DNA from: Dokdonia sp. Dokd-P16
GTDB lineage: Bacteria > Bacteroidota > Bacteroidia > Flavobacteriales > Flavobacteriaceae
Reading direction: 5' to 3'
NCBI RefSeq assembly: GCF_003095655.1
Contig: NZ_CP029151.1
Location: 2,851,001 to 2,915,000, forward strand
Length of the DNA stretch: 64,000 bases
The translations under genes were made by a program, and so were the position numbers. This document shows, one piece after another, positions 1 to 64,000 of the stretch (position 1 is its first letter; every line of letters begins with the position of its first letter). Under the pieces are notes generated by a model. That model ran no database searches. It was given only the letters and a program-made list of their open reading frames with translations, and was not told where the DNA came from.

Positions 1-130
1 AGCTATCTTAAAATCATATTAAATGGGATATATTTAAGATTTGAAACATCAGCTACCACTAGGTCACTAATCAAGTAAATAGCGCCTATTGTAATTCTTG
101 AGAGTTAATGTGACACATTTTACCTTGACA

Positions 131-448
131 CTACTTTAACGCAACCGCAGTTCCCATTGCCGAAATCCCCAATCTAGAGTTTTCAATGATCACCTCTACA
201 TCCATACTAACACCTACAACTGCGTGGGCTCCTAGCTCTTTTGCCTTTGCCTCAAGTTTTTTGAGGACTTCTTGTTTTGCAGCATTTATTCCGTCTTCAC
301 CGCTTTTATAGATTTTTTCACTATCAAGTGAATCTCTAAAGCTAAGTCCTTTGGTATCGTAAATTTTGGCATAGACGAAGCTAGTAATAATACTTAAGTA
401 TTCTATAACCTCTCTGCCCTGTATACTGTTTGTAGTTGTTGTTATCAT
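131..448 (-). CDS. YbjQ/UPF0145 family protein
   Basis: A 105-residue protein of the YbjQ (UPF0145, old DUF74) family. The sequence shows the family hallmarks: an N-terminal ITTTNSIQGR strand that continues into the EYLSIITS segment, a central amphipathic helix (about residues 50-72), and the conserved AKELGAHAVVGVSMDVEVI block followed by a C-terminal GTAVALK. Family members form small cytosolic pentamers of unknown role, sometimes described as heavy-metal binding; no function can be deduced here. The length is normal for the family. It is a single gene, followed upstream by an intergenic palindrome and then the broken TlpA gene. Confidence 0.85.
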   Translation of the reverse strand: MITTTTNSIQGREVIEYLSIITSFVYAKIYDTKGLSFRDSLDSEKIYKSGEDGINAAKQEVLKKLEAKAKELGAHAVVGVSMDVEVIIENSRLGISAMGTAVALK

Positions 449-492
449 TTGATGGTTTTATATGTAAGTAGCTTTTAAAAGGGTTTTGTTAC

Positions 493-506
493 GCTTTCGC
501 GAAAGC
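493..506. repeat. Iterated palindrome, full 14-mer, intergenic
   Basis: GCTTTCGCGAAAGC between the YbjQ gene and the broken TlpA gene. The left side extends to ACGC, the right side does not. Confidence 0.9.
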
Positions 507-555
507 AATAAATATTACATTGGTGGTTTTATGAAGACAACCAATCCTTTCTAAA

Positions 556-1908
556 TTACACCTTCGATGCATTTTCTATTGCCTGTTCAACCGCAATGGA
601 AGGTTCTTGGATATTGGCATTTATAATCTTACCATCTTTGCCAATGAGTATGTATTTAGGAATAAAGTTGATATTGTATTGTTGACCATATTCTTCACTT
701 CGTCCATCTTTAATAAATAAATTGTAACCAAGTTTTGAGTTTTCTTTACCTAAAAACTCTAGCCATTTCTCTTTAGAACTATCTACAGACATTAGCAAAA
801 TCTCTACATCGCTATTATTTTTATACTTATTAGCAAGTTCTAAAACATTATGCCTGTGATTAAGACAAGCCCTACACCATGTGGCCCAATTGTCTATAAA
901 AATTACTTTCCCTAGATGATCTTCAAGTTTATATTGATTTCCAGATGCATCTTCTGCTGTAAATAAGTAAGCTTTTTCTCCACTTTGAGAAGCATAAAAA
1001 GAGTTCGATGACTTTTCAAGTAAGTACTTGTATGGGTTTTCTTTTTCTGATATGAGGGCTTGAGTAAGTACCTCAGTGTTAAATAATCTCTCATGCTTTT
1101 CCCAATAAGTAGGTGATTCTATCAAACCTTTGATATAGCTCGCTCTGAGATAATCAGCAAGCTCCTTGTTACTCGTCTGTCTATCTATGAACGCTAAAAA
1201 ATCAGTAATACTTTCAATAGCATCATTTTCTCGCAAATATTCAATTTCATATTTGTAGAGATAAATATCGGGAAGAGATTTTGCTGATAGCGTAAGCTTC
1301 GGAATTCTATGGACGAAATCAAAATAGCTGTTATTTGGTTTTAATTCTTTCATTATTCTGCCATAATAGAATAGGAATGAATAAATTCTCGCATCATTCT
1401 GATAGTGTAGCAATTCTAAAATATTAGGGCCTATTTCACCCTTTAGTAAGTTAATGTTATTTGCTCTCTCCTGTCTGAAAGTTTTAAATACAAGCGGAAT
1501 TGTATCTATGTTATTAGAGCCAAAAAGTAAATTACTGTTTTCACTTATAAACTTGTTGTTGCTGTGCCATAGATAGTTGAGCAATGAATCTACTTTATCA
1601 TGAGTGTTTATAATACCATCTTGATTAAGAAAAATGTTTAAATTTTTATTATCAGCTAGAATAGCCAGATAGGGATCATCATTATTTTTGTGATTTATAG
1701 TTACTGCCGTAGGATGTGGCAAGTCTACAATTTGTATTCTGCTGCTATTTCAAATTTTAGCAATGAGCTTATCAGTATTAAATTCTGAAATATAGATGGT
1801 ATCTATAGAAGTCTCAGTTTGCAAACTTATTTGTGCAGGGTTGTTTTGGTTTTGACAGCCAACTAATGAACATATAACTACAACTAGTAAAAGACTTTTT
1901 AGATTCAT
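556..1908 (-). pseudogene. TlpA-like thioredoxin lipoprotein interrupted by an in-frame TGA
   Basis: The reading frame starts at ATG 1906-1908 with a textbook lipoprotein signal (MNLKSLLLVVVICSLVGC), runs to a TGA at 1750-1752, and continues in the same frame without any shift for about 397 more codons to the TAA at 556-558. The second part ends in a thioredoxin fold of the TlpA/AhpC-TSA type with the redox motif WATWCRAC (about residues 343-348 counted from the ATG). Without the stop it would be a 450-residue periplasm-facing disulfide oxidoreductase. The downstream part alone could only start at TTG 1720-1722, which lacks the signal peptide, so a functional shorter product is unlikely. The stop could be a real nonsense mutation or a sequencing error. 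Confidence 0.8.
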
Positions 1909-2012
1909 GCTTGTCTAAGTTTTGTAAATACTTAATTATTAAAGTACTAAATATACTTCTCGTCTATTTGTTTTACGAGTAATTAAACTTAAAACCTTAG
2001 GTTAATCTACGA

Positions 2013-2022
2013 TTTCGCGAAA
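2013..2022. repeat. Iterated palindrome, one-sided variant, intergenic
   Basis: TTTCGCGAAA core followed by GCGT on the right arm only; it lies between the broken TlpA gene and the pirin gene. Confidence 0.8.
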
Positions 2023-2063
2023 GCGTATTATAAAAACATGATAAACTTCTAAATAACCCGTGA

Positions 2064-2777
2064 TTAAAACTGCATAGGCACCTCGATAAGTAATATTTTA
2101 GAGTCAGATTGTGCGGTAATTTCTAGCTCGGCAACGTCATAAACTCCTATGGCATCACGTCTGTTTAGTAGTTCGCCAGCGGCGTGCGCGCTACCTTCAA
2201 GTACAAAAACAAAAAGGCCATTCTTTTCTTTATGAAGTTTATGTACAATCGTTTGCTCTTGAGTAAACTCACCCATGTGAGCCCAAGCATCTTGGTAAAT
2301 CCATACTCCCTCATCATCTTGATTTGGTGAGAGTATTTGCACAAATTCATTTTTGAGGTGATGTTCGTTTATTTTAATTTGGTCATAACGAGGTGCCACA
2401 AGGCGCTGGTTAGGCATAATCCAGATTTGTAAAAACTGTACCTCACGATCATTATTTTTATTATACTCACTGTGATCAATTCCCGTCCCTGCGCTCATCA
2501 CTTGGATGTCACCTTGCTGTATCACCGTCTGGTTACCCATACTATCTTTATGCTCTAGATCGCCAGAGAGAGGGATAGATACGATTTCCATGTTAAGATG
2601 CCTGTGCATATCAAAACCTCTACCGGCCGCCACGGTATCATCATTGAGCACGCGCATCGCCCCAAAGTTCATACGTTCTGGATTATGGTAACTAGCAAAG
2701 CTAAAGGTGTGAAAACTCTGCAACCAGCCGTGGTTTGCGTTTCCTCGAGTGTTTGCTTTATATAGAATCGTTTTCAT
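2064..2777 (-). CDS. Pirin family protein (YhhW-like)
   Basis: A 237-residue bicupin of the pirin family. The N-terminal cupin has the metal-binding set expected of pirins: His58 and His60 in DMHRHLNME, His102 and Glu104 in GIDHSEYN. The preceding SFHTFSFASYHNPERMNFGAMRVLNDD segment is also characteristic. Bacterial pirins such as YhhW can act as quercetin 2,3-dioxygenases in vitro, but the physiological substrate is usually unknown, so only the family is called. It is cytosolic, with no signal peptide. It stands alone, flanked on both sides by the iterated palindrome. Confidence 0.92.
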   Translation of the reverse strand: MKTILYKANTRGNANHGWLQSFHTFSFASYHNPERMNFGAMRVLNDDTVAAGRGFDMHRHLNMEIVSIPLSGDLEHKDSMGNQTVIQQGDIQVMSAGTGIDHSEYNKNNDREVQFLQIWIMPNQRLVAPRYDQIKINEHHLKNEFVQILSPNQDDEGVWIYQDAWAHMGEFTQEQTIVHKLHKEKNGLFVFVLEGSAHAAGELLNRRDAIGVYDVAELEITAQSDSKILLIEVPMQF

Positions 2778-2855
2778 AGGTGATAAATTAGGGAGTGAGT
2801 AGCTTTATTTTTGATGATAAAGTTACGATATGTGATTTTGTTTTTAAACGTATTT

Positions 2856-2879
2856 ATGACGCTTTCGCGAAAGCGTCAT
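2856..2879. repeat. Iterated palindrome, 24-bp perfect, intergenic
   Basis: The 14-mer at 2861-2874 is extended to a perfect 24-bp palindrome, the longest copy in the window. It lies 7 bp beyond the stop codon of the GreA/B-like gene, in the position of a transcription terminator, but no T-run follows it. Confidence 0.92.
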
Positions 2880-2886
2880 TCTATTT

Positions 2887-3390
2887 CTAAACAGTGTAAA
2901 CTATATTTTTAATAGTAAGTTTCCTCTCCTTATTACCCAGCTGAAATGTAGTTGTTTCATCTATTCTTTTTCCGATAAGTGCTTTTGCAATAGGAGCGGT
3001 AAAGGCGATCTTTTTATCTTTAACACTGGCCTCATCTACACCCACAATTTGGATGGTAATGGGCTTAGGCATACCAGCGATGGTATAGGTGACTGTGGCG
3101 CCAAAACGTATTTCTCCCTCATCCTTTATGTGATCAAGTAGTCTTGCGCTCTGTATGCGTTCCAGTAGTAAATTGCGCTTCCCATTAAGAACTGCGAGTG
3201 CGCGCCTGCGCTCGCGCTCATCTGTTTCATCTAGGGTGGAGATTTTAGTATCTAGCGTACTAAGTTCATCCTTAAGCTGGGTTAACCCGTGGCTTGTGAC
3301 GTAGTTTGTTACACCATCTGGCAGTGCCGCCCTCGGTGGAATTATAGGAGTTTCTTCTTGGTCATCTTCTTTTACAAATCCTCTACTCAT
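2887..3390 (-). CDS. GreA/GreB family elongation factor
   Basis: A 167-residue GreA/GreB-type protein. Residues about 30-85 form the N-terminal coiled-coil finger (acidic and basic helices around the turn ETDERERRRALAVL). Residues about 95-165 form the FKBP-like C-terminal domain (IRFGATVTYTI, then FTAPIAKALIGKRIDE). Gre factors rescue backtracked RNA polymerase by stimulating transcript cleavage. The N-terminus (MSRGFVKEDDQEE) is the variant frequent in Bacteroidota. It lies 5 bp behind the FAD/NAD(P) gene on the same strand, so the two are probably cotranscribed. Confidence 0.85.
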   Translation of the reverse strand: MSRGFVKEDDQEETPIIPPRAALPDGVTNYVTSHGLTQLKDELSTLDTKISTLDETDERERRRALAVLNGKRNLLLERIQSARLLDHIKDEGEIRFGATVTYTIAGMPKPITIQIVGVDEASVKDKKIAFTAPIAKALIGKRIDETTTFQLGNKERKLTIKNIVYTV

Positions 3391-3395
3391 CTTCT

Positions 3396-5135
3396 TTATT
3401 TTTCGTTCTTCATTAAATCTATGCTGCGCTCAGACCAGCTTACAGTGCGGGGTCCAAAGCATTCTAAAATTGCATCTACACCTATCACACTTCCTTTAGA
3501 TAGTCTGCCTAATACCGCTAGTGGCACAAAACTTTTACCTTCAGGCACTTCTACATAACCATAATCGTCTGTGCGTATGCCTAGATCTGTATGTTTAGGC
3601 TCAATCATCTCGTTGTGTAGTAAGTTTTTTATAATTGGTGTATCTACCGTAACAAGTTGTGGAGAGTTTAGTACAGCATTAAGCATTACATCTACGGTAA
3701 TTTTTTTACCATCAGATTCAAGTTGCCAGCCTCCGTCTACACAAGTGATTGCTGGATTATTTACCAAGTTAAGATCTAACAATCCAGCTTTTGCAAGTGC
3801 AATAAGCTGTTGTATACTTTCAACTGGAGGACCGTAAGAATATCTTTTTGATGCTTCGTCTAGTGCAATAACTTCTGCCACCACATCATCTGCAATTTCT
3901 GGATATGAGAACTCTCTATAGATGGTAGGCTGGCAGTGTCGCCATACTTGCCCTATAACGTAGTCAAGGCTTACAGGTGCTTCTCCTACTGCCATTTCCA
4001 CTTGCTGTTGCATCATTTGTAATACCGGTTTTTGATGCGATAGGAGTAGGGGATGCGCTAGTGATTTATTGTTGAGGTAATTTATGCTTAAGAAATAAAC
4101 TTCCTCTTCAGATAAGTCGTGTGAAAGTGCCTTGTCTTCTAATCTTAAAAATAATGGAGCTACCACAGCTGCCATTGCCTCTAGCAAGAAATACTGATCT
4201 TTTGCTGGGTGATCGCCGCAGGCGCCTTGGTGTATCGCTTTCGCGAAAGCGTCTATAGTATCATCACTGGGCATAAACCACTTATCTACCGCTTTGTTTA
4301 TAGGTTTAGGCACCATAGGAAGCCCGTCTAATGAAAAGGGAACAAACCGCTGCGGATGGTTTTCTCCAGCGTGAAAAGCTACTTCTTTTGAATCATTATC
4401 AAGGATCTCGAAATGTGCACCGCGTTGCAAGGTAAGCGCACGTATCTGGTCTATCATAGCAAGCCCGAAACCTCGAAAAGCAACTACGCTCTCTGAAGTT
4501 ATGTTTGCTTGCATTATTTTTTCTACTGGGTATGCTTCTGTAAAGAGAATGGTGTTGTCTTTTTGCGCTACATGGTCTTGCCACTCTTGCAACTGATCTG
4601 AAAGTATCGTGTCTTGATGTCCTATCGTGAGGACTACTTCTTCTATTTGTTTTACAGATTGTGTTGATGTCTCTGCTGTAAAGTATGGCGCTACGTAAGT
4701 GAGTTCGTTTACGGTCTCTGTTATGGTTTCTAGCAATCCAAAACCATGAAGTGCCGCGGCGAGGACTTCAAAACGAGCATTAAGGTAGGTTCCCATTTTT
4801 GCCCGTGGAGGGAACTGGTCTGGATGTGTGGAAGGAGGGTTTTGTTGTTCTTTTGGTAACCATTCTGTATAAGAGGGAAATGCAGGGATGATATCATCAC
4901 CTAGTTTTATTTCTGGTCTGCCAGGCAAGTCTTGTAAGGCACGCTCAGTAATATTAAGCCAGTTATTTTCTACTTGTTCTGGATTCCACACCCATCCAGC
5001 ACCAGGATACTTAAATGGTTCAAATAAAGTGACTTTTATTTGAGCTTCTGGAGCGTTATTGTAAAGCGCAATAAAAAGACTTTCAAGAGCAAAAAGTCCT
5101 CTAGGACCTCCTCCTATTATGGCGTAGTGTTTCAT
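3396..5135 (-). CDS. FAD/NAD(P)-binding protein (NAD_binding_9 type)
   Basis: A 579-residue cytosolic flavoprotein-like enzyme. Residues 4-14 form a dinucleotide-binding glycine motif (YAIIGGGPRGLFALE), followed by an acidic end of strand two (TLFEPF) and a GAGWVWNPEQ segment typical of the NAD_binding_9 family, which resembles hydroxyacylglutathione- or lysine-monooxygenase-like flavoproteins. The substrate cannot be told. The iterated palindrome at 4236-4251 is read inside this gene as AFAKA. It heads a likely two-gene operon with the GreA/B-like gene. A TAGCTTTG promoter element lies 44 bp upstream. Confidence 0.75.
   Translation of the reverse strand: MKHYAIIGGGPRGLFALESLFIALYNNAPEAQIKVTLFEPFKYPGAGWVWNPEQVENNWLNITERALQDLPGRPEIKLGDDIIPAFPSYTEWLPKEQQNPPSTHPDQFPPRAKMGTYLNARFEVLAAALHGFGLLETITETVNELTYVAPYFTAETSTQSVKQIEEVVLTIGHQDTILSDQLQEWQDHVAQKDNTILFTEAYPVEKIMQANITSESVVAFRGFGLAMIDQIRALTLQRGAHFEILDNDSKEVAFHAGENHPQRFVPFSLDGLPMVPKPINKAVDKWFMPSDDTIDAFAKAIHQGACGDHPAKDQYFLLEAMAAVVAPLFLRLEDKALSHDLSEEEVYFLSINYLNNKSLAHPLLLSHQKPVLQMMQQQVEMAVGEAPVSLDYVIGQVWRHCQPTIYREFSYPEIADDVVAEVIALDEASKRYSYGPPVESIQQLIALAKAGLLDLNLVNNPAITCVDGGWQLESDGKKITVDVMLNAVLNSPQLVTVDTPIIKNLLHNEMIEPKHTDLGIRTDDYGYVEVPEGKSFVPLAVLGRLSKGSVIGVDAILECFGPRTVSWSERSIDLMKNEK
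4236..4251. repeat. Iterated palindrome, 16-bp, inside FAD/NAD(P) gene
   Basis: Full 14-mer with one extra pair on each side; read in the host gene as AFAKA. Confidence 0.9.
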
Positions 5136-5178
5136 AGGTTGGTTGTTATACTTAGACCTTTAAGAAAGGGAAGTATAA

Positions 5179-5186
5179 CAAAGCTA
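5179..5186 (-). promoter_or_regulatory. -7 promoter element TAGCTTTG
   Basis: On the minus strand this matches the Bacteroidota TAnnTTTG element, 44 bp before the start of the FAD/NAD(P) gene. No clear TTG is seen at the -33 distance. Confidence 0.4.
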
Positions 5187-5236
5187 TAAGATGACTAGCG
5201 CTTGCGTATAGAGTTTAAGATTGTGTTAGGAGTTAT

Positions 5237-5797
5237 TTAAGACCCCATACTGATAGTGACATCGTTTGCAAAGCGCTCGTTATGAACTACAAACCGTGTA
5301 TGGAACTCTTTAAATAAATCTATAAGGGGAAGCACAGGACTGTTCCAGTTATCAAATTCTAGATGATACTTTGCTATTATTATGTAGTGATTATCCTCAT
5401 TGCTTCCTGTAATAATAGGCTGGAAGCTATCTTCTTGAGCAATTTCTTTTAAGCTCGCAATATGGCTGTTGTTTCTTAAAAACTCAGTCATTTGAGAGCT
5501 GGCGCTATTGATGTTAAAGCGTTTTGATTTCCCTATGAAAAGAGATTTAATATGCGAGTTTGTAATGAGTTCAAAAGTGTGACTTTCTGGCTGTATAGGC
5601 AACTTCATAGAGATATGACCAGAAAATTCTTTTCCAGTGATATTAATGATGTTTATCTCCGTGTCCCCTACAGGTATTTTTAATAAATACTGAACCTTAG
5701 GAAGGCGTATGCCGCCACCTATGCCTATATCTTTATCGTGATATAAAAATGTACCACCTTGCTCTGTCGCTATATTTTGAAAAAATGATTTATACAT
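5237..5797 (-). CDS. Hypothetical protein, 186 residues
   Basis: I do not recognise this protein. It has no signal peptide or membrane segment. It begins with a short N-terminal helix, then a glycine-rich turn (GIGGGIRLP, about residues 25-33), and continues as an apparent mix of strands such as YLLKIPVGDTEINIINITG. A helical segment occurs around residues 155-170. Composition and codon choice match the neighbouring genes, so it is likely a real cytosolic protein of this lineage. It is a single gene with about 100 bp to the upstream flavoprotein promoter. Confidence 0.6.
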   Translation of the reverse strand: MYKSFFQNIATEQGGTFLYHDKDIGIGGGIRLPKVQYLLKIPVGDTEINIINITGKEFSGHISMKLPIQPESHTFELITNSHIKSLFIGKSKRFNINSASSQMTEFLRNNSHIASLKEIAQEDSFQPIITGSNEDNHYIIIAKYHLEFDNWNSPVLPLIDLFKEFHTRFVVHNERFANDVTISMGS

Positions 5798-5993
5798 ACC
5801 CTATATGTAGGAAAGTATTCCACTTTGTTACATTAACTACTTTTTTTAATCTATTAGAGTCTAAAAACCAGCGCATACGCAAACTCAAGGTACTTTATCA
5901 AGTATTATAATCGCTAGTAGCTAAAACATTTTTACAAATCTAGCCTGAAGTATTATTAGGATTGTGAACTGGGTGGTTATGAAATATTTTATT

Positions 5994-7283
5994 CTACTTA
6001 AATTTTTGAGTAAACTCTTTTAGATTCTTTAGATCTGTTTCATTTTTAATAAACGCTTGTGCGTCCTCAAGAATGAGTTGGGCTTGTGTATTTATGACCT
6101 TTTTGTAACTATCATCTATGGTCTCCACATTTTTGAGATAATAAAGCGAGGTCAACATTTTTGTCATCATTATAAAATCTGCCTTGCAATACTGACGCAA
6201 ACTAGCAAATATGTAATAAATAAGCTCATCAAAGTCAACCGTATCTAGCGACACAACAGCTTTATTATCATCATTTACTACGTAGCTATTATCTTTCTTG
6301 AGCATTCTCAATGCAAAAAGCTCTGTAAGGTAATCAATACAAGTTATGGCAGTTCCAGGGTCATTTATACCTGGACTCATCGCTTTTACAGCAATCTCTG
6401 TAAGTTGTTTAAAACCTAATACATAATTGAGTTTCACTATCTCACTACGAGAAAACCCAAAACATGATTGAAGCATGTCTTGATTTTCTTCATCAAGCTC
6501 TTTATTTACCTTTACTATAGGGACATCTACTAGTACAAACTCTCCTTTAGAAACGAGCATCTTTATAGAGATATCCTGGTCTTTTGCAAGTTTTGACAGT
6601 GAATCAAAGGCAATATCATTAAGATACCCAGATGAGGTACTTTTATAGCCATGCCAATCAGAAACATCGTCAAAAATGTCAAGGCCTTCCACTTCATTTT
6701 CCTTATCAATGAGTGTTTGTAGTCTCTTTCGTGCTGCTCCAAAAATGCGGTCAGTAATATTGTTAATCTGTATTGCTTGCGAGATAGAGTGAATAAAGTA
6801 GATAAATGCTGCTAGTACATGGATACTTAAAATAATCCCCACAAGAACTGCAAAACCTGGTAATTGATGTTTATCATCTGTAGGAACTATACTCAATAAT
6901 ATGATAATACAATAGATAATTACAGCAATGTAAAAACCTAACACATACTGGTGTTTTTTATTTGATATAAGTCCTGGGAGAATACGAGGGGAATAATTAT
7001 TAGATGCTTGATTGAGTAATAACATCACCATAGAAAAGCTAAAAACCATAAGAGAGATAATACCTCCTATAAATGTGCTTAATAGTGTGCGTGCAGTATC
7101 TGCATTATTAATAACGAGCCACGGGAAATTGTCAATAAAGTATTTGGAAACTCCTTGTTCCTCTATGTAGAGCATTAAAAAAGCAAAGGCAAGTCCCATC
7201 AATGCTATAAGACTTGGAAAGAAACCTATGTTTCCTGTGACTTGACTATATAGCAATTTGAGTTTTGTGTAAATTTTATTCAT
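5994..7283 (-). CDS. DUF2254 family membrane protein
   Basis: A 429-residue predicted inner-membrane protein. Four hydrophobic segments are visible in the N-terminal half (about residues 23-41, 68-88, 115-134 and 144-165), and the C-terminal half (from about 185) is soluble. The conserved block LLLNQASNNYSPRILPGL after the second membrane segment and MSPGINDPGTAITCIDYL in the soluble part are typical of DUF2254 proteins. Their function is unknown. The long leading gap of about 390 bp contains an iterated palindrome. Confidence 0.82.
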   Translation of the reverse strand: MNKIYTKLKLLYSQVTGNIGFFPSLIALMGLAFAFLMLYIEEQGVSKYFIDNFPWLVINNADTARTLLSTFIGGIISLMVFSFSMVMLLLNQASNNYSPRILPGLISNKKHQYVLGFYIAVIIYCIIILLSIVPTDDKHQLPGFAVLVGIILSIHVLAAFIYFIHSISQAIQINNITDRIFGAARKRLQTLIDKENEVEGLDIFDDVSDWHGYKSTSSGYLNDIAFDSLSKLAKDQDISIKMLVSKGEFVLVDVPIVKVNKELDEENQDMLQSCFGFSRSEIVKLNYVLGFKQLTEIAVKAMSPGINDPGTAITCIDYLTELFALRMLKKDNSYVVNDDNKAVVSLDTVDFDELIYYIFASLRQYCKADFIMMTKMLTSLYYLKNVETIDDSYKKVINTQAQLILEDAQAFIKNETDLKNLKEFTQKFK

Positions 7284-7676
7284 CGTTGCAATTTCCGTAA
7301 AATAGTTTGAGTAGGTTGCTATTTTAATATTAGTTAACAGTGATAGTAGGGTGTTGAGGTGTTACGCTTTCGCGAAAGCGTAAAAATAAAATTGGTTTAC
7401 CCGTATTATGAGACTATTCCATATTGAAGAATTCTAATAACCCGATCTCACAAACGCTATATGTAAATTAAGAATTTCAAAATTAATAGATGCGCAAGGG
7501 TAAACAGACAATAATTTAAGAATCTCATCTTCTACAATCTAGGCCGTCAATATATTTTAACATTTTTTAAAAGTTGGCGTTAATTGTATGGTAAAAAGAA
7601 TATTTTCGCTAAAGCGTTTATAATAAAATCCAATTCTTTGCATTAAACGTATAACCATTAAAACAACTATTAAATT
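7284..7676. other. Intergenic region, 393 bp, divergent genes
   Basis: Between the divergent DUF2254 gene and the coiled-coil gene. It holds a 22-bp perfect iterated palindrome (7362-7383) and a decayed copy near 7605-7617 in which one base breaks the centre. No open reading frame with coding character, tRNA or recognised riboswitch was seen. Confidence 0.5.
7362..7383. repeat. Iterated palindrome, 22-bp perfect, intergenic
   Basis: Full 14-mer at 7366-7379 extended by four matched pairs on each side. Confidence 0.92.
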
Positions 7677-8558
7677 ATGGATAACGAAAAAAGTGGAAAC
7701 GGGATTAAGATTATTGCAGGAATCCTTGCAGTACTTCTTGTCGTGGCCGGTGCCTTTGCTGTAAAATTGTATAATCAAGAGAAGGATACAAAGAGCCAAC
7801 TCACAAAGGAAAAAAACGTAGTACTCTCAGATCTTAAAGAAATGGTGAGTAAATACGATGTAGTCATTGAGGAGAATAACCTTAAGGACACAGAACTTAA
7901 TGATGCGCGTGATAGAATCCAAAAGCTTATAGGTGATATTGAGGCAAAAGATGCAACTATTGCTAGCTTAGGAAAGTATAGAGCAGAGGTATTTAAATTA
8001 CGTAATGAACGTGATTTCTTATTTGCTCAAAACGACTCACTACGAGGAAGTAACCAGATGCTCGCTATGCGCATAGATAGCACAACTTATGAACTTGAAG
8101 TACAGCGCGGGGTAGGGGACTCACTTACGCTAGAGAATTCTGCCCTAGCAGAAAGAGTAACGTTAGGATCTGCACTTGCAGCAAACAAGCTAAGAGCGGT
8201 AGGTGTTATAGAACGTTCTTCTGGTAAGCTGGTAGAAAACTCAAATAATAAGCGTGTCGATAAGCTAAGAGCATGTTATACAGTACCACAAAACAGACTT
8301 GCCGAAGCTGGTGACCGTGTGTTATATGTACAAATCATTGATCCTTCTGGAGCAACACTAGGAGAAAATAAGCAAGTTGCCTTTGATGGTAAGGTTGTTA
8401 ATTATAGTGCAATTTCAAAGTTTTACTATGAGAATACCGCACTTGATATTTGTGAGAATATAGGTAAAACAACAAAGGATTTTCTTGAAGGGAAATATGA
8501 AGTAAACGTGTTTGATAAAGGAGTACTTATTGCTCAAACATCATTCAGTTTAAAATAG
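7677..8558 (+). CDS. Membrane-anchored coiled-coil protein
   Basis: A 293-residue protein conserved in style with other Bacteroidota hypothetical proteins. Residues about 10-30 form one membrane anchor (IIAGILAVLLVVAGAFAV). Residues about 33-155 are strongly predicted coiled coil, rich in E, K and L with heptad spacing. The C-terminal part (about 165-293) is a compact strand-rich domain ending in DKGVLIAQTSFSLK. The topology suggests a short cytosolic tail with the coiled coil and beta domain outside. No enzymatic motif is seen and the role is unknown. A strong terminator follows. Confidence 0.75.
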   Translation: MDNEKSGNGIKIIAGILAVLLVVAGAFAVKLYNQEKDTKSQLTKEKNVVLSDLKEMVSKYDVVIEENNLKDTELNDARDRIQKLIGDIEAKDATIASLGKYRAEVFKLRNERDFLFAQNDSLRGSNQMLAMRIDSTTYELEVQRGVGDSLTLENSALAERVTLGSALAANKLRAVGVIERSSGKLVENSNNKRVDKLRACYTVPQNRLAEAGDRVLYVQIIDPSGATLGENKQVAFDGKVVNYSAISKFYYENTALDICENIGKTTKDFLEGKYEVNVFDKGVLIAQTSFSLK

Positions 8559-8583
8559 AAGAAACTTAAGTAGGTTAAGTAAG

Positions 8584-8622
8584 AAGCCGCAATGCGACCT
8601 AGGTCCATTGCGGCTTTCTTTT
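8584..8622 (+). terminator. Rho-independent terminator
   Basis: An 11-bp stem (AAGCCGCAATG with CATTGCGGCTT) around an 11-nt loop, followed by TTCTTTTG, directly behind the coiled-coil gene. Confidence 0.85.
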
Positions 8623-8651
8623 GTTATAAACGCTACTATTAAAATGTGTTT

Positions 8652-9452
8652 TTAGCTACGATTAGGATACCAATCTAGTTGTACAACCTCAATAGCATCA
8701 CTTCCTTTATTTACAAGCGATTTAAATGTGTCAACATCACTTAAACCTTCTGACCCTCTATAATGAAATGGATATACTTGTGTAGGTTTAAAATCTAAAA
8801 CTGCACTAGCAGCACTCTCTACCGTCATTGTATAAGGTAAGTTCATACAAACAAAGGCAATGTCAATATCTTGTAAATTGCGCATCTCTGGAATATCTTC
8901 TGTATCTCCAGAAAAGTAAACTCTCTTACCGTCTTTCTCTAGTACATAACCATTACCCCATCCCTTTTTGTGACGGCGTTCCTCTTCTGGACCTAGATTA
9001 TACATAGGTACAGCGTTTGTCGTGATGCCTAAAGTTTCTGTTTTTTCTCCGTTATTTAAGATATCTAGCTTTGAGCTAAAGGCTTCTGGCATCTTATCTG
9101 CTACAGATTGTGGCACGACGATTCTCGCGGTTGAGGTGTCTAGACCTTCGAGCGTTTTTACATTGAGGTGATCTCCATGAAGGTGAGTAATTACAATAAG
9201 ATCTGGCTTTTTATAACCTCCGTAGAGCTCAGGTTTTCCGACTGGATCTACATAAACGGTTCTACCATCCCAGTTAAGAATTGTAGATGCATGCTCAATA
9301 GGGATAATTTCAAATTCTTTTACCTCTCCATCTGTTGTTGCAGTTCCTTCTTCCACACGTTCTACTTCGAGAACAGTTTCCGTTTCTTTTGCGGTTTCTT
9401 TACAACTAGAAATCGTAAAAGCAATTAAAAAAAGAGTACATAAATGTTTCAT
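8652..9452 (-). CDS. MBL-fold metallo-hydrolase lipoprotein
   Basis: A 266-residue lipoprotein with a signal peptide ending in the lipobox ISSC (Cys17), so it should be anchored in the cell envelope. The mature part is a metallo-beta-lactamase-fold hydrolase of the UPF0173/UlaG-like type: HASTILNWDGRTVYVDP at the N-terminus, the metal motif THLHGDH, then YFSGDTEDIPEM and the late PFHYRG. These supply the usual two-metal ligand set. The substrate is unknown; related cytosolic enzymes cleave phosphodiesters or lactones. It is transcribed alone, converging with the coiled-coil gene at the shared terminator region. Confidence 0.85.
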   Translation of the reverse strand: MKHLCTLFLIAFTISSCKETAKETETVLEVERVEEGTATTDGEVKEFEIIPIEHASTILNWDGRTVYVDPVGKPELYGGYKKPDLIVITHLHGDHLNVKTLEGLDTSTARIVVPQSVADKMPEAFSSKLDILNNGEKTETLGITTNAVPMYNLGPEEERRHKKGWGNGYVLEKDGKRVYFSGDTEDIPEMRNLQDIDIAFVCMNLPYTMTVESAASAVLDFKPTQVYPFHYRGSEGLSDVDTFKSLVNKGSDAIEVVQLDWYPNRS

Positions 9453-9507
9453 AAATCTGTCTTATTAGGCTACTTGAATGAAAGGGTAGCATTGTTATTA
9501 CTTAAAG

Positions 9508-9969
9508 TTATTTGAGTGGTAATTCCATCTTAATATTCGCACGTTCGTAAGCCGAGTTTTCTTCGAGTGGAATTTCCTTAAAATCCCATTTTTTATAAAT
9601 ATAAATAGCATTTTCAAGCTTACGGTGTGAGTATAAAATGAGTTTGTTGAGATGTTGCGCTTTCGCGAAAGCGATACAATGTGCGATCAATTGCTGTCCA
9701 ATTCCCATCCCTCTAGCCGAAGGTGAGACTGCCATTTTTGTAAGTTCTAACACAGCAGTATTTCCAGTTGGCATAAGCGCTACCGTACCTAGAATTTGAT
9801 CATCTTTTGATGCAAAGAAGATAAAACCTCCTTTGTCAATGATGTATTCTTCGGGATTACTCAACACTTTGAGATCATAAGGCTCCACATAGAAAAAGGC
9901 CTCGAGCCATTCTATATTAAGAGTTTTAAAATCTGCAGCAAATTGAGAATTATATGGAATGATGTTCAC
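9508..9969 (-). CDS. GNAT family N-acetyltransferase
   Basis: A 153-residue GNAT acetyltransferase. The acetyl-CoA binding motif A is visible as LTKMAVSPSARGMGIGQQLIAHCI (about residues 75-98), followed by the KLILYSHRKLENAIYIYKKWDFKEI motif B. The acceptor is unknown. The gene starts inside the last 20 bp of hutG, so it is translationally coupled to the histidine operon; whether it acts in that pathway is open. The iterated palindrome at 9658-9673 is read here as AFAKA within the helix after motif A. Confidence 0.88.
   Translation of the reverse strand: MNIIPYNSQFAADFKTLNIEWLEAFFYVEPYDLKVLSNPEEYIIDKGGFIFFASKDDQILGTVALMPTGNTAVLELTKMAVSPSARGMGIGQQLIAHCIAFAKAQHLNKLILYSHRKLENAIYIYKKWDFKEIPLEENSAYERANIKMELPLK
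9658..9673. repeat. Iterated palindrome, 16-bp, inside GNAT gene
   Basis: Full 14-mer plus one pair; read as AFAKA. Confidence 0.9.
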
Positions 9970-10963
9970 GGTAGTTTCTTATAAAATCTGTTACTAAATA
10001 GGTGAGTGCCTTACCTATCTGGGATTTGTTCTTTTTTGATGGTGAAGCTTCACAAATATGAAGGTAAGCAGGCAATGGTAATTGTGCAAGCTCGGTCAAA
10101 TAATAGCGCATCATTTCCAGACTAAAACCAGTAGAGGACTGCGCACTACTTGAAAAGTGTGCAATACTATCACAATCTACCTCAATACCAAGACTCTTTT
10201 TTGAAAGTGTGCTTTTTACTTTTGTAAATTGGCTTACTTGAGCAGCTTCTAAGAGCATGTCTTCCATAAGGAAGAGACTCACGCTGTCTTTATATGAACC
10301 TCCCTCTATAGCATCAAGAATATATTGTGGTGTATAATTTTCATGAAGTCCAAATACAGTATAGTGATTCAAGTAAGCGTTCTTTTCTTGCTTAAATGCA
10401 TAAGAGAAACCATTACCACTATGTCTATAATCTGTACTTCTTAAATCTGTATGCGCATCAAAATTAATGATGTCAATAGGCTTCTTTAGGGCACTAGCAG
10501 TACCTTTAATAATTCCGTACGCGTTATTATGACCACCACCTATAATTATTGGTATTTTGCCAGACTCAATAATGCGTTGCACTACAGCAGCTACCTTGCT
10601 ATCAATTCTATTTACAATGGTTCCGAGAGAATCTGCTGGCTCCTGCGCGATGTCTTTAATATCTGGAGATACAGAGATGTGACCTAAGAGAATAATATCT
10701 GCTCCTTTATTAAATTTGTTTTCTTGTATGTTTACAAATGTGGTCAAAAAGCTATCCCAAGCCTTTCTTGCTCCAGGCTTACCGTAATTTGCTTGAACTC
10801 CAATATCCTCACAAATACCAAAGACTACAAAAGTTCCAGAAGTTGTTGCCATATCATCAAGGCTATCACATATTTGCACAGTCTCACCTAGTTTAGTCTC
10901 GCCTTCTCTTACAGAAGTACAAGTACGTATAAGGTCTCGTGTGGCTATGTGAAGTTGAATCAT
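9950..10963 (-). CDS. hutG: Formimidoylglutamase (arginase superfamily)
   Basis: A 337-residue ureohydrolase. The two-manganese motifs are present: GGGHNNAYG (His145), DAHTDLR (Asp169, His171, Asp173) and a late EVDCDSIAHF. Its operon position behind hutI identifies it as formimidoylglutamase, which splits N-formimidoyl-L-glutamate into glutamate and formamide in the last step of histidine degradation. It starts 4 bp after the stop of the transglutaminase-like gene. The other arginase-fold possibilities (arginase, agmatinase) are less likely given the neighbours. Confidence 0.88.
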   Translation of the reverse strand: MIQLHIATRDLIRTCTSVREGETKLGETVQICDSLDDMATTSGTFVVFGICEDIGVQANYGKPGARKAWDSFLTTFVNIQENKFNKGADIILLGHISVSPDIKDIAQEPADSLGTIVNRIDSKVAAVVQRIIESGKIPIIIGGGHNNAYGIIKGTASALKKPIDIINFDAHTDLRSTDYRHSGNGFSYAFKQEKNAYLNHYTVFGLHENYTPQYILDAIEGGSYKDSVSLFLMEDMLLEAAQVSQFTKVKSTLSKKSLGIEVDCDSIAHFSSSAQSSTGFSLEMMRYYLTELAQLPLPAYLHICEASPSKKNKSQIGKALTYLVTDFIRNYREHHSI

Positions 10964-10967
10964 GGTG

Positions 10968-11546
10968 CTATAATATTTTTACGCTAGCTAACTCTTCAAT
11001 ACATTGCTCGCGTATGTTCCAGATTTCGTCTAGGGAATATGCTAGCTCGTCTCTTTTTATCCAGTCTTCTAGAACAGATTTGTGATATTCCACTTTAAAA
11101 TCTTCTATTTGATCTGTATCAATAGTAGTTTGCATGAGTACAGCCTCTCTCCAGCTCATATTATGAGTGCCTGCAAAGGTGTAATCATACATTTCATCGT
11201 CATATGCTAAGACAGTGTGTGCCTCTAGCATGTATGGTAAATTATACTTCTCAAGTATATTTCCTATGCCAGGAGTATTTTTATTATCCATTGCATAAAT
11301 TACTAGTTCTAGCTGTAAGCCATAGATTGCGTGCTCATCTGTGAGTGTCTTAAGCGTTGCATGCTTGGTACTGCAAGTACCTCGTCCCTCAGTAATAATG
11401 TTACCAAAATCAAGTGGGTTATCAATACGTCCATAAGGCAATTTATGTATAGCGCGTATGGCGTCATAAAATGTTTGTATTCCTTTTTCTATAAAAATAT
11501 CGCTTACGGTGTTTCCTGCTGTGATGTTAAAGTTAGGTATGATCAT
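10968..11546 (-). CDS. Transglutaminase-like protein in hut operon
   Basis: A 192-residue protein without signal peptide. It shows the pattern of a transglutaminase-like cysteine enzyme: Cys58 in GRGTCSTKHATL, a His at 110 in LEAHTVLAY, and Asp121 in DYTFAG, giving a plausible Cys-His-Asp triad. The start overlaps the stop of hutI by 4 bp (ATGA) and hutG follows after 4 bp, so it is an integral part of the histidine operon. No step of the standard Hut pathway needs such an enzyme. It may act on a pathway intermediate or have lost catalysis; the function is unknown. Confidence 0.7.
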   Translation of the reverse strand: MIIPNFNITAGNTVSDIFIEKGIQTFYDAIRAIHKLPYGRIDNPLDFGNIITEGRGTCSTKHATLKTLTDEHAIYGLQLELVIYAMDNKNTPGIGNILEKYNLPYMLEAHTVLAYDDEMYDYTFAGTHNMSWREAVLMQTTIDTDQIEDFKVEYHKSVLEDWIKRDELAYSLDEIWNIREQCIEELASVKIL

Positions 11547-12772
11547 AAAATGTCTCCGTTTACGATAAGGGTATCTATCTGGCTTTCGCCAAAATGATAA
11601 GGTATCGCATTATAAGAAGGTAGGGGTTTTGTGATTATTAAATTAGCTTTTTTTCCTTTGGTAATACTTCCAGTTTCGGCTGCTACGTCCATGGCAAAAG
11701 CGCCATTAATGGTGGCCGCTACAATTGCCTCTGCTGGTGTCATTCTTAAATTTATACAAGCCTGAGAGACCACAAAATTCATAGATGAACTAGGGGATGA
11801 ACCAGGATTATAATCTGTTGCAATCGCAAGTGGCAACCCAGCATCTATAATACTACGTGCTGGTGTATATGGTATATTCAGGAAGAAAGAACAGCCAGGC
11901 AATGCAACAGGTATCGTGGTTGAACCTTGTAAAGCCGATATATCAGCGTCTGTTAATTCTTCTAGATGATCTACAGAAAGTGCATTTAGAGCTACTGCTT
12001 TTTGGATACCGCCTATACTATTAAACTGATTGACGTGAACTTTTGCTTTGAGACCATGTGATTTTCCTGCCGTAACAATACTGTCCATTTCCTCAACTGT
12101 AAAATAGCCAGTCTCACAGAAAATATCTATAAAATCACACAAGCCTGCTTTCGCGAAAGCGGGAATCATCTCCTCTACAATTTCTTTGATATAGCCTTCT
12201 CGATTATGTATATAATTCTCAGGAAACGCATGTGCAGCAAGTAATGTAGCCTTAACAGGTATATTTACTTCTTTACGCAATCGTTGTATTACCTTGAGCA
12301 TTTTTAGTTCTGCATCTTTTGTAAGACCATAACCGGTTTTAATTTCAATAGCGCCAGTACCGCTTGCAATAGCAGTATTAAGTCTTACTAGGGCGTCTTT
12401 ATAAAGATCATCTTCACTCATCTCACGCAAGGTTCTTGCGCTATTTAATATTCCGCCGCCTTTGGTAGCAATTTCTTGATAGGTAAGACCTTTAATACGA
12501 TCTACAAACTCATCTTCGCGCGTTGCTGCATATACAAGATGTGTGTGTGAGTCACACCACATAGGGAGCACTATTTGTCCAGAGGCATCAATTACCTCCT
12601 CTACAGCTATAGGATGGAGGTCTTCCATAAGACCATATTCATAAATAAGATCTTCATCAATAACGAGGTATGCATTCTCGAGATAAGGCATTGCCTCCAT
12701 ATTTTTTCCAGATAGGGGAGTTGTAAAATCACCTGTTACAAGAAGCTGATGTATGTTTGTTATTAATTTCAT
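11543..12772 (-). CDS. hutI: Imidazolonepropionase
   Basis: A 409-residue amidohydrolase-superfamily enzyme that hydrolyses imidazolone-5-propionate to N-formimidoyl-L-glutamate in histidine degradation. The metal-binding DSHTHLVYA (His76, His78) follows the N-terminal beta-sandwich. The family motif GATTIEIKSGYG appears as GTGAIEIKTGYG, and later segments include HVNQFNSIGG and TDYNPGSSPSSSMNFV, both typical of HutI. It heads the operon hutI, transglutaminase-like, hutG, GNAT. hutH and hutU are not in this window. The palindrome at 12147-12160 is read as AFAKA. Confidence 0.95.
   Translation of the reverse strand: MKLITNIHQLLVTGDFTTPLSGKNMEAMPYLENAYLVIDEDLIYEYGLMEDLHPIAVEEVIDASGQIVLPMWCDSHTHLVYAATREDEFVDRIKGLTYQEIATKGGGILNSARTLREMSEDDLYKDALVRLNTAIASGTGAIEIKTGYGLTKDAELKMLKVIQRLRKEVNIPVKATLLAAHAFPENYIHNREGYIKEIVEEMIPAFAKAGLCDFIDIFCETGYFTVEEMDSIVTAGKSHGLKAKVHVNQFNSIGGIQKAVALNALSVDHLEELTDADISALQGSTTIPVALPGCSFFLNIPYTPARSIIDAGLPLAIATDYNPGSSPSSSMNFVVSQACINLRMTPAEAIVAATINGAFAMDVAAETGSITKGKKANLIITKPLPSYNAIPYHFGESQIDTLIVNGDIL
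12147..12160. repeat. Iterated palindrome, 14-mer, inside hutI
   Basis: Full 14-mer, read as AFAKA. Confidence 0.9.
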
Positions 12773-12937
12773 TGTCTTAAAGGTAGTTACTTTAACTGAT
12801 AGTTTCTGTGATTTTTTGCGGATTATTTGAATTTTGCAGCTAAGATATTGGACTTTAGATTTGTAAGAATTGTCTTGATTACCGACCTAATAATCTATTA
12901 TAATTGAGTCGCAAGCTGTGACCCTTTTTTGTACTTT

Positions 12938-12945
12938 TAGATTTG
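12938..12945 (+). promoter_or_regulatory. -7 promoter element TAGATTTG
   Basis: Matches TAnnTTTG 16 bp before the start of the PLP lyase gene; no well-placed TTG at -33. Confidence 0.4.
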
Positions 12946-12961
12946 AAAAAAAAACACGACT

Positions 12962-14137
12962 ATGAGTAAATCACATAAAGGCCTTAATACAATTTGTACA
13001 CATACAGGAGAGATTAAAGACGAGCAGTTTCAAGGAGCTGTATCTCCTATTTATTTATCATCTTCTTATGCCTTTATGGATGTAGATGTAAAGCGCTACC
13101 CTCGCTATTTTAATACTCCTAATCAAGAAGGATTAAGCAAGAAAATTGCAGCCCTTGAGAAGACAGAGGCTGGGATGATCTTTGGTAGTGGTATGGCGGC
13201 AGTAAGTACTGCATTGCTGGCTTTTTTGAGAAGTGGCGACCATGTTGTGCTTCAAGAAACATTATATGGAGGTACGTATAACCTAGTGGTAGAGGAGTTT
13301 GAGAAGTACGGTATTACGTATTCTTTTACGGAGGATTTGAGTGAGGCCGCTTTCGCGAAAGCGATAACTCCACAAACTAAAGTGATTTACATTGAGACGC
13401 CTTCTAATCCACTTATGAAGGTTACAGACATGAAGATGGTTGCTGCACTTGCCAAAAAGCACGGCATTGTGACCATGATTGATAATACGTTTGCCTCTCC
13501 GGTAAACCAGAATCCAGCAGATTTTGGGATTGATATTATACTTCACTCTGCGACAAAATATATGGGAGGGCACAGTGACATCTGTGCAGGAGCAATTGCT
13601 GCGAGTCAAGAACATATGGATCGCATCTGGGGTCTAGCAAAAAATCTAGGAGGAAGTCTAAGTGACCTAACCGTATGGATGCTTGAACGCAGTATGAAGA
13701 CCATGGCATTACGTGTAAAAGCACAAAATAGAAATGCAAAGAAAATAGCCAAATGGCTTGATAAGAAAGACGAAATAAGCCGCGTGTACTATCCAGGGTT
13801 AAAATCTCATCCAGACTACAAACTTGCCAAAAAGCAGATGAGCGGTTTTGGAGGGATGATGTCTTTTGAACTTGCAGCACATATTGATGCCGAAGATTTT
13901 CAAAAAGCACTACAACTTATCAAACCTTCTATGAGTCTAGCGGGTGTAGAGAGCACCATGCTTTGTCCAGCACAAACTTCGCATTCATTACTAGGAGAAG
14001 AAGAACGAGCAAAACAAGGTATCGCAGATGGATTAATTCGCTTTTCTGTAGGAATAGAGGAGAAGGAAGACCTCATGGAAGATATCGATCAAGCGCTAAA
14101 GGCAGTATTAAAAAAGACAGTACTAGTTGCGGATTAA
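12962..14137 (+). CDS. Trans-sulfuration PLP enzyme (cystathionine/methionine gamma-lyase type)
   Basis: A 391-residue Cys/Met-metabolism PLP enzyme. The cofactor lysine is Lys199 in SATKYMGGHSD, with Asp174 in MIDNTFASP to hold the pyridine ring and the phosphate-binding FGSGMAA at about 74-80. The family includes cystathionine gamma-synthase, cystathionine gamma-lyase, methionine gamma-lyase and O-acetylhomoserine sulfhydrylase. The overall form is closest to the gamma-lyases, but the substrate cannot be fixed from the sequence. It is monocistronic as far as visible. The palindrome at 13348-13363 is read as AFAKA. Confidence 0.85.
   Translation: MSKSHKGLNTICTHTGEIKDEQFQGAVSPIYLSSSYAFMDVDVKRYPRYFNTPNQEGLSKKIAALEKTEAGMIFGSGMAAVSTALLAFLRSGDHVVLQETLYGGTYNLVVEEFEKYGITYSFTEDLSEAAFAKAITPQTKVIYIETPSNPLMKVTDMKMVAALAKKHGIVTMIDNTFASPVNQNPADFGIDIILHSATKYMGGHSDICAGAIAASQEHMDRIWGLAKNLGGSLSDLTVWMLERSMKTMALRVKAQNRNAKKIAKWLDKKDEISRVYYPGLKSHPDYKLAKKQMSGFGGMMSFELAAHIDAEDFQKALQLIKPSMSLAGVESTMLCPAQTSHSLLGEEERAKQGIADGLIRFSVGIEEKEDLMEDIDQALKAVLKKTVLVAD
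13348..13363. repeat. Iterated palindrome, 16-bp, inside PLP lyase gene
   Basis: Full 14-mer plus one pair; read as AFAKA. Confidence 0.9.
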
Positions 14138-14272
14138 AACTCGATTGAGCATAGCTTTCTTGGTTTGTTTTTTTTAGGAATGAAAAAATGACCAAGTGCA
14201 CATGTAATTTATGAGTGAATCCGATTACTATATAATTATAATCAAAAAGATACTCGCCTAGCGAGCATACAT

Positions 14273-14989
14273 ATGAAACTAGATATACTTGCCATAGGAG
14301 CACATCCAGATGATGTAGAATTAGGTTGTGGTGCAACCCTAGCAAAGGAGATAGCAAATGGAAAAAATGTAGGAATACTTGATCTCACAAGAGGCGAACT
14401 AGGAACTCGAGGGAGTGCAGAGATACGCGATGAGGAAGCAGCTGCGGCAGCAAAGATTCTAGGTGTAGCAGTACGTGAGAATCTTGCACTTGCAGATGGT
14501 TTCTTTGTGAATGATAAAGAGAGCCAACTTAAAATAATCGAAGTAATAAGAAAGTATCAACCGGAAATGGTGCTTTGTAATGCAATTACAGATAGGCATA
14601 TAGACCACGGAAAAGGCAGTAAACTAGCGAGTGATGCTTGCTTCTTGAGCGGATTGAAAAAGATAGAAACTTCTGTAGACGGAAAGTCACAAGAAAAATG
14701 GCGCCCTAAAACGGTATATCACTATATTCAATGGCAACACATAGAGCCAGATGTAGTGGTAGACGTAAGTGGGTTTATAGATAAAAAGTGTGATGCTGTC
14801 TTTGCATATAGCTCACAGTTTCACGATCCGAACAATAAAGATGGTGACACTCCTATTTCTAGCGAAACCTTTAAAGAGAGTATTAATTATCGCTCTAGAG
14901 ACCTAGGACGTCTCATAGGTACAGAATATGGAGAAGGTTTTACCGTAGAGCGTTATCCGGCGGTAGATAGTTTGTTCGATTTAAAATAA
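14273..14989 (+). CDS. bshB1: Bacillithiol biosynthesis deacetylase BshB1
   Basis: A 238-residue zinc-dependent LmbE/PIG-L family deacetylase. The zinc motif is AHPDDVELG (His11, Asp13, Asp14) with the partner in DRHIDHGKG. The TRGELGTRGS and SQFHDPNN segments are those of BshB1, which removes the acetyl group from N-acetylglucosaminyl-malate in bacillithiol synthesis. This implies that the organism makes the low-molecular-weight thiol bacillithiol, as many Bacteroidota do. bshA and bshC are not in the window. The downstream hypothetical gene begins 3 bp after its stop. Confidence 0.93.
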   Translation: MKLDILAIGAHPDDVELGCGATLAKEIANGKNVGILDLTRGELGTRGSAEIRDEEAAAAAKILGVAVRENLALADGFFVNDKESQLKIIEVIRKYQPEMVLCNAITDRHIDHGKGSKLASDACFLSGLKKIETSVDGKSQEKWRPKTVYHYIQWQHIEPDVVVDVSGFIDKKCDAVFAYSSQFHDPNNKDGDTPISSETFKESINYRSRDLGRLIGTEYGEGFTVERYPAVDSLFDLK

Positions 14990-14992
14990 TTA

Positions 14993-15346
14993 GTGATGAT
15001 ACAGCGGGTATTGATTGTTGGCTTTGTAATGTTTGGAGTTGTAGTCATAGGGCAGACGCCTTTGTTTCATTTAGATAGTATACCCACTTCGGTGCGTTTT
15101 AAACACGCGCCTAACCTAACTAGTTTTGATAGTCTTAAGAAGTTACCATCACAACTGCTTAAGAGGTATGATATGTCAGGTGATATCATGATTGATGAAA
15201 AGTTTGCGTCTAGTAAACAGAAAGCCTATACCATGAGGGTTTATCCTGTTAAATCAAATGACGAGATGAGAGTCGTTATCTCAGATACCACCACGAAGCA
15301 ATACTTAAGAGTATATGGAGTAGATAAGATTACATTAAGCAACTAG
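14993..15346 (+). CDS. Hypothetical exported protein, 117 residues
   Basis: A small protein with an N-terminal hydrophobic segment (about residues 4-20, VLIVGFVMFGVVVIGQ) that reads as a signal peptide or anchor. The rest is strand-rich with no cysteines and no known motif. It follows bshB1 after only 3 bp and is probably cotranscribed, which may only reflect convenience. Function unknown. Confidence 0.6.
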   Translation: MMIQRVLIVGFVMFGVVVIGQTPLFHLDSIPTSVRFKHAPNLTSFDSLKKLPSQLLKRYDMSGDIMIDEKFASSKQKAYTMRVYPVKSNDEMRVVISDTTTKQYLRVYGVDKITLSN

Positions 15347-15367
15347 GGAATAAATACTCTGAGTTAT

Positions 15368-15395
15368 AAAAAAGCCACCTAAGGGTGGTTTTTTT
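15368..15395 (+). terminator. Terminator after bshB1 operon
   Basis: Stem GCCACC with GGTGGT around a short TAAG loop, preceded by A-run and followed by seven T on the plus strand. Confidence 0.75.
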
Positions 15396-15441
15396 GTGCT
15401 TATTGCTTTCAGCTAAGCGATGAGTCGCCCACTTATGCGCA

Positions 15442-15473
15442 TAAAAAAAGTCTTCAGAGAAATCTGAAGACTT
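15442..15473 (-). terminator. Terminator after tRNA-His
   Basis: A 10-bp stem (AAGTCTTCAG with CTGAAGACTT) just past the 3' end of the tRNA; on the minus strand it is followed by seven T. Confidence 0.8.
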
Positions 15474-15480
15474 GAATAAG

Positions 15481-15555
15481 GGTGGAAGACCGGGTTCGAA
15501 CCGGCGACCTCTGGTACCACAAACCAGCGCTCTAACCAACTGAGCTACAACCACC
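15481..15555 (-). tRNA. tRNA-His (GTG)
   Basis: Cloverleaf read on the minus strand. The anticodon loop is TTGTGGT within the stem CTGGT/ACCAG, giving anticodon GTG. The T loop is TTCGAAC. The 5' end carries the extra G-1 (position 15555) opposite C73 (15481) that marks histidine tRNAs. The CCA tail is not encoded. Pairs 5-68 and 6-67 of the acceptor stem are both T opposite T, which is unusual. Confidence 0.93.
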
Positions 15556-15613
15556 ATTTTAATTGCGAGTGCAAAGATAATTAATATTAGAAGATGTGCA
15601 ACTTTTTCTAATA

Positions 15614-15646
15614 AAAAAAGGAGTGAAATTTTTCACTCCTTTTTCA
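15614..15646. terminator. Bidirectional terminator-like hairpin
   Basis: A 14-bp stem (15615-15628 with 15631-15644) bounded by A and T runs, between the M28 peptidase gene and tRNA-His. It can end transcription of the peptidase gene on the minus strand. Confidence 0.75.
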
Positions 15647-15704
15647 AAGTGTTGATTATTAGGTGAATTTACTTAAATAAAACACATATTTTTTTTAAAA
15701 TAAT

Positions 15705-16778
15705 TTATTCTTCTTTTTCCGCTTTGTCTACCACAGGTCTATCCTTACGATTTGCAAGTTCCCAAGCAGTTGCAAAGACAAGTTTTGTGCGCTTTTCAAG
15801 TAAAGGGTAGTTAATCTTATCTGGTGTATCACCTATTTTGTGATAATCTTCATGAGTACCATTAAAGTAAAAAATGATAGGCACATTCATTTTTGCAAAG
15901 TTGTAGTGATCTGAGCGGTAGTAAAAACGGTTAGGCTCATTTTCTACGTTGTATCGATAATCTAGATTAATATCAAAATACTTAGCATTTACTGCAGATG
16001 ATACATTGTGTAAATCTGTACTTAATTTATCTGACCCTATTAAATAAACATAGTTGTTGTCTTCTAAGTGTGCATCATCATTGCGACCTATCATATCGAT
16101 GTTAAGGTCTGCAATGGTGTTTGCTAATGGGTACACTGGATTTTCTGAGTAGAATCTAGACCCGTATAAGCCTTTCTCTTCTCCTGTAACGTGTAAAAAG
16201 AGGATAGAGCGCTTAGGTCCTTTTCCGTCTTTTACAGCTTGTTTAAAAGCCTCGGCGATCTCAAGTAAAGCAACAGTACCAGATCCATCATCATCTGCTC
16301 CGTTAAAGACATTTCCCTTTGAGTCCATTCCTACGTGGTCGAGATGTGCAGAGAGTACAAGTACTTCATTAGGCTTCTCTGATCCTTCTATAAAAGCTAG
16401 CACGTTTTCTGAGTCGTTTAATTCGCTTCCTTTTCTAAAAAAAGTCTTAGGTACAATCTGGTAATAATCACCATTATTTCCTGGAGCTACTTCTAATTGC
16501 TTATAGTAGTTTACTAGGTATGCTGCTGCTTTCTTTTGCCCTGGATCTCCTGTGTTACGACCTTCAAAATCATCTCCTGCAAATACGTAGAGCATGTCTT
16601 GCAGCTCATTTGCAGTAATAGTATTGGTGTATTTACGTACGTCGTTCTCATTGCTTTCCAATGAGGTGACATCTATAAGTACAGGTTCTGGAGGAGCAGC
16701 AGGTGCTACTACTTTTTTAGATTCGTTACAAGAAAGGGCAATGAGTCCCAATCCCATGAGGGCAATATATTTTTTCAT
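15705..16778 (-). CDS. M28 family metallopeptidase lipoprotein
   Basis: A 357-residue lipoprotein (signal ending LIALSC, Cys17) with an M28 zinc aminopeptidase domain. The co-catalytic zinc ligands are recognisable in LSAHLDHVG (His, Asp), NGADDDGSG (Asp), GEEKGLYGSRFY (catalytic Glu pair) and DMIGRND. A late RSDHYNF supplies the last His. Such enzymes remove N-terminal residues from peptides in the periplasm or at the outer surface. It is a single gene ended by the hairpin at 15614-15646. Confidence 0.9.
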   Translation of the reverse strand: MKKYIALMGLGLIALSCNESKKVVAPAAPPEPVLIDVTSLESNENDVRKYTNTITANELQDMLYVFAGDDFEGRNTGDPGQKKAAAYLVNYYKQLEVAPGNNGDYYQIVPKTFFRKGSELNDSENVLAFIEGSEKPNEVLVLSAHLDHVGMDSKGNVFNGADDDGSGTVALLEIAEAFKQAVKDGKGPKRSILFLHVTGEEKGLYGSRFYSENPVYPLANTIADLNIDMIGRNDDAHLEDNNYVYLIGSDKLSTDLHNVSSAVNAKYFDINLDYRYNVENEPNRFYYRSDHYNFAKMNVPIIFYFNGTHEDYHKIGDTPDKINYPLLEKRTKLVFATAWELANRKDRPVVDKAEKEE

Positions 16779-16856
16779 TTATGAGGAGTTGTTTATTATG
16801 CTAAAAGTACTGATTTCAGTTGAATAAAAACGCAGGTAATTATATTGTGTTTTTTT

Positions 16857-16870
16857 GCTTTCGCGAAAGC
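16857..16870. repeat. Iterated palindrome, 14-mer, intergenic
   Basis: Between the M28 peptidase gene start and the dnaN terminator. Confidence 0.9.
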
Positions 16871-16911
16871 GTAACTATCCATTATCCCTTAGAAGAGATC
16901 CAAAAAGGGTA

Positions 16912-16943
16912 TAAAAAAAGGTCACTCTATTGCTAGAGTGACC
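16912..16943 (-). terminator. dnaN terminator
   Basis: Stem GGTCACTCTA with TAGAGTGACC, 4-nt loop, followed on the minus strand by seven T. Confidence 0.85.
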
Positions 16944-16967
16944 TCGTTATTATAAAGATATTAAATC

Positions 16968-18086
16968 TTAGTTGTTAAGCATTACTGGCATAACAAGCAT
17001 TGTTACTTGCTCTCCTTCATCTAGTCCATCTACTGGAGTAAGGATACCTGCTCTATTAGGTAGTGACATTTCTAGTGAAACATCATTTGCATTCATATTA
17101 TTAAGCATCTCCGTTAAGAAACGAGAATTGAAGCCTATTTGCATATCATCACCTTGATAATCACAAGTAAGACGCTCTTCTGCTTTATTACTGTAATCAA
17201 TATCTTCTGCAGAAATGTTAAGCTCTGCTCCAGCGATTTTTAAACGAATCTGGTGTGTAGTCTTATTAGAGAAAATAGAAACACGACGTACAGAATTTAA
17301 AAACTGGTTACGGTCTATAGTTAATCTATTTGGATTCTCTTTTGGGATTACCGCTTCATAGTTAGGGTATTTACCATCAATAAGACGACATACAAGCTCG
17401 ACATTGTCAAATGTAAATTTTGCATTACTCTCATTATATTCTACGGCGATTTCATCATCAGAAGTAGAAAGTATTCCCTTAAGTAAGTTAAGTGGTTTCT
17501 TAGGCATGATAAACTCTGCTGCTTGAGAAGCTACCACATCTGTGCGGCCATACTTTACAAGCTTGTGAGCATCTGTTGCTACAAAGGTTAGTCCATCTGT
17601 ACCAAACTGAAAAAATACACCACTCATTACTGGGCGTAAATCATCATTTCCTGTAGCAAAAATTGTATTACTTATTGCTGTAGCTAGTACACTTCCAGGT
17701 ATTTTTACAACACTAGGATCTTCTAGTGATACTGCATTAGGAAACTCTGCTCCATCTGCATATGCAAGTGCATATTTACCATGGTTTGAGCTTATCTCTA
17801 CGGTATTGTTCTCATGTTGTGTAAACGTAAGTGGTTGCTCTGGAAACGTCTTAAGCGTGTCAAGAAGTAAACGAGCTGGTAACGCAATAGCGCCATTATC
17901 ACTAGACTCAACATCTAATTTTGATGTCATCGTAGTTTCTAGATCTGATGCAGAAACTGTAAGAGTATTTCCGTCTAATTCAAAAAGGAAATTATCGAGT
18001 ATAGGTAAGGTGTTGCTGTTATTTATCACACCACCCAATACTTGTAATTGTTTAAGGAGGTATGTACTAGAGACTATAAATTTCAT
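16968..18086 (-). CDS. dnaN: DNA polymerase III sliding clamp (beta subunit)
   Basis: A 372-residue protein, the standard length of the beta clamp. It starts MKFIVSSTYLLKQLQVLGGVI and shows the three repeated clamp folds, with FQFGTDGLTFVATDAHKLV in the middle domain and the typical C-terminal hydrophobic cleft end (MLVMPVMLNN). Dimers encircle DNA and tether the replicative polymerase. No dnaA lies beside it, so this is not evidence for the origin. A TATATTTG promoter element sits 72 bp upstream and a terminator follows. Confidence 0.97.
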   Translation of the reverse strand: MKFIVSSTYLLKQLQVLGGVINNSNTLPILDNFLFELDGNTLTVSASDLETTMTSKLDVESSDNGAIALPARLLLDTLKTFPEQPLTFTQHENNTVEISSNHGKYALAYADGAEFPNAVSLEDPSVVKIPGSVLATAISNTIFATGNDDLRPVMSGVFFQFGTDGLTFVATDAHKLVKYGRTDVVASQAAEFIMPKKPLNLLKGILSTSDDEIAVEYNESNAKFTFDNVELVCRLIDGKYPNYEAVIPKENPNRLTIDRNQFLNSVRRVSIFSNKTTHQIRLKIAGAELNISAEDIDYSNKAEERLTCDYQGDDMQIGFNSRFLTEMLNNMNANDVSLEMSLPNRAGILTPVDGLDEGEQVTMLVMPVMLNN

Positions 18087-18157
18087 AGAAAGTTAGGTTT
18101 TGCAATACAATAAAATGGTACTGAAAGTGGCGCAATGTAAGCTCCACTCACTACTTA

Positions 18158-18165
18158 CAAATATA
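18158..18165 (-). promoter_or_regulatory. -7 promoter element TATATTTG of dnaN
   Basis: On the minus strand matches TAnnTTTG, 72 bp before dnaN. Confidence 0.4.
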
Positions 18166-18204
18166 TTTTAAATGCGACGGCTTTTATAATTAACTTATCA
18201 ACAT

Positions 18205-19899
18205 CTAGCGTGTGTAACGACGTTTCCTAATTGCGTTGTAGATGAGTCCAAAGATAAACAAAATAGCTAGCGGAAGCCCAATAGTCAAGACTTGCCACGT
18301 GCTCATACTTTGTGCCGTCTTTTTCATATCAAGAAAAGGAAGCGCAATTTCTTTACTACGTATGTTAATAAGCCCAGTGTCATCAAGGAGATAGTTAATC
18401 GCATTGAGCAAAAACTCCTTATTCCCATAGCTGGTTCTTGTATAATAATCAAATCCTAATTCTAGTGGTTGCCCGCGTGCATCAAGATTATTTGAGATTA
18501 TATCACCATCTGCTATGAGTATAAGCTTAGGATTTTTTTGTGCGCTTTCGCGAAAATTACTTTTATCACTTCCATCTGGTAATACTCTATTAGTAAAAGC
18601 CGAATGAAACGAGCCTTCTAGCAAAACGGCCAGTGGTTGTTGCCCATTTTGAAAATCACTTTCTAAAGGTTCAATATCTACCTGACCGAGAGAGATTTCT
18701 CGTGGCGTGCTTTCTATTTTAGTATAAATACTAGACTGCAATAAGACTATTTTATTTACGCCACTATTATTATCTAATAAGGTGATAGGATTTGCATAAT
18801 TGAAAAGAACAGGCTTTTCAATATTAGTATTGATGGGGTTTGTGTTCATACTAGGTACTTGTGGTCTATATAACCATGGCAACTGTATATATTGAGCATC
18901 ACTGCCATCACCAGAGGCAACACTAAGTGGGGCAGAGTAGAGGTCTACTACTAAGGATGGGTCTACTCTAATCCCGTATTTAAAAAGTTGGTCATCTAGA
19001 TTAATATCTCTAGGGAAGGCAATAGTTTTACCTTGATCATTGCGCAGGCTATCATCTTCCATAGCTACAGCATCTAGCATCCAAAGGCTGTTACCGCCAT
19101 TCATGATATATTGATCAATCACATACTTCTGCTTGTCTGTAAATGCTTTTGTAGGCTTTGCAATAACTACTAGATCAAAGGTGTTTTGTAACGCTTTGAG
19201 TGCTTTATCTGGATCTTGATTTGCAAATTCCATTGGGAAAGGTGCAATATTGTAAGTGTCACCTAGTTTACGGAACATATCTGCAATATTTGCATCTGGT
19301 AGCTCTCCATTATCTCTCAATACTGCAATACGCTTAGACTTTGCATTTAATGTGCTGTGTAAACTTTCGGCAAAGACGTATTCAAGGTTTTGTATTGAGG
19401 CATATACGAGTTGCTCTGGAGAAGCACCTACTACATTCTTTACAAGTCCTACTGGTACAGCCTTGACATTGAAATTTATAGTAGCCCAAGGAAAAATAGT
19501 TTGCGTGGTCTCCTTTCCATTTTCTTTTACTTTGAGAGGAATGGTGGTCATCCCAAACTCATTGAATTGACCCGCAACTTCGGCTACATTTTCCCCTTCT
19601 TCTACTGGGTTTGAAAATTCGAACCTAATGTTATCATTATAGGCTTGCATTTCCTCTAGCAGGTAGCGCGTCTCGTTTTGAAGTTTCTTAAACTCCGCAG
19701 GAAAATTACCTTCTAGAAAAACATCAATAATCAGCGGACTGTCAATCTGATCTAATAAATCAAGCGTAGGATTACTTAAACTGTAGCGTTGATCTTGTGT
19801 TAGGTCATAGCGTTTGTGAACTAGCGAACCTATAACGTTAATTATAAATAGGCCGATAATTACAAGAAGAAGTGATAGTATGTATTTTAAATTTTTCAC
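18205..19899 (-). CDS. gldG: Gliding motility ABC transporter substrate-binding protein GldG
   Basis: A 564-residue GldG. It has an N-terminal membrane segment (about residues 7-25), a large extracytoplasmic domain with the typical YDLTQDQRYSLSNPT start and NGGNSLWMLDAV segment, and a C-terminal membrane segment (about 535-555, VLTIGLPLAILFIFGLIYNAI) followed by RKRRYTR. GldA, GldF and GldG form an ABC complex needed for gliding in some Flavobacterium species. The start codon overlaps the gldF stop by 4 bp. A one-sided palindrome copy at 18546-18555 is read as FRES. Confidence 0.93.
   Translation of the reverse strand: MKNLKYILSLLLVIIGLFIINVIGSLVHKRYDLTQDQRYSLSNPTLDLLDQIDSPLIIDVFLEGNFPAEFKKLQNETRYLLEEMQAYNDNIRFEFSNPVEEGENVAEVAGQFNEFGMTTIPLKVKENGKETTQTIFPWATINFNVKAVPVGLVKNVVGASPEQLVYASIQNLEYVFAESLHSTLNAKSKRIAVLRDNGELPDANIADMFRKLGDTYNIAPFPMEFANQDPDKALKALQNTFDLVVIAKPTKAFTDKQKYVIDQYIMNGGNSLWMLDAVAMEDDSLRNDQGKTIAFPRDINLDDQLFKYGIRVDPSLVVDLYSAPLSVASGDGSDAQYIQLPWLYRPQVPSMNTNPINTNIEKPVLFNYANPITLLDNNSGVNKIVLLQSSIYTKIESTPREISLGQVDIEPLESDFQNGQQPLAVLLEGSFHSAFTNRVLPDGSDKSNFRESAQKNPKLILIADGDIISNNLDARGQPLELGFDYYTRTSYGNKEFLLNAINYLLDDTGLINIRSKEIALPFLDMKKTAQSMSTWQVLTIGLPLAILFIFGLIYNAIRKRRYTR
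18546..18555. repeat. Iterated palindrome, one-sided variant, inside gldG
   Basis: TTTCGCGAAA with GC on the left arm only; read as FRES. Confidence 0.8.
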
Positions 19900-20633
19900 G
19901 AAAGTGTACTCCTTTTATGCAGTCTCATCATCGTAATAATGATAAAGAATGTGGTTACACTAATAAAGTAAATGAGATCCCTAGTATCTACCACACCACG
20001 GCTTATGCTGGTATAATGCGATTGTATGCCCATTAAATTTATGAAATCTCTCGCGCTGCTTGTGGTACTAAATGCTGCTATGCCTTCAAGTCCAAAATAT
20101 AAAAAGAAGCTCAAAAATACGGCGATTATAAAAGCTATGATTTGATTATCTGTAAGGCTTGAGGCAAATATGCCTATTGCCGTAAATATTGCAGCTAGAA
20201 GCATTAATCCTATGTAGCTACCTATGGTTACTCCTACATCGAGGTTGCCCACGGGATTACCTAGTTGGTAAATTGCGACTACATAAATAAGTGTGGGTAT
20301 GATAGCGAGAATGATAAGAGCAAATGCTCCTAGAAATTTCCCTAACGTTAACTGAAGTTTTGAGATGGGTTTTGTGAGTAATAGTTCTAAGGTACCTACT
20401 TTTTGTTCCTCACTAAAACTGCGCATGGTTATCGCAGGGATAAGAAATATAAATATCCATGGTGCAATCTGGAAGAACGGTGCGAGATCTGCAAATCCGG
20501 TCTCTGTGATATTAAAAGGCCCTTTAAAAACCCATAAAAATAACCCAGTAACTATGAGAAATAACCCAATAACCAGATACCCAATTGCCGAGGAAAAAAA
20601 TGAAGATATTTCTTTTTTAAGTATAGCGAACAA
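19896..20633 (-). CDS. gldF: Gliding motility ABC transporter permease GldF
   Basis: A 245-residue ABC-2 type permease with six hydrophobic segments, beginning FAILKKEISSFFSSAIGYLVI and containing the conserved RSFSEEQKVGTLELLLTKPIS block. It is the membrane subunit of the GldAFG complex; gldA is elsewhere. The initiator is TTG at 20631-20633: no ATG or GTG lies in frame nearby, and the following residues match the usual GldF start. Translationally coupled to gldG by an ATGA overlap. Confidence 0.92.
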   Translation of the reverse strand: MFAILKKEISSFFSSAIGYLVIGLFLIVTGLFLWVFKGPFNITETGFADLAPFFQIAPWIFIFLIPAITMRSFSEEQKVGTLELLLTKPISKLQLTLGKFLGAFALIILAIIPTLIYVVAIYQLGNPVGNLDVGVTIGSYIGLMLLAAIFTAIGIFASSLTDNQIIAFIIAVFLSFFLYFGLEGIAAFSTTSSARDFINLMGIQSHYTSISRGVVDTRDLIYFISVTTFFIIITMMRLHKRSTLS

Positions 20634-20689
20634 AGTGGTTTGTTTTAAAAAGTAAATGTACAGTAGTTTTTGAATTCCATAAAAATTAT

Positions 20690-21358
20690 TTATTGAGGAT
20701 AGTTTGACTGTGGCGGTCCATCAATTGGGATTTTTGGACCTAAGTACGTAGGTTCTTTATTTATAGTCAACTCCAGAAAAGCTTTTACATTTGCTAGTAA
20801 TTCTCTGCGCTTATTTGCGCTTTCTCTCTGGTAGGTGCGTTTGTCACCCACAAATCCATAGTACGTAAGGTCTAACTTATTTGCAATATATAGTGCGCGT
20901 GGCAAGTGAAACTCTTGAGTAACGACGATAGCTTCTTTTACATTAAATACAGAACTTGCTCTATACATACTATCATAAGTGTCAAACCCGGCATAATCTA
21001 GAAAGATATCATCCTCTGGAACGCCTTTGTCCATAAGGTATGCTTTCATTGCTTTAGGCTCATTATAAGAAGCAGTGCCATTATCTCCAGACAGCAGAAA
21101 ACGTGTTACTCTACCTTCATTATATAATTTGAGAGCACTAGCAACACGATCTTCTAGCATCGTTGATAGATTACCATTTGCTCTCACACTAGCACCTAGC
21201 ACTATAACAGTGTAAACTTCTGGTACTTTTGAGCTACGAGTAAAAGTTTGATCCTTCGTACTTGATTCAATATGGTGAGAAAGCGCGTACACTCCGCAAA
21301 TAAGGAGGATAATCCCAATGAGAGCGACGGCAATAAATTTCTTTAGATGTTTGAGCAC
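20690..21358 (-). CDS. SanA/YdcF family (DUF218) membrane protein
   Basis: A 222-residue protein with one N-terminal membrane anchor (about residues 7-27) and a DUF218 domain. The nucleotide-fold-like VIVLGASVRANGNLS, FLLSGDN and VTQEFHLPRALYIA segments are those of SanA-type proteins. In enterobacteria SanA affects envelope permeability to vancomycin at high temperature, but the biochemical role is unknown. The gene starts one base inside the thioesterase stop and is probably cotranscribed with it. Confidence 0.85.
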   Translation of the reverse strand: MLKHLKKFIAVALIGIILLICGVYALSHHIESSTKDQTFTRSSKVPEVYTVIVLGASVRANGNLSTMLEDRVASALKLYNEGRVTRFLLSGDNGTASYNEPKAMKAYLMDKGVPEDDIFLDYAGFDTYDSMYRASSVFNVKEAIVVTQEFHLPRALYIANKLDLTYYGFVGDKRTYQRESANKRRELLANVKAFLELTINKEPTYLGPKIPIDGPPQSNYPQ

Positions 21359-21753
21359 TAAGCGTTATCTATTATTTTAATAGGTTTCTTTTCATCATTG
21401 ATAGCAACAAAGGTAAATGTACCAGCTACTGCAAGTTCGCGGTCATAATTGTACATATCTTCTTTATAGATCTCAACGCGTACTACGCAGCTTGTATTGC
21501 CCACTTTTTCAATACGAGCAATTAATTCTACAATAGTTCCTTGTGGGATGGCTTTAGTAAAGTCTATTTGGCTGGTAGATATGGTAACTACTTTCTTTCG
21601 GCTAAAGCGTGTGGCGCATATAAATGCTGCTTCATCCATCATATGCATTGCAGTCCCTCCAAAAAGGGTGTCGTAATGATTTGTAGTATTAGGAAACACC
21701 GCTTTAAAGATGCGAGTTTCAGAGTTTTCAATACGTTCTTCAAGAGTAATCAT
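21358..21753 (-). CDS. Acyl-CoA thioesterase (YciA-like hotdog)
   Basis: A 131-residue single hotdog-fold thioesterase. The diagnostic segment NHYDTLFGGTAMHMMDEAA (about residues 26-44) carries the active-site acidic residue region, and IDFTKAIPQGTIVELIARI follows. It should hydrolyse acyl-CoA thioesters in the cytosol; chain preference cannot be told. It shares one base with the downstream SanA-like gene. Confidence 0.88.
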   Translation of the reverse strand: MITLEERIENSETRIFKAVFPNTTNHYDTLFGGTAMHMMDEAAFICATRFSRKKVVTISTSQIDFTKAIPQGTIVELIARIEKVGNTSCVVRVEIYKEDMYNYDRELAVAGTFTFVAINDEKKPIKIIDNA

Positions 21754-21814
21754 GCTTGTTTAATGATTTTATATAATTACTAGACAAAATATGTGCAGTA
21801 CTTACTTCTAAGTG

Positions 21815-21822
21815 TATCTTTG
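21815..21822 (+). promoter_or_regulatory. -7 promoter element TATCTTTG
   Basis: Matches TAnnTTTG, 21 bp before ATG 21844. Because it lies inside the frame that could be opened from the ATG at 21793, it argues for the later start. Confidence 0.5.
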
Positions 21823-21843
21823 CAAGGTCTTAAAATAGAACAG

Positions 21844-22476
21844 ATGCCACAAGTAATAGAAGCTTTAAAATGGAGATATGCGACTAAAAAGTTTGACAAC
21901 TCGCGCATACTTCCAGAATCAAAAATAGCGATTGTAAAAAACGCCTTTAACCTTACTGCTACTAGCTTTGGGTTACAGCCAGTACGATTAGTTGTAGTAA
22001 GTAATAAAGAGAAACAAGAAGCTCTCGTTCCATTATCAATGAACCAGCGACAAGTAGCAGATGCTTCACATGTGCTAATTTTCTGTATTGAAAAGCAGGT
22101 GGATGAACATTATGTAGAAAACTATTTTGATAACGTAAAAGAAATCAGAAACACGCCAGAGGAAATTATAAAGCCATTTAAGAATTATCTTCTTGATCAT
22201 TTTAAAAAAGCTACAAATGCAGAAAATGACTTGTGGGCTTCAAAACAAGCATATCTTGCTATGGGTAATTTGCTTACCGTCTGTGCGATTGAAGAAATAG
22301 ATGCGTGCCCTATGGAAGGTTTTTCTCCAGAAGGATATGATGAGTTTTTTGATCTTGCTAATAAAGGATTACAGTCTGTATTAGTAATGCCCATAGGCTA
22401 TAGAGCAGAAGATGATATATTTTCTACTATGAAAAAAGTGCGCAAAACATTGGACAATGCGGTTCTTGATTTGTAA
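21844..22476 (+). CDS. NAD(P)H-dependent oxidoreductase (nitroreductase family)
   Basis: A 210-residue flavin-dependent nitroreductase-fold protein. The start MPQVIEALKWRYATKKFD is the family N-terminus with the FMN-binding RYATKKFD. Segments FGLQPVRLVVV and ALPMEGF-like CPMEGFSPEGYDEFF match the NfsB/YdgI branch. It reduces nitro or quinone compounds with NAD(P)H; the natural substrate is unknown. I chose ATG 21844 instead of ATG 21793 because the longer form would include a promoter element and a non-conserved leader. Confidence 0.88.
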   Translation: MPQVIEALKWRYATKKFDNSRILPESKIAIVKNAFNLTATSFGLQPVRLVVVSNKEKQEALVPLSMNQRQVADASHVLIFCIEKQVDEHYVENYFDNVKEIRNTPEEIIKPFKNYLLDHFKKATNAENDLWASKQAYLAMGNLLTVCAIEEIDACPMEGFSPEGYDEFFDLANKGLQSVLVMPIGYRAEDDIFSTMKKVRKTLDNAVLDL

Positions 22477-22522
22477 CTTTCCACAGAATATAGGGCTGTA
22501 ATACAATTTTGTGGCAGGATTC

Positions 22523-22551
22523 TTGTTATTTTCTAAAAGTTTATAACTTTG
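22523..22551 (+). promoter_or_regulatory. Bacteroidota promoter TTG-N18-TAACTTTG
   Basis: TTG at 22523-22525 and TAACTTTG at 22544-22551, 18 bp apart, both matching the consensus; 22 bp before the thioredoxin gene. Confidence 0.65.
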
Positions 22552-22573
22552 CGGTAGCCCTAAATTTAGTACA

Positions 22574-23020
22574 ATGAAACATATAGTATTTTTATTATTC
22601 TTTATTTCGACAGTATCATTACAAGCTCAGGAAGCTAAATGGCATACTGATTTTGACAAAGCAAAAAAGGTAGCGCAGCGCCAGGGAAAGCCTATTATCA
22701 TGTATTTTACAGGCAGCGATTGGTGTGGACCTTGCAAAATGCTTAAGAAAGACCTCTGGGAGACGGATGAGTTTATACAACAAGCAGACGACTTTGTGTT
22801 GCTTGAGGTAGATATCCCTTTTAGAGAAGATATCATTTCTCCAGAACAAAAGAAGAAGAATATGAAGCTTCAAGACAAATACAATAAGGATAAATCTTTT
22901 CCTACTGTACTCTTACTAGACTCAAATGGTAGAAGAAAGGATGAAGTTTCTGGTTATAGTATGCTTAGAGATACAGCACCTTACTACGCATTTTTTAATA
23001 AAGCAAGACGTTCGAGATAA
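22574..23020 (+). CDS. Exported thioredoxin-family protein
   Basis: A 148-residue protein with a cleavable signal peptide (MKHIVFLLFFISTVSLQAQ) and one thioredoxin domain. The redox site is SDWCGPCKML (Cys51, Cys54). The GKPIIMYFTGSDWCG lead-in and the SFPTVLLLDSNGRR cis-proline segment place it among periplasmic Thioredoxin_7-type proteins, which reduce or rearrange disulfides outside the cytosol. It has its own good promoter and a following terminator, so it is monocistronic. Confidence 0.9.
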   Translation: MKHIVFLLFFISTVSLQAQEAKWHTDFDKAKKVAQRQGKPIIMYFTGSDWCGPCKMLKKDLWETDEFIQQADDFVLLEVDIPFREDIISPEQKKKNMKLQDKYNKDKSFPTVLLLDSNGRRKDEVSGYSMLRDTAPYYAFFNKARRSR

Positions 23021-23045
23021 TACACGCTTTTACAATCATATATAA

Positions 23046-23077
23046 AACGTTCGGCATATGCTGAGCGTTTTTTTTTT
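23046..23077 (+). terminator. Terminator of thioredoxin gene
   Basis: A 12-bp stem (23046-23057 with 23058-23069) with two G-T wobbles, followed by eight T. It is directly followed by an iterated palindrome. Confidence 0.75.
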
Positions 23078-23079
23078 AT

Positions 23080-23093
23080 GCTTTCGCGAAAGC
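23080..23093. repeat. Iterated palindrome, 14-mer, intergenic
   Basis: Full 14-mer 2 bp behind the T-run of the preceding terminator. Confidence 0.9.
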
Positions 23094-23170
23094 GTAACCC
23101 TCAAATTACCCTATAGAAAGATACTACTAACAAAATCCCGCTTGTTCTAATTAACAATAAGCGAACTTCT

Positions 23171-23178
23171 TATCTTTG
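23171..23178 (+). promoter_or_regulatory. -7 promoter element TATCTTTG
   Basis: Matches TAnnTTTG, 19 bp before the SDR gene. Confidence 0.45.
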
Positions 23179-23197
23179 ACCACCTTTAAATAGATTT

Positions 23198-24001
23198 ATG
23201 TCAAAAGTAGTTTTAATCACTGGGGCTTCCTCAGGAATAGGTTTAGCCATTGCTCAGTATCTTGTAAACCAGTCGTATACTGTATATGGAACCAGCCGAA
23301 ACCCAAAAAATAATATAGAAAAAGGAGTGCATATGGTTGCGCTAGATGTTACAAAACCAGCGACTATTGCGGCTGTGGTAACCTCTGTATTAGAAAAGGA
23401 AGGGAGAATAGACTACCTAATTAACAATGCTGGAATGGGGATTACGGGTCCTCTAGAGGAAACACCAGATGCCGAAATTAAAAGAGTCTTTGAAACTAAT
23501 TATTTTGGAGCTTTAGAAGTAATAAAAGCTGTCTTGCCTACGATGCGTAAACAGCGCAGTGGTATGGTAATTAATATAACCTCGATAGCAGGATATATGG
23601 GATTACCATATAGAGGTATTTACTCTGCGACCAAGGGTGCATTGGGAATTACTACAGAGGCGTACCGTATGGAGCTTAGAGAATTTAATGTAAAGATGAC
23701 TACGGTTGCGCCAGGTGACTTTGCGACTAATATTGCTGCAGGCCGTTACCACGCACCAGTGCTCGAAAACTCTCCATATAAAGAGAATTATAAGAATACC
23801 CTTTCATTAATGGATGCACATGTAGATGAAGGAATGGACACGGTAGTCATGGCCAAAGTGGTAAAACGTGTGATGGAGTCAAAAAACCCTAAAGTGCATT
23901 ATCGAGTAGGTTTCTTTATGCAGCGTTTCAGTATTGCGCTCAAGCGCATACTACCTGATACTTGGTATGAAAAACTACTTCTTAATCATTATAAACTTTA
24001 G
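23198..24001 (+). CDS. Short-chain dehydrogenase/reductase
   Basis: A 267-residue classical SDR. The cofactor loop is TGASSGIG (residues 8-15), followed by NNAGMG (77-82) and the catalytic Ser129, Tyr142 and Lys146 (YSATK). An Arg (TSRNPKN) after strand two suggests NADP preference. The substrate is unknown; C-terminal residues (RFSIALKRILPDTWYEKLL) are hydrophobic and could touch the membrane. Single gene with its own promoter element. Confidence 0.92.
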   Translation: MSKVVLITGASSGIGLAIAQYLVNQSYTVYGTSRNPKNNIEKGVHMVALDVTKPATIAAVVTSVLEKEGRIDYLINNAGMGITGPLEETPDAEIKRVFETNYFGALEVIKAVLPTMRKQRSGMVINITSIAGYMGLPYRGIYSATKGALGITTEAYRMELREFNVKMTTVAPGDFATNIAAGRYHAPVLENSPYKENYKNTLSLMDAHVDEGMDTVVMAKVVKRVMESKNPKVHYRVGFFMQRFSIALKRILPDTWYEKLLLNHYKL

Positions 24002-24049
24002 TTAACAAACAATTAAACACCCTCTTAGCTTCTGCACATCACTTTTAGC

Positions 24050-24057
24050 TACATTTG
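24050..24057 (+). promoter_or_regulatory. -7 promoter element TACATTTG
   Basis: Matches TAnnTTTG, 25 bp before the Fsa-type aldolase gene. Confidence 0.45.
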
Positions 24058-24082
24058 TGTATAATCATAAAAAGAAAAGACT

Positions 24083-24739
24083 ATGAAATTTTTTATAGAT
24101 ACAGCAAACCTTGACCAAATTAAAGAAGCACAAGATCTAGGAGTTCTTGATGGTGTTACTACAAATCCATCATTAATGGCCAAAGAAGGCATTACTGGAC
24201 GTGAAAATATATTACAACATTACGTAGATATCTGTGAGATTGTAACAGGAGATGTAAGTGCAGAGGTAATTGCTACCACCTATGACGAGATGGTAAAAGA
24301 AGGGGAGGAGCTTGCTGCATTACACGAGCAAATCGTAGTAAAGGTACCTATGATTAAAGATGGTATTAAGGCTATAAAATATTTTTCTGATAAAGGAATA
24401 CGCACAAATTGTACACTGGTATTCTCTTGTGGACAAGCTTTACTAGCGGCTAAGGCTGGTGCAACATATGTTTCTCCATTTATAGGAAGACTAGATGATA
24501 TCTCTACAGATGGATTAAACCTTATTGCAGAGATTCGTCACATTTATGATAACTATATGTTTGAAACTCAAATTTTAGCAGCATCTGTGCGTCACACAAT
24601 GCACGTAATAGATTGTGCAAAAATAGGAGCAGATGTAATGACGGGACCTTTATCATCTATAGAAGGATTATTAAAACACCCACTTACAGATAGCGGTCTT
24701 GCAAAATTCTTAGCAGACTACGAGAAGGGTAATAACTAA
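24083..24739 (+). CDS. fsa: Fructose-6-phosphate aldolase / short transaldolase
   Basis: A 218-residue short transaldolase-family protein (classical transaldolases exceed 300). The start [16 protein letters not shown] and [13 protein letters not shown] are diagnostic. The Schiff-base lysine is Lys87 in IVVKVPM. Members act either as fructose-6-phosphate aldolase or as transaldolase in the pentose phosphate pathway; in Bacteroidota the short form is often the cell's transaldolase. The C-terminal [16 protein letters not shown] closes the family pattern. Terminator behind. Confidence 0.92.
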
Positions 24740-24757
24740 TACTTATCTCACACCAAT

Positions 24758-24795
24758 AAAAAGCCCCTTTTACTGTAAAGTAAAAGGGGCTTTTT
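24758..24795. terminator. Bidirectional terminator
   Basis: A 17-bp perfect stem (AAAAAGCCCCTTTTACT with its complement) around a 3-nt loop between the convergent fsa and TlpA-like genes, with A and T runs on either side. Confidence 0.9.
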
Positions 24796-24814
24796 CGTTG
24801 CTATAAATTAGTGG

Positions 24815-26218
24815 CTATTGATTTAAATAAGCCAGTAGTTCGTTTTCAAATTTAGAGTTGTGCAAGTTTGCGTGACTGTTTAGAATTTTTCCGTCTTTGT
24901 CAAGAACGATGGTCTTGTTAATATCATTGAGCACAAGTTGCTTTCTAGCTTGTTCTGGTCTTGAAAGTCTATATTCTTTAGACTCATCAAAGTCATTTTT
25001 CTTTAAGTGAAGCATCCATTTGTTGTGCTCTGTATTCACATTAATAGCAATAAAATTAAACTCAGGATACTTTACTTGCAACTCTCGAGCTTTAGCATGA
25101 GAATTGTCCATGTGAGCCATTCTTAAATAAGACCAGAAAAATAATACTGTAGGCTTTGTGATGCGACTAGATAAGGTGTTCATTCCAGAGTCGGCACCTA
25201 CAATCATGACATCAGGAATCATATTTCCTGCTTGCATAGATTTATTATTGTCATATAATGCATCGACTAGCGCTACCGTTTCATCAGAAGTAGAGACTTC
25301 CTTTATTTCGTCAAAAAGCTTATCAACTTCGTCTAGATTATTACTGTTAGCAATAAAAATACGTGACATTTGAGATAAAAGTCGCTCCTTAAGGTCTTTG
25401 TTATTGATAAGGCTATCTATAACCGCTATCTGGTGATGGTTGTGTATGTATGAAGTGCGATTATAATCGTTTTCCTTTCCATAACGAAGGTAGGTTAGAT
25501 TATTAATGTAAGAAGCAAGGTATCTTCTAAAACTGTAAAGTTCTTCAAGATTAGGATTGTTTACATTTATGCTTTCGCGAAAGCTATAAAAGTCATTAGG
25601 TAAGCTATCAATAAATGATAACTTGTCTTTACCATAATGAGCAAATGGATACCATTCTTTGCGCTGATAATTATCAAATTCTGTAACAGATGTTGCTATT
25701 TCAATAAATTCATCCGAATAATCCTTATCAAGCAAAAACTTATCTAGTTCTTCTTTATGAGTAATCGCCATGGAATCTAGCGTCTTCTGAAAATTCTTTG
25801 GATTTTTTTGATATTTTTTCTTGATGCCTTCGTTTTCACTCTCCCAGTGTAAATACATGTCTAGTAAAAAAGTGCTTTTTCCTGACCCATAACCAGAAAA
25901 ACTAAGCGACTCATCAAAATCCTTAGTGTTAACTCTCAATAATATACTATCTCCTTCTTCTATATGAACTAATTGATGTTCTCCATGCTCTAGTCTATAA
26001 AGTCCAGGTTGAAAATTGTCAAATTTATATAGAAACCTATTTCTTCTGTCTAGTGGAATACTGTCTGTCACTACTTCTCCCTTACGTAGCAACACATAGC
26101 TCTGTACAGGGTTAATAATCTGCCCTCCTAGGTAAGTCCCTTGAGCTTTGTCATTTTCTTCAAAAACGCAGCTAGTAAGGGTGGTAGATAGAATAACTAA
26201 GAGTAGGAGGTACTTCAT
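24815..26218 (-). CDS. TlpA-like lipoprotein lacking the CxxC motif
   Basis: A 467-residue lipoprotein (signal ending TLTSC, Cys17). The N-terminal ~300 residues form a strand-then-helix region as in other large Bacteroidota TlpA lipoproteins, and the last ~130 residues a thioredoxin fold (TVLFFWSYLR, FNFIAINVNTEHNKW, then KTIVLDKDGKILNSHANL). Where TlpA has WCxxC the sequence reads LRMAH (residues 365-369), so both redox cysteines are missing. It cannot be a thiol oxidoreductase; a binding or structural role is likely. The palindrome at 25571-25584 is read as FRES. Confidence 0.82.
   Translation of the reverse strand: MKYLLLLVILSTTLTSCVFEENDKAQGTYLGGQIINPVQSYVLLRKGEVVTDSIPLDRRNRFLYKFDNFQPGLYRLEHGEHQLVHIEEGDSILLRVNTKDFDESLSFSGYGSGKSTFLLDMYLHWESENEGIKKKYQKNPKNFQKTLDSMAITHKEELDKFLLDKDYSDEFIEIATSVTEFDNYQRKEWYPFAHYGKDKLSFIDSLPNDFYSFRESINVNNPNLEELYSFRRYLASYINNLTYLRYGKENDYNRTSYIHNHHQIAVIDSLINNKDLKERLLSQMSRIFIANSNNLDEVDKLFDEIKEVSTSDETVALVDALYDNNKSMQAGNMIPDVMIVGADSGMNTLSSRITKPTVLFFWSYLRMAHMDNSHAKARELQVKYPEFNFIAINVNTEHNKWMLHLKKNDFDESKEYRLSRPEQARKQLVLNDINKTIVLDKDGKILNSHANLHNSKFENELLAYLNQ
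25571..25584. repeat. Iterated palindrome, 14-mer, inside TlpA-like gene
   Basis: Full 14-mer, read as FRES. Confidence 0.9.
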
Positions 26219-26353
26219 AAAAGGTCAATTTACACTAAATAAGATAGCTTATGGCGCTATTTCCAAAAGTAACTTTAATGACTTTTGCATATTGTTAACA
26301 TATCGTTAAAAGCATTTTGTGTTTGTTATCATTATAATTTCTTTAATTATAGG

Positions 26354-26361
26354 TATTTTTG
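26354..26361 (+). promoter_or_regulatory. -7 promoter element TATTTTTG
   Basis: Matches TAnnTTTG, 23 bp before the ABC-F gene. Confidence 0.4.
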
Positions 26362-26384
26362 CACGCTCAAAATAGAAGTTTTTT

Positions 26385-28004
26385 ATGTTATCAGTCTCTA
26401 ATCTTTCAGTTCAATTTGGTAAGCGCGTTTTATTTGATGAAGTTAATACTTCATTTCTTAACGGTAACTGCTATGGCATCATAGGTGCAAACGGTGCAGG
26501 AAAGTCTACCTTTTTAAAAATACTTACAGGTCAACAAGACCCTACCTCTGGTCACGTGCATCTAGAGGCTGGAAAGCGTATGTCTGTACTAGAGCAAAAC
26601 CACTATGCTTATGATGAGTACAATGTACTTGAGACAGTGGTGATGGGTAACAAGCCTTTATATGAAATCAAAGCAGAAATCGATGCACTGTATGCAGACT
26701 ATACAGATGAAAATGCAGATCGTATCGGAGAGCTTCAAGTAAAATTTGAAGAAATGAATGGGTGGAATGCAGATAGTAATGCTGCAACCATGCTTTCTAA
26801 CCTAGGAATCAAAGAAGAGCATCATTATACAATGATGGCAGATCTTGATGGTAAGCAACGTGTACGTGTGCTTATTGCACAAGCACTTTTTGGAAATCCA
26901 GATGTGCTTATCATGGATGAGCCTACAAACGACCTGGATTATGAAACAATTTCTTGGTTAGAAAATTTCCTTGCAAACTATGATAACTGTGTTATTGTTG
27001 TATCGCATGACCGTCACTTCCTAGATGCTGTGTGTACGCATATCTCAGATATTGATCACAATAAAATCACACACTACAGTGGTAACTATACTTTCTGGTA
27101 TGAGTCTTCTCAACTAGCGGCAAGACAACGTGCACAGCAGAATAAAAAGTCTGAAGAGAAGAAAAAGGAACTTCAAGAATTTATTGCTCGTTTCTCTGCA
27201 AACGTTGCAAAGTCTAAGCAAGCAACTTCTCGTAAGAAGATGATTGATAAGCTAGATATAGAAGAGATTAGACCTTCTAGTCGTCGTTACCCTGGTATTA
27301 TTTTCGATAGAGATCGTGAGGCTGGAGATCAGATTTTTAACTGTGCTGGTCTAACCGCTACTTTAGATGGTGAAGTCCTATTTAAGGGAGTAGATATGAA
27401 CTTAAATAAAGGAGATAAGGCAGTGTTGTTCTCAAGAGATAGCCGTGCAACATCTGCTTTTTATGAGATTATCAATGGTAACCAGCAAGCAGATAGTGGG
27501 ACTTTTGATTTTGGAGTAACTACTACACAATCTTACTTGCCTCTAGATAACGCATCTTACTTTCAAGATGGAACGCTTAATCTTGTAGACTGGCTGCGTC
27601 AGTATGCGCAAACAGAAGAAGAAAGAGAGGAAGTTTTCTTGAGAGGTTTCCTAGGGAAAATGATTTTCTCTGGTGAGGAAGCGCTTAAAATGTCAAATGT
27701 ACTTTCAGGAGGAGAAAAGGTACGTTGCATGATTTCAAAAATGATGATGAAGCGTGCAAATATCCTTATGGTAGATGAACCTACTAACCACTTGGATCTA
27801 GAATCAATTACAGCGTTTAACAATGCACTTAAGAACTTCAAGGGCACTGTGATGCTTACAACGCATGATCATGAGTTTGCGAGCACGGTAGGTAACCGTG
27901 TGATAGAATTAACGCCTAAGGGAGTTATAGATCGCTACATGAACTTTGATGAGTACATGAGTGACAAGAGCATAAAAGAACAACGTATGGCAATGTATGA
28001 GTAA
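26385..28004 (+). CDS. ABC-F family ATPase (YbiT-like)
   Basis: A 539-residue protein with two ATP-binding cassettes and no membrane segment, hence ABC-F type. The first cassette has a perfect Walker A (GANGAGKST, about 36-44), Walker B LIMDEPTND, and a weak signature (DLDGKQRVR). The linker (about 235-300) is rich in K and E as expected. The second cassette has a good signature (VLSGGEKVR) and Walker B (LMVDEPTNHLD) but its Walker A is replaced by LFSRDSRATSAF. ABC-F proteins act on the ribosome and some protect it from antibiotics; this one resembles the housekeeping YbiT branch. Confidence 0.9.
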   Translation: MLSVSNLSVQFGKRVLFDEVNTSFLNGNCYGIIGANGAGKSTFLKILTGQQDPTSGHVHLEAGKRMSVLEQNHYAYDEYNVLETVVMGNKPLYEIKAEIDALYADYTDENADRIGELQVKFEEMNGWNADSNAATMLSNLGIKEEHHYTMMADLDGKQRVRVLIAQALFGNPDVLIMDEPTNDLDYETISWLENFLANYDNCVIVVSHDRHFLDAVCTHISDIDHNKITHYSGNYTFWYESSQLAARQRAQQNKKSEEKKKELQEFIARFSANVAKSKQATSRKKMIDKLDIEEIRPSSRRYPGIIFDRDREAGDQIFNCAGLTATLDGEVLFKGVDMNLNKGDKAVLFSRDSRATSAFYEIINGNQQADSGTFDFGVTTTQSYLPLDNASYFQDGTLNLVDWLRQYAQTEEEREEVFLRGFLGKMIFSGEEALKMSNVLSGGEKVRCMISKMMMKRANILMVDEPTNHLDLESITAFNNALKNFKGTVMLTTHDHEFASTVGNRVIELTPKGVIDRYMNFDEYMSDKSIKEQRMAMYE

Positions 28005-28006
28005 GG

Positions 28007-28531
28007 CTAAGCCTTACTCTTGTTCATAAAGTGTGTAATGAGCATATAGCTACAAAAAACAATAAGGCCTCCACTTAGCACAATGCGCAAAGTAGGGAGC
28101 TCTTCACCTTGAAGTAACGGTGAGAGTCTCCAGATGGAGAGTCCTAAGAAAAAGACATATAATAGAAGGCGGCCAGAAGATAATTCTGGCTTTTTCTTTT
28201 CTGGTGCTGTTCTTGTGATTCTATTGATTGTTACTTTAGGCGCTTCTTGTTGCGAGAGATTGTTTAATTCCTCGTCAGATAGTGCGTTGTTTGAAAAGTC
28301 TTCAAGAGCAATCTCTACAATATGTTTTGCCTTTACCAGATACTCTTTATCAACAAGCAATCTAGATTGGTCAGGAGAGCCTAGCGCATAGCCTGCAAGC
28401 TTTGCACTCTCATTATCATCTCTCACTATACTAGGAATGTCTTTCTCCTCTAAAATGGCCTGTAATCTTTTAGTTTCTATGATAGACCCAGTGTGGATTT
28501 TTTCATAACGAGAGTCTGGAAGTATGCTCAT
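28007..28531 (-). CDS. DUF2007 domain membrane protein
   Basis: A 174-residue protein. Residues about 8-78 form the DUF2007 (putative signal-transducing) domain with the typical IHTGSIIETKRLQAILEEKDIPSIV start and DQSRLLVDKEYLVKAKHIVE. A charged linker with KKPELSS follows, then two C-terminal membrane segments (about 125-140 and 150-168). Function unknown. It converges with the ABC-F gene, 2 bp from its stop. Confidence 0.8.
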   Translation of the reverse strand: MSILPDSRYEKIHTGSIIETKRLQAILEEKDIPSIVRDDNESAKLAGYALGSPDQSRLLVDKEYLVKAKHIVEIALEDFSNNALSDEELNNLSQQEAPKVTINRITRTAPEKKKPELSSGRLLLYVFFLGLSIWRLSPLLQGEELPTLRIVLSGGLIVFCSYMLITHFMNKSKA

Positions 28532-28548
28532 ATATTATATTGGTAAAG

Positions 28549-29271
28549 TTATCTTGTTTTGTCGTATTTACTATTCCATATCGCTTTGTTAAAGTTCTTA
28601 CCTAATGCAAATGCATAAAATAGTACTACCGCTCCGATGGATTTAAACATAAAGAAAAATACCATAATATCTTGACCAAAATCCTGATTCTTTGCAAAAA
28701 GACCGTCTGGGGTTAACAGCGTAGCGATGAAGCTGATAAGTACTGTCGTGATTATTAAGTTCTCGACAGACTTAAATGACCATGCCCATTGCTTTCTAAA
28801 AGGATTAAGATCATTACCCCACTGGTGTATTAGATAGTAATATCCATTACCCATAGGTGCAAATAATAATGGGTCATCTGCTTTTTCTAATACAAACATT
28901 TTTGAAGGAGCAATGATTTTAAAACCATCAAGCTCCGTGTGATGTGTGTTTTCTAGGTATTTGATATTATCCAGTACTTCTTGAGGATATTTTCCTTTAA
29001 AGTATTTGGTATCGAGAAAACGTAGTCTGTAGTCTACGCAAATTTTCTCTATTTGTTTAATGTGGAAGATTTTTGAGGTTTCAAGTAAGTCAAAGTCAAA
29101 CTCGTTATAACCTGCCTCAGAAGCTCCGTTTAGGGTTTTGAGGATTCCGCTTTCGCGAAAGCGGTCTTGATCAAAAACCTGTTGTACTTGTGCTAGGATA
29201 TCTTGTTCTTGCTCACTTTTACTGCGCTCACGAAGTAACTTATCGTAAATGTTGGTTCTGGATAATAGCAT
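28549..29271 (-). CDS. Hypothetical membrane protein, 240 residues
   Basis: I do not recognise this protein by name. The N-terminal ~165 residues are soluble, including an acidic stretch and a LEKADDPLLFAPMGNGYYYLIHQWG segment. Two membrane segments follow (about 170-188 and 205-225). It lies 17 bp upstream of the DUF2007 gene on the same strand, and both have a soluble N-terminus with two C-terminal membrane segments, so they may work together. The palindrome at 29147-29164 is read as FRES. Confidence 0.65.
   Translation of the reverse strand: MLLSRTNIYDKLLRERSKSEQEQDILAQVQQVFDQDRFRESGILKTLNGASEAGYNEFDFDLLETSKIFHIKQIEKICVDYRLRFLDTKYFKGKYPQEVLDNIKYLENTHHTELDGFKIIAPSKMFVLEKADDPLLFAPMGNGYYYLIHQWGNDLNPFRKQWAWSFKSVENLIITTVLISFIATLLTPDGLFAKNQDFGQDIMVFFFMFKSIGAVVLFYAFALGKNFNKAIWNSKYDKTR
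29147..29164. repeat. Iterated palindrome, 18-bp, inside hypothetical membrane gene
   Basis: Full 14-mer extended by two C-G pairs; read as FRES. Confidence 0.9.
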
Positions 29272-29379
29272 CTTTTTTTCTTTTAAAGATACAATACAAA
29301 TGCGATAATGTCAATGGGAATAATTGATACTAGGTGTTTTATGTATTAATTAAACAAAACAGTTAAGAAAATATGAGCC

Positions 29380-29417
29380 AAAAAAAGCTCTTAGATACAT
29401 AGAGTATCTAAGAGCTT
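29380..29417 (-). terminator. pheT terminator
   Basis: A 14-bp perfect stem (29385-29398 with 29404-29417) followed on the minus strand by a T-run, 22 bp behind the pheT stop. Confidence 0.88.
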
Positions 29418-29438
29418 AAAAATAGTACAGCTACCTTA

Positions 29439-31865
29439 CTATCTAAGTATAGCTCCTAGTTCTTTTTCAAAACGCTGTTGCAATTTATTCATCGTTTTGT
29501 CTATCTGCTTATCTGTAAGTGTCTTGTTTTCGTCTTGAAGTAAGAAGCTTACTGCATAACTTTTCTTGCCTTCAGGAAGGTTTTTACCCTCGTAAACGTC
29601 AAAAAGATTTACATCTTTAAGTAATTGTTTTTCGGTTTGCTTTGCAATTGTTGCTATATCTTCAAACTGAACATTAGCATCTAGTAAAAGTGCAAAGTCA
29701 CGACGTACAGAAGGATATTTTGGAATGTCCTTAAACTTAACATTATTACGAGCAGCAATCTCTAAAATAGCATTCCAGTTAAAATCTGCATAATATACAT
29801 CTTGTGATAAGTCAAATTTCTTGAGGATACTTTTCTTAACAATACCGTAGCTTACTACTTGTTGTTTCCCTAGTGAAAGTCCTACGGCTTCAGAAAAAAC
29901 ATCATTCTTCACTGCAGAAGACCGTACTCTAGTAATCCCTAATTTTTCTAGTACAGCGCTTACCACACCTTTGAGGTAATAGAAGTTAGTTGGAGTGGTA
30001 GGGTTGGTCCATGATTCTTCGGTGCGACTTCCAGTGACAAAAAGGGCAAGGTGCTTATCTTCTCTGCGCTCCTCTGTGTAGTTATGGTAGGTTTTACCAA
30101 ACTCAAAGAGTTTGATGTTTCCTCTACGACGGTTTACGTTGTATGAGATAGCTTCTAGTCCAGAAAATAACATAGACTGTCGCATCACGCTTAACTCCTT
30201 CCCTAACGGATTAAGCATCTCAACTTGGTGCTCTTCCTTAAGATTTTCAGAAAGTGCTGTGTATGCTGGCGTAGTAAGGCTATTTGCCATCATCTCATAA
30301 AAACCTTGAGCGGCAAGTTGGTTTCCTATCACGTCGCTTACTTTGTGATCGTCAAATTTTGAACTTGAAGACACCGTAGCATTAAGCTTTTTACCAAAGT
30401 TGATATTGTTGTAACCGTACACTCGTAGAATTTCTTCTATAACATCTGCCTCGCGAGTTACATCGTTTCTAAAAGCAGGAATAGTCATTCCAATACCACT
30501 TTCTGTAACATTGTTAATTTTGATATCTAGTGACATCAAAATTCCTTTAATAACTTCCTTAGGAAGCTCTTCTCCTATAAGCTTAGTAGTGTTATCAAAG
30601 TTTAAGAATACCTGCTGGTCTTCTATCTTTTTTGGGTAGATGTCTACAATCTCGCTGGTAATTTCTCCACCCGCAATTTCCATAATAAGAAGTGCAGCTC
30701 TAGTAAGAGCATACTCTGCAATATTAGGATCGATACCTCTCTCAAAACGGAAAGATGCATCTGTGTTTAAACCATGGCGTTTAGCCGTCTTACGTACAGC
30801 AACAGGGTTAAAATAGGCGCTTTCTAAAAATATAGCAGAGGTGTTTTCTGTAACTCCGCTGTGGGCTCCACCAAAAACTCCTGCAATACACATAGGCTTC
30901 TCTGCGTCACAAATCATTAAGTCATCTTCATGTAACTCACGCTCTACACCGTCTAGTGTAGTAAACTTGGTGCCTGCTTCTACAGTGCGCACTTCAATCT
31001 TATCTCCTGCAATCTTGTTTAAATCAAAAGCGTGTAGTGGTTGTCCTAGATCATGTAATACATAATTAGTCGCATCTACAATGTTGTTAATAGGAGAGAG
31101 GCCTATGGCTTTAAGTCTGTGCTTTAACCACTCTGGAGATTCGCTCACTTTTAAGTCGCTGATCACAACTCCTGCATAACGAGGTGCTTTTTCTGCATCT
31201 AGTACTTGAACATCAATTTTGTGCAGGCGCTTCTCAATTTTAAAAGAAGATGTAGATGGAGTAATAAGACCTTTATTAACCTCATGTTGTAATAAACCTG
31301 CTTTAAGATCACGGGCAACACCCCAGTGGCTCATAGCATCTGCACGGTTAGGTGTGAGTCCTATTTCAAAAACTTGATCATTTTCTATTTCAAAAACCTC
31401 TGCGGCTGGTGTTCCAGGGATAAGATCCTCATTAAGAATCATAATTCCATCGTGGCTCTTACCTAATCCTAGCTCGTCTTCTGCACAGATCATTCCGTGA
31501 GATTCTTCACCACGTATTTTACCTTTCTTTATTTTCCAGGCTTCACCTTCTTCTGTGTAAAGTGTAGTTCCTATAGTCGCTACGGGTACTTTCTGCCCTG
31601 CTGCTACATTGGGAGCTCCACATACTATTTGTACAGGTTTATCTGCACCTATATCTACGGTGGTTACTTTAAGTTTGTCTGCATTTTCATGCTGCACACA
31701 AGTCAGTACGTGACCTATTACAATTCCTTCTAGTCCACCTTTTACACTTTGGTAGGTGTCTATTCCTTCAATTTCTAGACCTAGGTCTGTAAGGAGGTTT
31801 CCGGTTTTTTCGGCACTCCAATCTATATCGATAAACTGCTTAAGCCAGTTGTAAGAAATCTTCAT
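29439..31865 (-). CDS. pheT: Phenylalanine--tRNA ligase beta subunit
   Basis: An 808-residue bacterial-type PheT. Domains in order: an EMAP/tRNA-binding OB fold (about 40-150, VIGHVLTCVQHENADKLKV and VCGAPNVAAGQKVPVA), the B3/B4 editing domain (about 210-395, LNTDASFRFERGID), B5, the catalytic-like core, and the C-terminal ferredoxin-like anticodon domain (KYPSVRRDFALLLD to the end). With PheS it charges tRNA-Phe; pheS is not adjacent, which is common in Bacteroidota. It has a clear promoter and terminator of its own. Confidence 0.97.
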   Translation of the reverse strand: MKISYNWLKQFIDIDWSAEKTGNLLTDLGLEIEGIDTYQSVKGGLEGIVIGHVLTCVQHENADKLKVTTVDIGADKPVQIVCGAPNVAAGQKVPVATIGTTLYTEEGEAWKIKKGKIRGEESHGMICAEDELGLGKSHDGIMILNEDLIPGTPAAEVFEIENDQVFEIGLTPNRADAMSHWGVARDLKAGLLQHEVNKGLITPSTSSFKIEKRLHKIDVQVLDAEKAPRYAGVVISDLKVSESPEWLKHRLKAIGLSPINNIVDATNYVLHDLGQPLHAFDLNKIAGDKIEVRTVEAGTKFTTLDGVERELHEDDLMICDAEKPMCIAGVFGGAHSGVTENTSAIFLESAYFNPVAVRKTAKRHGLNTDASFRFERGIDPNIAEYALTRAALLIMEIAGGEITSEIVDIYPKKIEDQQVFLNFDNTTKLIGEELPKEVIKGILMSLDIKINNVTESGIGMTIPAFRNDVTREADVIEEILRVYGYNNINFGKKLNATVSSSSKFDDHKVSDVIGNQLAAQGFYEMMANSLTTPAYTALSENLKEEHQVEMLNPLGKELSVMRQSMLFSGLEAISYNVNRRRGNIKLFEFGKTYHNYTEERREDKHLALFVTGSRTEESWTNPTTPTNFYYLKGVVSAVLEKLGITRVRSSAVKNDVFSEAVGLSLGKQQVVSYGIVKKSILKKFDLSQDVYYADFNWNAILEIAARNNVKFKDIPKYPSVRRDFALLLDANVQFEDIATIAKQTEKQLLKDVNLFDVYEGKNLPEGKKSYAVSFLLQDENKTLTDKQIDKTMNKLQQRFEKELGAILR

Positions 31866-31888
31866 AAAACGTTGCGATTTTAAGACGT

Positions 31889-31918
31889 CAAAGATAGAAT
31901 AACCTAGCTAGTGAGCAA
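31889..31918 (-). promoter_or_regulatory. pheT promoter TTG-N19-TATCTTTG
   Basis: On the minus strand TTG (31918-31916) and TATCTTTG (31896-31889) are 19 bp apart, matching the Bacteroidota consensus, 23 bp before pheT. Confidence 0.65.
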
Positions 31919-32146
31919 AGCAGATGAGCGAGTATCTCAGTAGTTTTTTTACGCTTCCCGAGGTGAGTTCGGTACTAGTTTCGTAAAAGTGTGTTTTAGC
32001 AACATGTCATCTTGATAATTGGTGACTATAAACGCTGTTTTTGTAGGTGTTTGGTAATTTCTAATTACTAGGCGGTGAGACTTTATGCGTTTGTACTATT
32101 TAAAAACTTCTGTAAGGCACTTTAAAAGAATGAGACTGTGTTGGTA

Positions 32147-32154
32147 TATCTTTG
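32147..32154 (+). promoter_or_regulatory. -7 element TATCTTTG giving a very short leader
   Basis: Matches TAnnTTTG and ends only 4 bp before ATG 32159, so the transcript would start almost at the start codon. Confidence 0.45.
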
Positions 32155-32158
32155 ATTT

Positions 32159-33406
32159 ATGAAACAGATACTTATTCTCATCTCATTTATTAGCATTATT
32201 TCTTGTAAGCAGGACAAAGGAGTAATCACTCCTCAAACGTTGAATTCAGGATTTTGGAGGGCAACGTTAGCCGTTCAGGATCAAGAAGAACTTCCTTTTA
32301 TATTTGAGGCAAATGAAGATGGAACGATTACCATTTATAATGCAGAAGAACGTATTGAGGTAGACGAGATTGTGATTAATGGCGATAGTATACGTATTCA
32401 AACTCCTGTTTTTGAAGGGTATTTTTCAGGACGCTTTCGCGAAAGCGGTAATCAAATAACGGGCTCCTTTATAAAACCTAGTCTTGATCGTGTGGTACCG
32501 TTTTTAATGAATTACGGTGTAAAAGAACGTTTTATTTCTGCTAGCGAAGAGACGAAGGAGCATAAAGTACAAGCCAATGTAGATGGTAGTTGGGAGACTG
32601 TTTTTAGTCCAGATAATGCTGACGAACGATACATTGCCAAGGGTACTTTTAAGTCAGATGGTGATATTGTTACGGGTACTTTTAGAACTACAACTGGTGA
32701 TTATAGATATCTAGAAGGGAGAATAAACGGAGATGAACTAAGGCTTTCTACTTTTGACGGGGCTCATGCTTTTCTTTTTGCAGCAACTGTAACAGATACT
32801 ACAATGCAGGGGCATTTTTATAGTGGTGATCACTGGAAAGAGCCGTTTGTAGCAACTAAGAATGACAACTACGAACTTCCAGATGCAAACACATTGACTT
32901 ATTTAAAAGAGGGGTATGATAGACTTGCATTTTCTTTCCCGGATAGCAGTGGGGATTTGGTGTCACTAGAAGACAAGCGATTTAAAAATAAGGTAGTACT
33001 CGTTAAGCTTATGGGTACGTGGTGTCCTAATTGCTTGGAAGAATCAAAATTTATAAAACAATATTTGAAAGAATTTCCATCAGATGATCTTGAGGTAGTT
33101 TCTTTGGCATTTGAATATGCGCCCACTAAGGAAAAGGCGTTTGCGAGCATTAAGCGTATGCAAGAACGATTAGACATTCCGTATCCGATACTTCTAGCGC
33201 AATGGGGAGATTCTGATAAGAAAAAGGCAGCCGAAAAACTACCTATGCTTAATCATGTGCTTTCATATCCTACACTCATTTTTGTAGATAAGAAAGGAAG
33301 TGTGAGACGCATCCACACAGGATATAATGGAACGGCGACAGGGGAGAAGCACCTTGAGTTTAAAAAGGAGTTTGAGGAATTTGTAGCGCAGTTGCTTGCT
33401 GAGTAA
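32159..33406 (+). CDS. TlpA-like disulfide reductase lipoprotein
   Basis: A 415-residue lipoprotein (ISIISC, Cys16). The N-terminal ~220 residues are strand-rich with repeated GTF/GSF-type hairpins. The C-terminal thioredoxin fold has the redox site GTWCPNCLEE (Cys289, Cys292) and the cis-proline region SYPTLIFVDKKG. It should act as a periplasm-facing thiol-disulfide reductase. It converges with recG, the two stop codons being adjacent. The palindrome at 32432-32447 is read as FRES in the N-terminal domain. Confidence 0.88.
   Translation: MKQILILISFISIISCKQDKGVITPQTLNSGFWRATLAVQDQEELPFIFEANEDGTITIYNAEERIEVDEIVINGDSIRIQTPVFEGYFSGRFRESGNQITGSFIKPSLDRVVPFLMNYGVKERFISASEETKEHKVQANVDGSWETVFSPDNADERYIAKGTFKSDGDIVTGTFRTTTGDYRYLEGRINGDELRLSTFDGAHAFLFAATVTDTTMQGHFYSGDHWKEPFVATKNDNYELPDANTLTYLKEGYDRLAFSFPDSSGDLVSLEDKRFKNKVVLVKLMGTWCPNCLEESKFIKQYLKEFPSDDLEVVSLAFEYAPTKEKAFASIKRMQERLDIPYPILLAQWGDSDKKKAAEKLPMLNHVLSYPTLIFVDKKGSVRRIHTGYNGTATGEKHLEFKKEFEEFVAQLLAE
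32432..32447. repeat. Iterated palindrome, 16-bp, inside TlpA gene
   Basis: Full 14-mer plus one pair; read as FRES. Confidence 0.9.
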
Positions 33407-35509
33407 TTACGATATATAACTCCAGATATTCTTAAACTTCATCATCTGAGCATACATGAAGCGTATAATTTGATTTTCTTCTTTTTTAAAGGTGGGATCG
33501 TCCTTAACTACAGCCCACGCGTAGCTTCGGGCTACTTTAAGAATATCATTATCTCTTATAATATCGGCTATTTTGAGGTTTAAGGCGCCACTTTGTTGAG
33601 TTCCTGTAATATCTCCTGGACCACGTAGCTTGAGGTCAACCTCGGCAATTTCAAAACCATCATTAGTGCGTGTCATCGTTTCTAAGCGCACTTTACTGTC
33701 GCTTGATAACTTATGACTCGTCATCAAAATACAGTAACTCTGCTCTGCACCACGACCTACACGACCACGTAATTGGTGTAGCTGACTTAACCCAAAACGC
33801 TCTGCGCTTTCTATAATCATCACAGATGCGTTGGGTACATTAACGCCAACTTCAATAACAGTAGTGGCGACCATGATTTGTGTTTCGCCTTTGATAAAAC
33901 GATTCATTTCAATCTCTTTATCGGCTGGTTTCATCTGTCCGTGGACGATGGAAATTTGATATTTTGGCATGGGAAATTCTCGCGAAATACTCTCATATCC
34001 ATCCATCAAATCTTTGTAATCCATAGCCTCAGATTCTTGGATTAATGGGTAGACAATATAGACCTGTCTTCCTAGTGCAATTTCGTCTCTAATAAACTTG
34101 AAAACTTTCAGTCTATTTGCATCATATCTATGCACTGTTTTTATGGACTTTCTACCTGGTGGAAGTTCGTCTATAACACTCACATCTAGATCTCCATAAA
34201 CGGTCATAGCAAGTGTACGTGGAATAGGGGTGGCGGTCATCACAAGTACGTGTGGAGGGTACTCATTTTTGTGCCATAATTTACTACGTTGTTTTACGCC
34301 AAAACGGTGTTGCTCATCGATTACTGCAAGTCCAAGATTCTTAAATTTCACCTTGTCTTCTAGTAGTGCATGAGTGCCAATTAAGATGTCTAATTCGCCA
34401 TTTTCAAGCTGTTCATGAATAATTTTACGTTCTGAAGTTTTAGTTGAACCTTGTAGTAGTGAAATACTGGTGTTTAAGTCTTTACATAATTCTTTTAAAC
34501 CATGATAATGCTGTACTGCCAGGATGGCAGTAGGTGCCATCAGGCAAGCTTGAAAACCGTTGTCAAGTGCCATGAGCATTGACATGAGCGCCACTATGGT
34601 CTTCCCAGAACCTACATCTCCTTGCAAAAGACGATTCATCTGGGCATTTGTGCCTAGGTCATGACGTATTTCTTTGAGCACTCTTTTTTGTGCACCCGTA
34701 AGTTCAAAGGGTAAATGGTCGTTATAAAAGTTGGTAAAATTAGGTCCAATTTTTTCAAATGGATACCCTTTTATTTTAGTTTTATGGTTTACATTTTTGA
34801 ATGCTAATTGCAGCTGAATGTAAAAAAATTCTTCAAATTTTAATCGGTATTGTGCCCTTGCTAAATGCTCTTGAGATTGCGGGAAATGAACGTTCAAAAG
34901 TGCCTCTCTTTTTGGCATCAATTTGAGCTCTGTAATTATAGGTTTTGAGAGGCTTTCAAACAGGTGACTTTTACACTCTAAAAAGAGGGTTTGCATGACA
35001 CCATTTACTACCTTATTTGTGACTCCTCGATTGCTCAATTTTTCGGTAGATGGATAGACCGGTTGCATGGCAGATTTGATACTTTTTTCATGATCTGCGA
35101 GTAGCTCCATTTCTGGATGAGGCATGGAAAAATTGCCATTGTAATAATTACATTTTCCAAAAATCACATAAGGAGTATTGAGTTTTATACTTTCCCTAAT
35201 CCATTTGTGACCCCTAAACCATACGAGCTCCATTTGCCCACTTTCATCCTTAAATGTAGCCACGAGTCGTCGCCCTTTTCCCTCTATCATTTTAACCCCC
35301 GTAAACTTCCCGATAATTTGCACATCGGCATTATTACGTTCTAGTTCGCCTATTTTGTAATACTGCGTCTTATCGATATATCGATTAGGAAACAGGTGCA
35401 TTAAGTCTTGAAAAGTATGAATACCCAGCTCAGAACGGAGCAAGTCTGCTCTATTGGGACCAACGCCTTTGAGGTAATCTATGGGAGTTTGTAAAAAAGT
35501 GGGATTCAT
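33407..35509 (-). CDS. recG: ATP-dependent DNA helicase RecG
   Basis: A 700-residue RecG of normal length. The N-terminal wedge/OB domain starts with TPIDYLKGVGPNRADLLRSELGI. The helicase core has Walker A LLQGDVGSGKTIVA (about 296-309), motif II DEQH, motif III MTATPIPRTLAMT and motif VI HQLRGRVGRG. RecG regresses stalled replication forks and branch-migrates Holliday junctions. Single gene; no iterated palindrome lies within it. Confidence 0.97.
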   Translation of the reverse strand: MNPTFLQTPIDYLKGVGPNRADLLRSELGIHTFQDLMHLFPNRYIDKTQYYKIGELERNNADVQIIGKFTGVKMIEGKGRRLVATFKDESGQMELVWFRGHKWIRESIKLNTPYVIFGKCNYYNGNFSMPHPEMELLADHEKSIKSAMQPVYPSTEKLSNRGVTNKVVNGVMQTLFLECKSHLFESLSKPIITELKLMPKREALLNVHFPQSQEHLARAQYRLKFEEFFYIQLQLAFKNVNHKTKIKGYPFEKIGPNFTNFYNDHLPFELTGAQKRVLKEIRHDLGTNAQMNRLLQGDVGSGKTIVALMSMLMALDNGFQACLMAPTAILAVQHYHGLKELCKDLNTSISLLQGSTKTSERKIIHEQLENGELDILIGTHALLEDKVKFKNLGLAVIDEQHRFGVKQRSKLWHKNEYPPHVLVMTATPIPRTLAMTVYGDLDVSVIDELPPGRKSIKTVHRYDANRLKVFKFIRDEIALGRQVYIVYPLIQESEAMDYKDLMDGYESISREFPMPKYQISIVHGQMKPADKEIEMNRFIKGETQIMVATTVIEVGVNVPNASVMIIESAERFGLSQLHQLRGRVGRGAEQSYCILMTSHKLSSDSKVRLETMTRTNDGFEIAEVDLKLRGPGDITGTQQSGALNLKIADIIRDNDILKVARSYAWAVVKDDPTFKKEENQIIRFMYAQMMKFKNIWSYIS

Positions 35510-35591
35510 TAAAGTAAAAATAAGGTCTTTAATTCAGATTTTCGAATTGATATTTAAAAGATAGTGGCTTAAAAGTTGTTATTTTTAAAAT

Positions 35592-37688
35592 ATGAAATAC
35601 CTATTCCTATTTGTAATCACTTGTTGCGCTTTCGCGAAAGCGTATGCTCAAGATATATCTCCACAAACCGCTACTGTTGATTTTAAGACTATCGACGCGT
35701 CCTTGTCCTTAGATTTTGACAGTAAATCCGTTTTGGGATCCATTGAAACCACCTTTACGATATTACAAAATGTAGATCAAGTAGTCATGGATGGCGTCGC
35801 AATGAAAGTCGTAGATAAAACACCGTCAATCACTGTAACCGCTACAGATACTACCATTGTTCTCAAAGGGAAATTTAAGGCGGGAACGACATACAAAGCC
35901 CAATTCGATTATCAAGTAAAACCATCACAGGCTGCTTATTTTGTGAATAATAATGGAAAAGAAGAATTCTGGACGCAAGGACAAGGTAAGTACACATCAC
36001 ACTGGTTGCCAAGTATAGATGATATGAATGACAAAATCGTTTTTGACTTAAAAGTAGCTGGACATAATAGCAAGACGATTATTGCAAATGGAAAAGGCAA
36101 TAGAGTTTTTAAGGATTATGGTGCTCTATTTTCTTCTTTTGATATGCAACAGCCTATTTCTAGCTATCTCGTTGCCCTCGTAGCAGGAGATTACGCTATG
36201 AAGAGCGAGACTGCTAGTTCTGGAGTTACATTGGAATATTATTACCGTCCTGAAGATTCGCTCAAAGTCGAGACTACTTATAAACACTCTAAAGAGATTT
36301 TTGACTTCTTAAAAACCACGATTGGAGTGCCGTTTCCTTTTCAAGATTATAAGCAAGTTCCCGTAAAGGATTTTCTTTATGCAGGGATGGAAAATGCAAG
36401 CCTCACTGTGTTTTCAGATAGTTTTATGGTGGATGAGATAGGCTTTACAGATCGAAATTATGTCAATGTAAACGCACATGAGCTGGCGCATCAATGGTTT
36501 GGAGATTTAGTGACAGAAACAAAAAGTGAGCATCACTGGCTCCATGAAGGTTTTGCTACGTACTACGCACTGCTAGCAGAGCGTGAGATTTTTGGAGATG
36601 ATTATTTTTACTTTAAGCTCTTTGAAACCGCAGAGCAACTGCGTGAGCTTAGCGATATGGGAGAAGGGCAGAGGCTCGTCGCCGCTGGAGGTAGTAGCCT
36701 CACGTATTATCAGAAAGGTGCATGGGCAGTGCACATACTAAGAGAACAAGTAGGTGCTGGAGCTTTTGATACTGCAGTAAGAAACTACCTGACTAAGTAC
36801 GCTTATAAAAACGTCACTACAGACCTATTTATGGCAGAAGTGGCCGCAGTAACAAGCGTGGATCTCACTGCATTTAAGAAAAACTGGTTGTACCAAACAG
36901 CTTTTCAAGCTGAGGAAGCGCTTGCTTCCCTCAAGGAAAACACATTCATGCAGCAGTATTTCCAATTGCAGTCGGGTAGAGCAGTGGCGCTCTCTTCTAA
37001 GTTTACAGCGCTTATGAATGCCATAGCTACAAATAACGATTATCTAGGGGCAGAGGCAATCTACCAACTCTCACAAGAATCCATAAATGCTACGCTTCCG
37101 GCATACAAACGCGCCATGGAAACAGAGAATGTGTTTATAAGACAAGCTATTGCTAGTTCGCTAGAGACCGTTCCAGAAGCGCTGGTACTTGAATTTTATG
37201 AGTTGCTTAGTGACAGAAGTTATGTCACTCGAGAGCAGGCTATGATTAAGCTGTGGGTATATCACCAGCAACGCAATGATCCTACATCGCAACGCAAGGT
37301 TCTTAATCTTATGGATAATCAGATGGGGTTTGCAGATGGCAATATAAGAACGCTGTGGCTTGCGTTATCACTAGCTACACCACAATATAAACCCGAAGCG
37401 TCATTAGCCCGTTATAAAGAGCTTATAAGTTATACGGCGCCATCTCAACCATATCAGCTTCGGGAGAATGCTTTTAACTATATAAGACAGCTAGGCTCTT
37501 ATGAGGAAGAAAGCTTACATAATCTTATAGAAGCTAGTGTTCATCACGTTTGGCGTTTTCGCGAAAGCGCAAGGAAGCTACTTGACAATGAGCTCAAAAA
37601 TCCAAAAATAGCCGCTATGCTTATAAATATAAAAAGCGACCTCTCAGAACAAGAAATCGCTTATTTAAAACGTATAAAGGCGTTATAG
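35592..37688 (+). CDS. M1 family aminopeptidase
   Basis: A 698-residue exported metallopeptidase. The signal peptide (cleavage after AYAQ, about residue 20) is followed by the M1 N-terminal beta domain, the substrate motif AGMENAS (about 264-270) and the zinc motif HELAH (His296, Glu297, His300) with Glu319 in WLHEGFATYY. The C-terminal part is helical. It removes N-terminal residues from peptides in the periplasm. The full palindrome at 35627-35642 encodes part of the signal peptide (AFAKA), and a one-sided copy at 37557-37566 is read as FRES near the C-terminus. Confidence 0.92.
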   Translation: MKYLFLFVITCCAFAKAYAQDISPQTATVDFKTIDASLSLDFDSKSVLGSIETTFTILQNVDQVVMDGVAMKVVDKTPSITVTATDTTIVLKGKFKAGTTYKAQFDYQVKPSQAAYFVNNNGKEEFWTQGQGKYTSHWLPSIDDMNDKIVFDLKVAGHNSKTIIANGKGNRVFKDYGALFSSFDMQQPISSYLVALVAGDYAMKSETASSGVTLEYYYRPEDSLKVETTYKHSKEIFDFLKTTIGVPFPFQDYKQVPVKDFLYAGMENASLTVFSDSFMVDEIGFTDRNYVNVNAHELAHQWFGDLVTETKSEHHWLHEGFATYYALLAEREIFGDDYFYFKLFETAEQLRELSDMGEGQRLVAAGGSSLTYYQKGAWAVHILREQVGAGAFDTAVRNYLTKYAYKNVTTDLFMAEVAAVTSVDLTAFKKNWLYQTAFQAEEALASLKENTFMQQYFQLQSGRAVALSSKFTALMNAIATNNDYLGAEAIYQLSQESINATLPAYKRAMETENVFIRQAIASSLETVPEALVLEFYELLSDRSYVTREQAMIKLWVYHQQRNDPTSQRKVLNLMDNQMGFADGNIRTLWLALSLATPQYKPEASLARYKELISYTAPSQPYQLRENAFNYIRQLGSYEEESLHNLIEASVHHVWRFRESARKLLDNELKNPKIAAMLINIKSDLSEQEIAYLKRIKAL
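35627..35642. repeat. Iterated palindrome, 16-bp, inside signal-peptide codons
   Basis: Full 14-mer plus one pair; read as AFAKA just before the signal-peptide cleavage site of the M1 aminopeptidase. Confidence 0.9.
37557..37566. repeat. Iterated palindrome, one-sided variant, inside M1 gene
   Basis: TTTCGCGAAA with GC on the right arm; read as FRES. Confidence 0.8.
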
Positions 37689-38207
37689 CTAGATAATCTC
37701 GCTCACCTCCTGCTTTATAAATTGTAAAGCTGTGTCGCTAGGAGCCGCTCTATCCATGAGATCACGCAAGATCGTCTCACGCAGTTTATCACTCGTATCC
37801 ACTTTATCACTCATATTAGTCTTACGTATGAGGGCCGCAGTTGCACTCTTTGCAGTGCGCACCACGTTCCAGCACTCCTGAGTAATATAGATTTGCTGTG
37901 ATAAGTTATGTTCAAACTCCTCTGTAATGGTGCGCAATAAAAGCGCTTCATATTCATTAGCATCGTCACTGTAAGGCTTTACACGCGATACTAGATTGCC
38001 TGGTGAGATACGCTCAAGAAAGAGTGTAATGCGCTCATAAGCTTGTAATTTTTGCGGCAATGCATTTGCCTGATTGGCTTTATGAAGTTGGAATCTGCGT
38101 TGTCCATCTTGCTCCTTTACGTATTGGCTAAAAAAGTAATATGCCAGCAACGCGACGATCACTGCGGGTAGAAGATTAAAGGCTAGATTAGTAAGGTCTT
38201 GTGTCAT
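37689..38207 (-). CDS. Hypothetical single-pass membrane protein, 172 residues
   Basis: One N-terminal membrane segment (about residues 10-27, LLPAVIVALLAYYFFSQYV) followed by a basic stretch and a fully helical cytosolic part. Conserved-looking features are LQAYERITLFLERISPGNLVSRV and EFEHNLSQQIYIT. The arrangement resembles many small flavobacterial membrane-anchored proteins of unknown role. The stop codon directly abuts that of the convergent M1 aminopeptidase gene. Confidence 0.7.
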   Translation of the reverse strand: MTQDLTNLAFNLLPAVIVALLAYYFFSQYVKEQDGQRRFQLHKANQANALPQKLQAYERITLFLERISPGNLVSRVKPYSDDANEYEALLLRTITEEFEHNLSQQIYITQECWNVVRTAKSATAALIRKTNMSDKVDTSDKLRETILRDLMDRAAPSDTALQFIKQEVSEII

Positions 38208-38294
38208 ATAAGTAGGTTCTTGTTGCTATGTTCTGGATGAATAACAAACTTACTTGCTTTTTAGTATGCAACCAAATGGGATGTGATTATTCGC

Positions 38295-38304
38295 TTTCGC
38301 GAAA
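38295..38304. repeat. Iterated palindrome, one-sided variant, intergenic
   Basis: TTTCGCGAAA with CGC on the left arm only, between the small membrane protein and the MFS gene. Confidence 0.8.
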
Positions 38305-38370
38305 ATTTGAGTTTCATTAACCCATGCCATTAGATTTGACATGAGAACTCAGTAATAAGTTGGCTCATAA

Positions 38371-39699
38371 TTACCCGTTCTCTTTTTCGACATTAGGTAG
38401 GCGGTAGCTTTTTATGGCACCCCAAAAGCCTAAAATAGATAGTACTACAATGACAACCTCTACAGATATCAAGGATAGCACAGCACTCAATCCTCCTGTA
38501 AAAAGTAAAATAATTCCTATGATCGTGTTACTTACAGAAACATAATTTGTTCTTTCATTTCCCTTTGCCATATCTAAAACATACGTTTTTCTACCTTGAC
38601 GTACGCCGCTGTGTGCAATACCAAGGATAAAAAACGCCACAGGATATAGCCATAGTTGCGTTTTAAGAGCTGCTGTAAAGCTTACTAGAATGACTAGAAT
38701 AATACCACAGAGCGAGGCTATCGTAACTGCATATGCCATCGTATTTTTACTAGACTTATCTGCCAGCTTTCCCCAGGATGGGGCACTTACAATAGAGGCA
38801 AGTCCATTTGAGACAATTAATAAACCTAAGAGATAGCTTGTACCTTCAACATTATTTTGTGCAAGAGTCACGTAAAACGGCGCAGATAGGGCAGAGCAGA
38901 GTAATAACGATCTTGCGATCACGAAGTTTCTTAAATTACTATCGTCTTTTAACAATTTAATGTTATCTCTAATACTATTTTGATCGCCCTCATCTTTGGT
39001 GATGTCTGTTGGAAATTCTTTGATAAACGCATAAATTATCGCAGCAATGATCCACATGGAAGCTGCAAAAAATATGAGAGTTGTGTAAAACTGTATATCC
39101 TCATCAGTTTTAGACTTGTAAGTAATATATAAACCTGCGATAAGGACTAAAATCCCTGCAAATGAGGAGGTATAACCTCCTAGTTTTCCTCTTCTTGTTT
39201 TTGGGATAGTCTTTCCTTTTACATCTTTAGAACTCACAGAAGCCAGAGCACGCGCAAGGCTAAAAATGATTAAACATATAATAATTAACCATCCTGCATT
39301 TTGTTTTTCAAATTGTAATGCCACAATCCCTATTGCAGCAATAGCAAGACCTTGAACAATAGACCCCACAATCCAAATATATTTGCGTATAGGTTTTCTT
39401 TTTACATAATTTGAGATAGCAACTTGCGGGATAAGCGCACCAGACTCGCGTATAGGCACAATGAGACTTATGAGAAAAACAGGAGCTCCCACATAGTTCA
39501 TGAGCCAGGTGAGCACGGTTTTAGGGTTGCTAAGTGTATCACCCAGTTTTGTAAAGGTGTGTGTAAAAAGTATGCTAAAGTAATTAGTAGCAACATGCTT
39601 ACAAGCCTCATCCGTAATGCCTTTGCAAACACGCTCATCTCTTTCATTATTTAAATACTTGTAGAGTTTATTAAGGGAAGAAGATGGCATAAGACGCAC
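38371..39699 (-). CDS. MFS transporter
   Basis: A 442-residue protein with about 11-12 membrane segments spread over its length from residue 55 on. The charged loop after segment two (NYVKRKPIRKYIW) and the sixth-to-seventh segment cytosolic loop (PTDITKDEGDQNSIRDNIKLLKDD) fit the major facilitator pattern, with PSWGKLADKSSKNTMAY as the second-half loop 8-9 motif. The substrate is unknown. The N-terminal ~45 residues are soluble and cysteine-containing (VCKGITDEACKHV), which is unusual for the family. Confidence 0.8.
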   Translation of the reverse strand: MRLMPSSSLNKLYKYLNNERDERVCKGITDEACKHVATNYFSILFTHTFTKLGDTLSNPKTVLTWLMNYVGAPVFLISLIVPIRESGALIPQVAISNYVKRKPIRKYIWIVGSIVQGLAIAAIGIVALQFEKQNAGWLIIICLIIFSLARALASVSSKDVKGKTIPKTRRGKLGGYTSSFAGILVLIAGLYITYKSKTDEDIQFYTTLIFFAASMWIIAAIIYAFIKEFPTDITKDEGDQNSIRDNIKLLKDDSNLRNFVIARSLLLCSALSAPFYVTLAQNNVEGTSYLLGLLIVSNGLASIVSAPSWGKLADKSSKNTMAYAVTIASLCGIILVILVSFTAALKTQLWLYPVAFFILGIAHSGVRQGRKTYVLDMAKGNERTNYVSVSNTIIGIILLFTGGLSAVLSLISVEVVIVVLSILGFWGAIKSYRLPNVEKENG

Positions 39700-39780
39700 T
39701 AAGATAATTAGATGATATCAAACGTTAAATATACGTTTATTATGCCTTCCAATCTTTATAGACAGTAGTTGTGGGGTTAT

Positions 39781-39800
39781 TACGCTTTCGCGAAAGCGTA
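39781..39800. repeat. Iterated palindrome, 20-bp perfect, intergenic
   Basis: Full 14-mer at 39784-39797 extended by three pairs on each side. Confidence 0.92.
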
Positions 39801-39887
39801 CAACTATTGAGAATCCTGTACTTAAAAGAAATGTAGTCTTGTAAGTTGGTATGAATGAATATCCCAAATATGCCATTGTAATCAATG

Positions 39888-40397
39888 CTATGAGAGCGTC
39901 TTACCTAAGATTATGCGGTCGCCTCTGTCTTTAGTTGTAATCTGGTCAACATATTCCATATCAAGCTTCTCTAATACTCTTCTAGATGCTAAGTTGTGCG
40001 GACTTACAGTGGCAATGATCTGGCTTAGTTTTAGGGTGTCTGTTACGTATGAAATCCAGTGATGACCTATCTCCGTTGCAAAACCTTGTCCCCACTGACT
40101 ATCGTTTAATATAAAGCCAAATTCGCAATACTCGTTATCTTGGTATTTGATTTTATGAATACCAGAAACTCCTATAAAACGATTGCTCTCTTTTAATATG
40201 ACGCACCAGAAGCCAAATACAGGCTCTTGCTCGTTTATAAAATCTGTATAAAGTAAGGAATCAAATTCGCTTCTAGTAAAAACGCTGCCTTTTAGTGTAG
40301 ATGCCATAACCCGATTATTAGTGCAAAACATATCTGCAGCATCTTCTAGATGTTGTGGAGATATTGGCTCAAACCTTAGTCTGGTAGTTTCTAGCAT
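39888..40397 (-). CDS. GNAT acetyltransferase (RimJ/RimL type)
   Basis: A 169-residue GNAT enzyme of the RimJ/RimL branch: ETTRLRFEPISPQHLEDAADMF at the start, then EFGFILNDSQWGQGFATEIGHHWISYV for acetyl-CoA binding, and SRRVLEKLDMEYVD near the end. Substrates in this branch are N-terminal amines or small amines; unknown here. Flanked on both sides by iterated palindromes. Confidence 0.88.
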   Translation of the reverse strand: MLETTRLRFEPISPQHLEDAADMFCTNNRVMASTLKGSVFTRSEFDSLLYTDFINEQEPVFGFWCVILKESNRFIGVSGIHKIKYQDNEYCEFGFILNDSQWGQGFATEIGHHWISYVTDTLKLSQIIATVSPHNLASRRVLEKLDMEYVDQITTKDRGDRIILGKTLS

Positions 40398-40504
40398 AAA
40401 TAATAATCAAAGTGTGGGGAGTGATACTTGTCTTTAATTTTAGCTTAGAAAAAGTAAATAACAGTTTATCACACATTAAATATACAAGAATTTATGGTGA
40501 AGCA

Positions 40505-40524
40505 TACGCTTTCGCGAAAGCGTA
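40505..40524. repeat. Iterated palindrome, 20-bp perfect, intergenic
   Basis: Full 14-mer at 40508-40521 extended by three pairs on each side. Confidence 0.92.
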
Positions 40525-40544
40525 ACAGCCATTGAAATATCTAT

Positions 40545-40635
40545 AAAAAAAACAAGCTTTTAATACAATCACGGGCTATAAAACTATAGCGAGAGCCAAA
40601 GGTTTACATTGGCATAGATTGAATTAAAAGCTTGT
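40545..40635 (-). terminator. Large branched terminator-like hairpin
   Basis: Inverted arms 40552-40570 and 40617-40635 match at 18 of 19 positions and enclose a 46-nt segment with its own small hairpin (CTATA-TATAG inside GGCT-AGCC). On the minus strand the stem ends in eight T, so it reads as an unusually large terminator for the 192-residue gene upstream. Confidence 0.6.
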
Positions 40636-40687
40636 AGTAAGTGACTAGAACGCTAACTGCTTAGTGCAGCTTTTTTATTCTAATGTC

Positions 40688-41266
40688 TTATTCCTCATCT
40701 TCATCCTCTTGGAACTTGAATTGGTGCGCTTGCTCTAATTTGGCTAGCTGCGTTAACTCATTCAAGTAGTTTTGTTCTTGAATAGAAAAGGTAGTCATCA
40801 TTTTTGAGGAACCTCCTGATATGATGAATGTAATTATTTCATCAATAAGATTAACGATTTTGTCAAACCATTTAGGCAGTTTGATACCAATTAAATCTAT
40901 AATCGCGTAGATTACTTTTTTGATCTCCTTTATGATTCTATCAAGGCCAAGTTTTCCAACTAGAGATCCTATGTTAGGGAACATCCCTTTTGCATTTTTG
41001 GCAAGTGATACTCCTGAGCTTATTTTCAAAACTTCTAGTACATCGCGTTCTTGTTGTTTTGATGATTTTTTTGCACTCTCTCTAATGAATTGATTGAGTT
41101 CAAAAATTTGATTATTAAGTGATGGAGCAAATGATTGTATCACCGCTTTTTCATCTTCGTCCTCTGCATTTTTTAATGCGTGCTCGGTGATTCCGGATAC
41201 TAAGGTTTCAAATTCGCTCAAAAATTGTTCAAGAGCGTTGTCTGATTTTTTTGTTTCTGTAGGCAT
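40688..41266 (-). CDS. Hypothetical helical protein with acidic tail
   Basis: A 192-residue protein that I do not recognise. It is almost all helical. Residues about 85-140 are hydrophobic-amphipathic (IGSLVGKLGLDRIIKEIKKVIYAIIDLIGIKLPKWFDKIV in sections), which could form membrane-associating helices. The last seven residues are strongly acidic. No signal peptide. It lies in a block of AT-rich orphan genes and ends at a large terminator hairpin. An effector or membrane-acting role is possible but not shown. Confidence 0.55.
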   Translation of the reverse strand: MPTETKKSDNALEQFLSEFETLVSGITEHALKNAEDEDEKAVIQSFAPSLNNQIFELNQFIRESAKKSSKQQERDVLEVLKISSGVSLAKNAKGMFPNIGSLVGKLGLDRIIKEIKKVIYAIIDLIGIKLPKWFDKIVNLIDEIITFIISGGSSKMMTTFSIQEQNYLNELTQLAKLEQAHQFKFQEDEDEE

Positions 41267-41459
41267 GTCAAAAGTTTTATGATTTATATTGACACAAAAC
41301 TATCTTTAGAGCAATGATATGCAGTTAGTTAATTGCTCAACTTCATTGAGCGTAATCTTCCTTTATACAACGTGAAACAACTATTGGTTTAATAGGTTGA
41401 TTGATTAGATGGTGGTTTTGAGGTATGGCAAAGTGTTAGATTTTTCAATCAATAGCTTT

Positions 41460-42026
41460 TTAAACATCTGTAAGCTCTGAGTTCCATTTTAAAATTTCAA
41501 ACACTCCCAAGATCAAAATCGTCATAATAATACCTTGTAGGAATATTATTCCAATACTAGATGCAATGACCTTTATAATTTGATTGTTTTGATCTTCAGG
41601 CATATAATTACTGTGAAATGTAGTTGTAATGATTACAAATCGCTCAAAGTACATGCCGCTTTTCATCGCAAAAGCGACCAATAGCACATACCAAAACTTT
41701 GATGCTAATTTCTGAACGAGTAGGGTAAGGGGTAAAATTAAGGCAGATAGAAACATTAACCAATAAGCCCATGCATAAGGGCCAGTTGCTCTGTTGATAA
41801 ACGCATATTCTTCAGGGTTATTAGTAGTTGCCATCCCAATTAGATAAAAAGTCCATGTGATTACTGTATAGATGATAATTATCCAACGTATTACATTCAA
41901 TGTTCTTTTAACTTCAAATCTCTGTTTGAATATGAGTTTGATAAAAAGCAAAGTCAGAATCATTGGAATCAAACAGTTGATCACATTTGCGTCAACTATT
42001 TCAATAAGTCGTTTATATAATTCCAT
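41460..42026 (-). CDS. Hypothetical five-span membrane protein
   Basis: A 188-residue integral membrane protein with five hydrophobic segments (about residues 16-33, 47-66, 83-106, 110-127 and 151-178). No motif recognised and no sign of a transporter signature. Neighbours on either side are other orphan genes on the same strand but with gaps of over 60 bp, so an operon is not proven. Confidence 0.6.
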   Translation of the reverse strand: MELYKRLIEIVDANVINCLIPMILTLLFIKLIFKQRFEVKRTLNVIRWIIIIYTVITWTFYLIGMATTNNPEEYAFINRATGPYAWAYWLMFLSALILPLTLLVQKLASKFWYVLLVAFAMKSGMYFERFVIITTTFHSNYMPEDQNNQIIKVIASSIGIIFLQGIIMTILILGVFEILKWNSELTDV

Positions 42027-42091
42027 ATGTACTATTTGAGGTGGCTAGTGATCTCTCTCAATATTTTAGATTTTAAATAATTTTATGTTGA

Positions 42092-42835
42092 TTATCGCAT
42101 CCAGCCTTCAATGATATAATTTTTTTGAGCGATTTTCTTCTCTTCATTTGTATCATCAGGAATAAACCAAAGCTCAAACCTTGCTCCATATGGTTGACCC
42201 CAGTCTCCTTCGTAAATGGTGAAATCATCTTTAGAACTATACTTTTTAATCTTTCCTTGTGTGTTTTCTATTCTTATACTTGACTCATTCATAACACTCG
42301 AAGATGAAAGCAACATTTCCTGAGTAATTTTATAAACCTTTAAAAAGACAGTTCCGCTTTGATCTGATTGTATCCATAGGTCATACTCATATAGCCCTGG
42401 TTGATATGAATTATAGAGTTGGAAATTGATATTGCTAGATAAAATTTCTCCACTATTCTCATGTTTTATTAGTACTGGAGGAGTATCGACTCTTTCATTA
42501 AGTGGTTTTTCAAGTAGTACATTATCTGGTAACTCAAGGTTGTCTGCAAATGAGTCTGTAGGTCCATATAGTGAGTTAAAAGAAAATACTAATATGGCTA
42601 TAAAACTTAGGATAAGTACAGATAAGCAAACATTCAAAAAGCCAACAAGCCTTCTATTATTGAATATTTGAATAACACCTCCTAGAAATAGTACTACAAC
42701 TCCAAAAATCAAGAAGAGCTTAGGAGGAAATACGTCAATCCCAATGGTAGCAAAGAATATAATTACCGATGCTATAAAAATTAATAGAGGCACCCACCAT
42801 TTTTCGATAGTGTATTTCTTTATGAAGGTATTCAT
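42092..42835 (-). CDS. Hypothetical membrane protein with extracytoplasmic domain
   Basis: A 247-residue protein with three N-terminal membrane segments (about 16-33, 38-55 and 65-88) followed by a ~155-residue strand-rich domain (from FADNLELPDN on), probably outside the cytosolic membrane. The domain has a beta-sandwich look (YQPGLYEYDLWIQSDQSG, IYEGDWGQPYGARFELWF). No family recognised. The gene is 65 bp upstream of the five-span protein, and the pair may be coexpressed. Confidence 0.6.
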   Translation of the reverse strand: MNTFIKKYTIEKWWVPLLIFIASVIIFFATIGIDVFPPKLFLIFGVVVLFLGGVIQIFNNRRLVGFLNVCLSVLILSFIAILVFSFNSLYGPTDSFADNLELPDNVLLEKPLNERVDTPPVLIKHENSGEILSSNINFQLYNSYQPGLYEYDLWIQSDQSGTVFLKVYKITQEMLLSSSSVMNESSIRIENTQGKIKKYSSKDDFTIYEGDWGQPYGARFELWFIPDDTNEEKKIAQKNYIIEGWMR

Positions 42836-42939
42836 TGGTGGTATTACTCTAACATGTTATAATAAAATCTTTATGGATTTATTTTGACGGCATTTGAATT
42901 AGAAAACTCAATATTTTTCATGAATTATTTTTTGTTTGC

Positions 42940-43551
42940 TTAATTCAACGTATCCAGTTCAGACCGTAAATTACTTATTGCCTGCCTTTCATATTTATCT
43001 CTAAAGAAACTAGTTTTAAATATGGAATCTAATTCAAGGATATGACTAAGCACTTTTTTCCGTCCTTTTTTGTACATAAAATCAGGATAGATTTTATACT
43101 CTTTCCTAATATCTTGGGAATATTTAGTGTATTCATTTGCACTCTTACCTAAAATAGATAGATCTAAATCTAAGAGAATATTTATGTCATTATCAGAAGA
43201 CAGTTGGTGCTCTTTTGTAGCTTCAATCTGCTCTACGCATTCCTTTATCGGTTTAAAAGAGGTTGCAGAAATTCTCTTTTTAAAAACCAGCGCGCTTTGA
43301 TGTTCATTATCACTTTGAGTTGCTTTGTAAACGATGTCGTGGTAATAAATGGAAAATAGTAAAGCGTCTATGTTGTTAACTTGAGATTCAACATGATCCA
43401 AATCAGAAATCATGTTTTCTAAATGTGAAAGATTATGATAGTGACGAGATTTAGATGAATAGCTTTTTTCTATCTCGGTCCAACATTCTAAGTTGTAATT
43501 GTTGTCATTAGAATACTTTTCTATAAGATGTAGAAATTTTTCTTTTAGCAT
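42940..43551 (-). CDS. HD-domain-like metal-dependent phosphohydrolase
   Basis: A 203-residue protein of the predicted HD superfamily (COG4339 type). Metal ligands are visible as His37/His39/His43 in RHYHNLSHLEN and the HD pair His71-Asp72 in IYYHDIVYKA. Members of this group are often annotated as N-methyl-D-aspartate receptor NMDAR2C subunit-like by mistake; the true substrates are unknown. Single gene in the AT-rich block. Confidence 0.82.
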   Translation of the reverse strand: MLKEKFLHLIEKYSNDNNYNLECWTEIEKSYSSKSRHYHNLSHLENMISDLDHVESQVNNIDALLFSIYYHDIVYKATQSDNEHQSALVFKKRISATSFKPIKECVEQIEATKEHQLSSDNDINILLDLDLSILGKSANEYTKYSQDIRKEYKIYPDFMYKKGRKKVLSHILELDSIFKTSFFRDKYERQAISNLRSELDTLN

Positions 43552-43660
43552 CTTCTTATTCTATTTATTTCAAAACACTCCAAAAATAGCAAACTGTGTT
43601 TTGTCGATACTTATTATTATCAATATGTTGCTTTAATATACAAGTAATTATAGTGAATCA

Positions 43661-43680
43661 TACGCTTTCGCGAAAGCGTA
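43661..43680. repeat. Iterated palindrome, 20-bp perfect, intergenic
   Basis: Full 14-mer at 43664-43677 extended by three pairs. It is the last copy before a 9.5-kb stretch without any. Confidence 0.92.
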
Positions 43681-43703
43681 ATAATTACACAGGAATCGTT
43701 TTT

Positions 43704-43742
43704 TCAACTTCAACTTCAATTTCTACTTCAATTTCAACAAAC
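43704..43742. repeat. Low-complexity TTCAAY-type tract
   Basis: Short imperfect tandem repeat of a six-base unit with CTTCAATTTC twice. Read on the minus strand it would give alternating V/E-I/E residues, but the frame is closed by a stop just upstream, so it is taken as non-coding. Confidence 0.5.
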
Positions 43743-43743
43743 C

Positions 43744-44436
43744 CTACCCACCAATCAATTCATAAATATTATCGTCATTGATCGCCGAAATAGGCAATAG
43801 CTTCTTATCTAAAGTCGTTGTTTTCTTCTTACCGATGGTCGACACTCTTTTACCTTCTATAAAGTTGGAGCTTATGTTACCAGCACCATCTTTTGCAGCG
43901 TTGCCGTAGTTGTTATATTCGGAGCCAATGAGCATATAGTCGTTGTATGTTTTATCATATTTGATTTTCAACTCATAATCATGTCTCATCGATTCGTGCT
44001 TCACACTGATTACATTTGCTCTGGCAACTTTTATTCTTCGGTTAGGGTTTACATGTAAAAAGGCTGAAGTTAGATTACCGGTTTGGCTTTTGAGTATAAA
44101 GGAACCATCACTTTGTCCTTCAAAAATCGCCAGTCGTACATCTTTACTGTTAGCGTAATCTCTGTCGTTTTTTCCGCTGGCTAGTAATACCGCATAATCA
44201 GAAATACCGTCTTTATTAAAATCTGACATGACCTTGTTGAGCTCGTTTCTAGAAATCACAAGTTCGTAATCACTTGGGATAAAGTCATTAAAACGCTTGA
44301 TGTTACTTTTAACTTCCTCTATGGATTTTATGGTGGGTTGTACAACTTCCTTTTTTTCTGGAAGCTGCTCTTTCTTTTCGGTGTTGTTACATGAAATTAA
44401 TACGATTGAAAGGAGTAGTAGTGTTAGTCTGTTCAT
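43744..44436 (-). CDS. Hypothetical lipoprotein with calcium-loop motif
   Basis: A 230-residue lipoprotein (signal ending VLISC, Cys16). After a charged linker it has DFNKDGISDYAVLLAS (Asp72, Asn74, Asp76, Asp80), the D-x-N-x-D-G calcium loop found in VCBS/FG-GAP-type beta-propeller repeats, here as a single copy. The rest is strand-rich. Similar proteins describe themselves only as VCBS-repeat or hypothetical. Probably at the cell surface; function unknown. Confidence 0.7.
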   Translation of the reverse strand: MNRLTLLLLSIVLISCNNTEKKEQLPEKKEVVQPTIKSIEEVKSNIKRFNDFIPSDYELVISRNELNKVMSDFNKDGISDYAVLLASGKNDRDYANSKDVRLAIFEGQSDGSFILKSQTGNLTSAFLHVNPNRRIKVARANVISVKHESMRHDYELKIKYDKTYNDYMLIGSEYNNYGNAAKDGAGNISSNFIEGKRVSTIGKKKTTTLDKKLLPISAINDDNIYELIGG

Positions 44437-44507
44437 TGGTTTGGTAATCTAAGGTTGTAAATGCTGTTACTGGGTTATTTTAATACTAGGCGTTGCTGCT
44501 AGATTTG

Positions 44508-45368
44508 CTACTTTGAAATTGCTTTTTGCACTTCAAGAGGTCTATCGGTTGCAAAAACATCAATACCAAGCTTCACCCATTCTTTATAGAGTACATCGCC
44601 TCTTGCTTTGGATTTTTTATCGAGGTTACCTAGAGTTCCTAGCATACACATCACTCCTTTTTCATGCAACTTGGCATATAATGATGGATCTGATGCTATA
44701 GTTCCCGTAAAAGCGACCATATTTTTCCATGGAATGCCAGAGCTAGCAGCCGTATCAAACTCTTCCATATTTCTAATGGTAACAGAAAGTACAACCTCAG
44801 GGTTTAACTTGTAAAGTTGCTGTGCCGTTTCCATGGAGTAAGTAATAATCACCGATTGCGCTAAGGCATCGTTGTCCTCTATAAAACGAAGTACAAGTTC
44901 TGGATCAACGCTGCGCTTAATGTCAACCGTGAGGATGGCGTTTTCCTTTTTTGCCCAGTCTAACACATCCTTAAATAATGGGATTTTATAATTAGTAATG
45001 GTGTCAAAATCATCTTTCAGGTGGAGTTGTGAGAGTGTTGCCCAATCTTTTTGATCTACTCTTCCAGAGCCTGTTGTTGTTCTTTCCAGCGAACTGTCAT
45101 GCATAAGAAATAAAACATCGTCTTCACTACTTGCCACGTCAATTTCAAACAACGCGTTTGGAATAGACTCTTTGATGTATTTCATGGTTTCTAAGCAGTT
45201 CTCAGGGTAGCCTGCATAACTCTTACCACCGCGATGCGCACTGATTAAGGTCTCGCCATTCTCAGTATAACTGAAGAACTCTTGTAGCGTATTTGTCTTC
45301 TCTGTAGCCGGATTGCATCCTGCAATAAGAATTCCAACTAGGAGTAGGGGAAGTAGTAGTTTTTTCAT
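44508..45368 (-). CDS. Glycerophosphodiester phosphodiesterase lipoprotein
   Basis: A 286-residue lipoprotein (signal MKKLLLPLLLVGILIAGC, Cys18) with a GDPD TIM-barrel domain. Family residues are ISAHRGG (His45), YPENCLET, FEIDVASSEDDV (Glu75, Asp77), MHDSSLERTTTGSG (His90) and the late GVMCMLGTL. It hydrolyses glycerophosphodiesters to glycerol-3-phosphate and an alcohol. I took ATG 45366-45368 because it gives the exact lipoprotein signal; the frame is open 27 bp further and would overlap higA. Confidence 0.9.
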   Translation of the reverse strand: MKKLLLPLLLVGILIAGCNPATEKTNTLQEFFSYTENGETLISAHRGGKSYAGYPENCLETMKYIKESIPNALFEIDVASSEDDVLFLMHDSSLERTTTGSGRVDQKDWATLSQLHLKDDFDTITNYKIPLFKDVLDWAKKENAILTVDIKRSVDPELVLRFIEDNDALAQSVIITYSMETAQQLYKLNPEVVLSVTIRNMEEFDTAASSGIPWKNMVAFTGTIASDPSLYAKLHEKGVMCMLGTLGNLDKKSKARGDVLYKEWVKLGIDVFATDRPLEVQKAISK

Positions 45369-45391
45369 TGGTGTGTTTCCTTTAAGATTTC

Positions 45392-45748
45392 TCAATAATC
45401 CTGGATAAGTACGTCGGTTGGGATGTGTAATGTAGTGTTTAGGTTTCTTATCATTTCCAAAGTGAGCTTGCGCTTTTTATTCATTATTTCACTCACTCGA
45501 CTTTTGAAACCAATCATTTCTACTAAATCCTTTTGTTTCAATCCCATCTGTTCCATTCTAAAATTAATGGCTGAAATTGGGTCAGGCATTCCAATCGGAA
45601 AATTCTCTTTTTCGTAGTTGTCAATGACAATGGCAAGAATCTCTAGTTCGTCGCCTTCTTCAGTTCCCATTGTTGCATCAAAGAGGATTTCTAAACGTTC
45701 AAGAGCCTTTTTGTAATCTGCCTCGTTTCTAATAGGTTTTATATTCAT
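45392..45748 (-). CDS. higA: HigA-type antitoxin, XRE helix-turn-helix
   Basis: A 118-residue HigA-family antitoxin. Residues 1-60 form the N-terminal region with YKKALERLEILFDA and the acidic EEGDELEIL; residues about 65-118 form the XRE helix-turn-helix (MGLKQKDLVEMIGFKSRVSEIMNKKR-type). HigA normally binds and neutralises the ribosome-dependent RNase HigB encoded just upstream. The start at ATG 45746-45748 is chosen because the frame of the HigB remnant stops one base before it. The toxin upstream is truncated. Confidence 0.88.
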   Translation of the reverse strand: MNIKPIRNEADYKKALERLEILFDATMGTEEGDELEILAIVIDNYEKENFPIGMPDPISAINFRMEQMGLKQKDLVEMIGFKSRVSEIMNKKRKLTLEMIRNLNTTLHIPTDVLIQDY

Positions 45749-45749
45749 C

Positions 45750-45872
45750 TTAAATTTCGTTTGCGTTAATTTTGTCATATTCAGCGTGCGTTCCTATAAA
45801 ACGAACCCATGCAAGTTGGTATTCAAAATTAAATTTTACAAGGATTAATTTTTGATTGTGATGAATGGTTTG
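45750..45872 (-). pseudogene. higB: Truncated higB toxin (C-terminal remnant)
   Basis: A 40-codon frame ending TAA 45750-45752 directly before higA. It encodes ...KLILVKFNFEYQLAW and VRFIGTHAEYDKINANEI, the C-terminal strands of a HigB (RelE-fold) toxin including the conserved GTHxEYDKI. An in-frame TAA at 45873-45875 closes it and no HigB N-terminus is found further upstream. The toxin is therefore not functional and higA is an orphan antitoxin. Confidence 0.75.
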
Positions 45873-45953
45873 TTAGTTGCTTGGTAATAGTAAAGTCTCG
45901 TATAAGCCTTAGCGAGCGTAAATTATAAAATTACTTTTTAAATAAAACTATGG

Positions 45954-46991
45954 CTACTCCAAAAGCTTATTAATCTCTTTTTCAATCGTATTTGAGCCGT
46001 CAGTAAAGCCTATGAATGATCTTACGATAATACCTTCTTGATTAATTAAAAAGCTATTAGGAATAGCGGTAACGGCATATTTTGAAACATTATCACCTTT
46101 CATTCCTTGTAAATCGGAAATATTAAGCCAATTGATATTATCCTTTTCGCTTGATTGTTTCCAGCTCTTTTTATCAGTGTCAAGGGAATAACTTATGAGA
46201 ACAAAATCGTCTTTGCTATATTTTTTAATTAACTCAGGAAACTCCTTTTTGTTTTGTAAACGGCAGGGACGACAACCAGCTGCCCAGAAATCTAATAAAA
46301 TTACTTTTCCAGCATAGTCAGAGAGTTTGTGTTGTTTGCCTTCTAGATCTGTCCCTTTGATGTCTCTAAAGCTATCTCCAGCTTTGATATCAATCGCTTT
46401 TGTGTAGGTCAGTAACTCCTGACCCTTTATTGAGTTTGTATTGATTGTATCTAATTTCTCATAAAAGAGTAACAAGCTATCTTTTGAGATTTGTTTTTTC
46501 TTGTATAGTAGTTCCGTCAAGGCCATTTGGTTATTGGCATTAGCGTAGAGGAAGTCTACTTCTTTTTGAAACCTATTAGATGTATCGCTGTCTTGAGATA
46601 GAGCGTTATATACGGTATATAGATCTGTTTGCTCAGAGCCTGTTACTTTTGCATTAAGGAAGTCTGAGTACTCTCCTATAACAGACATATTGGTATTTTC
46701 TAAAAAGAAGTACTTGTATGGTTCTAGTGGCTTACCGTTTTTATCATAAAAGTTCAAATAAGAAAGCGATGGTAGCGCTACTGTTCCAGAAAAGTCAAAG
46801 CGTTCATTAACCGCAAAACCTGAGTCTATATCCTTATCAATATCTCTATTGTAAAGAACAACTTTAGTGCTGTCAGGAAAATTTTTGGCTTGTACTGATA
46901 GGTTAAAACTATCAACTTTTGTTGCAGTCTTGTCATTCTTACAAGAAACAGACAACAAGAACACCGATACAATAACAAAGAAGATTCTCAA
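45954..46991 (-). CDS. TlpA-like disulfide reductase lipoprotein
   Basis: A 345-residue lipoprotein with a C-terminal thioredoxin fold and redox motif AAGCRPCRLQ. The N-terminal domain (about 20-210) is the strand-and-helix region of large Bacteroidota TlpA proteins, followed by GTDLEGKQHKLSDYAGKVILLDFW. The start is uncertain: TTG 46989-46991 gives a perfect lipoprotein signal (RIFFVIVSVFLLSVSC), while the frame stays open to TTG 47085-47087 with a basic, poorly signal-like leader. No ATG lies in frame. It ends the operon-like run behind the restriction-modification genes but has its own gap. Confidence 0.8.
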   Translation of the reverse strand: MRIFFVIVSVFLLSVSCKNDKTATKVDSFNLSVQAKNFPDSTKVVLYNRDIDKDIDSGFAVNERFDFSGTVALPSLSYLNFYDKNGKPLEPYKYFFLENTNMSVIGEYSDFLNAKVTGSEQTDLYTVYNALSQDSDTSNRFQKEVDFLYANANNQMALTELLYKKKQISKDSLLLFYEKLDTINTNSIKGQELLTYTKAIDIKAGDSFRDIKGTDLEGKQHKLSDYAGKVILLDFWAAGCRPCRLQNKKEFPELIKKYSKDDFVLISYSLDTDKKSWKQSSEKDNINWLNISDLQGMKGDNVSKYAVTAIPNSFLINQEGIIVRSFIGFTDGSNTIEKEINKLLE

Positions 46992-47042
46992 GAGGATGGT
47001 TTTAAATTTGGTTGCAACTGGCTTTTCTTTCCGCAAACTTGC

Positions 47043-47119
47043 TAGCGTTGGCGTGAAAGCTCTTTTAAATTTGTGAGGCACGAGCAAACTTTAAATGTGC
47101 TTGAACAAGCGTTGGCTTT
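47043..47119. repeat. Two GCCAACGCT direct repeats beside the R-M operon
   Basis: Read on the minus strand, GCCAACGCT occurs twice in 80 bp (ending near 47043 and 47110) between the methylase gene end and the TlpA gene, in a stretch that is open as a leader of the TlpA frame. It may mark the edge of acquired DNA; the copies are too short to prove it. Confidence 0.35.
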
Positions 47120-47123
47120 TCCA

Positions 47124-48812
47124 TTACATTAAACCCACCTTCTTCTTAGGCTTTGATTTGGCAGACTTACCTCTATTTATTCTTCGGTCAGACATTTTTT
47201 TCCAAATGTTCCTAAATTCTATCGTTTCTTCTAATGAGAAACCATAATGGTCAATTAGAACTGCCTTATCTACAATGTCTAACACTTCTTCAATTCTATC
47301 CTCACGAATTAACTCATCAATAAAGTTTACATCAATTCCGTGTTCTTCAACAACAGGAATGAGCAATTCTTCAATTTCAGAGGGTTCAAAAGTCATAACA
47401 CCACCACCATAACTTCTTCCAGTGACTTCAGAAAAAGCAAATGTTAGTGAGTTTAAAAAACAAACAACTATGCTTTCAGGACTAAATTCGTCTGATAAGA
47501 ACCTTACTCGATGTATTGTATCCGTTGAAGAAGCTTCAACATGATTAAGCACCAATTTCGGGTATCTGTTTACTTGTCTCAAGGCAAAACCTTGAGGAAT
47601 CCATAAAGAAGGAGTGATATACCACTTCTTTCTAATTCTACATTTATAGCCAGTATGAAACTCTTTTTCTTCACCGTATTTAATATACCTTTTACTATTC
47701 TTATCTAAGTTTTTGAACTCAGTGTTCTCTGGTAAAAAGAGTTTATTAGGTAAATCTTTTTTAGCATTTTCATCAAAGTCTGAATCGTTGAAAATGATAC
47801 CTGATAATTGATTTGACTTGCTGACTACTTTTGTTGTAACATCTTGTAGCTTCCATTCAGCAACTTGAGATTTCTTTAGCATAAAGAACTCATTACGACC
47901 AGTAACTATTCCGACATCAGCATCTAATATATCATTAGCCAAAGGAATACGGTTACTGTCTTTTATTTCTCTTAGCAAATCTATCTCCCTTGGATTTAAA
48001 AAGTATTTAGTCCATTTTTCAGTATCGTGTTGGATTTCTACAACTTCTGTTTCTGCTACCGCATCAAAATCAATATCATTAAGCTCTTCTAAATCGTTTA
48101 ATTGTAAGACTCTAATTCCCTGAGCATTTGGAACTGACTTTTCACATAACAATAAAACTACTTCTTGCTGTATTCCGTCAAAGACTAATTTCTTAAATGT
48201 TACAATGGTAATTCGTTCGAAGAAATTTGAAAGAAATACTCTTGTTTGTTCAGCATACTTAACTTGAAATAATTCCGCAGGAATAACCATTCCTAACCTA
48301 CCATTTTCATTAAGTAAAGAAGAGCAAATCACTAAGAATGGCACCCAAATATTTGTAAGTTTATTAGGTTTTAAGCCAATATCTTCCATCATTTTAATAG
48401 CAATATCTCTGTGTTCAGCTGGAAAATTCTGATACCGTATAAATGGCGGATTACCAATTATTGAATTATATGTAGCATTCTCTTGGTTTGAAATAAAACT
48501 AAAGAAATCATCATTTACTATTGTGTCATTGTTTAAACCAAAATTAGCTGCACGATTAGCAGCTTTTATTGCTTCCTCTGGTATAAGCTCAACACCTCTT
48601 AGTCTACCATATAGTTCATTACCGTTTACACCCAATTCACCGAATCTCTCAATAGCTGCTTGTATAAAATTTCCGTCCCCACAACTTGGCTCTAATACTA
48701 AATCGTCCTCATTTTGGATTGCCCAAGAACAAATGAACTCAGCAATTGGAGAAGGTGTATAATAGCCGCCTCTTAGCTTATCAAAATCAATATGTTGTTC
48801 TTTCTCTGCCAT
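47124..48812 (-). CDS. N6-adenine DNA methyltransferase (M.Eco57I-like)
   Basis: A 562-residue gamma-type N6-adenine methylase. The entry motif GGYYTPSPIAEFICSW (motif X, residues 15-30), the SAM motif LEPSCGDGNF (40-49) and the catalytic NPPF (121-124) are in order, followed by a TaqI-like C-terminal target-recognition region (from about 300). The ATG abuts the stop of the larger restriction-methylase gene (TAAATG), so both are translated from one transcript. It likely protects one strand or all sites when the bifunctional enzyme alone is insufficient, as M.Eco57I does. Confidence 0.88.
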   Translation of the reverse strand: MAEKEQHIDFDKLRGGYYTPSPIAEFICSWAIQNEDDLVLEPSCGDGNFIQAAIERFGELGVNGNELYGRLRGVELIPEEAIKAANRAANFGLNNDTIVNDDFFSFISNQENATYNSIIGNPPFIRYQNFPAEHRDIAIKMMEDIGLKPNKLTNIWVPFLVICSSLLNENGRLGMVIPAELFQVKYAEQTRVFLSNFFERITIVTFKKLVFDGIQQEVVLLLCEKSVPNAQGIRVLQLNDLEELNDIDFDAVAETEVVEIQHDTEKWTKYFLNPREIDLLREIKDSNRIPLANDILDADVGIVTGRNEFFMLKKSQVAEWKLQDVTTKVVSKSNQLSGIIFNDSDFDENAKKDLPNKLFLPENTEFKNLDKNSKRYIKYGEEKEFHTGYKCRIRKKWYITPSLWIPQGFALRQVNRYPKLVLNHVEASSTDTIHRVRFLSDEFSPESIVVCFLNSLTFAFSEVTGRSYGGGVMTFEPSEIEELLIPVVEEHGIDVNFIDELIREDRIEEVLDIVDKAVLIDHYGFSLEETIEFRNIWKKMSDRRINRGKSAKSKPKKKVGLM

Positions 48813-51800
48813 TTAAAATTCTATTGGTGCAACAAATAAGTTGTCGCCTGTTATGCAATCTATATCATCTTGAGTGAAGCCATATAAGACATCTATCTGA
48901 TTGAATAGCTTGTTGTATAATCTGTTTGTTTTTCTTTGAAATATTCTCTTTTTTGCGTATCCACTTTCCGCTTTTAAACTCTGCTTGGTTTTTATAATAG
49001 ACTTTACGTTTCTTACTATTGCATTATGTGCTTTTTTCTGGTCTTTATCAGCAAAGTCAATTTCTCTTATTGGTAGATTCTCAATAAACTGCTTGCCGTG
49101 AGAATAGTAATCTCCTCTAAATTCGCTTGCTCTGGATTTAACCATAGCTTCTAAAACTGGGTGAGAGAGTAAACCAGCTATGTAATAAATTGAATAGTTA
49201 GATTCTGAAGTGATTGAATAATATGGGCCATTACCACCACCTGTAAATTGAAAATTTGTTTCATCAATAATATAGCTTGGTTCTTGACTAAGAACAGGAA
49301 ATACTATTTTATCTGTGTTGTGGAATTTAGTTAGACTTTGGCTTCTGCCGTATTGATACCATACTGGGTTTTTTCCGTTTATACTTCTTTTCTCTAATTT
49401 TTCCTTAAATAGTTTCAAGTACGCCCAACAATCTGGATAATCATTTTTAAAATCAGCTTCTTTAATTACTGTTGCTGTATCTCCTGCAATAGTGTAAGGA
49501 AAAATCATTTGACCATTTGCCGAAACAGTGTCAAAACTATTGAAACTAACATCATATAATGAGGGTTTGCATATTCCTTTTTCAACTTTATATTCTGTAT
49601 CGCCTTTCGAAAAATAAAAGTGAGTAGCATCTTCTTTAGTTGGCGTGAAAATATAAATTGGGTCAGCACTGGTTTGTAACCCAACTGGAATTTCAGCAAC
49701 AGACTTTAACGGCAGTGTTCCTTTTGAAATAATTCTTTGGAATAGCTTATCTGCATTTTCAGATACAAACACCCAAGGTGCAGCATTAAAATTAGTATTG
49801 GAATAATTGATAATTGGTGTAGTTTGAAATATATCAGTAGGAGCTAAATTATCTATTCTACTAAAGTCAAGATTTTCTTTTTCGTCTTTCACCAAAACAA
49901 CAATAGCGGTATATGTGCTTCTGTTTGGGAAAAGCTGTGTAACTCCAAAATGAATAATTCTATCCAAGGACATACTGCTCGTAATATAAGCTCTTAGCTT
50001 CTTACCGCCTTTTACAATAAAGAATTTGTGAGGTACTATGTAACCAACACGTCCACCATCACAAAGTAGATTTATAGCCCTTTCAATAAATAGGTAGTAT
50101 TTGTCAAACAAATCTTTTTTAGTATATGTATATGGGGAAAGTTTACTTCTGTAATATTGAATTTCTTCGGGTGAATACTTCACAAAGTTTTGAATCCTAA
50201 CATACGGTGGGTTTCCTACTATTGCATTAAATCCATTAGTATCTTCTAAAAAAGGAAATTCATCTCTCCAATTGAATGGGTTTATTTTGAAAAGCAAATC
50301 ATCATTATCCTCTGCATCTTCATCAAACTCAAAATAGGTGTCATCAAGAAGCGAGTTTCCACACTTGATATTTTCGTCAAGGTTAGGCAATACTTTCTCA
50401 CCTGTATTATCTAAAAAGCTTTGAATAGAAACAGCATTTTCGTTTTCAATCAAACGAAGAAGCAAGCTAAAATGAGCTACTTCAACTGCATAAGGGTTAA
50501 TATCAACACCAAAAATATTATCTGTAAGTATGGTATGTTTCTCAGATAGAGATAAACTGAATTGACCTTCCGATAATTCTGTTAAACAATCATCTTTTAA
50601 TTCTTCTTGGTCTAAGTAATATGCTTCACGGTAATGCAGAATGTAATCAAATACAGACAGTAAAAATGTACCTGAGCCACAGCAAATATCAGCTATTCGA
50701 AAATCTAAAGAATCTTCAAAGTCAGCACCTAAATAGAGATTATCTAATGTTTCGCTTACTATTTGCTTTACAATCCTTTTAGGTGTAGGTACTACACCAT
50801 TGGAGGCAACTACTTCAGGTTCTTGAACTATTGAAACTGAATAATCATCTGCTAACTCAATTTTATTTCCTAAATACTGCTCATATATTTGACTTAAAAT
50901 ATCGGAATCTATAACTGAGAAATCATAAGGACTTACAGGGTAGTAAAGTTCGGAGAAAATATCAATTAGTATTTGGTCGTCAATCGTTATTTGTTGTGCC
51001 AAATCATCTTCAATGAAAGAAAATAAACCAGAGTTATACTTGTTGTCTGAAGCAATGAAAAGTTCCTTTAGTTCATCATAAGTGGTAATGCTTTTTAATG
51101 TCTCATACTTCTCAATTTCTCTATCCTCACAGATTCTCAAGAATATGATTTTATTTATCATTCTTTGGATAAGGAAATTAATATCATCTTGAGATAAGGC
51201 CGCATTGTTCCCTACCAAGTTTTCTGCGAGAATTTGACGCCAGTTTTCTATTTGATTTAAGAAATGGTTATCGAAGGATTCTTCACCTTTAAGTTCACCA
51301 GTATCTATACTGCTTAAGCTACCTGATTTGATAGCTTCAAATGATAGTAGGGAATATATTTCTTCTAAGTTATCAAGGAAGTCAGTGTAGCAAAAGGACT
51401 TATATCTATTGTGAGAAGCAAGGTCTTCTAATTCTGGCTTAACAGTACAATCATAAAAAACTAAGTATTCAAAATTGGTAAGCACTGAAAAAGGCAAATT
51501 AGCACTCCAACCATATCTTCTTGTTTGAAATGCAGGTGCTTTTTCAGCTGTAACATTAATAGAAACTTTTTTAGCTTCCACGAATAAAGAACGTTGTCCA
51601 AACTGTTTTAAAGTATAGTCAGGGTTCTTTTTGGTTATTTTATCTTCTTCCTCAACATCAATAGATTCCTCTTGAATAACTTCTCTATAAAGTTGCGTTT
51701 TACGTGTTTCATTATCAACATCCCAACCAAGACATTTAAGCAGGGGATTTAAGAAATCAATTCTCACTTGAGCTTCACTATACGCACCTTTCCTGTAGTC

Positions 51801-51884
51801 TGCATACCCATTACCAAAAGCATCAACTAAAACTATTAGTTGTTCTCTACACTCATCAATATTTTGGCAAATCTTATACGCCAT
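48813..51884 (-). CDS. Bifunctional restriction-methyltransferase (Eco57I-like, type IIG)
   Basis: A 1023-residue fused nuclease-methylase. The N-terminal ~110 residues have a PD-(D/E)xK-type site: Pro88-Asp89 in KNPDYTLK and the EAK at 103-105 in LFVEAKK. A helical connector leads to the SAM motif DICCGSGTF (about 398), the catalytic NPPY (558-561), and a TaqI-like specificity domain in the last ~350 residues. RM.Eco57I has about the same length (near 1000 residues). It should cut DNA at a fixed distance from its recognition site and methylate adenine there. The site cannot be read from the sequence. Confidence 0.88.
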   Translation of the reverse strand: MAYKICQNIDECREQLIVLVDAFGNGYADYRKGAYSEAQVRIDFLNPLLKCLGWDVDNETRKTQLYREVIQEESIDVEEEDKITKKNPDYTLKQFGQRSLFVEAKKVSINVTAEKAPAFQTRRYGWSANLPFSVLTNFEYLVFYDCTVKPELEDLASHNRYKSFCYTDFLDNLEEIYSLLSFEAIKSGSLSSIDTGELKGEESFDNHFLNQIENWRQILAENLVGNNAALSQDDINFLIQRMINKIIFLRICEDREIEKYETLKSITTYDELKELFIASDNKYNSGLFSFIEDDLAQQITIDDQILIDIFSELYYPVSPYDFSVIDSDILSQIYEQYLGNKIELADDYSVSIVQEPEVVASNGVVPTPKRIVKQIVSETLDNLYLGADFEDSLDFRIADICCGSGTFLLSVFDYILHYREAYYLDQEELKDDCLTELSEGQFSLSLSEKHTILTDNIFGVDINPYAVEVAHFSLLLRLIENENAVSIQSFLDNTGEKVLPNLDENIKCGNSLLDDTYFEFDEDAEDNDDLLFKINPFNWRDEFPFLEDTNGFNAIVGNPPYVRIQNFVKYSPEEIQYYRSKLSPYTYTKKDLFDKYYLFIERAINLLCDGGRVGYIVPHKFFIVKGGKKLRAYITSSMSLDRIIHFGVTQLFPNRSTYTAIVVLVKDEKENLDFSRIDNLAPTDIFQTTPIINYSNTNFNAAPWVFVSENADKLFQRIISKGTLPLKSVAEIPVGLQTSADPIYIFTPTKEDATHFYFSKGDTEYKVEKGICKPSLYDVSFNSFDTVSANGQMIFPYTIAGDTATVIKEADFKNDYPDCWAYLKLFKEKLEKRSINGKNPVWYQYGRSQSLTKFHNTDKIVFPVLSQEPSYIIDETNFQFTGGGNGPYYSITSESNYSIYYIAGLLSHPVLEAMVKSRASEFRGDYYSHGKQFIENLPIREIDFADKDQKKAHNAIVRNVKSIIKTKQSLKAESGYAKKRIFQRKTNRLYNKLFNQIDVLYGFTQDDIDCITGDNLFVAPIEF

Positions 51885-52186
51885 TATTTAGTTCCTTTTT
51901 TTTGGTATTTAACTTCTTTTTCAGCTACAATTAATGCCTTTAGTGCTTCATCTTCATTCTCCACTACAGCATATACCTGGTCTGCCAACCAAAGAGCTGT
52001 TGTGTCTGCTTCGTTAAGATTAAAGATTTTAATGAGCTGGTGTAAGTGTTCACGTTTAGCCGTTCGTTCCCCTCTTTCTATTTTACTCATTTGAGCGGTG
52101 TCTATATCTAGTTCTGCTGAAAGGTGTCGCAATAGCATATCCTGCTTTTCTCTTTTCGTTCTGATAAGGTTTCCAAACTTATTCAT
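51884..52186 (-). CDS. XRE-family regulator of the R-M operon
   Basis: A 100-residue helix-turn-helix protein (HTH about residues 15-60, MLLRHLSAELDIDTAQMSKIERGER-type) with a helical C-terminal extension (about 65-100). It shares one base with the start of the restriction-methylase gene (TAATG) and is first in the operon, the position of a controller protein. A 10-bp-spaced direct repeat overlaps its own promoter, indicating autoregulation that times methylase and nuclease expression when the system enters a new cell. Confidence 0.85.
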   Translation of the reverse strand: MNKFGNLIRTKREKQDMLLRHLSAELDIDTAQMSKIERGERTAKREHLHQLIKIFNLNEADTTALWLADQVYAVVENEDEALKALIVAEKEVKYQKKGTK

Positions 52187-52202
52187 TGTTCTTTTCTTAA
52201 CT

Positions 52203-52223
52203 TGACAAATAATGACAAATATA
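52203..52223 (-). promoter_or_regulatory. Direct-repeat operator overlapping the XRE promoter
   Basis: TGACAAAT occurs twice (52203-52210 and 52213-52220) with a 2-bp spacer, one helical turn apart. On the minus strand the distal copy overlaps TATATTTG (52223-52216), a perfect TAnnTTTG element 29 bp from the ATG of the XRE gene. Binding there would block transcription of the operon. Confidence 0.65.
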
Positions 52224-52567
52224 ATAAAAGCAAGAGGTATTTTGTCTATTTTAGATTGTTGTTTTTAGCGTAGGAAAAGAAGCAATGTGTGCGATAGCAC
52301 TCTTTGCCTTGTGGGCTGGTTTTTCAGATAGTGTACATCTTAAATATATAAGCAATCTACCAAAACCCCAACTACAAACCAATGAATATCAGTTCATAAA
52401 AGAGCTTTAATAGATTACCCTTTACTGCTGTAAATAATCAATACCTACAAGCAAACCACTAATCTACCACCTCAAATCCAAACTTCCATACGGTAATCCT
52501 CATTTGGAGTCAAATAATTGAAAATAAGTAGTTTTTTTATAAATAGAGTAGGAGTGTACTGTGATAT
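52224..52567. other. Intergenic region, 344 bp, nothing recognised
   Basis: AT-rich stretch between the R-M operon promoter and the GNAT gene. No reading frame with coding character, no tRNA, no hairpin with T-run was seen. Confidence 0.5.
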
Positions 52568-53119
52568 CTAGCGCTTGCGGGGATCACTTTCTAAGATGGC
52601 ATATTCATAATTATCTGCCCAGCCAGTGCTTAGTGGGAGGATCTGTCTGCATCTGCCTTCTCTAGTCATGCCTACTTTTTCTAGTACTTTATAAGAGCCT
52701 ATATTCTGTACTGCGCAGCCAGCTGTTACACGGTGTAGGTGTAGGGTGTCAAATGAAAAATCAAGGATAGCTAGCGTTGCTTCGGTAGCATAACCGTTGT
52801 TCCAGTAGTCGCGGTGTATTTTATACCAGATTTCGGCTCTTTGGTATTTTGGGCTGTCTATTTTCAGTCCGTAGAGTCCTATAAACTTTTGATCTTCGCT
52901 ACGCACCATGGCAAGGGTGTGATTTGTGATGTTTTCTTGATTGTTATCTGCTATCCAGGGAGTGATAATCGCCTTGGTTGCTGTGATACTTTCTGGTATG
53001 CCAAGTGCATTATATGCATCTGTTTCTGGTAGCGAGTGCAAGTTGTGTATCACATCAAGATCTGCAATCGTGATAGGGCGTAGGGTTATCCGTTGGGTGG
53101 TTAGTGGGAAGTGATTCAT
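52568..53119 (-). CDS. GNAT acetyltransferase (RimJ/RimL type)
   Basis: A 183-residue RimJ/RimL-type acetyltransferase: FPLTTQRITLRPITIADLDVIH at the start, EIWYKIHRDYWNNGYATEATLAILDF for acetyl-CoA binding and SYKVLEKVGMTREG near the end. Acceptor unknown. ATG 53117-53119 is preferred to the ATG at 53167, since the RimL-type N-terminus begins there. Confidence 0.88.
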   Translation of the reverse strand: MNHFPLTTQRITLRPITIADLDVIHNLHSLPETDAYNALGIPESITATKAIITPWIADNNQENITNHTLAMVRSEDQKFIGLYGLKIDSPKYQRAEIWYKIHRDYWNNGYATEATLAILDFSFDTLHLHRVTAGCAVQNIGSYKVLEKVGMTREGRCRQILPLSTGWADNYEYAILESDPRKR

Positions 53120-53215
53120 GGGTATTAAAGATACTATTTCGGCAGCAGTCACACTGTAAAAAACCACCCACTAAACACATTACTCATAAAAGCATATGGA
53201 TATAACGCGAGACAT

Positions 53216-53225
53216 TTTCGCGAAA
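53216..53225. repeat. Iterated palindrome, one-sided variant, intergenic
   Basis: TTTCGCGAAA followed by GCGT; first copy after the 9.5-kb gap, upstream of the Crp/Fnr gene. Confidence 0.8.
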
Positions 53226-53261
53226 GCGTTCTACACCCACAATGCTATAAACGCCTACTGG

Positions 53262-53275
53262 CTGTAAGGTTACAG
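53262..53275 (+). promoter_or_regulatory. Inverted half-sites before Crp/Fnr gene
   Basis: CTGTAA-GG-TTACAG, 44 bp before the start. It carries the same TGTAA/TTACA half-sites as the palindrome downstream of the gene but with a 2-bp spacer, so it may or may not be bound by the same protein. Confidence 0.35.
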
Positions 53276-53319
53276 AGCAGCTGCCGACAGATGTGTAACA
53301 ATTAAATCCTACACGCGCT

Positions 53320-53985
53320 ATGTCAAAAATCTGGTTTCTTGAAGATGTAAATGTTTTTAGCGTGTTGTGTCCCCATAAAACAAAGCAGTATAGAAAGCGG
53401 CATAACTTCTCACAATACGGGAAGCAGGACTTTATTTACTTTGAGGAGGATGCGGCAAATAAGGTGTATTTGATAGAGAAGGGTAAGGTAAAGCTGGGCT
53501 ACTATGCAGAGGATGGTAAGGAGGTGGTGCGGGCGATACTTACTAAGGGCGAACTCTTTGGCGAGAAGGCAATACTAGGGGAGGAGTCGCGCAGTGAGTT
53601 TGCACAGTCTATAGATGCAAAAACCTCGGTATGCCCCGTGCCGGTGTGCCAGATGCAGGAGTTAATGCGCAATAACCACAGCTTTAGTCTTAAGGTGTAT
53701 AAATTTCTCGGGATCAGGTTTAAAAAGTTAGAACGCCGTCTGGACTTGCTACTCTTTAAAGATGCAACCACACGTGTAAAGGAATTTATGACAGAACTAG
53801 CCGAAGATTATGGCTACTGCTGCCCAAATACGGGTGATACCGTAATTAAACATCCCTACACGCAAAAAGATATTGCGAGTCTCATAGGCACCTCACGACC
53901 TACGCTTAATGCGATTATGAACGAGCTTAAGGCGACGCAGTTTTTAGAATTTTCTCGTAATGAAATTCGCATAAAAGTGGCATAA
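53320..53985 (+). CDS. Crp/Fnr family transcriptional regulator
   Basis: A 221-residue Crp/Fnr regulator. Residues about 35-120 form the cyclic-nucleotide-binding-like barrel (IYFEEDAANKVYLIEKGKVKLGYYAEDGKEVV, GELFGEKAIL), then the dimer helix (about 125-150) and the winged helix-turn-helix (YTQKDIASLIGTSRPTLNAIMNELK, about 178-205). The CNB part lacks the Arg-Ser phosphate-cap motif of true cAMP receptors, so the ligand is open. Four cysteines (about 16, 110, 114 and 165-166) are present but not in an Fnr-type cluster. A perfect palindrome lies directly downstream, before the repeat lipoprotein it may control. Confidence 0.87.
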   Translation: MSKIWFLEDVNVFSVLCPHKTKQYRKRHNFSQYGKQDFIYFEEDAANKVYLIEKGKVKLGYYAEDGKEVVRAILTKGELFGEKAILGEESRSEFAQSIDAKTSVCPVPVCQMQELMRNNHSFSLKVYKFLGIRFKKLERRLDLLLFKDATTRVKEFMTELAEDYGYCCPNTGDTVIKHPYTQKDIASLIGTSRPTLNAIMNELKATQFLEFSRNEIRIKVA

Positions 53986-53992
53986 AATCACC

Positions 53993-54014
53993 AAATGTAA
54001 GCTAGCTTACATTT
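53993..54014 (+). promoter_or_regulatory. 22-bp perfect palindrome, putative Crp/Fnr operator
   Basis: Centre at 54003/54004, half-sites AATGTAAGC and its complement, giving TGTAA-N6-TTACA. It lies 55 bp before the repeat lipoprotein gene and 8 bp behind the Crp/Fnr gene. The half-site spacing is that of Crp-type operators. Confidence 0.55.
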
Positions 54015-54068
54015 AAGCAATCTTGATGGTTTTAGATTTACCATATAAATCAAAAAAAACTATCAATA

Positions 54069-55145
54069 ATGAAAAAGCAACTATTAATGGGATGCTTCGC
54101 TCTAGGAGCTATCCTTGTATCGTGTGACTCTGACGACGATACGACCACAAACGCAATCACACCAGAAGCTGGGACGCTAGCAGGAGGTCCTTTTACCTTC
54201 TTTGTAGATGGAGCACCAGATATGGTAACGGGCGTGACACTCACTGGCGAACTAGTAGGAGATGTGACTACTTTTGTAGTAACAGATGACTCTAAAAACA
54301 TCTTAGGAATCCCACCTACGCTGGAGGCGCTGGAGGGTGTAAACTTTGACGATGCTGGTGTGGGTGCCTGTTACATCTATCACCTTGCATATCAAGATGG
54401 CTTGAGCGGACTAGCAACGGGTGAAAATCTTGACGACTTTGCAGGAGATTTTGAGCTCTCTAACTTTCTTGTCGTAAACCGTAACGCGGGACCACTTGCT
54501 GCCGAAATCGTAGGAGGACCTTTTGAGTTTTGTGTAGATGGTACGCCAGATATGGTGAGCGGTTTATCACTCATGGGTGATTCTGTAGGATCTGAGAATA
54601 GTTGGGTGATTACCACAGACACTGGCGAAATTTTAGGATTACCACCTACGCTTGATGCAGTGCAGGGTGTAAACTTTGACGATGCAGGAGCAGGAATCTG
54701 CCTTATCTGGTACCTACGCTATGAGCCAGGACTAGAAGGGCTGGAAGTGGGAGCAAATGCAAATGACCTTACGGGAGTTTTTGATCTTTCTGAACCTGTA
54801 GAAGTAGTACGTAACGAGGCCATCGCTGCCGAAATTACTGGAGGTCCTTTTACCTTTACCGTAGACGGCACACCAGATATGGTAAGCGGGCTAGGTCTTA
54901 CGGGAGAGAGCGTAGGCGCTTTAAATAGCTGGGTGATCACTACAGATACTGGAGAGATTCTGGGATTACCACCTACACTGGCTGCGGTAGAGGGTGTAAA
55001 CTTTGACGATGCTGGGACGGGCGTTTGCCTTATCTGGTACCTGCGTTATGAGGAAGGACTTACCGGCCTTATGGTGGGTGCAAATGCAAATGACCTAAGC
55101 GGTTGTTTTGACTTATCAGAACCTGTGACGGTTACTCGTAATTAA
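54069..55145 (+). CDS. Lipoprotein with three tandem ~100-residue repeats
   Basis: A 358-residue lipoprotein (lipobox ILVSC, Cys19; DSDDD follows). Three repeats begin at residues 39, 149 and 258. Each has GGPFTFTVDGTPDMVSG, NSWVITTDTGEILGLPPTL, GVNFDDAGAGICLIWYLRYE, GLTGL, VGANANDLSG-FDLSEPV and ends with V-RN. Repeats 2 and 3 are nearly the same even at the DNA level; repeat 1 is more diverged and less regular. I do not know a named family for it; it is likely a surface-exposed adhesion or binding protein. Position behind a Crp/Fnr gene and a palindrome suggests control by that regulator. Confidence 0.8.
   Translation: MKKQLLMGCFALGAILVSCDSDDDTTTNAITPEAGTLAGGPFTFFVDGAPDMVTGVTLTGELVGDVTTFVVTDDSKNILGIPPTLEALEGVNFDDAGVGACYIYHLAYQDGLSGLATGENLDDFAGDFELSNFLVVNRNAGPLAAEIVGGPFEFCVDGTPDMVSGLSLMGDSVGSENSWVITTDTGEILGLPPTLDAVQGVNFDDAGAGICLIWYLRYEPGLEGLEVGANANDLTGVFDLSEPVEVVRNEAIAAEITGGPFTFTVDGTPDMVSGLGLTGESVGALNSWVITTDTGEILGLPPTLAAVEGVNFDDAGTGVCLIWYLRYEEGLTGLMVGANANDLSGCFDLSEPVTVTRN
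54183..54485 (+). repeat. Lipoprotein repeat 1
   Basis: First ~100-residue unit (residues 39-139), the most diverged copy (FVVTDDSKNILGIPP instead of WVITTDTGEILGLPP). Confidence 0.75.
54513..54815 (+). repeat. Lipoprotein repeat 2
   Basis: Second unit (residues 149-249), very close to repeat 3. Confidence 0.8.
54840..55142 (+). repeat. Lipoprotein repeat 3
   Basis: Third unit (residues 258-358), ending at the protein C-terminus. Confidence 0.8.
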
Positions 55146-55165
55146 GTATAAAAAAACGTAAGTTT

Positions 55166-55204
55166 AATGCGTGTGTACGACTCATCGTGCACACGCATTT
55201 TTTT
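55166..55204 (+). terminator. Terminator after repeat lipoprotein
   Basis: A 10-bp stem AATGCGTGTG/CACACGCATT extended by a second 4-bp stem, followed by seven T. An in-frame ATG lies inside it, which argues against a TlpA start there. Confidence 0.88.
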
Positions 55205-55211
55205 ATTCCCT

Positions 55212-55784
55212 ATGGCTCAGAAAAAAAGATTTAGTTGGCAAAATATAGTGTTCATCATTGTGATTCTCCTGCTTATTATTCCGCAGACGAGGACTCCTAT
55301 TCAAGTGGCAATAAATAAGGTGAAGGTGGCGATTTTTTCTCCGTCCGCTTTCGCGAAAAAGGACCAAACTCAACTCCAGTCTTTTGATTATAAAGTAAGC
55401 TCGCTTGAAGGAATCCCAGTCGAAGTAGGCGTAGGGAAGGGCAAAGTCACTTTTATAAGTTACTGGGCAACCTGGTGCCCTCCGTGTATTGCCGAACTAC
55501 CATCTATAGCCGAACTGCATGCAGATTATGGAGATAAAATGACGTTCTTGCTCATCACAAACGAAGATCCTGAAGTAGTCAAAAAGTTTATGATCAAAAG
55601 AGAGCTAGACCTCCCAGCAGTACTACCTGCGATGGAAACACCGGAGCTACTTTTTGAACGCTCGATACCTACGAGTTACATCATAGATCAAGAAGGAAAT
55701 ATTGTGGTGAAAGAAACAGGCGCCTCAAACTGGAATAGCGACAGCATAAGAACCATTATAGACAACCTACTCGCCAAAGATTAA
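55212..55784 (+). CDS. TlpA-like membrane-anchored thioredoxin
   Basis: A 190-residue protein with an N-terminal anchor (about residues 9-28, IVFIIVILLLIIPQ) and a thioredoxin domain with SYWATWCPPCIAEL (Cys89, Cys92) and SIPTSYIIDQEGNIV. It should reduce disulfides in the periplasm. The start ATG 55212 lies after the terminator hairpin; an earlier in-frame ATG at 55167 lies inside the hairpin and is rejected. A one-sided palindrome at 55349-55358 is read as AFAKK. Confidence 0.88.
   Translation: MAQKKRFSWQNIVFIIVILLLIIPQTRTPIQVAINKVKVAIFSPSAFAKKDQTQLQSFDYKVSSLEGIPVEVGVGKGKVTFISYWATWCPPCIAELPSIAELHADYGDKMTFLLITNEDPEVVKKFMIKRELDLPAVLPAMETPELLFERSIPTSYIIDQEGNIVVKETGASNWNSDSIRTIIDNLLAKD
55349..55358. 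repeat. Iterated palindrome, one-sided variant, inside TlpA gene
   Basis: TTTCGCGAAA with CGC on the left arm; read as AFAKK. Confidence 0.8.
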
Positions 55785-56083
55785 TCTTCTACCCGCCAGA
55801 ATATAAACGGAATTTCCATTTCCTCTGAAGAAATGGTTGCCGTAAGCACATCATCAAAGTAAGAATAGGTAATCACCTTAGGAAACTCATTCTCAGGATT
55901 TACAGCTGTAAATGACTTACCGTCATTCTCGGTGATCTTAAAAATCGTAGGCGTTTCATTAGGTCCGCTTATCTGTAGTTGCCACTCGTTTTTCTTTTGT
56001 ACAAGACGTATGCGCTCGTTAAAAACGGTATCCTCGTCTTCGTTCCAAGCACAAGAGGCGTTATTACAAAGTAAGCAAGAATA
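55781..56083 (-). pseudogene. C-terminal half of a split small lipoprotein gene
   Basis: An open frame of about 100 codons without a start, ending TAA 55781-55783. It encodes DEDTVFNERIRLVQKKNEWQ, then FKITENDGKSFTAVNPENEF and IPFIFWRVED, which reads as the C-terminal part of the same DUF6265-like small lipoprotein whose N-terminal part lies at 57034-57282 on the same strand. The two halves are separated by about 1 kb of unrelated DNA. Confidence 0.7.
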
Positions 56084-56096
56084 TCATTTTACATAT

Positions 56097-57076
56097 TATC
56101 GATTGTTTTAGTCACTCAAACTGATATCTATTCTATTCCATCTTTTAAAGTATACACTAACTATTTCGAAATCTGTACCATCAAAATGCAAACTCCATTT
56201 GTTAGATTTCTCTGTTGGATACGTAACTTGACTCGGAATTATTTTTAATTCCAAATTAGGGTTCTCATGATATTCTTCAAATTGTTTTCGTACTTCGGAT
56301 TTAATTTCTTGCGTAATAATTTTTGGAATTTCGAGGTCACTATCAGTCTTTAATTTTTCCAAAAATGCTAGTTGAAAATTGGTTAATTTCTGTGGTACTT
56401 CAAAATCAATGAACCCCGTTAATTTATTTTCTATATTTTCTCTGAGCGTTGTATCCTTTTCTATCTCTAAGCTTCTGCGAATAAGATTCTCCTTAAAATC
56501 AATTAGTAATTTGGCATATTTGCTTTTATCTTCAAGTTGCTGTAATTCTTGAGATATTTTAAATGCTTGATCAGCGTAGTATTTCCCAGGTGAATTAGCA
56601 TTGTTATTTTCTTGTGATGATTTATTATAGTACTCAATTGCAAGCTTTATTTCACCTAATTCATGATATGAATCACCTAAATCTTTATAAATTTTTGTAA
56701 TGGGATCGGATTCATTGGGTTGATGTTTTTTTAGATACTTAACTATTCCTAAAAATATTTGAATTGCTATTCCATGCTCTTCGACTTGATCTTGCAAACA
56801 TATTTGTGACCATTTATAAGGAACTTCATTATTCAATTGTCCGTAATAGAAATATGCTTTAAATGCTTTTTTCCATTCTTTTGAATTATTTAGAGTTGTT
56901 GTAAATGATAAGTAGTTCCTTAAAGTGATTTCCTCTCCTAATTGGATGTCATCCCACCAAACGGGTTGTTCAATATCGAGATTAAAGTCATTTAATTTAT
57001 ATGTTATGATCATATTTTAATTTAAATATTAAGTCAAATAACTATAATTCGTTTATTCACTTTAGAATAATCGATA
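56097..57076. mobile_element. Putative ~980-bp insert bounded by imperfect inverted repeats
   Basis: The ends 56097-56110 and 57063-57076 form an inverted repeat with 12 of 14 positions matching (TATCGATT-TT-TA). It separates the two halves of a small lipoprotein gene and carries one gene for a TPR-like protein. It has no transposase, so it may be a non-autonomous element or a passenger cassette; a target duplication is not clear. Confidence 0.45.
56108..57013 (-). CDS. TPR-like protein inside the insert
   Basis: A 301-residue cytosolic protein. Around residues 107-132 there is one clear tetratricopeptide-like helix pair (KIYKDLGDSYHELGEIKLAIEYYN), with further helical repeats on both sides (about 45-100 and 140-200). 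The N-terminal part (WWDDIQLGEEITLRNYL) and C-terminal strands are not recognised. It is AT-rich compared with the flanking genes and occupies nearly all of the insert that splits the small lipoprotein gene. Function unknown; TPR proteins usually hold partners. Confidence 0.65.
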   Translation of the reverse strand: MIITYKLNDFNLDIEQPVWWDDIQLGEEITLRNYLSFTTTLNNSKEWKKAFKAYFYYGQLNNEVPYKWSQICLQDQVEEHGIAIQIFLGIVKYLKKHQPNESDPITKIYKDLGDSYHELGEIKLAIEYYNKSSQENNNANSPGKYYADQAFKISQELQQLEDKSKYAKLLIDFKENLIRRSLEIEKDTTLRENIENKLTGFIDFEVPQKLTNFQLAFLEKLKTDSDLEIPKIITQEIKSEVRKQFEEYHENPNLELKIIPSQVTYPTEKSNKWSLHFDGTDFEIVSVYFKRWNRIDISLSD

Positions 57077-57282
57077 GCTGGCGTAGTATCATGACCACGT
57101 AGCTCTGTCGCCGTAACTGTTTTCCAGTGTTCAAAGGTCTCACTGCCGCCTTTGCTATTAGTGCGCTCCCAGTCTCCTAGTAGATAATCAAAAGGTGTGG
57201 TAACTTTTTGTACGGGTGCTTTCTCCTTACAAGCGATATAGCTCATTACTAGACAAGAAATGATAAGAATACGTATGCGCAT
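57034..57282 (-). pseudogene. N-terminal half of a split small lipoprotein gene
   Basis: An 82-residue frame with a lipoprotein signal (CLVMSYIAC, Cys18) and then DYLLGDWERTNSKGGSETFEHW, typical of the N-terminus of DUF6265-like lipoproteins, which run to about 150 residues. After TATELRGH it turns into unrelated residues and stops. The missing C-terminus is found on the same strand at 55781-56083, beyond the insert. Confidence 0.7.
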
Positions 57283-57319
57283 ATAAGCTTATGTTTAGGT
57301 GAGAAAACTAGTGGAAATA

Positions 57320-57925
57320 TTATCCGTGTATGGTTTCTGTAACACTTAGATCCTTCATCACTTGCTTTTCAAAATCTAAAAGTTCTTGCCACTTCGCATC
57401 TACTTTTGCTCTGTCTCCGTACTGGCGGGCAAAGTTTAAGAACATCGTATAGTGTCCAGCCTCGCTTATCATGAGTTTTCGGTAAAACTTCGCAAGCTTT
57501 TTATCTTCAAGCTCCTCAGACAGTAAGCGGAAACGCTCACAGCTTCTACCTTCAATCAGTGCCGCAACCAATAATCTATTTACTAAACTCTCTACTCTTG
57601 ATCCTCCTTTTGGGAAAAAGAAGCGTAGCTTGTGCACATAAGCATCTTTGCGCTCACGACCTAGGTGTAATCCTCTTTCTACCATGATGTCATGCACCAT
57701 TTTAAAGTGGCTCATTTCTTCCATAGCAAGATCACTCATTGCACTCACAAGCTCTGTGTATTCTGGAAAACCTATGATAAACGAAATCGCACTTGAAGCA
57801 GCTTTCTGCTCGCAGTAGGCGTGGTCCGTAAGTATTTCTTCTATGTTTTTTTCTACAATATTTACCCAGCGAGGATCTGTAGGTAATTTAAGGTGGAGCA
57901 TCTGGATAGCTTCTTTATTTTCCAT
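57320..57925 (-). CDS. miaE: tRNA-(ms2io6A)-hydroxylase
   Basis: A 201-residue ferritin-like non-haem diiron protein of the MiaE family. Iron ligands are set in helices: EKNIEEILTDHAYCEQKAASS, SDLAMEEMSHFKMVHDIM (Glu-Glu-His), ALIEGRSCERFRLLSE and ISEAGHYTMF (Glu, His). MiaE hydroxylates the isopentenyl side chain of the modified adenosine 37 in tRNAs reading U-starting codons. It lies 12 bp downstream of dnaX on the same strand, probably one transcript. Confidence 0.92.
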   Translation of the reverse strand: MENKEAIQMLHLKLPTDPRWVNIVEKNIEEILTDHAYCEQKAASSAISFIIGFPEYTELVSAMSDLAMEEMSHFKMVHDIMVERGLHLGRERKDAYVHKLRFFFPKGGSRVESLVNRLLVAALIEGRSCERFRLLSEELEDKKLAKFYRKLMISEAGHYTMFLNFARQYGDRAKVDAKWQELLDFEKQVMKDLSVTETIHG

Positions 57926-57937
57926 AGCGTGTTTTTT

Positions 57938-59842
57938 TTATAGGTCGAGATCAAATGTTTTCCTGAGAATATCTAGCGCAGGATTATGTTCTCGTAGTTT
58001 ATCATATCGTTCTTGAGCAGTATACGCATATTTGCGCTGTACTTCTTCATTTACTGTAATTCCTAAAGTAATATCATAATTGTTAAGACTACGTTTTAAA
58101 AATTCAAGTAGTGGCCCTTGAGCGCGTTCTACCTCAATTTTCATCGTCTCGTTAGGATATTCTAGTTCAATAGTAGTCCCATTTAAAGTCGGCTGATCTG
58201 CTTCTAGGTTAGAGGCAATAATACGTTCTCCTTTTGCAAGGAGACGCTTTACATACTCTGCCCAGGCAGCTTGCATCGCAACTTCTGTAAAAGGTTCTGT
58301 AGGTAGATTTTCAATATCTACTTTCTTGTTTGCTTTTTTGAGTTCGAGCTCCTTTTTCTTCTGTAAGCCTTTAAGCGATAACCCAGACACACGATCCTTG
58401 CGCAAAGATAATTCTGGTACGCTAGGAGTGGTAGGTGATGCTTGTGGTGTTACGGGAGCAGCTTGCTGTGTAGCTGCAGTGTTTTGTGTAGGAGCTGTGT
58501 TTTGCGTTGGTGCTTGTGATGGTTGCGTAGCACTTGAAGCTTGTGCAGCTATATTTTCTTGTACAGGAACACTTTGCTGTGCAGTAGGCGGTGGAGTAGG
58601 AGTGCTCGGTGCTTGCGTAGCAGCCGCTGCTACTGGTGCAGCACTTGTAGCACTTGGTGCTTGTGTAGCTGCAGTATTAGTTGGAGCAACTGCCGTTTGC
58701 GTTTGTGGTGCAGCGCCAGTCTGTGTATGATCTACTTTATAATAAGAAGGTGGTACTAAGAACGGACCGTCATTTTTTTTTTCTCCATCAAAAGTGATAG
58801 AGGCAAGTTGCATGAGGCAAAGTTCTACAAGAAGTCGCTGGTTGCGGCTGGTTCTAAATTTGAGATCACAATCATTTGCGATATTGATAGCTTCCATTAA
58901 GAAAGCCATATCAGTTTTTTGTGATTGCTCGTAGTACTTTTTCTTAGTAGTATCGCCTACTTCCAATAAATGAATCGTCGGCGGATTTTTACAAACCATC
59001 AAATCTCTAAAGTGAGAAGCAAGACCAGCTATGTAGTGATGTCCATCAAAACCACGAGACAAGATATCGTTATACTGTACCAGTACTTGTGGGATATCAT
59101 TTGTAAGTAGATAATCTGTGGTGGTAAAATAGGTATCGTAGTCTAGAACGTTTAAGTTCTCTGTAACTGCCTTTCGCGTAAGCGTTTTACCACTAAAGCT
59201 CACTACGCGGTCAAAAATGGATAATGCATCACGCATCGCACCATCTGCCTTTTGAGCAATGATGTGTAAAGCTTCTTCATCTGCTTCAATACCTTCTTCT
59301 TGCGCAATCTGTACAAGGTGCTTACGAGCATCTGTCACTGTAATTCGCTTAAAGTCAAAAATCTGACAACGAGAAAGTATCGTAGGGATGATTTTATGTT
59401 TTTCTGTAGTCGCTAGTATAAAGATAGCGTGCTTGGGAGGTTCTTCTAGTGTTTTAAGAAACGCATTAAAAGCTGCTGCAGAGAGCATGTGCACCTCATC
59501 AATAATATAGACTTTATACTTTCCTACTTGTGGTGGGATGCGTACTTGATCTATAAGACTACGTATATCATCTACAGAGTTGTTTGACGCTGCATCAAGC
59601 TCAAATACGTTGAAAGCGAAGTCCTCATCTGGGCTTGTATTTTCGTCGGTATTAATTTGCTTTGCAAGAATACGTGCACAACTCGTCTTACCTACACCAC
59701 GAGGACCACAAAAGAGTAGCGCCTGAGCGAGGTGGTTGTTGCGTATTGCGTTTTCTAAAGTGTTAGTAATAGCCTGTTGTCCTACAACATCTTTAAAGGT
59801 GGTGGGACGGTATTTTCGGGCAGATACTATAAAAGGTTCCAT
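57938..59842 (-). CDS. dnaX: DNA polymerase III subunit gamma/tau
   Basis: A 634-residue clamp-loader ATPase subunit. Walker A CGPRGVGKTSC (about 46-56), Walker B IIDEVHMLS, the sensor SRC segment and the clamp-loader lid domain are in order, then a ~110-residue linker rich in A, P, T and Q (about 375-485) and a C-terminal tau-like domain. The zinc module that follows Walker A in other bacteria (four Cys) is missing: only about 19 residues without Cys connect ARILAK to ELDAASNN. I start at ATG 59840-59842; the GTG two codons before overlaps a promoter element. Confidence 0.95.
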   Translation of the reverse strand: MEPFIVSARKYRPTTFKDVVGQQAITNTLENAIRNNHLAQALLFCGPRGVGKTSCARILAKQINTDENTSPDEDFAFNVFELDAASNNSVDDIRSLIDQVRIPPQVGKYKVYIIDEVHMLSAAAFNAFLKTLEEPPKHAIFILATTEKHKIIPTILSRCQIFDFKRITVTDARKHLVQIAQEEGIEADEEALHIIAQKADGAMRDALSIFDRVVSFSGKTLTRKAVTENLNVLDYDTYFTTTDYLLTNDIPQVLVQYNDILSRGFDGHHYIAGLASHFRDLMVCKNPPTIHLLEVGDTTKKKYYEQSQKTDMAFLMEAINIANDCDLKFRTSRNQRLLVELCLMQLASITFDGEKKNDGPFLVPPSYYKVDHTQTGAAPQTQTAVAPTNTAATQAPSATSAAPVAAAATQAPSTPTPPPTAQQSVPVQENIAAQASSATQPSQAPTQNTAPTQNTAATQQAAPVTPQASPTTPSVPELSLRKDRVSGLSLKGLQKKKELELKKANKKVDIENLPTEPFTEVAMQAAWAEYVKRLLAKGERIIASNLEADQPTLNGTTIELEYPNETMKIEVERAQGPLLEFLKRSLNNYDITLGITVNEEVQRKYAYTAQERYDKLREHNPALDILRKTFDLDL

Positions 59843-59847
59843 ACTCA

Positions 59848-59855
59848 CAAATATA
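59848..59855 (-). promoter_or_regulatory. -7 element TATATTTG of dnaX with very short leader
   Basis: On the minus strand matches TAnnTTTG, ending 5 bp before ATG 59842, so the dnaX transcript would be almost leaderless. Confidence 0.45.
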
Positions 59856-59900
59856 ATGGGGTACGTATAATTATGCTAGTGAGTATGGACTCTTTATTGC

Positions 59901-60120
59901 TTATTTATTAACAGTAAGTGCAGAGAGCTTCTGGTCAATCACATGCACCATAATCTGGTAGCTGTGACTAGCCATTTCATCTTTAGTGCTCCATTTTTTT
60001 GCGTTGCATATAGCTTTCCTGCGATATGCCATTAATCGCCTCAGTTTTGGCGATGAGTTGAATAGGGATTTCATACTTCGAGTGTTTTTGTTTGCAGTTG
60101 TAAAATATAATTTTTTTTAC
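59901..60120 (-). pseudogene. Small hypothetical gene with a one-base frameshift
   Basis: Two overlapping frames join at a run of seven A on the minus strand (59994-60000 as T). Upstream: HSKYEIPIQLIAKTEAINGI and SQESYMQRKK; downstream: WSTKDEMASHSYQIMVHV and IDQKLSALTVNK, ending TAA 59901-59903. Removing one A fuses them into one reasonable small helical protein. No start codon is clear for the upstream part. Whether it is a true broken gene or a sequencing error in the A-run is open. Confidence 0.4.
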
Positions 60121-60157
60121 AATTAGTTAGCAATATGATAACAATTTGCGCAAAAAA

Positions 60158-60322
60158 TTATGAATGCTGTGATATTTGCTTCTCAATCTCTGCAGCTTCT
60201 GCATATAGACTATCACTTGCACTTCTATCACTCTTAGATAGTTGGTACGCCTTTTCTAAAATTTTTTTGTGTTTTTCCTGAAGTTTCTCTACTTCGCTTT
60301 TCTTTTTAAATAATCCGAACAT
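60158..60322 (-). CDS. Small Lacal_2735-type protein
   Basis: A 54-residue protein: MFGLFKKKSEVEKLQEKHKK, then ILEKAYQLSKSDRSASDSLY and AEAAEIEKQISQHS. The MFGLFKKKSE start and the later S-DR-ASD--YAEA segment match the flavobacterial Lacal_2735 family of tiny helical proteins of unknown role. A single charged helix-rich chain without signal peptide. Confidence 0.75.
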   Translation of the reverse strand: MFGLFKKKSEVEKLQEKHKKILEKAYQLSKSDRSASDSLYAEAAEIEKQISQHS

Positions 60323-60442
60323 AGCTTCTTTTTTTACATAAAGATACGGTTAATAAGAAAGGATGTCAACGAGTTTAGGAGAGTTTTACAATTCAGTAAT
60401 GAATTTCTACACTTCGGTAAGTACTAGTTTTAAAAAAGAGGG

Positions 60443-60468
60443 TTTGATATGATATTTACATCATCAAA
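60443..60468 (+). promoter_or_regulatory. TTTGAT-N14-ATCAAA inverted repeat before the 2TM genes
   Basis: Dyad 15 bp before the first 2TM gene. It could be an operator of the 2TM-amidohydrolase operon; no matching regulator is proven. Confidence 0.3.
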
Positions 60469-60483
60469 CAAAAAATAAACGTC

Positions 60484-60768
60484 ATGAACACATCAAATCA
60501 AAAAACCAAGTACGACAGAGCACAAGCAAAAGTAAGTGAGCTTAAAGAATTTTATAACCACCTAGGGACCTACCTCATCTTTGTATGTTTCTTCTTAATA
60601 TTAAACTTTTATACCACAGGTTTTTTCTGGGCTATATTTCCTATCGCAGGTTGGGGGATCGGGATACTAAGTCATGCTGCAAAGACCTTTGGCTGGAATC
60701 CTTTCTTTTCAAAAGATTGGGAAAAACGTAAGATAGATGAGTACATTCGTAACGAGGACTTTAAATAA
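60484..60768 (+). CDS. 2TM domain protein 1
   Basis: A 94-residue protein of the 2TM family: YDRAQAKVSELKEFYNHL, two membrane segments (about residues 28-46 and 50-66) and the end motif WEKRKIDEYI. In Flavobacteriia 2TM domains often sit at the N-terminus of sensor histidine kinases that pair with LytTR response regulators; here the domain stands alone. First of three adjacent 2TM genes, 6 bp before the next. Confidence 0.88.
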   Translation: MNTSNQKTKYDRAQAKVSELKEFYNHLGTYLIFVCFFLILNFYTTGFFWAIFPIAGWGIGILSHAAKTFGWNPFFSKDWEKRKIDEYIRNEDFK

Positions 60769-60774
60769 AATAAC

Positions 60775-61086
60775 ATGGAAACACAGAAAGAAAAGTATCA
60801 AAGAGCTACAGAACATGTGCAAAATGTTAAGAAATTTTATGGCAAGATTATCAATGCTATTATCGTTTCGGCTATTGTTGCAGCTATAAATTACTATGTT
60901 AATGAGTTTCGCAATCCGTGGGTATTGTGGGTAATTGGCTTCTCTTTACTAGGTATCGTTATTGAAGCTATCAAGCTATATGGTATCAACTTTTTTTTAG
61001 GCAAGGGATGGGAGCAACGTAAAATACAAGAGCATTTAAAAAAGGAAGAAAACGAATCGCAGTCTAATACACTATTTAAGAAATAA
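60775..61086 (+). CDS. 2TM domain protein 2
   Basis: A 103-residue 2TM protein: YQRATEHVQNVKKFYGKI, membrane segments at about 25-42 and 50-68, and WEQRKIQEHLKKEE at the end. Its stop shares one base with the start of the third 2TM gene. Divergent from its neighbours in sequence but clearly paralogous. Confidence 0.88.
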   Translation: METQKEKYQRATEHVQNVKKFYGKIINAIIVSAIVAAINYYVNEFRNPWVLWVIGFSLLGIVIEAIKLYGINFFLGKGWEQRKIQEHLKKEENESQSNTLFKK

Positions 61087-61430
61087 TGGAATCAAATACA
61101 AGTAAATACGAACGCGCAAAAAAACGTGTAGAAGAAGAGAAAGGGTTTTACAGGCATCTCACGGTTTATCTTGTGATAAACATCCTGCTGCAATTATTCT
61201 ACTCGGGGATGTTCTTTAACTTCGATGTGCTGGGTAATGCTCCTTGGTGGGTACGTTATACAACACCATTTTTCTGGGGATTATCGCTGCTAGTACATTG
61301 GATTTATGTTTTTAAAGGATTCCGCTTCTTTAAAGGATTAAAGAAATGGGAAGATCGCAAGATTCAAGAGTTTATGGATCAAGAGGAAGAAGAGTTTTCA
61401 AACCGCTTTCGCGAAAACAGGAACTCATGA
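61086..61430 (+). CDS. 2TM domain protein 3
   Basis: A 114-residue 2TM protein: YERAKKRVEEEKGFYRHLTVYL, membrane segments at about 22-44 and 60-80, and WEDRKIQEFMDQEEEE. Its stop overlaps the amidohydrolase start by 4 bp (ATGA). The one-sided palindrome at 61407-61416 is read as FREN. Confidence 0.88.
   Translation: MESNTSKYERAKKRVEEEKGFYRHLTVYLVINILLQLFYSGMFFNFDVLGNAPWWVRYTTPFFWGLSLLVHWIYVFKGFRFFKGLKKWEDRKIQEFMDQEEEEFSNRFRENRNS
61407..61416. repeat. Iterated palindrome, one-sided variant, inside 2TM gene
   Basis: TTTCGCGAAA with CGC on the left arm; read as FREN. Confidence 0.8.
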
Positions 61431-62563
61431 TACGTACGCTGTTTATCTTACTATTGCTGGGCTTCTACACAGTGAGCGCGCAACAAAGCTTTGTAGTAGA
61501 ACATGTAACCTTATTTAACGGCACCGAAATCTTAGCAAATCAATTTGTAAAAGTAGAAAAAGGAACCATCAGCGAGGTGTCTTCAAATGCACTTACTGCG
61601 CAGACTACCATAGACGGCACTGGGAAGTTTTTAATGCCAGCATTAATAAATGCTCATGTTCACACGTGGGCAGCACCGCAACTACAAGAAGCAGCCCAAG
61701 CAGGTGTTCTCAATCTGCTAGACATGCACGGCATGGAACCTATGCAAGAGGCAATGATTAATCTGCGAGATACACAGGGCAATGCTAGATTGTATCGCGC
61801 AGGATATGCAGCTACCACAGAAGGTGGTCACGGTACGCAATACGGTTTTCCTATTCCTACACTTTCTAAGCCAGAAGATGCTGCACAATGGGTTGCAGAT
61901 CGTGTAGCAGCGGGAGTCGACTACATAAAAATTATTGTCGAACCTTGGAAAGCTACACTTGATAGAGAAACGGTAGCGGCTATTATTAAAGAAGCACATA
62001 AGGCAGATAAAATAGCGGTAGTTCACGTTTCACGAGCACAAGATGCTTTTGATGCTCTCTCTAGTGGTGCAGATGGTCTCGTGCATATTTATAATGATGC
62101 GCCTCTCACAGCAGCACAGCTCGCCATACTTAAGGAAGATGCAAACTTCTTTGTGATACCTACCATACTCACCACAGTATTGATTCAGCCTTTGTACTAC
62201 AATAAAACAGCGGAAGAAACTGCCGAAATAGAAACGCGTCTCATCAAGGAAGTTAAGCGCTTATACGATGCAGGAATTCCGATACTAGCAGGTACGGATC
62301 CGCCAAATGCCAATATTAATATAGGCAGCGATTTGTATAAAGAATTGGCTTTTTTCGCGAAAGCGGGATTACCCATAGAAGCAGTGCTCGCGAGTGCCAC
62401 CTCATTACCAGCAGATAAGTTTTCTCTAGAGAACGTAGGTTATATAAAAGAAGGCTTTAAAGCAGATATGTTATTGCTTGATAAATCTCCTGTTGAAGAT
62501 GTATTAAACATGAACTCGATAGCCAAAATCTGGAAAGAGGGCGTGCTTATCACACAAGAATAA
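61427..62563 (+). CDS. Exported amidohydrolase
   Basis: A 378-residue amidohydrolase-superfamily enzyme with a signal peptide (MIRTLFILLLLGFYTVSAQ). The metal motif is LINAHVHTWA, with a Lys in DYIKIIVEPWK and a late AGTDPPNAN giving the bridging Lys and final Asp. Relatives include imidazolonepropionase-like and prolidase-like enzymes; the substrate is unknown. The start at ATG 61427-61429 overlaps the stop of the last 2TM gene, so it is coupled to the 2TM operon. The one-sided palindrome at 62353-62362 is read as FFAKA. Confidence 0.87.
   Translation: MIRTLFILLLLGFYTVSAQQSFVVEHVTLFNGTEILANQFVKVEKGTISEVSSNALTAQTTIDGTGKFLMPALINAHVHTWAAPQLQEAAQAGVLNLLDMHGMEPMQEAMINLRDTQGNARLYRAGYAATTEGGHGTQYGFPIPTLSKPEDAAQWVADRVAAGVDYIKIIVEPWKATLDRETVAAIIKEAHKADKIAVVHVSRAQDAFDALSSGADGLVHIYNDAPLTAAQLAILKEDANFFVIPTILTTVLIQPLYYNKTAEETAEIETRLIKEVKRLYDAGIPILAGTDPPNANINIGSDLYKELAFFAKAGLPIEAVLASATSLPADKFSLENVGYIKEGFKADMLLLDKSPVEDVLNMNSIAKIWKEGVLITQE
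62353..62362. repeat. Iterated palindrome, one-sided variant, inside amidohydrolase gene
   Basis: TTTCGCGAAA with GCG on the right arm; read as FFAKA. Confidence 0.8.
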
Positions 62564-62612
62564 GGAATTAGTATTTTTACCTACATCAACAAAACCATCA
62601 AATAACCAATCC

Positions 62613-63371
62613 ATGAACGTACTCATTATAGAAGACGAAAAACCATCTGCAAGACGCCTCAATAGAATGCTTGCCGAAGTAGGAGTTACTGTAAATGAAA
62701 TGCTGCATTCTGTAGAGGAAGCTGTGGCTTGGTTTAAAACGAATACGCACCCAGATTTGATTTTTCTAGACATCCAACTTTCAGATGGATTGTCTTTTGA
62801 GATTTTTGATCAAGTAGAGGTGAAGAGTGCTATTATTTTTACGACAGCTTTTGATGAATACGCGCTACAGGCTTTTAAACTTAATAGCGTAGATTATCTA
62901 TTAAAACCTATAGACGACGAAGACCTTGAAAAAGCAGTAAACAAGTACAAGGAGCGCATGCCTAAGGCGCAAGATGTGTCACTCAACTTTGAAGACATCC
63001 GCAAGCTACTTGGCGCAACAGCAGTAGAACGTGAGTATAAAAAGCGATTTACAACTAAGATAGGGCAGCACATAAAAATGATTCCTATAGATGAGATTGA
63101 GTGTTTTTATAGTGAAAACAAAGGGACGTATGCCGGTACTATAGATGGACGTAATTATTTGCTGGATACCACACTCGAGTTACTAGAGAATGATCTAGAG
63201 CCTGAAACCTTCTTCCGCGTAAGCAGGAAGTTTTATGTAAATATTAATGCGATAGCAGATATCATAGCATACACAAACTCAAGATTAAAAATAAAGTTGA
63301 ACACTTGGAGCGAGCAAGAAATTATTGTGAGCAGGGAGCGTGTAAAAGACTTTAAAACGTGGATTGCTTAA
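62613..63371 (+). CDS. LytTR family response regulator
   Basis: A 252-residue response regulator. The receiver domain (about 1-115) has the acidic pair ED at 7-8, the phosphorylation site Asp53 in FLDIQL and Lys98 in LLKPID. A linker leads to the LytTR DNA-binding domain (about 145-250, IPIDEIECFYSENKGTYA, FFRVSRKFYVNINAI). It is 49 bp behind the amidohydrolase gene. The histidine kinase that should phosphorylate it is not in the window; in relatives it often has a 2TM sensor, as the three 2TM proteins nearby do without the kinase part. Confidence 0.93.
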   Translation: MNVLIIEDEKPSARRLNRMLAEVGVTVNEMLHSVEEAVAWFKTNTHPDLIFLDIQLSDGLSFEIFDQVEVKSAIIFTTAFDEYALQAFKLNSVDYLLKPIDDEDLEKAVNKYKERMPKAQDVSLNFEDIRKLLGATAVEREYKKRFTTKIGQHIKMIPIDEIECFYSENKGTYAGTIDGRNYLLDTTLELLENDLEPETFFRVSRKFYVNINAIADIIAYTNSRLKIKLNTWSEQEIIVSRERVKDFKTWIA

Positions 63372-64000
63372 TCCTCAAGGTTTTCATTAAAAGCACTAGG
63401 TAGCATTGTTGGGATTAATCGCACGAGAATAGGAAGCAATAATCCGCCTCCTGGAAGTAAGAATACTGCCAGTGATGGTATGCTCTTGCAAATGTCAAGT
63501 AGCTGTTTTTTTACCACTTTGCGCTCTTCTTTAGATAAATCTCGCGTAGTAGACTGACCTAGTAAAATCACTAAGTCACGACTCTCTCTTATTTCTCTCA
63601 CAAGGCGATTGCTATTGCGTGAGATAAGATTGCCGACAGAAGAAGTCGTCTGACTATAAAAGTGCTTTATAGGATTACTGTATTTGAGATACGAAATCTC
63701 TGTGCCGTGCTCCGTCAAGAATGTTTTTACGGCAAGTACAGCATCTAGGTAACCTTTTTCATCAAGCCCCATAATCGTACAGAACTGCATGATAAATTCG
63801 CGCTCGTGCTTATCGATTTTCTCGTCATCCCATAGCGATAGACTACATAAATCTAGAAGGTATTGTTGCTCTAGAGGTTCGGTAATAATCTTGAGGTTAA
63901 TCTCAGAAACCTCGGTATGTGTGTGCTTTATGAGTTCGTTATAGCGTACAGAGCTTTCAAATAATTTTATAAGAAGCTTGTTATATTCATCCTTACTCTC
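63368..64000 (-). CDS. LETM1-like protein, partial
   Basis: The frame is open to the window end; 210 C-terminal residues are visible and the N-terminus lies outside. The C-terminal LLPGGGLLLPILVRLIPTMLPSAFNE matches the LETM1-like membrane motif of Bacteroidota LETM1-related proteins, some of which are linked to biofilm. The visible upstream part (residues about 1-75 of the fragment, KHEREFIMQFCTIMGLDE) is helical and soluble. The stop overlaps the last bases of the convergent LytTR regulator gene. Confidence 0.75.
   Translation of the reverse strand, partial: ESKDEYNKLLIKLFESSVRYNELIKHTHTEVSEINLKIITEPLEQQYLLDLCSLSLWDDEKIDKHEREFIMQFCTIMGLDEKGYLDAVLAVKTFLTEHGTEISYLKYSNPIKHFYSQTTSSVGNLISRNSNRLVREIRESRDLVILLGQSTTRDLSKEERKVVKKQLLDICKSIPSLAVFLLPGGGLLLPILVRLIPTMLPSAFNENLED

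What the first reader, a model, noticed from the sequence alone, without database searches (positions are those of the whole stretch)
493..62362. Highly iterated palindrome GCTTTCGCGAAAGC/TTTCGCGAAA
I counted 24 copies of TTTCGCGAAA, 16 of them as the full 14-mer, where chance predicts far less than one 14-mer in 64 kb. Copies extend up to a 24-bp perfect palindrome (2856-2879). Eleven of 24 are intergenic although most of the window is coding. They are not associated with transposase genes, do not cluster, and most lack a T-run, so they are neither an insertion element nor plain terminators. Comparable cases elsewhere are cyanobacterial HIP1 and DNA-uptake sequences. The role here (methylation target, nucleoid or segregation protein site, uptake signal) is open.
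Basis: partly seen in the sequence, partly recalled or inferred. Interest (0 to 1): 0.85.

Follow-up and report, generated by a model that had tools for sequence, protein, structure and literature searches.

The report
Evenly spaced palindromic genome address tag
A marine bacterium of the genus Dokdonia and two other groups of its family carry hundreds of copies of one exact short DNA palindrome, spaced out along the chromosome and kept in place over long evolutionary times, most likely a tag by which the cell recognises its own kind of DNA.

Summary
GCTTTCGCGAAAGC occurs 808 times in the 3.62-Mb Dokdonia chromosome (reversed control 0). In 561 kb of it, all 164 TTTCGCGAAA have GC on at least one side. 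Sites avoid each other (own gaps <1 kb: 17, permuted 38.4; G242: 1, permuted 16.6). In a relative at 76.6% DNA identity 21 of 23 are intact, against 10.5% of random 10-mers. High density: 5 of 249 family genomes, 3 of 235 genera. Mismatch decay resembles uptake sequences; coding copies sit in variable peptides. They are not terminators as a class, and none of three DNA-methyltransferase families is common to the seven carriers tested. Efflux-gene islands and a temperate phage carry it too. Best reading: a self-DNA recognition sequence kept by drive, most likely a palindromic uptake signal for natural transformation (0.45); a Chi-like or chromosome-organising site remains possible. The reading protein was not found. 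No paper describing the motif as iterated turned up.

The parts
493..506 (.). palindrome, full 14-mer, intergenic
2013..2024 (.). half site TTTCGCGAAAGC, intergenic
2856..2879 (.). longest perfect palindrome in the window (24 bp) around a full site, intergenic; the one copy in 1-20000 that is terminator-like
4237..4250 (.). full 14-mer, coding, read as AFAKA
7366..7379 (.). full 14-mer (22-bp palindrome), intergenic
9659..9672 (.). full 14-mer, coding (AFAKA), conserved in G533
12147..12160 (.). full 14-mer inside hutI (AFAKA); absent at this place in G533
13349..13362 (.). full 14-mer, coding (AFAKA), conserved in G533
16857..16870 (.). full 14-mer, intergenic
18544..18555 (.). half site, coding (FRES); G190 and G533 have a full site at the same codons
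23080..23093 (.). full 14-mer, intergenic, conserved in L031
25571..25584 (.). full 14-mer, coding (FRES), conserved in L031 and L032, half site in G190
29149..29162 (.). full 14-mer, coding (FRES), conserved in three other Dokdonia loci
32433..32446 (.). full 14-mer, coding (FRES); replaced without length change in L033
35628..35641 (.). full 14-mer inside the N-terminal signal-like peptide MKYLFLFVITCCAFAKAYAQ of an M1-type peptidase
37557..37568 (.). half site, coding (FRES); full in L031 and G206
38293..38304 (.). half site, intergenic
39784..39797 (.). full 14-mer (20-bp palindrome), intergenic
40508..40521 (.). full 14-mer (20-bp palindrome), intergenic
43664..43677 (.). full 14-mer (20-bp palindrome), intergenic; the next site is 9.55 kb away, across an Eco57I-like R-M pair
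53216..53227 (.). half site, intergenic
55347..55358 (.). half site in a thioredoxin-like ORF (SAFAKK)
61405..61416 (.). half site at the 5' end of an amidohydrolase ORF (coding or just upstream)
62353..62364 (.). half site, coding (FFAKA)

Best explanation
The palindrome is a self-DNA recognition sequence that works like the DNA-uptake sequences of Pasteurellaceae and Neisseriaceae. A protein that binds (GC)TTTCGCGAAA(GC), probably as a dimer needing at least one complete half, favours import or recombination of DNA fragments that carry one. Fragments with a site enter the chromosome more often, so sites spread by molecular drive into permissive places (gaps between genes, signal peptides, variable loops) until every stretch of a few kb has one; a second site nearby brings no gain, so sites end up evenly spaced. 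Shown: the exact sequence, over-representation, repulsion, positional conservation, permissive placement, lineage pattern, mismatch profile. Inferred: that a receptor reads it, that the process is transformation, and that drive keeps it.
For: 808 copies. Repulsion in all four genomes sampled: gaps <1.5 kb observed/permuted: own 28/53.9, G533 9/26.8, G242 2/23.9, G190 6/16.5. Even spacing of known uptake sequences is reported (after Karlin) in PMC1939737 (passages). Mismatch profile of the 10-mer, O/E at 0, 1, 2 mismatches: 751, 2.9, 0.9; PMC1939737 Table 1 gives about 184, 3.0, 1.2 for H. influenzae and 393, 5.8, 1.7 for N. gonorrhoeae (table values plus 1; expectation models differ). Conservation 21 of 23 against 10.5%. 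Identity of the protein 3-12 residues from a coding site is 0.35 against 0.64 elsewhere (G190, 11 proteins). ComEC (PF03772) in 14 of 14 genomes searched, and DUF5689 (PF18942) with a large ORF directly upstream in 20 of 20, own genome included. In Riemerella such genes are essential for transformation (PMC8459023, section 19), and R. columbina prefers its own DNA (PMC7965970, passages).
Against: The reading protein is unknown. ComEC and the DUF5689 pair are equally present in genomes without the motif, and the pair does not track it: G206 and G000 both carry the motif, yet their DUF5689 proteins are 46% identical, while those of G000 and motif-free G045 are 51% identical; for the upstream (presumed outer-membrane) protein one clade of carriers is rejected (p-AU 0.003). 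That the upstream ORF is the Riemerella outer-membrane gene was inferred from arrangement, not searched. Known uptake sequences are not palindromes (PMC1939737). A temperate phage carries 5 sites in 30.6 kb, which an intracellular function would explain at least as well. Competence of Dokdonia was not shown, and one search found no paper on it among the 12 listed of 1,301.
Confidence: 0.45

Rival explanations
1. Chi-like or nuclease-protection site: an intracellular recombination/repair enzyme (AddAB- or RecBCD-like) stops degrading linear DNA at the palindrome, in either direction, so every few kb of self DNA needs one.
For: Needs a site every few kb and hence gives repulsion; explains why a temperate phage and mobile islands carry it; one site per 3-6 kb is close to Chi density in E. 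coli (1008 Chi in about 4.64 Mb in PMC1939737, passages).
Against: Known Chi sites are asymmetric (recalled); orthologous sites are kept more strictly than I would expect of individually weak sites (inference). No AddAB/RecBCD comparison was made.
Confidence: 0.2
2. Binding site of a chromosome-organising protein that bridges or loops DNA at regular intervals.
For: Perfect dyad symmetry, even spacing, positional conservation, sites all round the chromosome.
Against: 20 stretches around the chromosome show no trend (1-6 per 16 kb; one-wave fit R2 0.07, 2675 of 5000 permutations as high), unlike Noc, MatP or SlmA sites (recalled); G242/G010 are carriers although genera closer to Dokdonia by RecG are not; presence in a phage and in islands needs a second cause.
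Confidence: 0.15
3. HIP1-type site made or used by an orphan DNA methyltransferase (Elhai model).
For: Like HIP1: palindrome, hundreds of copies, single deviations mostly at the outer bases (6 of 8; PMC4390886 abstract).
Against: Of 7 carrier genomes, 5 lack PF00145, 5 lack PF01555, 4 lack PF02086; the own genome lacks all three. Type I/IIG families (PF02384, PF07669) were not searched genome-wide; the window itself holds an Eco57I-like pair.
Confidence: 0.08
4. Transcription terminators or regulatory sites.
For: 6-8 times denser between genes in the two Dokdonia sampled (own 1.37 against 0.167, G533 1.48 against 0.238 per kb); palindromes of at least 20 bp are mostly intergenic (20 against 4); the 24-nt copy at 2856 folds well as RNA (-11.6 kcal/mol, z -4.1) and is terminator-like; in G533 convergent gaps are densest (2.44 per kb, 6 sites).
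Against: No such preference in the larger own sample (convergent 1.0, divergent 1.16, same direction 1.57 per kb) or in G190; in G190 79 of 91 copies are coding; the plain 14-mer folds no better than shuffles (-1.9 kcal/mol, z 0.05); 1 of 10 copies in 1-20000 is terminator-like.
Confidence: 0.02
5. Mobile repeat (MITE or REP-like element) or its relic.
For: Many copies; some coding copies are extra residues against G190.
Against: Only 10-16 bp are shared; 5 of 6 aligned present/absent cases among Dokdonia loci have no gap; copies repel each other.
Confidence: 0.02

Closest known systems
DNA uptake sequences (USS of Pasteurellaceae, DUS of Neisseriaceae)
   Same: About 10-12 exact bases, hundreds of copies or more, even spacing, similar mismatch profile, excess outside genes, lineage-specific
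   Different: Here a perfect palindrome; in Bacteroidota, where Riemerella transforms without detectable pilus homologs (PMC8459023, passage); uptake not tested; phage and islands carry it
HIP1 (GCGATCGC) of cyanobacteria
   Same: Perfect palindrome, hundreds of copies, deviations at the outer bases (PMC4390886 abstract and passages)
   Different: 10-14 bp instead of 8; no common methyltransferase found in three families; spacing of HIP1 not compared here
Chi recombination sites
   Same: One per few kb (1008 in E. coli)
   Different: Chi is asymmetric (recalled); enzyme side not examined
Noc/ParB, MatP or SlmA binding sites
   Same: Palindromic protein sites scattered on the chromosome (recalled)
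   Different: Those number tens and are biased along the chromosome (recalled); this motif is flat

Membership tests
DNA uptake sequence (USS/DUS) | Strong over-representation of an exact short sequence | tested here: met
   808 14-mers, 0 reversed control; O/E 751 for the 10-mer
DNA uptake sequence (USS/DUS) | Spacing more even than random | tested here: met
   four genomes; weakest in G190 for gaps <500 (56 of 1000 permutations as low) and in own for gaps <250 (73 of 2000)
DNA uptake sequence (USS/DUS) | Excess falling with mismatch load | tested here: met
   against PMC1939737 Table 1
DNA uptake sequence (USS/DUS) | Host has a transformation machinery | tested here: inconclusive
   ComEC and the DUF5689 pair are present in the own genome; DprA, ComF and activity not tested; non-carriers have them too
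DNA uptake sequence (USS/DUS) | Preferential uptake of DNA with the sequence | not testable with these tools
   needs an experiment
DNA uptake sequence (USS/DUS) | A receptor that covaries with the sequence | tested here: inconclusive
   DUF5689 and its upstream protein do not track the motif; other candidates not tried
HIP1 | Palindrome at very high copy number | tested here: met
HIP1 | Conserved orphan methyltransferase for an inner sequence | tested here: not met
   PF00145, PF01555, PF02086 missing in 5, 5 and 4 of 7 carriers; other families not searched
HIP1 | Sequence GCGATCGC or a described alternate HIP | tested here: not met
   different sequence; TTTCGCGAAA has 0 occurrences in the text of PMC4390886
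Chi site | Stops exonuclease action of RecBCD/AddAB | not testable with these tools
   no assay; enzymes not searched
Intrinsic terminator | Stable hairpin plus U-run at gene ends | tested here: not met
   as a class; the copy at 2856-2879 does meet the scan's criteria
MITE/REP mobile repeat | Longer conserved element, insertion footprint | tested here: not met
   no gap in 5 of 6 present/absent cases; flanks unrelated

The most novel reading that the evidence does not exclude
A palindromic self-DNA address tag in Bacteroidota, spaced every 3-6 kb by drive, read by an unknown component of the pilus-free competence system of Flavobacteriaceae; the tag was lost or regained more than once in the family and now also rides on temperate phages and efflux-gene islands, letting them pass as self DNA.
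Probability: 0.35. Interest if true: 0.87.

Novelty: new variant of a known kind. Interest (0 to 1): 0.72.

Why it matters
Short genomic uptake sequences are known from Pasteurellaceae and Neisseriaceae (PMC7811141, abstract start in the listing); Campylobacter jejuni instead recognises methylated DNA (PMC8468864, abstract start in the listing). A palindromic case in marine Bacteroidota would show that the strategy evolved again with different machinery, and would link to the own-DNA preference reported for Riemerella columbina. It gives a ready test: DNA with and without the 12-mer in a harmless marine Dokdonia. Even if the role is intracellular, hundreds of strictly kept, evenly spaced palindromes point to an undescribed DNA-binding protein. 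The tag also works as a tracer: clusters of it in other genera mark DNA that probably came from carriers.

Tried and rejected
Terminator, regulatory site and mobile repeat: rejected as a class, see rivals. Orphan methyltransferase: three Pfam families searched in 20 genomes each, none common to the 7 carriers. DUF5689 protein or its upstream partner as the sequence reader: trees and identity tables do not follow the motif; the DUF5689 tree has only 4 of 17 inner branches well supported. Single origin against several: the RecG tree does not decide (one clade of carriers p-AU 0.065; G190 next to Dokdonia with 87/77 support). Shared orthologous coding sites (G190 4 of 13, G242 1 of 9) against 0 of 140 ortholog alignments from non-carriers over 8 own sites suit either shared descent or repeated choice of the same permissive peptide. 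One search had a few carrier loci in its 'non-carrier' database; one search repeated it without them and gave the same counts. My early thought that one-mismatch forms are absent was wrong: they are about 3 times over expectation. Relics in G042 and G144 (scattered, mostly half sites): 25 and 29 forms with at most one mismatch, not enough to prove decay. Other iterated 10-mers in loci of relatives: one scored as high as the palindrome, GCTACGACAC six times in L078 (Aquimarina), but it belongs to a longer one-direction repeat 0.7-1.6 kb apart. The window R-M pair in other Dokdonia: undecided, one search printed no hit for it nor for two neighbouring control genes in the fetched loci. Paper PMC8034619, which holds the 10-mer, lists it inside words missing from the human genome (passages), not as an iterated motif. 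One search failed by a script error and was rerun.
Full report
OBSERVATION. All 24 TTTCGCGAAA and 16 GCTTTCGCGAAAGC reported are present, with 0.05 and 0.00 expected in shuffles. The window lies in a 3,623,447-bp single-contig genome. It holds 808 copies of the 14-mer and none of the reversed control, and 937/944 (forward/reverse) of the 12-mer GCTTTCGCGAAA, control 2/0.

ANATOMY. I sampled 561 kb of the chromosome (window plus 29 stretches). It holds 164 TTTCGCGAAA: 124 with GC on both sides, 40 on one side, 0 on neither. In G242 the split is 96, 6, 0 (of 102), in G533 66, 9, 0 (of 75), in G190 65, 22, 4 (of 91). So the unit is a 10-bp palindrome with GC on at least one side; intergenic copies are more often longer palindromes (at least 20 bp: 20 intergenic, 4 coding). 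In coding copies the reading frame gives AFAKA, FRES or LSRK. One copy makes part of the signal-like peptide CCAFAKAYAQ of an M1-type peptidase (35628-35641). Gene calls for the counts come from my own simple caller and misplace some starts; with longer starts own density is 0.167 per kb coding and 1.369 per kb intergenic. In G190 the two are nearly equal (0.158 and 0.202).

SPACING. In a continuous 237-kb block 78 sites have gaps of mean 3055, s.d. 1610, minimum 421 bp. Mean density is one site per 3.4 kb (own), 2.9 (G533), 4.1 (G242) and 6.2 (G190). Against sites dealt out at random within 16-kb bins, close pairs are missing in all four genomes: gaps under 1 kb observed/expected 17/38.4 (own), 7/18.9 (G533), 1/16.6 (G242), 5/11.3 (G190; 16 of 1000 permutations as low). 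For gaps under 250 bp own shows 5 against 10.5 (73 of 2000 permutations as low), so a few close pairs exist. Twenty stretches around the chromosome hold 1 to 6 sites per 16 kb without trend. I infer that the benefit belongs to a stretch of a few kb, not to the single site.

CONSERVATION. In 72 kb aligned with G533 (the genome of L031) at 76.6% identity, 21 of 23 own sites are intact, and 21 of 22 G533 sites; random 10-mers 1073 of 10,196, palindromic or two-CpG 10-mers 192 of 1413. Among 75 own coding sites, those with an alignable ortholog in the fetched stretches keep the site in 14 of 16 (G533), 4 of 7 (G206), 1 of 3 (G535), 4 of 13 (G190) and 1 of 9 (G242) cases. Orthologs from non-carriers: 0 of 140 alignments over 8 own sites. 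Of 6 present/absent cases among Dokdonia loci, 5 are replacements without gaps (some are the same place in two loci); some coding copies are extra residues against G190, for example L132_601 and L132_12405. Own sites lie in variable protein parts: identity 3-12 residues away 0.35 against 0.64 elsewhere (G190, 11 proteins), 0.43 against 0.59 (G242, 8), 0.53 against 0.63 (non-carriers, 6).

WHO CARRIES IT. Of 249 genomes of the family, 5 are at high density: own 937, G206 (same genus) 977, G010 585 and G242 679 (one genus), G190 482; the other 244 have at most 23 (forward counts). Four further Dokdonia genomes have 794-970. In 80 named RecG loci only the 4 Dokdonia hold the 14-mer; three others hold one 10-mer each. 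In 296 genomes across the phylum 16 have any 14-mer and only the own genome more than 4. RecG identity to own: G206 87, G076 79 (23 copies), Planktosalinus lacus G042 78 (17), G190 77, G242/G010 65-66 (the name of G042 rests on a 100% match). In the RecG tree G190 falls next to Dokdonia with weak support (87/77), G242/G010 far away. So at least G242/G010 are separated from Dokdonia by closer non-carriers; repeated loss or repeated gain are both open.

ISLANDS AND PHAGES. In some non-carriers the copies cluster. In G076, 19 of 23 forward matches lie in C3:32-119 kb, two more further along C3 and two on other contigs; that stretch holds about one site per 4 kb, as a carrier does. G051 is similar, mainly on two contigs, whereas G042 and G144 have scattered, mostly half sites. 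Stretches from G215, G087, G101, G078 and G012, five genera, share a module (about 75-96% DNA identity in the longer matches) that in G087 holds an AcrB-type efflux pump, an outer-membrane efflux protein and an AraC-type regulator. I read this as DNA that came from carriers (inference). A 30.6-kb phage contig with integrase, SieB and terminase holds 5 sites 4-8 kb apart. A search with the portal protein found 5 contigs, the query's own included, all 99-100% identical, hence one phage group, with 2-3 sites in each fetched piece. So this is one phage group, not an unbiased survey.

MECHANISM. The mismatch profile of the 10-mer (O/E 751, 2.9, 0.9 at 0, 1, 2 mismatches; G242 1430, 2.6, 0.8; G190 124, 3.3, 1.3) has the shape published for uptake sequences (PMC1939737, section 5), and even spacing and excess outside genes are reported for them too (same paper, passages). 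Riemerella, placed in Flavobacteriaceae by its authors, has a transformation system without pilus homologs (PMC8459023, section 19 and passages), and Riemerella columbina prefers its own DNA, with no uptake sequence established (PMC7965970, passages). The own genome has ComEC and DUF5689 with a large ORF directly upstream, which by arrangement I take for the outer-membrane partner. Against it: these genes are in non-carriers as well, neither protein of the pair tracks the motif, known uptake sequences are not palindromes, and the phage fits an intracellular role at least as well. Hence 0.45 for uptake, 0.2 for a Chi-like site, 0.15 for chromosome organisation.

METHYLATION. PF00145 is missing in 5, PF01555 in 5 and PF02086 in 4 of 7 carriers, and all three in the own genome. 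Type I/IIG families were not searched genome-wide. The HIP1 model is weakened, not excluded.

PRINT. Five spellings of the motif in full text gave 34 papers, 25 of them listed; by title they do not concern an iterated motif, and the one with most hits treats words missing from genomes (passages). Searches for Dokdonia with methylome (0 papers), palindromes in Flavobacteria (20 of 30 listed), iterated palindromes (20 of 21 listed) and Dokdonia with competence (12 of 1,301 listed) showed no report of it. Only open-licence papers are held.

Noticed in passing
window 47124-51884: Two adjacent Eco57I-like restriction-modification proteins (M.Eco57I C-terminal domain; Eco57I/N6_Mtase/HSDR_N) sit in the longest gap between palindromes in the window (43.7-53.2 kb); probably an acquired R-M system.
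   Followed up: partly
L111-L115, L119, L120; G076:C3:32000-119000: An efflux-gene island shared between genera carries the palindrome at carrier density, with two copies 933 bp apart in G101, G078, G215, G087, G160 and G076.
   Followed up: partly
L255, L428-L431, L222 (IMG/VR contigs): A temperate phage group with integrase and SieB carries the palindrome inside head and other genes, 4-8 kb apart.
   Followed up: partly
loci (L404-L423): DUF5689 proteins of the presumed transformation gene pair come in sequence subtypes that cut across Dokdonia (G206 against G000, G533, G535).
   Followed up: no
L078 13565-18087; also L076, L067: In Aquimarina loci a longer repeat around GCTACGACACATATATTAAACGTT recurs in one direction every 0.7-1.6 kb (six copies in L078), reminiscent of a gene-cassette array (recalled resemblance).
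   Followed up: no
L130 (own chromosome 1-16000) and L136: Two stretches with one palindrome each hold giant ORFs (3210 and 2508 aa).
   Followed up: no
L149 12182 and 12414: Two half sites 232 bp apart with nearly identical flanks look like a small local duplication.
   Followed up: no
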